From a virus, in the IMG/VR virus record IMGVR_UViG_3300025128_000400, positions 1 to 21,610 of that record: DNA of 21,610 bases; one strand, 5' to 3'. The notes beneath the pieces were generated by a model. That model was not told where the DNA came from. It worked only from the letters and a program-made list of their open reading frames with translations, and made no database searches. Of the stretch, positions 1 through 21,610 are shown in pieces (the stretch's first letter is position 1; every line of letters starts with the position of its first letter). The translations under genes and the position numbers were made by a program.

Positions 1-330
1 AGATAGATACCAACAATAATCTGCTACATCTGAATGTACTTGAGCAACATCTACGTCATCTCCAGTAGCCCCTACTGCTTTCCATTTAGGATTATTCGCA
101 GTAACAAAGTATTTCATTATTTCTATGATAGGAGTTATCCTATTTATAGTAAATGTTGGCATACCAGACTCTTCTAACATAGTTTTTTCGTCTTTAGTTA
201 GTTGTTCATTAAGATAAAAATCATATCCTTTCTGACTAACTGTTTGCCATCTTTGCCTATGAGAATTATTTGCCCTATCCCATAGTTGTTTATTTATTTG
301 GGCTTTCGTTTTTTTAGTTGTTCTTGCCAT
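1..330 (-). CDS. Portal protein, N-terminal part (partial at window edge)
   Basis: An open frame starts at the ATG complementary to 328-330 and runs off the left edge, giving the first 110 residues. The segment reads MPTFTINRITPIIEIMKY followed by a T-A-N-N-P-K-W-K-A-V-G stretch. This pattern, a short lead with a Trp and many Arg, then a 'P-x-x-T-I-N-x-x-x-P' signature and an Asn-rich region, is typical of P22-type portal proteins. The portal forms the dodecameric ring at the capsid vertex through which TerL pumps DNA and to which the tail attaches. Position agrees: it is the next gene but three downstream of TerL on the same strand. The preceding gene's stop codon directly abuts this start, and no clear Shine-Dalgarno is seen, so translation may be coupled. 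The assignment rests on pattern recognition of a fragment, so it is likely but not certain. Confidence 0.7.
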   Translation of the reverse strand, partial: MARTTKKTKAQINKQLWDRANNSHRQRWQTVSQKGYDFYLNEQLTKDEKTMLEESGMPTFTINRITPIIEIMKYFVTANNPKWKAVGATGDDVDVAQVHSDVADYCWYLS

Positions 331-705
331 TTATCGTTTAGAAATTGGGTCTTTTACTGGTGAACCTTTTTTAAATTTCGCTTTTTTAGTGCCTACACAT
401 TTACCCGAAACCCACTTGCCTCCTCTTTTACCACAAGTTGCCTTTGATACACCTTTGATAACATCACGAGCAATTATAGCAGTTCCAACATATGGAATCT
501 TCTTTGCAATTGATTTACCGATTGTTTTCTTAGCGACTGCTTTTTTAGCTGATGCACTCTTAGTCAATTTTTTTACCATTTTACGTTTTCTTGAAATTTT
601 TTCCAAGTATTCTTTATCTAATTTTGCCCGTCGCTTTCTTTTGGCTACAGCTTTTGACACTACCCGAATAACATAATCCTCAGTTGTTTTATCTAATTTT
701 GACAT
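331..705 (-). CDS. Lysine-rich small protein with CxKRGG...C C-terminus (paralogue 2)
   Basis: A 124-residue, strongly basic protein, unrecognised in function. The first 55 residues are Lys/Arg-rich. Residues about 62-90 form a Gly/Ile/Ala-rich stretch (KKIPYVGTAIIARDVIKG) that could be an amphipathic or membrane-seeking helix pair. Then comes a C-x-K-R-G-G-x-W-x-x-G-x-C motif and a basic tail. The same order and the same 11-residue Cys-to-Cys spacing occur in the protein at 1091-1483, so the two are probably duplicates. The start is supported by an AAAGGATTAAAACA sequence just before the ATG, almost identical to that before the other copy. It lies between the endolysin and the portal. Possible roles are a lysis helper (cationic, membrane-active) or a DNA-binding virion component; the sequence does not decide. 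Confidence 0.75.
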   Translation of the reverse strand: MSKLDKTTEDYVIRVVSKAVAKRKRRAKLDKEYLEKISRKRKMVKKLTKSASAKKAVAKKTIGKSIAKKIPYVGTAIIARDVIKGVSKATCGKRGGKWVSGKCVGTKKAKFKKGSPVKDPISKR

Positions 706-709
706 TGTT

Positions 710-1090
710 TTAATCCTTTATCTCCACATGAACTAGGTCATCAAATCTATTATCGTTAATATCTCCATCGGAATCCCAATCTCCACCCCAACGTATTTTA
801 ACACCCATTGCTTGACCTAATCCTCTTAACATTCCACCCATGTAGTGAAACATCTCCCTATCTTCCCAATCTATCGGGTAAGGAGCGAGGTCAACAGCTT
901 TTCCTTCTATGTGTTTGGAATACTTGGTTTTCGTTTTCCCTTGTGCTAATAATTGCTCCTGCCGCTCCTTACTCCGCAAACCTTCAATAATCGTCACATC
1001 CATAATTTTTATTAATTCATTAAGAACATTAACGAGTTTGGAATCAACGCCCTTTAATCTTTCTTTACTTCTTTTACCAAATTTATACAT
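710..1090 (-). CDS. Endolysin, L-alanyl-D-glutamate peptidase (M15, T5-type)
   Basis: A 126-residue single-domain peptidase resembling the phage T5 endolysin, which cuts the L-Ala-D-Glu bond of the peptidoglycan stem peptide. The zinc ligands of the M15 family are visible: H60 and D67 in SKHIEGKAVDLAP, and H121 in DLVHVE. The N-terminus (YKFGKRS) and a WGGDW segment also match the T5 type. Residues 104-112 (DWDSDGDIN) form a DxDxDG loop like an EF-hand, at the place where T5 endolysin has its calcium-binding loop, so activity may depend on Ca2+. There is no signal peptide, so a holin or another membrane-permeabilising protein is needed; the two flanking lysine-rich proteins are candidates. 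Its location between TerL and portal genes is unusual for a lysis gene. Confidence 0.88.
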   Translation of the reverse strand: MYKFGKRSKERLKGVDSKLVNVLNELIKIMDVTIIEGLRSKERQEQLLAQGKTKTKYSKHIEGKAVDLAPYPIDWEDREMFHYMGGMLRGLGQAMGVKIRWGGDWDSDGDINDNRFDDLVHVEIKD

Positions 1091-1483
1091 TTATTTTTTC
1101 TTCAAAGATTTTGCTTTAATACTTTTTGAAGTAATACAAAAACCTTTTTTATAAACCCCACCTCTTTTTTGACAAGCTGATTTAGCTTTCATTGATTTAC
1201 CAACTTTTTTAGCTCCTCTAGCAGCTCCTTTAGCAATTTCAGCAGCAGTTAAAACAGTAGCGACTGGGCCAATTTTTTTTAAACCTGCTTTTGCAATTGT
1301 TTTAATAGTTGATTTTCCAATTTTTTTAGCCATTTTTGGTTTCAGAATTTTACCTCTCTTTATGTCTTTTTTAAATTGTGAAGAAAGTTCTTTGGGTGTC
1401 CGTTTTTTTATTTCTTTATCTATATACCCTTTAAGAACTTTAGCCATCTTTTCACCTTCTTTTTCTGTATTTAATTTTGCCAT
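1091..1483 (-). CDS. Lysine-rich small protein with CxKRGG...C C-terminus (paralogue 1)
   Basis: A basic protein of 130 residues, function unknown. I place the start at the ATG complementary to 1481-1483 (MAKLNTEK), because it follows an AAGGATTAAAATA ribosome-binding region; the longer frame beginning at 1510 has no such signal. The N-terminal half is Lys-rich. Residues roughly 68-100 are rich in Gly, Ala, Ile and Val (KKIGPVATVLTAAEIAKGAA), and then comes C-x-K-R-G-G-x-Y-x-x-G-x-C with a basic tail. Length, layout and Cys spacing match the gene at 331-705, on the other side of the endolysin, so a gene duplication is likely. The start lies 11 bases after the TerL stop codon. A role in lysis or DNA condensation is only a guess. 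Confidence 0.75.
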   Translation of the reverse strand: MAKLNTEKEGEKMAKVLKGYIDKEIKKRTPKELSSQFKKDIKRGKILKPKMAKKIGKSTIKTIAKAGLKKIGPVATVLTAAEIAKGAARGAKKVGKSMKAKSACQKRGGVYKKGFCITSKSIKAKSLKKK

Positions 1484-1494
1484 TATTTTAATCC

Positions 1495-3063
1495 TTATGC
1501 TATTAACCAACTTTTCGCTTTTCTTTTTGGTTTAAACCAACTCTTTTTTTCCTTATCTTTTTTCATATTAGGAGGAAAAGCGTGTATTTGTGAGTAATAA
1601 AGGCTCTCAATTGTATCATCATGAGCCATTTTCGGGCCGAAAGTAAGAATTTCGTTGATTAAATCAAACATATTTTTCCTTAAATGCACCGTTCCTGTAC
1701 TAAAACGTGCCGAAAGTCCAGAATAAATGCGATTTCTTTTTTGTGTTCCGCCAGGTTTTTCTGGAATAACAGAAATATCAAACTTATTTAATCTTCTTCG
1801 TTCATCATTCAATGCTTGAAATATACTTCTATTCATTGCTACATCTTCTACAGTAGATGACATACAATTGTATTTTTGATGCAATTCTAATATCATATCT
1901 ACTACACCTTTTTTCCCAAGTATTTCTCCTGTGTCTGGATTTTTTGAACCTATTGTTGGAACACTTCTATGTCTTTCATATTCCAATACATACAATTCAT
2001 TGTTACCATCTATTGCTATGACAGTAATAACAGAGAAGTCACTATGCTTAGTATCAATGTCTGTTGCTGGGTCGCAACCAATGAATGTATTAACAGGTAT
2101 ATCATTATCATCCTTAACAATATAATTAATTCCATCTTCATGTTTATAATAACCTTCCCAATATCTTATGTGTTCTCTTCTCCATATAGCATCTTCTTTT
2201 GATTGTACTTCCATCATATATTCTTGATAAAATTTTTGAGGTTGTCCAGAATCAGCGTAAAATCTTTTCTTTTCTTGTATCTTTGATAATGGAAACCATC
2301 CTTGCCATAATGGAGTTTCTTCATCTAATAATGCTTTGTACGTTATAACCTTCCAAGCAAATTCTTTATTTTCTTTTTTTGCTTTAGCATGTTTGCCTAT
2401 TAATTGGTTTATAAATGAATCATAATGTACAGGAGTACCATTAACACGCAACCTACCAGTATGAGGTTCAATAGCAGGATAAACAACAGCAGTAACAAGG
2501 TTAGCGTTTTTATCTCTGGCTTCTTTCGTAATAGTATTGGCCTCATGCTCGAAGTCATCGAGTACGATAAGGTCGTATCTTTTATGTAGTTTCGCACCCC
2601 CTCTAATTCCTGCGACATTACTTTTACTAATGAGTTTACATCCATTTTTTAATTCTATATCCTCTTCTGTCCATTTTTTTCCTTTCATTGGGCCAAAATA
2701 ATATTTAATTGAATCATTGTTTTCTAAATGATATTTTATATAATCCATATTACCTACGCTAAGTTTCTGTGTAGCAGATACCCATGCATAGAATAAAAAG
2801 TTTTCTTTTGTTGAAAATACAAAATCTTTAATAATAGATGCTTTTGTAAGAACTGTCTTACCATGCCCTCTAGGAACAATAATTGCAGTTTGTTTGATAT
2901 TCTTATTATCTATTGCATCTGCAATCTCATAATGAAAAAATGGAGTTTCGGACCGCATAAAGTCATCTGGAAGAAATAACTTACCAAATGATATAAGGTC
3001 TTTATATGCTAATTGAAGAGTTTCTTCAGCTTTGCTTACGTTCTGACTGTTTATATTTGCCAT
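1495..3063 (-). CDS. terL: Terminase large subunit
   Basis: A 522-residue packaging motor with ATPase and nuclease domains. Walker A is PRGHGKT (residues 64-70), Walker B is LIVLDDFE (165-172), and the C-terminal RNase H-like nuclease shows D331 in FIGCDPA, E406 in TVEDV and D482/D483 in AHDDTIESL. This is the normal order and size for T4 gp17-like terminases. The enzyme cuts concatemeric DNA and drives it through the portal into the capsid. It sits downstream of the small subunit and upstream of the portal on the same strand, as in most tailed phages, though a phosphoesterase and two small genes separate TerS from TerL. The start overlaps the upstream gene by about 38 bases and has a poor Shine-Dalgarno, which suggests translational coupling. 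Confidence 0.95.
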   Translation of the reverse strand: MANINSQNVSKAEETLQLAYKDLISFGKLFLPDDFMRSETPFFHYEIADAIDNKNIKQTAIIVPRGHGKTVLTKASIIKDFVFSTKENFLFYAWVSATQKLSVGNMDYIKYHLENNDSIKYYFGPMKGKKWTEEDIELKNGCKLISKSNVAGIRGGAKLHKRYDLIVLDDFEHEANTITKEARDKNANLVTAVVYPAIEPHTGRLRVNGTPVHYDSFINQLIGKHAKAKKENKEFAWKVITYKALLDEETPLWQGWFPLSKIQEKKRFYADSGQPQKFYQEYMMEVQSKEDAIWRREHIRYWEGYYKHEDGINYIVKDDNDIPVNTFIGCDPATDIDTKHSDFSVITVIAIDGNNELYVLEYERHRSVPTIGSKNPDTGEILGKKGVVDMILELHQKYNCMSSTVEDVAMNRSIFQALNDERRRLNKFDISVIPEKPGGTQKRNRIYSGLSARFSTGTVHLRKNMFDLINEILTFGPKMAHDDTIESLYYSQIHAFPPNMKKDKEKKSWFKPKRKAKSWLIA

Positions 3064-3226
3064 CTAAATATTTACTAAACTTATCATCCAACTTTTGCAT
3101 TTCAATAAAATCATTCAATAATGTTTCTGTTATTCTAAGTCTTTCTGTAACAAATTGCAATTGAGTATATATACTTTGTATAGAACGTCTCATATCGTGT
3201 TTTGTTATTGTGTTTTTCTTTCTCAT
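3026..3226 (-). CDS. Small protein, predicted helical, upstream of TerL
   Basis: A 66-residue protein of unknown function. The central part (about residues 12-50) has regularly spaced Ile/Leu/Val between polar residues, as in a coiled coil, with a basic N-terminus (MRKKN) and a charged C-terminus. Its ATG overlaps the stop codon of the gene before it in an ATGA arrangement, and its 3' end overlaps the TerL start, so it is tightly embedded in the packaging operon. It could be a small packaging or assembly helper, but nothing in the sequence shows this. Confidence 0.65.
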   Translation of the reverse strand: MRKKNTITKHDMRRSIQSIYTQLQFVTERLRITETLLNDFIEMQKLDDKFSKYLDGKYKQSERKQS

Positions 3227-3432
3227 GCTCTCTCCATTTTTTCTGGTACTGGTAACATATCTATTATCTTGCGAATCCTAAGTATATCGTAATATGTTTT
3301 CGATGACATATCGTACAATATGTATTCTTGTTTTACATTGTTGTTTAATTTTTTTAATAATACAATAGCTTCATCTAATTCCATTTTGTCTGGAACATCG
3401 TCTAATGCATCATTCCATTTTTCTCTATTCAT
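3223..3432 (-). CDS. Small acidic/helical protein of the packaging operon
   Basis: A 69-residue protein of unknown function, with mixed charge and mainly helical character (a leucine-rich stretch around residues 18-36 and another after residue 48). The start codon overlaps the stop codon of the metallophosphoesterase gene (ATGA at 3429-3432) and its own stop overlaps the next gene in the same way. Such stop-start overlaps on both sides support a real, translationally coupled gene. No motif allows a function to be named. Confidence 0.65.
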   Translation of the reverse strand: MNREKWNDALDDVPDKMELDEAIVLLKKLNNNVKQEYILYDMSSKTYYDILRIRKIIDMLPVPEKMERA

Positions 3433-4502
3433 GATTTTCTTAAAAACTTTAAATACTCACAAGCAACTTCTGGATTAAATATTGTAGTTATTAATCTATT
3501 ATCATCGTCATCATATCTAGGGTCAATAATAGTAACTGGGCAATTGAATATATTCTTATCGTCTAGTCCTAATTTATCAGCATAATTATCCATTATTTTA
3601 AACGAGGCTACTTGCAATGCATGAGATATAAGTCCAGAAGCTGCATCTTTTAAAACTTGATAGCCACTAACATGAGTATGCCCGCAAGTTAAAATATGGT
3701 CTTTCCAACCCATCTGAGCTGCCTTTGCTACTCCATGAGCAGTATTCCACATTGAATTACCTTTAAATGTATGTCTTGCATTGACTGTTATCTCTTTACC
3801 ATTCGGGAATATTAGATTCATTCTAGCTCCGAATCTTTCATATAGTCCTTTATGGTCTCTCATTATAAATTCAAGAGGGTCTCCATCACCACTCCATACA
3901 TCATGGTTACCAGCTACTAGATATATCCAATTTAATTTATTTACAAAATATTCTGTAAGTCTCCATGATTCTTTTGCAGAAGTAGATTGTTGTCCATACA
4001 AGGCTTGCAATCTTCCTATCCAGTTGTTTTGTATGTCTCCTAAATTGCCAGCAAACATTCCTTCTGTATTATTAATTAAATCTATATACATTAATATTTG
4101 AGACAAATCTGTACCATCATCATCAACGTGAGGGTCTCCAAAATGAGCAATCCCTATTGGACCGTCAACATTTATATTAATATCTATTAATTTTCTACTT
4201 TCTTTTGATTTCTTTTTTTGTCTATATGCCTTTTTTCTGAAGTCTATTATCTCTTCTATTGGCATTAACTCTGGGTCTCTATCGGCAACTTTAAATGGAG
4301 ACTCTTCTACTATTGTAGGATTTAACGTTTTTCTACCGCAGGCATAACAACACCATTGTTGCTTTTTAGTTTCTTTATAATAACTGAATCCATCCTTTCT
4401 TATATTTCTAGCCCCACACTTAGGGCATCCAATGATGTTACCATCATCGTCTTTTCTAAATTCATCAACCGTTTGCTTAATTGTCGTGTTTGAGTTCCCC
4501 AT
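3429..4502 (-). CDS. Calcineurin-like metallophosphoesterase with N-terminal zinc finger
   Basis: A 357-residue protein with two parts. Residues 26-55 hold two Cys pairs (CPKC at 26-29 and C52/C55 in CCYACGRKT), a zinc-ribbon resembling those of transposase and nucleic-acid-binding proteins. From residue 116 the metallophosphoesterase motifs follow in order: GDPH (122-125), GNLGD (152-156), GNHD (198-201), a lone His in ARHTF (244) and GHTH (274-277). The family holds two metal ions and hydrolyses phosphodiesters or phosphomonoesters, including nucleases such as Mre11/SbcD. The zinc ribbon suggests DNA or RNA as the substrate (inference). It lies between the terminase subunit genes, so a role in DNA end processing during packaging is possible. 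A GAGGA ribosome-binding site precedes the start. Confidence 0.88.
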   Translation of the reverse strand: MGNSNTTIKQTVDEFRKDDDGNIIGCPKCGARNIRKDGFSYYKETKKQQWCCYACGRKTLNPTIVEESPFKVADRDPELMPIEEIIDFRKKAYRQKKKSKESRKLIDININVDGPIGIAHFGDPHVDDDGTDLSQILMYIDLINNTEGMFAGNLGDIQNNWIGRLQALYGQQSTSAKESWRLTEYFVNKLNWIYLVAGNHDVWSGDGDPLEFIMRDHKGLYERFGARMNLIFPNGKEITVNARHTFKGNSMWNTAHGVAKAAQMGWKDHILTCGHTHVSGYQVLKDAASGLISHALQVASFKIMDNYADKLGLDDKNIFNCPVTIIDPRYDDDDNRLITTIFNPEVACEYLKFLRKS

Positions 4503-5268
4503 TATCTTCCTCGGATATTTGATTTCTAGAAGCTCCTTCTAATTGTTCTTGTGAAAAACCTTCAAAAACACCAAGAAGACCTACTTCTTTTTGTTTGACA
4601 TTGTTGCCTGACGTTCCGACTATCTTACCTAGTTCCTTGACAGATTGCAATGTTATGTTATCATCTTCGCTATAATCAGCGAGATGCTTTAGTTTATTAA
4701 GAATGTACTCATGGTCTATTCCCAATCCTTTTGCGACATCCAATACGGATTTTTGTATCTCTTCCATTACTCTTTCCTGTTTTAATAAGACAGTTGCTTT
4801 TTTTCTTGCCTTTTGGTCGTTTATTTCCTTGTAAGCATTTTTATATGCCTCTACAGCTCCCATACCTACAACTACATTAGTAGCAAATTGCCTTTCTTTA
4901 TTGGTGACATTTTTTCTTTTATGTATTTGCTCGGATGTATTTTTTATTTTAGTGGAGAATGTATACCTATTTGGATGATTATCAAAGTCCGTATCCATTT
5001 TGGTAGATTCCTTATTAATAAAACTTCCGACAACCGTCCTAACCCACCCTTTAGCATAATTATAGTTTTTAGTATCCCCATGATGACTTACTCCGTTCTT
5101 TACTTTCAGCAATTGGACTATTCTATCATCGTCACTATATACCCAATCGTCTTGATTAGCTTTTCGCCAATCTGGATGAACTACAGTATTTGGATGTGTC
5201 TCTCTAAACTCGTCTATGTCTTCGTAGACATAATGTTTTACATTTTTAATTTTTCTTTTTTCTGCCAT
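4477..5268 (-). CDS. terS: Terminase small subunit (probable)
   Basis: A 263-residue protein whose middle part (about residues 120-215) resembles the Terminase_2 family of small subunits: a T-N-K-E-R-Q-F-A start, a G-A-V-E-A-Y-K-N-A-Y-K helix-turn-helix-like segment, then A-x-x-L-L-K-Q-x-x-V and a G-I-D-x-E-Y-I-L-N-K-L region. Small subunits recognise the packaging site and regulate TerL. The N-terminal 110 residues are an extra region with basic and Trp-containing stretches (HPDWRKANQDDW), longer than in typical small terminases, which may add DNA binding. It is upstream of TerL in the same operon, as expected. Its 3' end overlaps the phosphoesterase start by 26 bases. Confidence is good for the fold, moderate for the exact role. 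Confidence 0.75.
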   Translation of the reverse strand: MAEKRKIKNVKHYVYEDIDEFRETHPNTVVHPDWRKANQDDWVYSDDDRIVQLLKVKNGVSHHGDTKNYNYAKGWVRTVVGSFINKESTKMDTDFDNHPNRYTFSTKIKNTSEQIHKRKNVTNKERQFATNVVVGMGAVEAYKNAYKEINDQKARKKATVLLKQERVMEEIQKSVLDVAKGLGIDHEYILNKLKHLADYSEDDNITLQSVKELGKIVGTSGNNVKQKEVGLLGVFEGFSQEQLEGASRNQISEEDNGELKHDN

Positions 5269-5456
5269 CTTAATGTTGTTTCTGTTAGCAATAATACTTG
5301 AGCGGACAAATTATCTACTAATTCTCCTACTTCTTGTGGCACTAAATAAACCTCATCATCTATTTCTAAAGGAACTAGGTCTTTAGATAACCTTATTAAT
5401 ATTTTTTCTTGTTCAGATACCGAAAGGTTTGACAATCCTTCTATTAATTCTGACAT
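5238..5456 (-). CDS. Small acidic protein, first gene of the late minus-strand operon
   Basis: A 72-residue protein of unknown function and the first gene after the candidate late promoter. It is rich in Glu and Leu, with hydrophobic residues spaced as in amphipathic helices, and ends in a basic KKEKLKM tail. The ATG is preceded by AAAGGTG at a workable distance. Its last 31 bases overlap the terminase small subunit start, which supports translational coupling with packaging genes. No family recognised. Confidence 0.6.
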   Translation of the reverse strand: MSELIEGLSNLSVSEQEKILIRLSKDLVPLEIDDEVYLVPQEVGELVDNLSAQVLLLTETTLRWQKKEKLKM

Positions 5457-5567
5457 CTTTTATTACACCTTTATTTTATCCCGACCCAACCACCCATTAA
5501 GTTAAACTACAAGTCAATAGTATTCCAAGTAAAAACCCCAGTTATTATTAGAAAAAATTGTAGGATT

Positions 5568-5596
5568 TTGTTATGTAGCCTTTTTCCCATTATATA
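5568..5596 (+). promoter_or_regulatory. Candidate sigma-70 promoter for the early operon
   Basis: TTGTTA at 5568-5573 and TATATA at 5591-5596 are separated by exactly 17 bases, a sigma-70-like arrangement with 4 of 6 matches in each box. Transcription would start near 5603, inside the C5/G5 inverted repeat, leaving a leader of about 95 bases before the first early gene. The -10 box overlaps the -10 of the candidate opposite promoter, so the two could not be occupied at the same time. This rests on consensus matching in AT-rich DNA, where chance matches are common. Confidence 0.4.
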
Positions 5597-5617
5597 CCCC
5601 CTATATGGGGGATTTGC
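5589..5617 (-). promoter_or_regulatory. Candidate promoter for the late minus-strand operon
   Basis: Read on the minus strand, a perfect TATAAT lies at 5594-5589. The 17 bases upstream of it contain the whole C5/G5 inverted repeat, and the -35 position (5617-5612, GCAAAT) is a poor match. A good -10, a bad -35 and a palindrome in the spacer region are what one would expect of a promoter that needs an activator, or one that is blocked by a repressor, until late infection. That interpretation is inference. Confidence 0.35.
5597..5611. repeat. Inverted repeat CCCCC-TATAT-GGGGG, possible operator
   Basis: Five C and five G bases flank TATAT, standing out in very AT-rich DNA. It lies inside the spacer of the candidate late promoter and at the predicted start site of the early one. 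It could be a protein-binding site that switches between the two directions, or an RNA hairpin at the very 5' end of early transcripts. Confidence 0.5.
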
Positions 5618-5618
5618 T

Positions 5619-5640
5619 AAATAACTTTTTAGTTATTTTT
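5619..5640 (+). terminator. Weak AT-rich hairpin followed by T residues (attenuator-like)
   Basis: AAATAACT (5619-5626) and AGTTATTT (5631-5638) can form an 8-bp stem with a TTTT loop, followed by two more T. With one G-C pair it is weak for a terminator. It lies in the leader of the early transcript and might slow polymerase, or be a protein site. Confidence 0.25.
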
Positions 5641-5696
5641 CATTTTGATTATTATTTTAATAATTAATTAACTAGTCATAATAAGGAGAATATATT

Positions 5697-5960
5697 ATGA
5701 GTTTATTACCTACACCTAAGAAGGTGCTTGAAGTTGCTGATAGAGCTGAGAATAAGTATCTTGATGCGTTGGAGAATGCTCCAGTCAAACGTGGATGGAA
5801 TAGAACGTTTGGTATTTCAATACCTAGTAAGTATGATGCTGTTAAAGAATACAATGAGACTATGAAAGGTCTTCAAGAGTTCTGTGAGAGTCGTGGTTAT
5901 AAAGGTATCATTGAACCTAAAGAAGAAGAGCAACCAGTTAAACGTATGAAGGTAGAGTAG
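5697..5960 (+). CDS. First early protein, unknown function
   Basis: An 87-residue charged, largely helical protein and the first gene of the early arm. It has a basic middle (VKRGWNRTFGISIPSKYD) and an acidic to basic tail (EPKEEEQPVKRMKVE). The ATG follows a strong AAGGAG. A strong hairpin with a T-run overlaps its stop codon, so it may be expressed at higher level than the genes after it. First early phage genes often encode host-takeover proteins, but no motif supports a specific role. Confidence 0.75.
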   Translation: MSLLPTPKKVLEVADRAENKYLDALENAPVKRGWNRTFGISIPSKYDAVKEYNETMKGLQEFCESRGYKGIIEPKEEEQPVKRMKVE

Positions 5961-5983
5961 GCTTATGCCTACTTTACTTTTAA
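5952..5983 (+). terminator. Rho-independent terminator after the first early gene
   Basis: GTAGAGTAGGC (5952-5962) pairs with GCCTACTTTAC (5967-5977), an 11-bp stem with one G.U pair and a TTAT loop, followed by TTTT. The stop codon (5958-5960) is inside the stem. Because the early genes continue on the same strand, this must be leaky, antiterminated, or followed by another promoter. Confidence 0.7.
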
Positions 5984-6145
5984 TTATATTACACTTAACT
6001 GTGTGATGTAGAGTGTGCAACTGCTCAAGTGTCGTAAGAATAAGACGTGTATCTACTAAATAATAGAAAGTCTAACATACAGACAACAGGGATTATTACT
6101 TCTATTTTTACGATAACTTGGGTATTAACTTTTGTAGGAGAAATT
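5982..6145 (+). ncRNA. Intergenic structured region 1, possible pseudoknot
   Basis: This gap of about 165 bases has no convincing gene. ACACTT (5991-5996) can pair with AAGTGT (6027-6032), and GTAGA (6008-6012) with TCTAC (6052-6056); these two cross, giving a pseudoknot. A separate hairpin AATAGAA/TTCTATT (6062-6068 with 6100-6106) encloses GTCT/AGAC (6070-6073 with 6081-6084). The stems are short, so chance is possible. An open frame beginning with GTG at 6047 runs into the next gene, but has no ribosome-binding site. Confidence 0.3.
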
Positions 6146-6283
6146 ATGTTTACAATTAAAGAATTACAAGATAGAGTACCAGACTTAATTGGTAAGGTTT
6201 ATACGGAAGGAACAGTTACTGTGATTGAGATTAATCATGGTCGTATAAAGATAATGCCAAAGCATCGTAAGCCTGGAAAGTAA
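6146..6283 (+). CDS. Small early protein, 45 residues
   Basis: A short protein of unknown function, MFTIKELQDRVPDLIGKVY to a basic end KIMPKHRKPGK. The start at 6146 is chosen because it follows GTAGGAG at the right distance; the same frame is open further upstream to 6047 but without a ribosome-binding site. Its centre (VYTEGTVTVIEINHGRIKI) looks like beta strands. It is bounded on both sides by gaps with candidate RNA structures. Confidence 0.6.
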   Translation: MFTIKELQDRVPDLIGKVYTEGTVTVIEINHGRIKIMPKHRKPGK

Positions 6284-6360
6284 GAAATACCCGCGTCCAA
6301 CAGCCGTTGAAGTCATACATATGGTGAGGTGTAAGACGGGAATTTTTCAACATAGGAGAG
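6284..6360 (+). ncRNA. Structured region 2: H-type pseudoknot before gene at 6365
   Basis: CCC (6290-6292) and GTC (6295-6297), with a 2-base bulge, pair with GACGGG (6335-6340). GTTGAA (6306-6311) lies in the loop of that stem and pairs with TTCAAC (6346-6351), beyond it. The two stems cross as in a classic H-type pseudoknot. CAAC (6298-6301) can also pair with GTTG (6306-6309), giving a competing hairpin. The last stem ends four bases before the AGGAG of the next gene, so a role in controlling its translation is possible. Confidence 0.4.
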
Positions 6361-6364
6361 TATT

Positions 6365-6640
6365 ATGACACAACATGAATGTTCTTGTGGCGACAAAGAG
6401 ATTAATCACGCGCATGATTTTCCAGAGTTAGGTTGTATTTGTTTAACTTGCAATAAGAACTCTTCTGAGTTTGAAGGTTCAGTGCTAGTTATGTATGATG
6501 AAGAAGTTGTTCATAATCTTAAAAGAATGATACCTCTTATAGAAAGTATGAAAACATCATTTGACCATGTAAGAGGTGATGTTGAAGCTCGTGAGATAAT
6601 GACTGAAACTTTAAAACGAGCAATAGAATTACTTAAATAA
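6365..6640 (+). CDS. Small Cys-rich protein, possible zinc binder
   Basis: A 91-residue protein with Cys and His clustered in the first 30 residues: H4, C7, C9, H16, H18, then CICLTC at about 24-29. This arrangement suggests a small zinc-binding fold. The rest (from residue 38) is helical, with a LKRMIPLIESMKTSF stretch and a terminal TETLKRAIELLK helix. The ATG follows AGGAGAG. Function unknown. Candidate RNA structures lie on both sides. Confidence 0.7.
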   Translation: MTQHECSCGDKEINHAHDFPELGCICLTCNKNSSEFEGSVLVMYDEEVVHNLKRMIPLIESMKTSFDHVRGDVEAREIMTETLKRAIELLK

Positions 6641-6750
6641 TTTGAGTGTACTTTGGTGGTAGCGCGTAACCAACTGTCGAGAAACGGTTCCCCACATTGC
6701 GCAGGGTCATGTACCGAATTTATGATGGGATAAGGTCGAAGACACTCAAA
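6641..6750 (+). ncRNA. Structured region 3: 110-nt element closed by 9-bp stem
   Basis: TTTGAGTGT (6641-6649) pairs perfectly with ACACTCAAA (6742-6750), enclosing about 90 bases. Inside, AACTGT/ACGGTT (6672-6677 with 6684-6689, one G.U) is a hairpin nested in GCGCG/TGCGC (6662-6666 with 6698-6702, one G.U), and TCAT/ATGA (6707-6710 with 6722-6725) may form another. I count 47% GC here, well above the surrounding coding DNA. No open frame or tRNA cloverleaf fits. The element starts right after the stop codon of the previous gene. Confidence 0.5.
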
Positions 6751-6910
6751 GATTTTAAAAAGGTGCTATCGTAGCAAGCCACTACCTTGTAATCAAAATG
6801 TGGCTCTAGAATTATGGGCATTGTTATCTTATACCTACAACTACAATAGAGTGTAAGAAGTGGACTCCGCATCGTCCTTACTTCATAGCAATGCCCTATC
6901 TTTTTTAACA
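6751..6910 (+). ncRNA. Structured region 4: tandem hairpins/pseudoknots ending in a T-run
   Basis: In the 5' part AAGGT (6760-6764) can pair with ACCTT (6784-6788), which sits in the loop of AGCCAC/GTGGCT (6777-6782 with 6800-6805), with hairpin GCTA-TCG-TAGC (6765-6775) in between. In the 3' part GGGCATTGTTAT (6816-6827) pairs with ATAGCAATGCCC (6885-6896), 12 bp with one G.U, and stacks on GAAGTGGAC with GTCC-TT-ACTTC (6857-6865, 6874-6884). The 12-bp stem is followed by TATC and six T, so the end may act as a terminator. No gene is seen. Confidence 0.5.
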
Positions 6911-6929
6911 CATACAAAAGGATTTAATC

Positions 6930-7466
6930 ATGAAAAAACAAAGATATAAAGCATCAACTAATTTAAATGTTGGAACAATGGTACAAGGTATGATTGGAGA
7001 AAACAATGTGGCTAATCTATTTCTTACAAATGGATATATAGTTACTAGACCAGATGTAGACTTAGGTGTAGATATGGTTGTTTGTAAACCTAAAAAATGG
7101 GGTAAGAAAATGTTAATGAAAAATTGGATTAGTATACAAGTAAAGTACAATACAAGAATTTCAGAAACAACATTTGGTACATCATTGCGTGTAAAAGTAA
7201 CTCCAAATAGTTGTGATTATGTTGCTATACCTTTAGACAAAGGAGTAACAAACATACATTATCATCATAATAAAGTTATATTCTTCCCTCAACCTTCAAA
7301 GTTAAAAGGTAAAGAGTATCTTAGAGAATTTGCTTTTGAAGATGTTAAAGTAGCAAAGAATAATGGATTGGTTTATAAAGATTGTTACGGAGATTCACAA
7401 GTTTCTTATAGAAATCAACATAAACGAAGATGGGCAAAGAATTTTTATGAATTGCCTACAACTTAA
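6930..7466 (+). CDS. PD-(D/E)XK-type endonuclease, small
   Basis: A 178-residue protein with the layout of a small PD-(D/E)XK nuclease: an N-terminal helix with E24 (MIGENNVANLFL), then GVDMVV with D48, then ISIQVKYN with Q70 and K72, the Q-x-K variant of the E-x-K motif. This order is shared by archaeal-type Holliday-junction resolvase-like and restriction-like phage nucleases. The C-terminal part is basic (QHKRRWAKNF). It could process DNA ends, resolve branches, or attack host DNA. The ATG is preceded by AAAAGGATTTAATC. A RuvC-like resolvase is also encoded later, so this one may not be the main resolvase. Confidence 0.72.
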   Translation: MKKQRYKASTNLNVGTMVQGMIGENNVANLFLTNGYIVTRPDVDLGVDMVVCKPKKWGKKMLMKNWISIQVKYNTRISETTFGTSLRVKVTPNSCDYVAIPLDKGVTNIHYHHNKVIFFPQPSKLKGKEYLREFAFEDVKVAKNNGLVYKDCYGDSQVSYRNQHKRRWAKNFYELPTT

Positions 7467-7480
7467 AACAAGGAGTAACA

Positions 7481-7585
7481 ATGGATACAATAGTAGGAAT
7501 TATTATAGCAATCGCATACATATACGGATTGTATCAAACAGTAACAGGAGATAAGGAAAAATCAGATGTTGAAAATGTTGAATAA
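7481..7585 (+). CDS. Short single-span membrane protein
   Basis: A 34-residue protein: MDTIVGIIIAIAYIYG is a hydrophobic stretch long enough for one membrane span, followed by a charged tail (GDKEKSDVENVE). A strong AAGGAG precedes the ATG and the gene fits tightly between neighbours, overlapping the next start by 20 bases. The function is unknown; tiny early membrane proteins of phages often act in host takeover or superinfection exclusion, but this is inference. Confidence 0.6.
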   Translation: MDTIVGIIIAIAYIYGLYQTVTGDKEKSDVENVE

Positions 7586-7745
7586 AGTAAATAAAAAAGA
7601 AGTAGATGATGCTTTTGATTATTTTATGGACACAGGAAGATTAGAAGAATTAAAAGAAGATGATGTCTATTATATCAAAGCATTGTTAAAGTATGTAGCA
7701 AATATACATAATACTAAATTAATATTCTCAGAGGAGGAAAAGTAA
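7566..7745 (+). CDS. Small acidic protein
   Basis: A 59-residue protein from ATG 7566, with a possible internal start at 7575. It is acidic and helical: after a basic N-terminus (MLKMLNKVNKKE) it has a D/E-rich middle and a K-A-L-L-K-Y-V-A-N-I-H segment. The stop codon overlaps the next start (TAATG at 7743-7747), and its end carries the GAGGAGG ribosome-binding site of that gene. Function unknown. Confidence 0.6.
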   Translation: MLKMLNKVNKKEVDDAFDYFMDTGRLEELKEDDVYYIKALLKYVANIHNTKLIFSEEEK

Positions 7746-8269
7746 TGATAGCAGTAACAAGTAAAAAAGCATACAAAGAGATTAATGAAGAAGGCGTTCT
7801 TAAGACACAAAAAGATAAAATTATGTACGTTATACGTTCACATTATGATATACATAGAAAAGGAATATCTAATAACGAGATTGCAGAACTTACAGGATTT
7901 AGAATCAATGCAGTAAGTGGTAGAGTTAATGACTTAAAAAAAGATGGAGTTATTGAAACTTTTAATAAAGTAAAATGCTCTATTACTAAACGTTTGGTTA
8001 ATACAGTTGTTCCTAAAGATAACTTTTATTTCAGAGAACAATTAAATAAACTTAGATTGTTGCTTGGTGTTTACAATTACGACAAGCATACAATAACTCA
8101 AAATAGTAAAAACGAAACAACGTTAAGAGTTGGATATTGGGAAAGAATACCAAAGAATGATTTAATAAGATTGCAAGTAAATAGTCAATTGTTATTAACT
8201 CCAAATTCTTATTATGAAGAAGATTGTGGAGATAAGTTTTGGTATGTTATAGAACCTATGATAGTATGA
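7745..8269 (+). CDS. Winged helix-turn-helix protein, probable regulator
   Basis: A 174-residue protein with a winged-helix domain at about residues 22-75: an I-M-Y-V-I-R helix, then GISNNEIAELTGFRINAVSG (turn and recognition helix) and R-V-N-D-L-K-K-D-G-V-I-E, the typical end of the recognition helix and wing. Such domains bind DNA; the GLTxxEIAexTGl pattern is common in phage replication and regulator proteins. The C-terminal half has no recognised domain. A GGAGG sits just before the ATG. It could control the divergent promoters near 5590, but nothing in the sequence proves which site it binds. Confidence 0.7.
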   Translation: MIAVTSKKAYKEINEEGVLKTQKDKIMYVIRSHYDIHRKGISNNEIAELTGFRINAVSGRVNDLKKDGVIETFNKVKCSITKRLVNTVVPKDNFYFREQLNKLRLLLGVYNYDKHTITQNSKNETTLRVGYWERIPKNDLIRLQVNSQLLLTPNSYYEEDCGDKFWYVIEPMIV

Positions 8270-8512
8270 AATTGGGCCTCTCAGTTTAGCGACAAAAGAT
8301 ACTCGTAGTATCTGAGCAACACGATGAAGACTTCGTCTGAAGTGTTAAACAAAAACTTAACAGGTTCATGAGACTATAGGCTGGCGTAAGTGCGCACATC
8401 GTACGTCAGCTTATACTCAAAAGTAATGATATGTGGATAGATATGACGGTTAATGAACGCTTCATCTAGTACGAGGCCTTCACGAAGTGACTGATTTAGC
8501 CGTCTATCTGTT
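8270..8512 (+). ncRNA. Structured region 5: large pseudoknotted RNA candidate
   Basis: A gap of about 290 bases without a gene holds the strongest RNA fold here. (a) GTTTAGC/GTTAAAC (8284-8290 with 8344-8350) encloses AGATACT-CGT-AGTATCT (8297-8313) and AGAC-TTC-GTCT (8328-8338). (b) TATAGGCTGGCGTA/TACGTCAGCTTATA (8375-8388 with 8402-8415) is 14 bp with two G.U pairs, extended by TGAG/CTCA across a 2-base bulge. (c) 8436-8453 pairs with 8496-8512, about 17 bp with one bulge and three G.U. (d) GGGCCTC (8274-8280) pairs with GAGGCCT (8473-8479) inside the loop of (c), forming a pseudoknot, between hairpins TGAA/TTCA and TCAC/GTGA. GC is 43% over 8369-8512. Confidence 0.6.
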
Positions 8513-8539
8513 GACTATAAGTATTGATATTATTAAATT
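8511..8539 (+). promoter_or_regulatory. Candidate promoter for the recombination genes
   Basis: TTGACT (8511-8516, 5 of 6 consensus) and TAAATT (8534-8539, 4 of 6) are 17 bases apart, directly after structured region 5. Transcription would begin near 8546, just before the AAGGAG of the gene at 8564. The match is fair; AT-rich context makes chance hits common. Confidence 0.35.
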
Positions 8540-8563
8540 TAGAATACATATAAGGAGAGATAT

Positions 8564-9295
8564 ATGGATGTTATTAAAGTATATACAGACTACCTTGCTC
8601 ATGTAAACAATGAAAGAAATGCAGAAAGAGAAGACGAAGAATTTCATGCATCTTCTTCTGGTAGTTGTTTTAGAAAACAAATGTATGGATTTTTTGGATA
8701 CGATTCAAAAGAACTAGATGATAAATCATTAAGATTATTAAGACTTGGTACTATTGTACATTCAGATTTTGAAAAAGCAATGTCTATGTACGAAGATAAT
8801 AATCCTCAAGAAGAAATTCATATTGAAAAAAAAGTAAGTATACCTAGATTAAATTTAGTTGGAACGTTTGATTTGGGAACACACTATGGTAACACTTTTA
8901 GTATTTATGATTACAAAACAGTAGCTGCTTACAAATGGACAACTAAGTTTGGTCGTAAACACAACAGAGTACCAACAACAGACAAAAACTATAAGTTACA
9001 ATTAGGTACTTATGGTCTTGCAATCAAAGAAGATAATAAAGATACTATAGTAAAACTTTTTCTATTATGGTATAACAAAAATACATCTATGATGCGAGAA
9101 CAAATTGTGGATAGTAGTTACATATCACAGGCAGAAGAATATTGGCTTGAAGTAAATACAATATTAAAAGAACATGGAGAAGATTTTGAACAATCTGATA
9201 TGTTAGAGCCTGGAATATCTTATGGAGTTCCTTTTGAAGATTGGGAATGTAGATATTGTCAATATAGTGACATCTGTCCAACACCAATAAAATAA
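8564..9295 (+). CDS. Cas4/RecB-like PD-(D/E)XK nuclease with probable Fe-S cluster
   Basis: A 243-residue exonuclease-like protein. The nuclease residues appear in order: H66 (GTIVHSDFE), D103 (VGTFDLG), D116 and K118 (YDYKT), and Q146 in YKLQLGTYG. One Cys near the N-terminus (C35 in SGSCFRKQ) and three at the C-terminus (C229, C232, C238 in CRYCQYSDIC) match the four Cys that hold a 4Fe-4S cluster in Cas4, AddB and related nucleases. Such enzymes resect double-stranded ends to single strands. It is followed directly by the annealing protein, forming an exonuclease/annealase pair as in phage recombination systems. Strong AAGGAG before the start. No CRISPR array or cas gene is nearby, so it is not a CRISPR Cas4. 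Confidence 0.87.
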   Translation: MDVIKVYTDYLAHVNNERNAEREDEEFHASSSGSCFRKQMYGFFGYDSKELDDKSLRLLRLGTIVHSDFEKAMSMYEDNNPQEEIHIEKKVSIPRLNLVGTFDLGTHYGNTFSIYDYKTVAAYKWTTKFGRKHNRVPTTDKNYKLQLGTYGLAIKEDNKDTIVKLFLLWYNKNTSMMREQIVDSSYISQAEEYWLEVNTILKEHGEDFEQSDMLEPGISYGVPFEDWECRYCQYSDICPTPIK

Positions 9296-9309
9296 ACACA
9301 AGGATAACA

Positions 9310-9936
9310 ATGAAAAACAATACACCTATTGTTGTAGATGAGTCTATGCTTACTGCAACAGATGAAATAAGAAAATCAATAACAGTCAAGCATAAGAAAG
9401 TTTCTTTTATAAAAACTCCTAAACCTTATATTAAACAAAAGGCTGGAATGGATTATGTAGAATATTCTTATATGAGAGATATTGCAGATAAAGAATTTGC
9501 AGGTTGGTCTTGGGAAATTATATCAACAGAAATGTTAGGTAGTGCAGCTTATGTAGTGCATGGTAGATTAAAATGGTACGATGAAGGTATTTGGAGAACA
9601 GGAGATATGGTAGCTGCTCATAGAATACAAACTAAAAGAGGGACCGGAGAATTTGTTGATATTGGTAACGATGTTAAAGCAGCCAATACAGATGCTATTA
9701 AAAAAGCATTTAATATGTATATGAATATTGCAGATGATGTTTACAGAAATCAAATAGAGGATATGGAGTTATCTGATGAAGAGAAGAATGATATACTTGT
9801 TCTTGCATCTGAAATAAGTGAAGAAAAGATGAGTAGCATACATATACTTATTAATAAAGGAGAACTAAACAAAGCAAACTACAAAGGTTCAATAAATAAA
9901 CTACAAAGAGAGATAGATAATGAGAAAAATAAATAA
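9310..9936 (+). CDS. Rad52-like single-strand annealing protein
   Basis: A 208-residue protein in which residues about 35-140 resemble Rad52/Rad22-type annealing proteins: a Y-V-E-Y-S-Y-M-R-D-I-A-D segment, F-A-G-W-S-W-E-I, then a beta-rich G-R-L-K-W-Y-D-E-G-I-W-R, V-A-A-H-R-I, and the signature V-D-I-G-N-D-V-K-A-A-N-T-D-A-I-K-K-A-F. In this family such proteins form rings and anneal complementary single strands. The C-terminal 60 residues are charged and helical. It lies right after the nuclease that would provide single strands and is followed by two small genes and an SSB-like protein. Good confidence for the family, less for the subfamily. Confidence 0.75.
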   Translation: MKNNTPIVVDESMLTATDEIRKSITVKHKKVSFIKTPKPYIKQKAGMDYVEYSYMRDIADKEFAGWSWEIISTEMLGSAAYVVHGRLKWYDEGIWRTGDMVAAHRIQTKRGTGEFVDIGNDVKAANTDAIKKAFNMYMNIADDVYRNQIEDMELSDEEKNDILVLASEISEEKMSSIHILINKGELNKANYKGSINKLQREIDNEKNK

Positions 9937-10213
9937 TTACGGAGAAGTTCATTCACTTTTACATGAAGAAGAATGTTATACAATTGGAACTAATGACGGA
10001 AAAGAATTTAGGAGAGTGGTTTATAAAGGGACTAGACTCTTAAATGGTAAAAGTATGATGATATTTAAAACAGAAGACAATAGTCGTCTAACAATAAATC
10101 CATCATTTCATACCTTCACAATAGAAGAACAACCACTTCCTCAACCAGATGATTTAAATAGTAGAGTGGATGTTTACATACAAAATAAAATAAAAGGAAA
10201 CTATAATGGGTAA
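9920..10213 (+). CDS. Small protein, unknown
   Basis: A 97-residue protein, start overlapping the end of the annealing protein gene by 17 bases. The sequence has alternating polar and hydrophobic residues suggesting mostly beta structure (CYTIGTNDGKEFRRVVYKGT) with a charged end. No family recognised. Its place between the annealing protein and the SSB-like gene suggests a role in recombination or replication. Confidence 0.65.
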   Translation: MRKINNYGEVHSLLHEEECYTIGTNDGKEFRRVVYKGTRLLNGKSMMIFKTEDNSRLTINPSFHTFTIEEQPLPQPDDLNSRVDVYIQNKIKGNYNG

Positions 10214-10475
10214 ACTTAAACAATCAGACCTTGACAGATTAAAAGAAGAAGGACTTCTTTCTGAGTCTGCTGAGAAAGCATTGAAGAAAACAAATTCTGT
10301 ATCAAAGAAAACCACTGCACCTAAGAGATTTATAAAGACAAAGAACGGAACATTTGTTTCACCTAGTCTTTATTTTCGTGGAGGTAGAGGACTTGAAGCA
10401 TCTGAAGAGATGTTAAAGTTTCAATCAGAATACGACAAACTAGTAAATAAATACACAACAACTAATAATAAATAA
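10206..10475 (+). CDS. Small basic protein, unknown
   Basis: An 89-residue Lys-rich protein, overlapping the previous gene by 8 bases, with AAAGGA before its start. The middle has VSKKTTAPKRFIKTKNGTF, a flexible basic linker, followed by SPSLYFRGGRGLEASEEML and a helical end. It may bind nucleic acid or a partner protein. No family recognised. Confidence 0.65.
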   Translation: MGKLKQSDLDRLKEEGLLSESAEKALKKTNSVSKKTTAPKRFIKTKNGTFVSPSLYFRGGRGLEASEEMLKFQSEYDKLVNKYTTTNNK

Positions 10476-10485
10476 GGAGAAAGTA

Positions 10486-11115
10486 ATGGCAAAAGCAATA
10501 GAAGCTGAGTTTGACCCATCTGCGCAAGTAGCATTTGTTCCTGTAGAAGAAGGTACATACCCTGCTCACATAACTGAATTGACGACCAAAGAAGTAAACA
10601 CAAGAGCAGGTCAAGCAATCATTGTTAATATGTCTTATACTCTAGCTGACGAAGCTGCTGAGGTTGAACAACCTTTGTACGAGATGGATGGATATAAGCA
10701 TAGATTAGATGTTAATGGTAGAAAGATACCTATTCTTAAAGATGGAGAACAAGAATACATACTAGGAACACATCTTCCAAAGAAAAAATTCTATGATAAT
10801 GGTTTCTTTGTATTTACTACTACAGAATCTGCTAATAAGAACAGTAGATACTTTAAGTTACTTGAATCATTAGGAATAGAACTTGAAGAAAACGATAGAG
10901 GTATTAAGAAACTTGTTCTTGTAGAAGATGAAGACGTAATAGGATTGCCTGTTTACGTTAAATTAGAAACACATTCTTATGTAACTAGAGACACTAAAGA
11001 CCTACCTCCTCATGAACAGGAGACTAGAACAGTCTTAAAAGCAAAAGAAGTTACATTGTGGGAAGGTGGAGAAAAGATAAGTCTAGAAGAACTTGAAGAT
11101 GACGTTCCTTTCTAA
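10486..11115 (+). CDS. Single-stranded DNA-binding-like protein
   Basis: A 209-residue protein with the pattern seen in phage SSB-like proteins: a beta-rich N-terminal half (VEEGTYPAHITELTTKEV, then QAIIVNMSYTLAD), a middle region with G-F-F-V-F-T, and a C-terminal part ending in an acidic tail with hydrophobic tip (EELEDDVPF). The tail closely resembles the DDDIPF tail by which bacterial SSB recruits partners. It would coat single strands during replication and recombination. The family name DUF669 fits by memory but was not tested. Preceded by a strong AAGGAG; the structured region 6 follows its stop codon. Confidence 0.72.
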   Translation: MAKAIEAEFDPSAQVAFVPVEEGTYPAHITELTTKEVNTRAGQAIIVNMSYTLADEAAEVEQPLYEMDGYKHRLDVNGRKIPILKDGEQEYILGTHLPKKKFYDNGFFVFTTTESANKNSRYFKLLESLGIELEENDRGIKKLVLVEDEDVIGLPVYVKLETHSYVTRDTKDLPPHEQETRTVLKAKEVTLWEGGEKISLEELEDDVPF

Positions 11116-11127
11116 CAAATAAAAAAA

Positions 11128-11245
11128 TGCCAAGAGATATTGTTTGGAATAACTAACTTATTCTAAGTAATTTTGAGACGAGGGTGGTGTGTATCCAACC
11201 CGTATACTCTCCATATATACTCGTCTCTCTCTCGGCATCACCCTC
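11128..11245 (+). ncRNA. Structured region 6: compact multi-stem pseudoknot
   Basis: Stems: A, TGCCAAGAGA/TCTCTCGGCA (11128-11137 with 11228-11237, one A.C mismatch); hairpin TGGAATAA/TTATTCTA (11145-11152 with 11158-11165); B, GAGACGAG/CTCGTCTC (11175-11182 with 11220-11227); D, GTGTAT/GTATAC (11189-11194 with 11202-11207, two G.U); C, GAGGGTGGTG/CATCACCCTC (11180-11189 with 11236-11245, one G.U). B and A 3' strands are adjacent with no gap. C crosses both; its core GGTGG/TCACC (11183-11187 with 11238-11242) is compatible with A, B and D at once, while the full 10-bp C competes. GC is 52% over 11175-11245. It ends nine bases before the GGAGAG of the next gene. Confidence 0.6.
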
Positions 11246-11263
11246 AAATGATAAGGAGAGACA

Positions 11264-11515
11264 ATGAAAGAATCAAGCGCAGTAATAAAACTAACACAAT
11301 CTGAAATAACTCATACTATAATGGCATTGGTTATGGCTAAACAAGCATCTGCTAATTTAGGTATTGAGTATTATGAAAAAATGTTTAATAGTCTTTGGAA
11401 AGATTTTGAAAAGATTAAAAACAGTATAATAGAAGGAGAGAAGAAAATTGAAACCAATAACAAAATGGGAGAAAAAACTAGAAGCAATCCACAAACTTGC
11501 GAAGTCTGCGATTAA
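11264..11515 (+). CDS. Small protein, unknown, downstream of structured region 6
   Basis: An 83-residue helical protein (ITHTIMALVMAKQASANLG segment) with a charged C-terminus that ends in C-E-V-C-D. The ATG follows AAGGAGAGACA. The last 68 bases overlap the TTG-started gene in another frame, an unusually long overlap, so the end of this protein may be little constrained. Function unknown. Confidence 0.6.
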   Translation: MKESSAVIKLTQSEITHTIMALVMAKQASANLGIEYYEKMFNSLWKDFEKIKNSIIEGEKKIETNNKMGEKTRSNPQTCEVCD

Positions 11516-11729
11516 TAATAAAATAAACTGGAAACCATCTAAGGGTTTACTTTATATAAAAGATGTTCCTGTTGGAGAACTTGTTAAAGTTAATAAACAA
11601 ACAGCAATAATAGTAGAACATACAGAAGTATCAACAGTAGTTCATTGTGTAGAATATGAATCTGAAGATAAACAATTTTATTTAGGTAGACATAGGTGGG
11701 CAAATGCAACGGAGGTAAAAACATTATGA
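11448..11729 (+). CDS. Small protein, TTG start, probable beta-barrel
   Basis: A 93-residue protein beginning with TTG after AAGGAGAGAAGAAAA, which decides the start. Residues about 30-90 look beta-rich (LLYIKDVPVGELVKVNKQTA), as in SH3-like small barrels, ending with G-R-H-R-W-A-N-A-T-E-V. The stop codon overlaps the next start (ATGA at 11726-11729). Function unknown. Confidence 0.6.
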   Translation: MKPITKWEKKLEAIHKLAKSAINNKINWKPSKGLLYIKDVPVGELVKVNKQTAIIVEHTEVSTVVHCVEYESEDKQFYLGRHRWANATEVKTL

Positions 11730-11908
11730 ATCAAGTAACATCAATAGAACAAGAACTAAGAATAAAAATAGAATCATATGAACACAATTTAAAAAATATT
11801 AAATATATATTATCTTCAAAAGATGTAAAGACACACGCTAAAATAAGAAGAATAGAATATATAATAGATTCAATTGAAAATGAGATTGGTAATGAAAAAG
11901 ATTGCTAA
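11726..11908 (+). CDS. Small coiled-coil protein
   Basis: A 60-residue protein; start at 11726 chosen because it follows CGGAGGTAAAAACATT and overlaps the previous stop. The sequence is almost entirely helical with heptad-like spacing (IEQELRIKIESYEHNLKNI). Function unknown. Confidence 0.55.
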   Translation: MNQVTSIEQELRIKIESYEHNLKNIKYILSSKDVKTHAKIRRIEYIIDSIENEIGNEKDC

Positions 11909-12140
11909 ATACAAACAAAGTGAATACGATGCCAGAAAAGCAGATGCTTATATAAAGTATTGCATTAAGTGTTTAAAATGTTGGGAAGTAACAGTTGGTT
12001 CAGCTCAACTTAATGGTAAAAAAAGAAGAATAGTTCAATACTATGAAAACTTTGTATCTTATGGTAAAGAAAAAAAAATCTGTAACAATTGTAAAGGAGA
12101 GAACAATGACCAAAATGTCATGGATAAGTTATCTATGTGA
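11892..12140 (+). CDS. Small basic zinc-ribbon protein
   Basis: Starting at ATG 11892 (an in-frame TTG at 11874 is also possible) this is an 82-residue protein with Cys in the pattern CIKCLKC near residues 25-31 and CNNC near residues 66-69, which could bind zinc as a ribbon. The spacing between the pairs holds a basic beta-rich stretch (KKRRIVQYYENFVSYGKEKK). It may bind nucleic acid. It overlaps neighbours on both sides, typical of this operon. Confidence 0.6.
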   Translation: MKKIAKYKQSEYDARKADAYIKYCIKCLKCWEVTVGSAQLNGKKRRIVQYYENFVSYGKEKKICNNCKGENNDQNVMDKLSM

Positions 12141-12333
12141 ATCTGAAAATAGAGAAGCTTTGATAGAAGAAGTTGGTGTAGAACTTGCAGATGAGTTTTT
12201 GCACGCACATTATGAAATGAGAGATAATAGAGATAACCCTGCATACAATAAATTAAATGAAATTCACGATGAAATGCAGAAGGAGGTTAAACATGAAAAA
12301 ATGTCCAGCTTGCGGATACACTCCTCTAAGTAA
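12106..12333 (+). CDS. Small acidic protein
   Basis: A 75-residue acidic protein (MTKMSWISYLCESENREALI and following), start set by AAAGGAGAGAACA. Mainly helical; EMRDNRDNPAYNKLNEIHDE in the middle. Its 3' end overlaps the next gene by about 40 bases. Function unknown. Confidence 0.55.
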   Translation: MTKMSWISYLCESENREALIEEVGVELADEFLHAHYEMRDNRDNPAYNKLNEIHDEMQKEVKHEKMSSLRIHSSK

Positions 12334-12664
12334 AGGACAAAACATAAGTTTAAAGATTAGAAACTTAATGATAGAGAGAGAAAAGAAAACAATACAATCA
12401 CTAAATAAAATTGCAAAACTAATTATTGATAATGTTCCTCAAGACGATAGAATGTCTTATTACAAGTTTTTATATGGAATCAAAAATTGCAAGGATGACG
12501 TAGTCAGACATTGCATTGAGACATATTATAAAACAAGAGCATTTCAAAGTAATAAAGGATTTGCATATTTAAGAGCAATAATACAAAATCAATTCAAGAA
12601 TAACGATAAAATACTAGAGAATGAGAGACGAAGACTTGGTTCTGTACCACCAGTAATAGATTAA
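12293..12664 (+). CDS. Small protein with N-terminal CPxC knuckle
   Basis: A 123-residue protein; the start at 12293 follows a strong AAGGAGG. It begins MKKCPACGYTPLSKGQ, a single zinc-knuckle half, then helices with a basic C-terminal part (KNNDKILENERRRLG). The region YYKTRAFQSNKGFAYLRAII is reminiscent of small replication accessory proteins, but I cannot name a family. Structured region 7 begins at its stop codon. Confidence 0.6.
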   Translation: MKKCPACGYTPLSKGQNISLKIRNLMIEREKKTIQSLNKIAKLIIDNVPQDDRMSYYKFLYGIKNCKDDVVRHCIETYYKTRAFQSNKGFAYLRAIIQNQFKNNDKILENERRRLGSVPPVID

Positions 12665-12747
12665 AAGCTCCTCAAAAATTAATATAGAAAGTATGATTAA
12701 TGCTTTTCGTATTAATACTCGAGGTGGCCCTTATGTGAGGAGCTTTT
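12663..12747 (+). ncRNA. Structured region 7: 85-nt element closed by perfect 12-bp stem
   Basis: AAAAGCTCCTCA (12663-12674) pairs without mismatch with TGAGGAGCTTTT (12736-12747). The enclosed 61 bases contain ATTAATGC/GTATTAAT (12696-12703 with 12709-12716, one G.U, loop TTTTC), with AGT/ACT extending it across a bulge. ATTAAT occurs three times, so alternative pairings exist. The stem starts in the stop codon of the upstream gene and ends four bases before the AAAGGAG of the next. The 3' strand ends in four T, so it may double as a weak terminator. Confidence 0.55.
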
Positions 12748-12763
12748 ATAAAAGGAGAAAAAA

Positions 12764-12922
12764 ATGATAATGTTTGACATATCAGAATGGATAATTAATT
12801 TAGTAGTCTTAGGTCTAGGATTAGTATTATGGTGTTTAGCGATACTATTAATAGGAATGATAATTGCCATTAGTAATAAATGGATTAAAGAAAATTTAAT
12901 TAAACAAAGGAGAAGTAAATGA
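12764..12922 (+). CDS. Small membrane protein
   Basis: A 52-residue protein with a long hydrophobic stretch (IINLVVLGLGLVLWCLAILL continuing to IIAI), enough for one or two membrane spans, and a basic tail (KENLIKQRRSK). Tail charge suggests the C-terminus is in the cytoplasm. AAAGGAG precedes the ATG, and the stop overlaps the next start (ATGA at 12919-12922). Function unknown; a role in superinfection exclusion or as an early holin-like protein would be speculative. Confidence 0.65.
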   Translation: MIMFDISEWIINLVVLGLGLVLWCLAILLIGMIIAISNKWIKENLIKQRRSK

Positions 12923-13095
12923 GATATTATTGGGAAGCGTTGTTTAGCACAGAGTATTTCCCTTATTGGGAATTTACTATGCTTATGATGTTAGCTTTAC
13001 AATTAAGTTATTTGTGGAGACAACATAGAACAGAGAAAAAAATAGATGTAATAAACGAAACGTTAAATGAAGTTTTAGACGATTTATTAGATTAA
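12919..13095 (+). CDS. Small protein with one hydrophobic segment
   Basis: A 58-residue protein with an aromatic N-terminus (MRYYWEALFSTEYFPYWEF), a hydrophobic segment (TMLMMLALQLSYLW) and an acidic helical C-terminus (VINETLNEVLDDLLD). The start overlaps the preceding stop, and an AAAGGAG lies upstream. Possibly partners with the membrane protein encoded immediately before it. Unknown function. Confidence 0.6.
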   Translation: MRYYWEALFSTEYFPYWEFTMLMMLALQLSYLWRQHRTEKKIDVINETLNEVLDDLLD

Positions 13096-13114
13096 CATAA
13101 CAAAGGAGAGAGAT

Positions 13115-13921
13115 ATGTTACAAAATGCAAAATTTCCAGTAAAAGAAGTACCAGCTTATTGGGAATCAACTAATAAAAATAAAGGAAATGGCACTAGTGT
13201 TAGAGAGATGTCAACAGGATATAAATTCATAGTAAGAGAAGATACTAACAAAGTTCTTAGTTGTATGACCAATTCTTATAAATTAGTAAGAAATGACGAT
13301 ATAATTAAAACTGCTAATCCTCTTATTAAAAAGATGGGTGGAGAAATATCTAAAGTAAATGTATTAAAAGAAGGTTCAAAGACTGTTATGAATTGGACAT
13401 TTCCAAATAACAAAATAAGAATGTCTAAAGATGATGAGTTAATTCCAGAAATAAATATAGTTAATAGTTATGATGGAAGTCTTGGTCTTAACATACTTGG
13501 TGGTGCTTTTAGAATAATATGCTCCAATGGATTAGTAATTGGATTCGTAGCATCTAAATACACTAACAAACATATTAAAACAAACATTGAACTTAATGAC
13601 CTAGATAGAATCATTGAAGAAACTATTGGTAACACATCAAACATATTTAAAGATGAGTTTCCTATTCTTGCAGAAACTAAGTTTAAAGAAAAACACTTAA
13701 TTGAGTTTATAAAGTTATTTCCAGAGTATGCAAATACATTGGTTACAAATAAACTAATTATTGAAAATCCTAAAACGTTTTGGGATTTGTTAAATGTAGG
13801 TACTAACATTCTTACGCATCACATGAACAGAGAAATGGTCTCAACTCACAACCTTGAAGGCAGACTTTACCCTAAAGTAAAGAAACTAGCACTTAAAGAG
13901 GCTGACGTTGCCATCTCTTGA
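13115..13921 (+). CDS. DUF932 family protein
   Basis: A 268-residue protein resembling the DUF932 family found in many phages and plasmids: an N-terminal VPAYWESTNK region, S-C-M-T-N-S-Y-K-L-V-R-N-D-D-I, I-N-I-V-N-S-Y-D-G-S-L-G-L and F-R-I-I-C-S-N-G-L-V, then a helical C-terminus. The family's biochemical role is not established; these genes commonly sit in replication/recombination regions. Strong AAAGGAG before the start. The 3' end overlaps the methylase start by 14 bases. Confidence 0.8.
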   Translation: MLQNAKFPVKEVPAYWESTNKNKGNGTSVREMSTGYKFIVREDTNKVLSCMTNSYKLVRNDDIIKTANPLIKKMGGEISKVNVLKEGSKTVMNWTFPNNKIRMSKDDELIPEINIVNSYDGSLGLNILGGAFRIICSNGLVIGFVASKYTNKHIKTNIELNDLDRIIEETIGNTSNIFKDEFPILAETKFKEKHLIEFIKLFPEYANTLVTNKLIIENPKTFWDLLNVGTNILTHHMNREMVSTHNLEGRLYPKVKKLALKEADVAIS

Positions 13922-14738
13922 TTGGTATGATTGCCCTATAGTTATACCTTATTATGGTGGGAAGTATGAGTTGAGCAGAAAGTTTGTTCCTCTCATACCC
14001 CATCATGAAAGATACTTCGAAGTTTTCTCTGGAGGATTGTCCATGTTCTTTCGTAAAACAAAAGTTAAATGGAATGTTCTTAACGATAAAGATAATAATA
14101 TAGTAAATCTATATATGTGTATTATACATGAATTAGATGAACTTGTTAAACATCTTGAGTGGATGCCTAAATCCAGAGAACTCTTTGAAAACTTTAGGAC
14201 CGACATAAAAGAAAAGAAACCTATTGATATTCCAGACCCTTACCAAGCTGCAAAGTATTTTTATTGCATACGACATAGTTTCAACAAATTGATTCACACT
14301 CCTATGTCAATGGGAAAAGATTGGAAAAGGAATTGGGAAGAAGAGTTTAAGTATTCAAGAATGAAAATCAACGGTTCAACTATTGAGAACTTAGATTTTG
14401 GAGCTCTTGTTGATAGATACAAACCCAACAGCAATGATTTTTGGTACTTAGACCCACCATATTTTATTGCAACAGACAAAGGTGATTACTATCAACACAA
14501 CTTCACTGCTGGAGACCATATAAGATTGAAAGAAAAAGTAGACGAACTAGATTCTAAAGGTGCTAAATTTATGGTCTCATACGACTACAGAGAGGAAGTG
14601 TATGAGTTATACAAAAACTACAATGTAATGACCATTGATTTGAAATACATGGGCGCTACGGATGAACATAGAGCAAAGAAAAGAAAAGAGTATTTAATAT
14701 TAAACTATGAACCTGTCAATCAGACAAGTTTATTTTAA
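13908..14738 (+). CDS. dam: DNA adenine methyltransferase, D12 (Dam) class
   Basis: A 276-residue D12-class N6-adenine methyltransferase. The motifs are PYYGGK (14-19, start of motif X), FEVFSGG (37-43, the AdoMet-binding motif I), LNDKD (58-62) and the catalytic DPPY (182-185). The start is TTG at 13908, placed by an AGAGG six bases upstream and a 14-base overlap with the DUF932 gene. D12 enzymes usually methylate GATC, but no GATC was found in this window, so either the target differs or the phage has lost its own sites. It may protect DNA from host restriction or alter host DNA. Confidence 0.9.
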   Translation: MPSLDWYDCPIVIPYYGGKYELSRKFVPLIPHHERYFEVFSGGLSMFFRKTKVKWNVLNDKDNNIVNLYMCIIHELDELVKHLEWMPKSRELFENFRTDIKEKKPIDIPDPYQAAKYFYCIRHSFNKLIHTPMSMGKDWKRNWEEEFKYSRMKINGSTIENLDFGALVDRYKPNSNDFWYLDPPYFIATDKGDYYQHNFTAGDHIRLKEKVDELDSKGAKFMVSYDYREEVYELYKNYNVMTIDLKYMGATDEHRAKKRKEYLILNYEPVNQTSLF

Positions 14739-14748
14739 AGGAGGATAG

Positions 14749-16071
14749 ATGAAAGATATAAAAGACGTTCAAGTAAAAGTTATGCCATCTAATGTTGACG
14801 CTGAAGAAGCAATGCTTGGTAGCATACTTCAAGGTGGAGATATTGAAATGGAAATAGCAATGGCTTGGATAAGAGAGGACGAAGCACTTTATTCTACAAA
14901 GTGTATGAACATATTTCAATGTATGAAAAACTTGTACAATAATAAAGTTCCTATTGATACAATTACATTATCTGATAAGATGCAAGATATGTTTGGATTG
15001 AAAGATAGTTTGTACATATTAGATTTACAGGATAAAAGTCCTAGTAAAGTAAAAGTAGAATACTATGCTAAAATTGTATGGGAAAGATACGTTCAAAGAG
15101 AGACTGCTAAATCTGCTCAAGACTTACTTAATGCTAGTTATGAAAACTACAATGAAGTAGGTAGAATTATTGAGAACCATAGCAAACTTATTGATGAACT
15201 AAGAAACATACAACCTTCCAAAGCAAGAGACATTTCTGATATTATTGAAGAGACTAACGTAGCATTGCAAGAACAATCTAATACAATACAGTTTGGTCTT
15301 GGTAAACTTGACAACTTCGCAGGTGGTATGACTCGTAAAGAAATTACTGTATTGGGTGGTAGACCTGGCCATGGTAAAACTACGTTGATGTTGAACATTG
15401 TGCGAGGTTTGATTGAACAAGGATACAATGTAATGCTATTCAATCGTGAGATGAGTAATGTAGAAACAATGAAAAAGTTGTACGTCATGGAATCTAGAGA
15501 CATTACATACTCAATGATTCGTTCTGGAATAACAGATGATAAGAAACCAGCTCTTACTAGTGTGTCTGAATATGTTAAGAATAAGTATGAAAATCTTACA
15601 GCATTTGACGACATACGAGGATTAGATGATTGTATTCGTGAAATCAATAAAGGTAAACCCGATGTTATTATTGATGATTACATTCAATTGATTGATGTAG
15701 GAATGACAAACAAAGATAGAAGGTTTGAAATTGAGAAGATTGTACAAGATTACAAATGGGCAGTTAAACAAAACAATTGTTCTGCAATTCTTGTATCTCA
15801 ACTTAATCGTGATATTGAAAAGCGATTCGACCCTAGACCTAGAATGAGTGACTATGCAGAATCTGGTGTAATAGAACAAACAGCAGAGTCAGCAATGTTC
15901 GTATTTTATGGATACAACTTTGATAGTGATAAATACAACAGATACAAAAGTGAAGTCATTGTAGCTAAAAGCAGATATGGTACTATTGGAACCTACCCAA
16001 TGGGATTCAATGGTAACAAATGCAAATTTTACAATGACCATAAAGAGGCGGAACGAGACACAGTTGCGTAA
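14749..16071 (+). CDS. dnaB: Replicative DNA helicase, DnaB type
   Basis: A 440-residue hexameric helicase that unwinds DNA at the fork. The N-terminal domain begins with the family's PSNVDAEEAMLGSIL pattern. The RecA-like domain has Walker A GRPGHGKTT (204-212), Walker B VIIDDYIQL (306-314) and motif H4-like SQLNR (350-354) followed by P-R-M-S-D-Y-A-E-S-G-V-I-E-Q. Length is normal for the family. No primase or polymerase was found in the window, so the helicase probably recruits host primase and polymerase. AAAGGAGG precedes the ATG. Confidence 0.95.
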   Translation: MKDIKDVQVKVMPSNVDAEEAMLGSILQGGDIEMEIAMAWIREDEALYSTKCMNIFQCMKNLYNNKVPIDTITLSDKMQDMFGLKDSLYILDLQDKSPSKVKVEYYAKIVWERYVQRETAKSAQDLLNASYENYNEVGRIIENHSKLIDELRNIQPSKARDISDIIEETNVALQEQSNTIQFGLGKLDNFAGGMTRKEITVLGGRPGHGKTTLMLNIVRGLIEQGYNVMLFNREMSNVETMKKLYVMESRDITYSMIRSGITDDKKPALTSVSEYVKNKYENLTAFDDIRGLDDCIREINKGKPDVIIDDYIQLIDVGMTNKDRRFEIEKIVQDYKWAVKQNNCSAILVSQLNRDIEKRFDPRPRMSDYAESGVIEQTAESAMFVFYGYNFDSDKYNRYKSEVIVAKSRYGTIGTYPMGFNGNKCKFYNDHKEAERDTVA

Positions 16072-16354
16072 ATCTTGTAGGGGATGCTACTATGGCATCG
16101 GAGAAAAATGTTATTGGTTTAGAGATGTTGAAGGAACATCCCCTAAAGAGATTCCTGTAAGCGTTTTTGATAAAGGATGTAAACATTATAAAAATACTAA
16201 TATGGTAGATTCAGAATCAGAACTACTTATATTAATATCAAATAAGTTTGATGGAGAGATACTTAGCGATAAGTATGAAATATATAGAAAACCTTACAAA
16301 AAGAAATATGTAAAAAGTTCACATAACTATTCATATAGGAGAGATGCACAATGA
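16034..16354 (+). CDS. Small Cys-rich protein after the helicase
   Basis: The frame is open through 16354. I start it at ATG 16034; an alternative TTG at 16064 would shorten it to 96 residues, and neither has a good ribosome-binding site, so the start is uncertain and translation may be coupled to the helicase it overlaps. The core is SCRGCYYGIGEKCYWF, then F-D-K-G-C-K-H-Y: four Cys (C-x2-C-x6-C and a later C) that could hold zinc or a small Fe-S cluster. The C-terminus is basic. The stop overlaps the resolvase start (ATGA at 16351-16354). Confidence 0.6.
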   Translation: MTIKRRNETQLRKSCRGCYYGIGEKCYWFRDVEGTSPKEIPVSVFDKGCKHYKNTNMVDSESELLILISNKFDGEILSDKYEIYRKPYKKKYVKSSHNYSYRRDAQ

Positions 16355-16839
16355 AAACAATAATAGGTATAGACCCTGGCGCTAGTGGGGCTATTACTTT
16401 TACTAACTCAGAGAATAAAAAACTTTATATTCACAAATGTCATCCAAGCATATCTGGTAGAGCAGTTATAGTAGAAATGGCTAAAAGTGCTTTTAAAGGA
16501 GATGATATAGTAGCATACATAGAAAAAGTACACGCTATGCCACATGATGGTAGAAGTTCTCTGTTTAAGTTTGGAGTAAACTACGGAGTTTGGCTTGGTA
16601 TACTTGCTTCTAAGCAAATACCGACAGTAGAAGTATCACCACAAAAGTGGATGAATTTTTGGAAAGAATATCATGGAGTAGGATTACCAAAAAAAAAGAA
16701 AGAAAGAAAGAATGTTCTAAAGGATTTTGCTTCAGTATATCTTGACGAGAATAAGAAAGCTACACTATGGAACGCAGATAGTATATTAATAACAATGTAT
16801 GGAATATACATGGAAAAGGAGAAAGAAAATGGAATGTAA
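16351..16839 (+). CDS. RuvC-like Holliday-junction resolvase
   Basis: A 162-residue RNase H-fold protein of the RuvC type. The acidic active-site residues are visible: D8 in GIDPGASG, E58 in AYIEKVHAMP and D143 in WNADSILI. The M-P-x-D-G segment followed by L-F-K-F-G-V-N-Y-G-V-W is typical of phage RuvC-like proteins. It would cleave four-way junctions from recombination and free branches before packaging. It is the penultimate gene of the early arm, and its start overlaps the stop of the Cys-rich gene upstream. Confidence 0.85.
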   Translation: MKTIIGIDPGASGAITFTNSENKKLYIHKCHPSISGRAVIVEMAKSAFKGDDIVAYIEKVHAMPHDGRSSLFKFGVNYGVWLGILASKQIPTVEVSPQKWMNFWKEYHGVGLPKKKKERKNVLKDFASVYLDENKKATLWNADSILITMYGIYMEKEKENGM

Positions 16840-17014
16840 AGATAGTATAGACGTATGGATTAAAACTTGTAGTAGTTTAAAAGACACTATAAAATTAGCA
16901 GTAAAAAAAAATGATTCAGATTTTATTATTGAATTGTTAGAAAAATTTAGAGAAGCAACTGAACAATTAGAAACGTTAATTAAAATGAGTAAAAAAGAAA
17001 GATTTACAGCATAA
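16829..17014 (+). CDS. Last early gene, small helical protein
   Basis: A 61-residue helical, amphipathic protein (ELLEKFREATEQLETLIKM stretch), starting at ATG 16829 after AAAGGAG and overlapping the resolvase stop. It is the last plus-strand gene. Its final codons form the 5' arm of a hairpin in the convergent region. Function unknown. Confidence 0.6.
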   Translation: MECKDSIDVWIKTCSSLKDTIKLAVKKNDSDFIIELLEKFREATEQLETLIKMSKKERFTA

Positions 17015-17071
17015 TCTCCTTATGCTGACTAGAGGATAAGGGGGCAGATTATTTACGTTTGCCCTCTTTTT
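17007..17071 (+). terminator. Convergent terminator region with alternative/pseudoknotted hairpins
   Basis: CAGCATAA/TTATGCTG (17007-17014 with 17020-17027) is a perfect 8-bp hairpin with loop TCTCC. A competing stem pairs CTCCTTAT with ATAAGGGG (17016-17023 with 17036-17043, one T.G). A third stem pairs GGGCA (17042-17046) with TGCCC (17060-17064), followed by TCTTTTT, a normal intrinsic terminator for plus-strand transcription. The loop TCTCC could also pair with the G-run, making a pseudoknot. The minus-strand gene ends at 17049, so this is the boundary of both arms. Confidence 0.6.
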
Positions 17072-19889
17072 CCATATGCAATAATGAATTTTTTAATCCC
17101 AATGGTAAATTTCCATATTTTTTTCTTGATTTAGATTTTTTTTCTAATTTTTCAAAATAATATTCTGGAGCTATTTCTTTTAACAAAGGTTTAATATCTT
17201 TTATAAATGTTCTTTCATCTTTCTTTTTAGGAAAAACTGTAACTTCTTGAGCAGCGGCAGAAAAAGGGCCATAAGGAGTTTTTACCGACATTGGTATCCA
17301 TCTATCAACAGTTCTACCAGCAAATTGATTAAATAATTTTATTTGTTGCATTGCAATATCTAAATTATCATCATCAGTAGCTTCTCCAACTGAAAAAGCT
17401 AAGTTATTAATATACTCATTGTCAGCATTGATTAATTCTGTCATTACCCCTACATCTATTAAAGTTCCAACAGTAGGCCCTAACTTTGAAGTGACAATTC
17501 CTTTTCCGTAAAATTGCGTATTTAATCTTTCTCTGTCTTCTTCGTCATCCAAATCTGAAAACAACAACATCCAAATATCTTCTAAAGTTTCTTTAGCCGT
17601 ATGTTCTACTAATGTTTGATTATACCCACTTATATAACTTATTAAAGCAGGGCCTAAAAAATAAGCCATAGTCATATTCATAGTTTTATGAACACCCTTA
17701 GCGTCTTTTAACCATTCTGAAAATTTTGTTTTTTCTTTCTTTAAAACTTGCTTATCATAATAAGCTTCTTTAACTATAGAATAATTTCTTTCTAAAAATT
17801 CCATACCATAATGTTGAAATTGAAAAACAAATTGACCTATTCCTTCTTTCATGTTTTTTGCTTTAGCATAAGATTCATAATCAAAATGATTTAATATAAC
17901 CATGTTTTTAGCATATGCTTTAGCATATCTTCTTTTATTTTCTAAAACACTACCTTTTAATTTTCCATTATCAATTTGATTTTGTATATATCTATCAAAT
18001 CTTGGACTTTCATCCATTACTTTATTAATTTGACCAAATGCTATTTTAGCAGTGAATTTTCTATTGGCATTTTCTACTCCTCTATGAAAAACAGAACTTT
18101 TCTGGGCTAAATAACTCATTCCACTTGAAAATATCTTTGAACCTTTATAAACAAAATTTTCTTCATCAGAATATTCAATTTGTCCTTTGTCATTCATTTT
18201 TCTAATTCTAATCTGTTCTGCGCTTTTACCTTTAATACTAGATTCAATAGCAGCTTCGGAAGTGTCCATATATAAATTAGATTCTTTTAAAAAAACATCT
18301 ATATCAAATCTTAATTGATTTTCTTTTAAATATTTATAAGATTGATACATTGCAGTAGGCCCAAATGTAAAAAAATTCATAAGTACCTGAGTATAATTTC
18401 TTACAGCGGACCTAGGACTAAATCCTAATTTATTAAAAAATTGATAAGACAATAATGCTTGTTTTATTTCTTTGGTAGCACCACTAACATCTGTAGTTCC
18501 ATTCATTGAACCGTATAAACTTTCTATTGTATTTACAATTTTAAGAGAATAATCAGATTCTTTAGTATCTCCATACATTTTTCTAGCTAAATCCAATGAA
18601 TTAAAATGAGAATTTGTTAAAAAAGCATTTGTATTAAATTTATTTACTTGTTGTATATAAGAACTAACTACGTCTATAAAGTTTCTATTGTAATCATAAT
18701 TAGTTCCTTGAGTTCTGGATTTTCCAAAAGAAGGTATAGCATCATTTAAATTATCAATAATGTCATCAATATCTAAAGAATCATGTTTACCATCAATTTG
18801 AGATGTTTCCATTTTATCAAAATGTGGCATTAAGTTTTCCATAAATTTTATATTTAATTCATTTGTATAATGAGGAAAATAACCTTCGCTGTATCTAGGC
18901 ATTAATTTTGATTTTAAATTATTTTCTAATTCTTCTAATTTTTCAATTGTAAATCTAGAACCTTTTTTATTTTCTATTTTTTTAATTATAGTTTGTATTT
19001 TTTTTTCTATTCCCAATCTTAATGTTTTATAGGAATTATCCATTAATTTATTATAATCAATAACTGCTGGTAATATAGAATCGTCTATACCTACTCTTTT
19101 AAAATAATCATTACTTTCTTTATCGTTTAATCTTACTAATTTTTTTCCAGATTCATAATCTTGAACTCTTTTAATTGCTTCTTTATCCCCATTATCTGCT
19201 AGTGTTTTTTCATCTTGAAATTTTAAATCAATAGCTTCTGGTACTGTTTTTTCAATAATTTTTATAAAATCAACAAAAGAATTAACTACTCCACCTTTTT
19301 CAAATTCTTTTAATTTATTATTTGTTTCTTCTATTAAATTACTATCTTTAGAATCAAGAGCTTTTATATAATCCAATTGCAATCTTCTATGTTCTTTTAA
19401 TCCTTTATTAAATTTTCTTTTTCCAAGTATTGTGTCTAAACCAGCAGATGCTTTTATTTTATCAACAATATCTAAAAATTCTTTACTTGATTTATACTGC
19501 CTTAAAGAATCGTTGTTTACAACATCCCTAATACCTTTTAATGTTTCTGATAAAACAGGGTCTTTTTTCCCAAGAATAGTACCAGTCATAAATCCTTCTA
19601 ATGATTCAAAACTTGTTAATTTTCCTTTTTTTACATTTTCAACATATTTACTTAAATCAACTTTAAATGCTTCAATAGAACCTAATCCTAAAAATTGTCT
19701 AGTTTTTTTAGAACCTAAAAGCATAGCTCCTTCTATTGGTATATTAAACCTTGCTTCAAACATTGATATAGCAGCTTGATAAGGCATTTTAATATTATCA
19801 ATTGTATCTTGATTTTTAGCCCAATCGTCTATCCCATCCAACAATCTAGATGTTAATGGATTTTTTACATCATTGCAATTTACAGGCAA
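17049..19889 (-). CDS. Large internal virion/ejection-type protein
   Basis: A 946-residue protein, starting with TTG at 19889 after an AGGAG that lies inside the upstream gene, and overlapping that gene by 10 bases. The first 350 residues are charged and helical. Later there are segments LSYQFFNKLGFSPRSAVRNY, a H-R-G-V-E-N-A-N-R-K-F region, G-Q-F-V-F-Q-F-Q-H-Y-G-M-E-F and a hydrophobic A-Y-F-L-G-P-A-L-I-S-Y-I-S-G stretch that may insert in a membrane, then an acidic D-L-D-D-E-E-D segment and a basic end. This layout resembles podovirus internal virion proteins and phage 'large polyvalent' proteins that enter the host with the DNA. The assignment is by general resemblance, not by a diagnostic motif. 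Confidence 0.6.
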   Translation of the reverse strand: MPVNCNDVKNPLTSRLLDGIDDWAKNQDTIDNIKMPYQAAISMFEARFNIPIEGAMLLGSKKTRQFLGLGSIEAFKVDLSKYVENVKKGKLTSFESLEGFMTGTILGKKDPVLSETLKGIRDVVNNDSLRQYKSSKEFLDIVDKIKASAGLDTILGKRKFNKGLKEHRRLQLDYIKALDSKDSNLIEETNNKLKEFEKGGVVNSFVDFIKIIEKTVPEAIDLKFQDEKTLADNGDKEAIKRVQDYESGKKLVRLNDKESNDYFKRVGIDDSILPAVIDYNKLMDNSYKTLRLGIEKKIQTIIKKIENKKGSRFTIEKLEELENNLKSKLMPRYSEGYFPHYTNELNIKFMENLMPHFDKMETSQIDGKHDSLDIDDIIDNLNDAIPSFGKSRTQGTNYDYNRNFIDVVSSYIQQVNKFNTNAFLTNSHFNSLDLARKMYGDTKESDYSLKIVNTIESLYGSMNGTTDVSGATKEIKQALLSYQFFNKLGFSPRSAVRNYTQVLMNFFTFGPTAMYQSYKYLKENQLRFDIDVFLKESNLYMDTSEAAIESSIKGKSAEQIRIRKMNDKGQIEYSDEENFVYKGSKIFSSGMSYLAQKSSVFHRGVENANRKFTAKIAFGQINKVMDESPRFDRYIQNQIDNGKLKGSVLENKRRYAKAYAKNMVILNHFDYESYAKAKNMKEGIGQFVFQFQHYGMEFLERNYSIVKEAYYDKQVLKKEKTKFSEWLKDAKGVHKTMNMTMAYFLGPALISYISGYNQTLVEHTAKETLEDIWMLLFSDLDDEEDRERLNTQFYGKGIVTSKLGPTVGTLIDVGVMTELINADNEYINNLAFSVGEATDDDNLDIAMQQIKLFNQFAGRTVDRWIPMSVKTPYGPFSAAAQEVTVFPKKKDERTFIKDIKPLLKEIAPEYYFEKLEKKSKSRKKYGNLPLGLKNSLLHMEKEGKRK

Positions 19890-21610
19890 TCTCTCATCTC
19901 CTTTAATGTTCTAATTGTTTCAAATCCAGAATCTCTAACAGGATTTTCTCTAACGGTTCTATTTAATTCATCTTTCATTTCTCTCATGTTTTTCAACATA
20001 GATATTAATTTTTCATTTGTTTTAACAAGTTTAGGTTTAAATTTAAAAAATTTATTTCCTAAGTATCTTTCATTGTCTAAAAGATTGCTAGGTTTTCCAT
20101 CAACTCCTACAACATTATATATATTATTTTTACTTAATTTTCTAAATCCTTCATCTAAGTCTAATCTTTTTTTCATATATCTTATTGGATTAATATAATC
20201 ATTTCTCGCTGAAAATTCATCTAAGTCATTTAATTCTTGAACAAATTTAATAAAATCTTCATTTGTTTTATCGGTATAACTTTCAACAAAATCTCTATAA
20301 ATTTCTATTGTAGATTTATTAATAGTTGATAATGGGTCAGATGCTAATAATTGAGCAGACCAACTAAAATCATTATTTGTATTTAATCTTTTTTCCATTC
20401 CCTTATCAAAACCCATTAATTTATATCTATCTACTAAAGGATTAGTTAAATCCATTAATTCTGTATCTTTTTCAAAAAATCTTCTATAATGTTCATTGGC
20501 TTGCAATAACTCTCTTAAATGAATATTTGATTCTGCTTGCAAAGAATAACTAGTGTCAAATAATTCGTCTTGTTTCAACATTGCATATAAATTTTTATCA
20601 CCCTTAGCCATTGCTGTTAATAATTGTATTCCATGCGAATACCTCTTTGATTCTTTATATGGAATAGCAACAGGTCTATTATTAAAAATACCTATAGAAT
20701 CTCTGTCTCTTATTGGTTCCATATATGCATAAAGAAAATTAATCCCATGTTTATTTATTTTATTAATTAAATATTTTTGTCTTAATTCCCAAACATTACT
20801 AATTCCAATTTTATGTTGTTGAATAAAATCAAACATTCTTTTATCTTGTAGAATAGTATTTTTATTATTTGGAAGTATTTCATCTAATAATGTATTACCT
20901 CCAAGAACTTTAGCGTTAAAATCTTTTACAGATTGCAAATCTTTTCTTGCATCGCTATCTTTGTCTCCCAATGTTTCAGTCCAATTGTCGTATTGAGGGC
21001 TTAGTTTTTTTAAAAAAGAATCTAAAGCATGTTTGTGAATTACAGATTTTACAATTCCACTATCTTCAATAGATACATATTTTTTATATTCTAATTTTCT
21101 TGGGTCAATTTTTTGAATATTTTTTCCATATTCATCTTTAACTTTTTGTTGAAATTTATTTATAACATAATCTAATGCTTTTATTTTATGATTTTTCCAT
21201 CTCCATCCATAAGAACTTTTTTTAATAAAATCTTTTTTCTTAGATAGTCTTTTAATAGTAGATATATATGAATTGAATTTTTTTGTATCTTGAACTACTT
21301 TTTTTGCTTTTTTATCAACAGCTTGTTCAATTTGACCATCAATACTAGTCATGAAATTATTTAAATTTGTTTTTGTAACGTCTTTGTAATCACCGTCACC
21401 ATCAGCAACATCACCTAAAAATGAATTAAACCAATTGTCAACTTGAGTATATGTTTCTATATCTAAATTGTATTGCTTTTTATCTTCCATAAATTCACTT
21501 TTAGCAATTGTAACAGCCATTCTATCTAAATAACTACCTCCATTTCCATCGTATATATCTTGAACATTGGATTGTATAGATTCAAATGCTTTGTTATCAG
21601 AATCTAATAT
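19880..21610 (-). CDS. Large virion-type protein, C-terminal part (partial at window edge)
   Basis: The frame is open from its stop at 19880 to the right edge; a Met at 21520 is internal in appearance, since the 30 codons before it are open and no ribosome-binding site is at the right distance, so the true start lies beyond the window. At least 576 residues are present. The protein is charged and helical with a D-G-D-G-D-Y stretch. No domain recognised. Its place directly upstream of the 946-residue protein suggests a second internal virion or tail protein. Confidence 0.65.
   Translation of the reverse strand: MLDSDNKAFESIQSNVQDIYDGNGGSYLDRMAVTIAKSEFMEDKKQYNLDIETYTQVDNWFNSFLGDVADGDGDYKDVTKTNLNNFMTSIDGQIEQAVDKKAKKVVQDTKKFNSYISTIKRLSKKKDFIKKSSYGWRWKNHKIKALDYVINKFQQKVKDEYGKNIQKIDPRKLEYKKYVSIEDSGIVKSVIHKHALDSFLKKLSPQYDNWTETLGDKDSDARKDLQSVKDFNAKVLGGNTLLDEILPNNKNTILQDKRMFDFIQQHKIGISNVWELRQKYLINKINKHGINFLYAYMEPIRDRDSIGIFNNRPVAIPYKESKRYSHGIQLLTAMAKGDKNLYAMLKQDELFDTSYSLQAESNIHLRELLQANEHYRRFFEKDTELMDLTNPLVDRYKLMGFDKGMEKRLNTNNDFSWSAQLLASDPLSTINKSTIEIYRDFVESYTDKTNEDFIKFVQELNDLDEFSARNDYINPIRYMKKRLDLDEGFRKLSKNNIYNVVGVDGKPSNLLDNERYLGNKFFKFKPKLVKTNEKLISMLKNMREMKDELNRTVRENPVRDSGFETIRTLKEMRDCL

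Follow-up and report, generated by a model that had tools for sequence, protein, structure and literature searches.

What occupies the longer gaps in the early operon of this virus, and why should such gaps be kept there? The window studied here, meaning the whole stretch of 21,610 nt that was analysed, comes from an uncultured, probably marine, bacterial virus, and the initial annotation had proposed that seven of its gaps fold. The fold energy of each gap was compared with that of 200 dinucleotide shuffles, on the + strand (sense) and antisense, yielding the following z scores.

5982-6145: sense -2.6, antisense -0.5
6284-6360: sense -0.2 (no excess), antisense -0.1
6641-6905: sense -3.0, antisense -1.7
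8270-8512: sense -3.5, antisense -0.5
11128-11245: sense -4.8, antisense -4.2 (a small difference)
12663-12747: sense -6.5, antisense -4.0
17007-17071: sense -4.7, antisense -2.9

Six gaps thus exceeded their shuffles in stability, and only 6284-6360 fell away from the proposal. The antisense fold was weaker in all seven gaps, slightly so at 11128, as expected if G.U pairs matter. The raised GC content, first noted for three counted stretches (43-52%), was found in five gaps (42-45%), but 5982-6145 (31%) and 12663-12747 (33%) lie near the coding windows (31%). In the window itself, 59 coding windows of 120 nt served as control and showed a mean z of -0.65, with 7% below -3. We then used a comparison set of 77 non-redundant loci, comprising the window and 76 relatives, in which early-operon gaps (n=177) had a mean sense z of -2.25, with 33% below -3, compared with -0.82 and 4% for coding pieces and -0.55 and 4% for virion-gene gaps from the same loci. 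The antisense mean of the early gaps was -1.21, and the sense fold was the stronger in 134 of 177.

No Rfam family, including riboswitches and ribozymes, matched the whole window at the gathering score, and positions 5450-17150 gave zero matches even at E up to 5. ARAGORN predicted 0 tRNA genes in the window, with RF00005 likewise lacking an Rfam match there, and neither program matched a group I intron or tmRNA; the competing identities first named (tRNA, intron, tmRNA) were not encountered in the window. The same Rfam scan of 27 of the 76 relatives returned GOLLD once, tRNA twice and nothing else. Compensatory changes, the check then proposed, were present in homologous gaps and support 5987-6122, 6641-6750, 6816-6896, 8273-8418, 8429-8518, 11128-11243 (the pseudoknot) and 12663-12747. 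These observations support most of the window gaps as structured RNAs absent from Rfam.

The most widespread element, M5, lies behind g11.

10486-11115, + strand: g11, probable single-stranded-DNA-binding protein (weak fold matches)
11128-11243, + strand: M5 pseudoknot RNA between g11 and g12, with P1 at 11128-11137/11228-11236
11175-11181/11221-11227, + strand: M5 P2
11182-11188/11237-11243, + strand: M5 P3

M5 was found in 49 of the 77 loci; 13 of its 23 pairs changed on both sides, and 91.5% of 483 cells were paired. In the P3 pseudoknot, which joins the apical loop to a downstream strand, all cells of the 7 pairs were paired (100%) and 4 pairs changed on both sides. A side hairpin between P1 and P2, outside this count, was seen by eye in most members and is apparently missing, again by eye, in one subclade (L061-like). 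The topology described as common to several gaps, an upstream strand pairing into the loop of a downstream stem, was not borne out as general: in M5 a loop strand pairs downstream, and the others are read as closed domains. The identity of g11 as an SSB is probable: its best fold matches are ssDNA-binding proteins (best E 0.0065, none reaching E 0.001), and one of 12 homologues matched ssDNA-binding in PHROG (E 0.035), with no convincing sequence match in Pfam or PDB.

The gap after g03 contains two supported elements and a spacer.

6641-6750, + strand: M3a RNA, a closed multi-helix domain immediately 3' of g03
6752-6812, + strand: spacer segment between M3a and M3b, a putative H-type pseudoknot read by eye
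6816-6896, + strand: M3b RNA, a three-way junction with closing helix 6816-6825/6887-6896 and two hairpins

M3b matched 24 times across 23 of the 77 loci, and in further contigs. In its closing helix P1, counted over 26 of 36 distinct copies, 4 of 10 pairs changed on both sides and 1 of 260 cells was unpaired; single folds were made for nine members and L040. Both hairpin loops are conserved, one being CACAACTACAAT-like and the other CTCCGCATC. At least eight different gene families follow M3b, and the nearest recognised gene upstream of the CTCCGCATC hairpin is g01, g02, g03, g06 or g11, depending on the locus. M3a occurs in 5 of 77 loci, starting at most 5 nt from the preceding stop, with 4 of 36 pairs changed on both sides and 7 gap or broken cells. 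Part of the spacer is matched in three relatives (L046, L049 and L063).

Two further elements precede g07, the second running into a promoter-like block.

8273-8418, + strand: M4a RNA, whose match begins 1 nt past the upstream stop codon
8429-8518, + strand: M4b RNA, a long hairpin (22 outer pairs, almost uninterrupted) with a 3' arm that enters the promoter
8511-8539, + strand: promoter-like TTGACT-17-TAAATT upstream of g07, from a consensus scan

M4a was found in 4 of 77 loci, downstream of two unrelated genes; in these four sequences, 2 of 43 pairs changed on both sides and 0 were broken, and its fold was strand-specific (z -2.9 sense, +0.2 antisense). M4b occurs in 7 of 77 loci, with 1 of 27 pairs changed on both sides, 9 varying one-sidedly and 0 broken. 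The promoter-like sequence recurs as a conserved block in 65 of 77 loci, never more than 18 nt 5' of the next called start.

At the 3' side of the operon, two elements were distinguished.

12663-12747, + strand: M6 RNA, after g17, with a 12-bp closing stem (12663-12674/12736-12747) and inner hairpins
17003-17071, + strand: early operon 3' end, with hairpin CAGCATAA..TTATGCTG, a second hairpin and a T run

M6 is present in 13 loci, including the window, with a GTTGGC-like motif in the relatives. Its closing stem is rewritten in sequence between subgroups while pairing is kept, and in some relatives the closing stem of M6-like elements is followed by a terminal T run. The last gap does fold, but 17007-17071 sits at the convergent junction of the + and - operons and is better read as an end-of-operon hairpin pair than as an intergenic module; the element recurs in 8 of 77 loci, and a simple terminator scan does not list 17003-17071.

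The beginning of the operon comprises the following.

5697-5960: g01
5951-5978, + strand: terminator-like hairpin at the g01 end, upstream of M1, from a consensus scan (listed as 5947-5982)
5987-6122, + strand: M1 RNA, between g01 and g02, with a 5' hairpin and a long helix (6024-6039/6106-6122)
6146-6283: g02
6284-6355, + strand: conserved candidate element in the gap before g03, z -0.2

M1 matched 12 times across 11 of 77 loci. Among five close relatives, 29 consensus pairs included 1 changed on both sides, with 1 broken cell. In four of seven distant copies, the 5' arm is different and pairs with 15-16 of the 17 bases in the 3' arm, and the remaining three reach just 12-13 of 17. The gap at 6284-6360 is conserved, its element recurring in a single relative, L057, where 72 columns align at 87.5% identity, and its structure is putative. 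The hairpin at 5951-5978, just 5' of the first gap, was absent from the initial annotation; of 27 loci, 16 have such a hairpin behind g01, compared with 0 of 27 random pieces.

The positions of these gaps were conserved while the RNAs occupying them changed. Behind g11, 62 of 63 loci leave a gap of 80 or more bases, and the remaining locus, L010, has an RNA there; gaps this long also follow g01 in 27 of 27 and g03 in 9 of 10 loci, and are rare after g07 (0/72), g08 (1/71) and g10 (2/66), and the slots after g02, g06 and g17 are filled in 17/32, 25/60 and 13/50 loci. Gaps in the g11 slot had a mean z of -2.8 sense and -2.0 antisense (35 non-redundant gaps), and those in the g01 slot -3.3 and -0.8 (20 gaps). 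Removal of the first 45 nt of the g01 gap, where many loci have the terminator-like hairpin, left -2.0 and +0.1 (18 gaps). The g03-slot gaps were weakly structured as a set (-1.8 sense, -1.1 antisense; 7 non-redundant). In 65 loci, the g11 slot held M5 in 49, an unrelated closed RNA in seven, an M3b-like hairpin in two and an M6-like element alone in one. Among the 77 loci, ARAGORN predicted tRNA-Asn in L088, where it occupies the g11 slot, tRNA-Met in L076, and tRNA-Met between g01 and g02 in L090; the last is uncertain, since Rfam confirms the first two and lists none in L090. In L084, the interval from g03 to g06 holds GOLLD, a giant, cage-forming RNA (RF02032, 156.2 bits against a cut-off of 150, E 1.5e-41, whole model 1-416).

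The tRNAs and GOLLD in relatives' slots, together with the nearly constant g11 gap, favour processing or decay boundaries and/or free RNA genes, so that the functions first listed as candidates can be narrowed somewhat. We read the gaps as exchangeable slots for self-contained RNA modules, most likely forming cis boundaries between cistrons, with some occupants perhaps also acting in trans, and give this a probability of about 0.38. The modules would be transcribed inside early and middle mRNAs, the slot staying in the phage group as its module is replaced by unrelated RNAs, including tRNAs and GOLLD. After g11, where the slot is practically never empty, and probably after g01, the common job would most likely be in cis: the folded domain may block exonucleases or be cleaved at its edges, allowing the neighbouring mRNA segments to decay and be translated independently. 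The tRNAs, GOLLD and probably M3b, with its invariant loops, would presumably also act alone once freed. The constancy of the g01 gap is partly explained by its terminator-like hairpin, and the strong loop conservation of M3b exceeds what a mere barrier needs. Phage tRNAs occur in many intergenic places, and finding three tRNAs and one GOLLD among the 77 loci might be due to chance.

Alternatively, the modules may be free-standing RNA genes, cut from the early transcript like tRNAs and acting in trans (in host takeover, counter-defence, RNA assembly or packaging), with the slots as permissive landing sites. We regard this as possible, if tentative. Stand-alone RNAs share the same slots, M3b precedes many gene families, M4a begins 1 nt behind two unrelated genes, and in M3a, M3b, M4b and M6 the two ends of the element pair with each other in a closing helix; furthermore, many loci leave the slot after g02, g06 or g17 unfilled, a pattern that fits cargo better than a boundary that has to be there. 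However, cargo would not require the g11 slot to be almost never empty despite unrelated occupants, and promoters were not in excess in the consensus scan (53 found, 60.4 expected). A bolder version, somewhat doubtful at present, would have reserved RNA seats in which at least half a dozen non-Rfam RNA classes alternate with tRNAs and GOLLD; several classes, with M3b and M5 at their head, would then be functional RNAs of new kinds that might act in trans in takeover or counter-defence and be swapped as cassettes like small anti-defence genes.

Translation control of the next gene, by protein- or metabolite-responsive leaders with M5 as a g11-responsive pseudoknot resembling the leader of T4 gene 32, is unlikely. 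Modules often stop a short distance 5' of a ribosome-binding site, M5 usually 17-50 nt from the next called start; by eye, AAGGAGA sites could be paired by pyrimidine strands in M5 and M6, and the conserved M3b loops could bind a ligand. Nevertheless, control of one downstream gene fits the M3b family badly given its widely varying downstream genes, the distance from M5 to g12 ranges from 18 to 454 nt, and M4a and M4b lie upstream of the promoter, hence outside a g07 leader made from there. Transcription control, by attenuation or put-type RNA antitermination, appears improbable. It is conceivable near M1, where the hairpin after g01 suggests that passage of the polymerase into the later genes may be controlled, and the T runs of some M6-like elements are also consistent with it, but M1 lies downstream, not upstream, of that hairpin and the remaining modules are scattered along the operon. 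Moreover, terminator-like hairpins followed g11 in 2 of 63 loci compared with 3 of 63 random pieces, and 4 were found in 5400-17200 compared with 2.9 expected. Antitermination of the put type, one of the functions first listed, fits most elements badly because they extend over 7 kb, one directly upstream of a second promoter. New self-cleaving ribozymes processing the polycistronic transcript would explain boundary behaviour, and the folds are compact, with a pseudoknot or junction, helices that vary and unpaired bases that do not; such ribozymes are nevertheless very improbable, as several unrelated folds would all need to be ribozymes and Rfam ribozyme families gave zero matches in the window and the 27 relatives scanned.

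Whether as boundaries between cistrons, which we favour, or otherwise, one operon carries no fewer than six RNAs that covariation supports and Rfam lacks, their positions conserved more than their sequences. Since positions outlast sequences, the operon offers a system in which two wider questions can be tested, namely, the role of phage structured RNAs such as GOLLD, one of which occurs at the site of these modules, and whether phage operons are generally built with RNA boundaries between cistrons. M5 and M3b, being small, well supported and easy to make, are good targets for structural and functional work.

Several known systems invite comparison. The put antitermination RNA lies between an early promoter and the terminators overcome, whereas the modules span 5.99 kb to 12.7 kb, with the divergent promoter region at 5457-5696 and the nearest terminator-like hairpin (5951-5978) upstream of M1. 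T4 gene 32 has an autoregulatory pseudoknot in its leader; M5 likewise adjoins the gene of a probable ssDNA-binding protein, but downstream of g11 and outside its leader. The RNase III processing hairpins of the T7 type, near-continuous duplexes of about 20 bp between early genes, resemble M4b (22 outer pairs), the 3' hairpin of M4a (19 pairs) and M1 (a bulged helix of 21 pairs), unlike M3b, M5 and M6, whose helices of 7-13 pairs are combined with junctions or a pseudoknot. In tRNA punctuation, tRNAs act as boundaries between cistrons, the same idea as proposed here, and a tRNA lies in the g11 slot of L088, while ARAGORN alone places another in the g01 slot of L090; the window elements, however, are not tRNAs, and cutting by RNase P or Z is not needed. 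Fremin et al. in 2023 reportedly surveyed viral contigs by covariation for candidate phage structured RNAs, and the window elements may be among them. Most M5 members resemble by eye, with no homology claimed, the layout of flavivirus class 1 xrRNAs, a three-way junction whose apical-loop strand pairs 3' of the closing stem (PMC5760640), but the M5 pseudoknot is long (7-10 bp), the side hairpin is apparently missing from one subclade, and no common sequence was noticed. Class 1 xrRNAs thread their 5' end through a ring and halt 5'-3' exonucleases. Finally, GOLLD is described as a structured RNA carried by phages, of unknown function and frequently close to tRNA islands (PMC12286853). The window elements are shorter (about 80-150 nt compared with 400 or more) and did not match RF02032 at the gathering score or at E up to 5, yet the relative L084 carries its GOLLD in the g03-g06 region, where modules of the window sit.

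The initial annotation had held that seven longer gaps of the early operon all fold into structured RNAs. When compared with dinucleotide shuffles, six of these gaps were more stable on the plus strand (z -2.6 to -6.5), whereas 6284-6360 showed no excess stability (z -0.2); antisense folds were weaker than sense folds in all seven. Raised GC, taken at first as a further mark, was absent from the first (31%) and sixth (33%) gaps. The excess stability extended to the whole group, which comprises the window and 76 relatives: 177 non-redundant early gaps gave a mean z of -2.25 in sense and -1.21 in antisense, with 33% of sense values below -3, against -0.82 (4% below -3) for 120 coding pieces and -0.55 (4%) for 25 gaps between minus-strand virion genes. 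Sense was stronger than antisense in 134/177 early gaps and 69/120 coding pieces. The elements had also been called undescribed, and indeed cmscan returned no Rfam match at gathering score in the window and none at E up to 5 in 5450-17150. We conclude that the structured RNAs of the window are real and belong to no Rfam family. No earlier report of them was found in the literature searched, and they may be among the candidate structured RNAs that Fremin et al. reportedly surveyed in viral contigs in 2023. The motif of one promoter-slot RNA (GTGGTGGCACGTGCAT..), searched in viral_contigs, occurred in 3 contigs, all within this phage group. The modules and neighboring elements are as follows:

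5457-5696: divergent promoter region with a TATACCCCCTATATGGGGGATT palindrome
5951-5978: terminator-like hairpin at the stop codon of g01
5987-6122, plus strand: folded module M1
6641-6750, plus strand: folded module M3a
6816-6896, plus strand: three-way junction M3b
8273-8418, plus strand: folded module M4a, which includes a long hairpin
8429-8518, plus strand: long hairpin M4b
8505-8563: promoter-like block TTGAYT..TAA..TTGATATTRTTAAATTT, directly ahead of g07
11128-11243, plus strand: pseudoknot M5
12663-12747, plus strand: module M6, with a 12-bp closing stem
17007-17071: two hairpins at the head-on junction of the early and virion operons

The 21,610-base virus record carries packaging and virion genes on the minus strand and early and replication genes on the plus strand from 5697. 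Several gene names are our own reading of the sequences: g07 reads as a PD-(D/E)XK nuclease, g08 as an annealing-type protein with distant Polaribacter-phage relatives, g11 as a probable ssDNA-binding protein, g21 as a Dam-like methylase, and g22 as a DnaB-like helicase. Megablast of the window and blastn of 8170-9310 found no close named relative in the phage collection; for g08 the relatives there reach only 29%, in two Polaribacter phages, and the terminase showed 23-24% among the matches listed. With g07 and g08 as queries, 95 related loci were collected, and 77 remained, window included, after redundancy removal. L002 (IMG/VR contig 3300006929_000042) encodes g01-g25 proteins identical to those of the window as far as compared (g16 excepted) and differs from it by at least one base. 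The only relative found in the bacterial genome collection, L096 (JABGXK010000065.1), lies on a contig of 3.7 kb from a Flavobacteriales MAG, a weak host hint that may reflect a binning error.

Compensatory changes were found in the homologous gaps. In M5, helices P1 and P2 are nested and P3 links the P2 loop to bases just past P1. Pairing covered 91.5% of the 483 cells in 21 distinct block sequences (P2 100%, P3 100%, P1 78%), and 13/23 pairs had changed on both sides, counts that are biased towards the structure because the helix-block register, including that of P1, was set by hand. Paired share, both-sided pairs, both-sided cells, and covariation score were each reached by 0/500 shuffles, while the count of further pair types (27) was ordinary (166/500), and sliding the partner by 1-3 columns lowered pairing to 46-58%. 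In a distant member, L053, a G-to-A change in P2 is accompanied by C-to-T changes in each of the two bases with which it could pair, one in P2 and one just past P3, which hints at strand exchange between these two helices. For M3b, 26 of 36 distinct copies were counted, omitting near-duplicates, one truncated copy, the interrupted copy, and that of L040; 4 of its 10 closing pairs had changed on both sides, with 1 unpaired cell. The divergent L040 copy has a wholly different closing stem and the same two loop motifs. Covariation was also assessed with our own all-pairs test, simplified from the R-scape idea and using a tree-preserving null. This stricter test was weak overall, giving a single pair with E < 0.05 in M5 (in P3, with E 0 over 30 nulls, followed by a P3 pair at E 2.6 and a P1 pair at E 3.1) and one significant pair in M3b (E 0.025).

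The other modules showed both-sided changes as follows: 4/36 pairs in M3a (7 gap or broken cells), 2/43 in M4a, 1/27 in M4b (9 more on one side, none broken), and 1/29 in M1 among close relatives. In seven distant M1 copies, 15-16 of 17 3'-arm bases pair with other bases in four and 12-13 in three, and the closing stem of M6 has been rewritten among subgroups with pairing kept. M4a and M4b contain long hairpins of a size cut by RNase III, and M4a starts 1 nt behind the stop of two unrelated genes. No single common fold was found for M5, M3a, M3b, M4a, M4b, M1, and M6, and a blast component joining 203/386 gaps was rejected as one family, being a chain of local matches in the part inspected. 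Behind g11, the M6-like module of L061, compared with that of L059, consists of a simple GGGGAGTT..AACTCCCCTTTT hairpin, with closing stem and T run unchanged.

The most interesting part of these findings is the combination of conserved slots and swapped occupants. Using a simple home-made gene caller and profile hits, on which these counts depend, gaps of at least 80 bases were found after g11 in 62/63 loci (a closed RNA is nevertheless present at this place in L010, the one exception), after g01 in 27/27, and after g03 in 9/10, but after g07 in 0/72, g08 in 1/71, and g10 in 2/66. Slots after g02, g06, and g17 were filled in 17/32, 25/60, and 13/50 loci, respectively. With gaps cut at 260 bases and the length of the L010 g11 gap set by hand, mean z in sense and antisense was -2.8 and -2.0 for non-redundant g11 gaps (n=35), -3.3 and -0.8 for g01 (n=20), -5.1 and -3.4 for g17 (n=5), and just -1.8 and -1.1 for g03 (n=7). 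A gap after g20 (25/44 loci) was discarded since, in the window at least, it reflects a miscalled g21 start codon (TTG start 13908). The block ahead of g07, probably a middle promoter, is strongly conserved in 65/77 loci, even beside unrelated flanks; between it and the preceding gene, some relatives carry different stretches that look closed by eye, and in others coding sequence reaches right to it. The tiny basic protein g02 (6146-6283, 45 aa), a candidate RNA binder, varies in early-region position across many relatives and sometimes adjoins an RNA module.

The g11 slot holds M5, 12 to 463 nt from g11, in 49/65 loci and another closed RNA with a conserved CTGACCGAAGTATGA in 7; the rest have an M3b-like hairpin (2), an M6-like module alone (1), a GTTGGC-bearing sequence (2), or other occupants (4), namely, a tRNA-Asn 15 nt behind the stop codon in L088 and unclassified sequences in L069, L089, and L094. 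An M6-like module occurs in seven g11-slot loci, with M5 behind it in 6/7. Because presence is constant and identity changes, a role of the position is suggested, and at this slot it seems that any stable folded RNA would serve, a tRNA included. Comparison of relatives narrowed the functions listed by the initial annotation. Intercistronic structures that protect or separate mRNA segments are an established route to unequal expression of neighboring genes. As the best explanation, tentative at a probability of roughly 0.4, a folded RNA in a slot would form a boundary separating or shielding mRNA segments so that adjacent genes are expressed differently, and g11, encoding a probable ssDNA-binding protein, would be a gene expected to need such treatment.

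Free RNA genes that travel within the operon would account at least as well for the tRNAs, the GOLLD RNA, and the mobility and conserved loops of M3b, and both readings may hold for different modules. An Rfam scan of 27/76 relatives found one GOLLD RNA (RF02032), two tRNAs, and nothing else. The GOLLD RNA (L084 3673-4077, 405 bases) lies between g03 and g06 homologues, the place of M3a and M3b in the window, and its position in an early operon is a useful anchor for GOLLD function. L076 has a tRNA-Met behind g01 and two small ORFs (ARAGORN and Rfam), and L090 has one between g01 and g02 homologues, in the M1 slot (ARAGORN; not in the Rfam listing). M3b, with its conserved loops, is mobile among loci: the nearest recognized gene upstream of its CTCCGCATC hairpin is g01, g02, g03, g06, or g11, and its downstream genes belong to at least eight families (hand count on the gene map). 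A pattern search for M3b gave 59 stretches, about half true by eye. In L032 (7222-7373), an M3b copy is split between its two hairpins by additional sequence with potentially complementary ends (ATAGTGTG/CACACTAT), as if one RNA had inserted within another. Kissing of two M3b loops was rejected by eye, the loops not being complementary, and tRNA mimicry by the loop CTCCGCA was likewise weighed and dropped.

At g01, the terminator-like hairpin, which spans the stop codon or closely follows it, was found in 16/27 loci and 0/27 random pieces, its stems changed yet paired in relatives, compared with 2/63 loci and 3/63 random pieces after g11. Much early transcription may end there, and read-through into the operon may be regulated at this hairpin; we consider such transcription control improbable as the general role of the slot RNAs. 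Without their first 45 nt, g01 gaps (n=18) kept a mean z of -2.0 in sense and +0.1 in antisense, with 8 below -2. At the other end, 17007-17071 is structured as proposed, and its two hairpins are kept in eight loci; it was absent from a simple terminator scan list and is best read as the 3' end of the early operon rather than as one of the series. The loop TCTCCTT of its 17003-17026 hairpin, conserved in aligned loci, complements the phage's common AAGGAGA ribosome-binding site. The 5457-5696 region, conserved in many relatives, has no excess RNA fold (z -0.6) and is therefore perhaps a DNA element, such as an origin or operator.

Pairing of pyrimidine strands of M5 (11221-11236) and M6 (12667-12673) with AAGGAGA sites downstream of them might act as a switch, or may be trivial given that these sites are purine-rich. 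The pairing layout of M5 is like that of flavivirus class 1 xrRNAs, reported to halt bacterial RNase J1 in vitro as well (PMC5760640); this is a likeness of layout rather than membership of that class.
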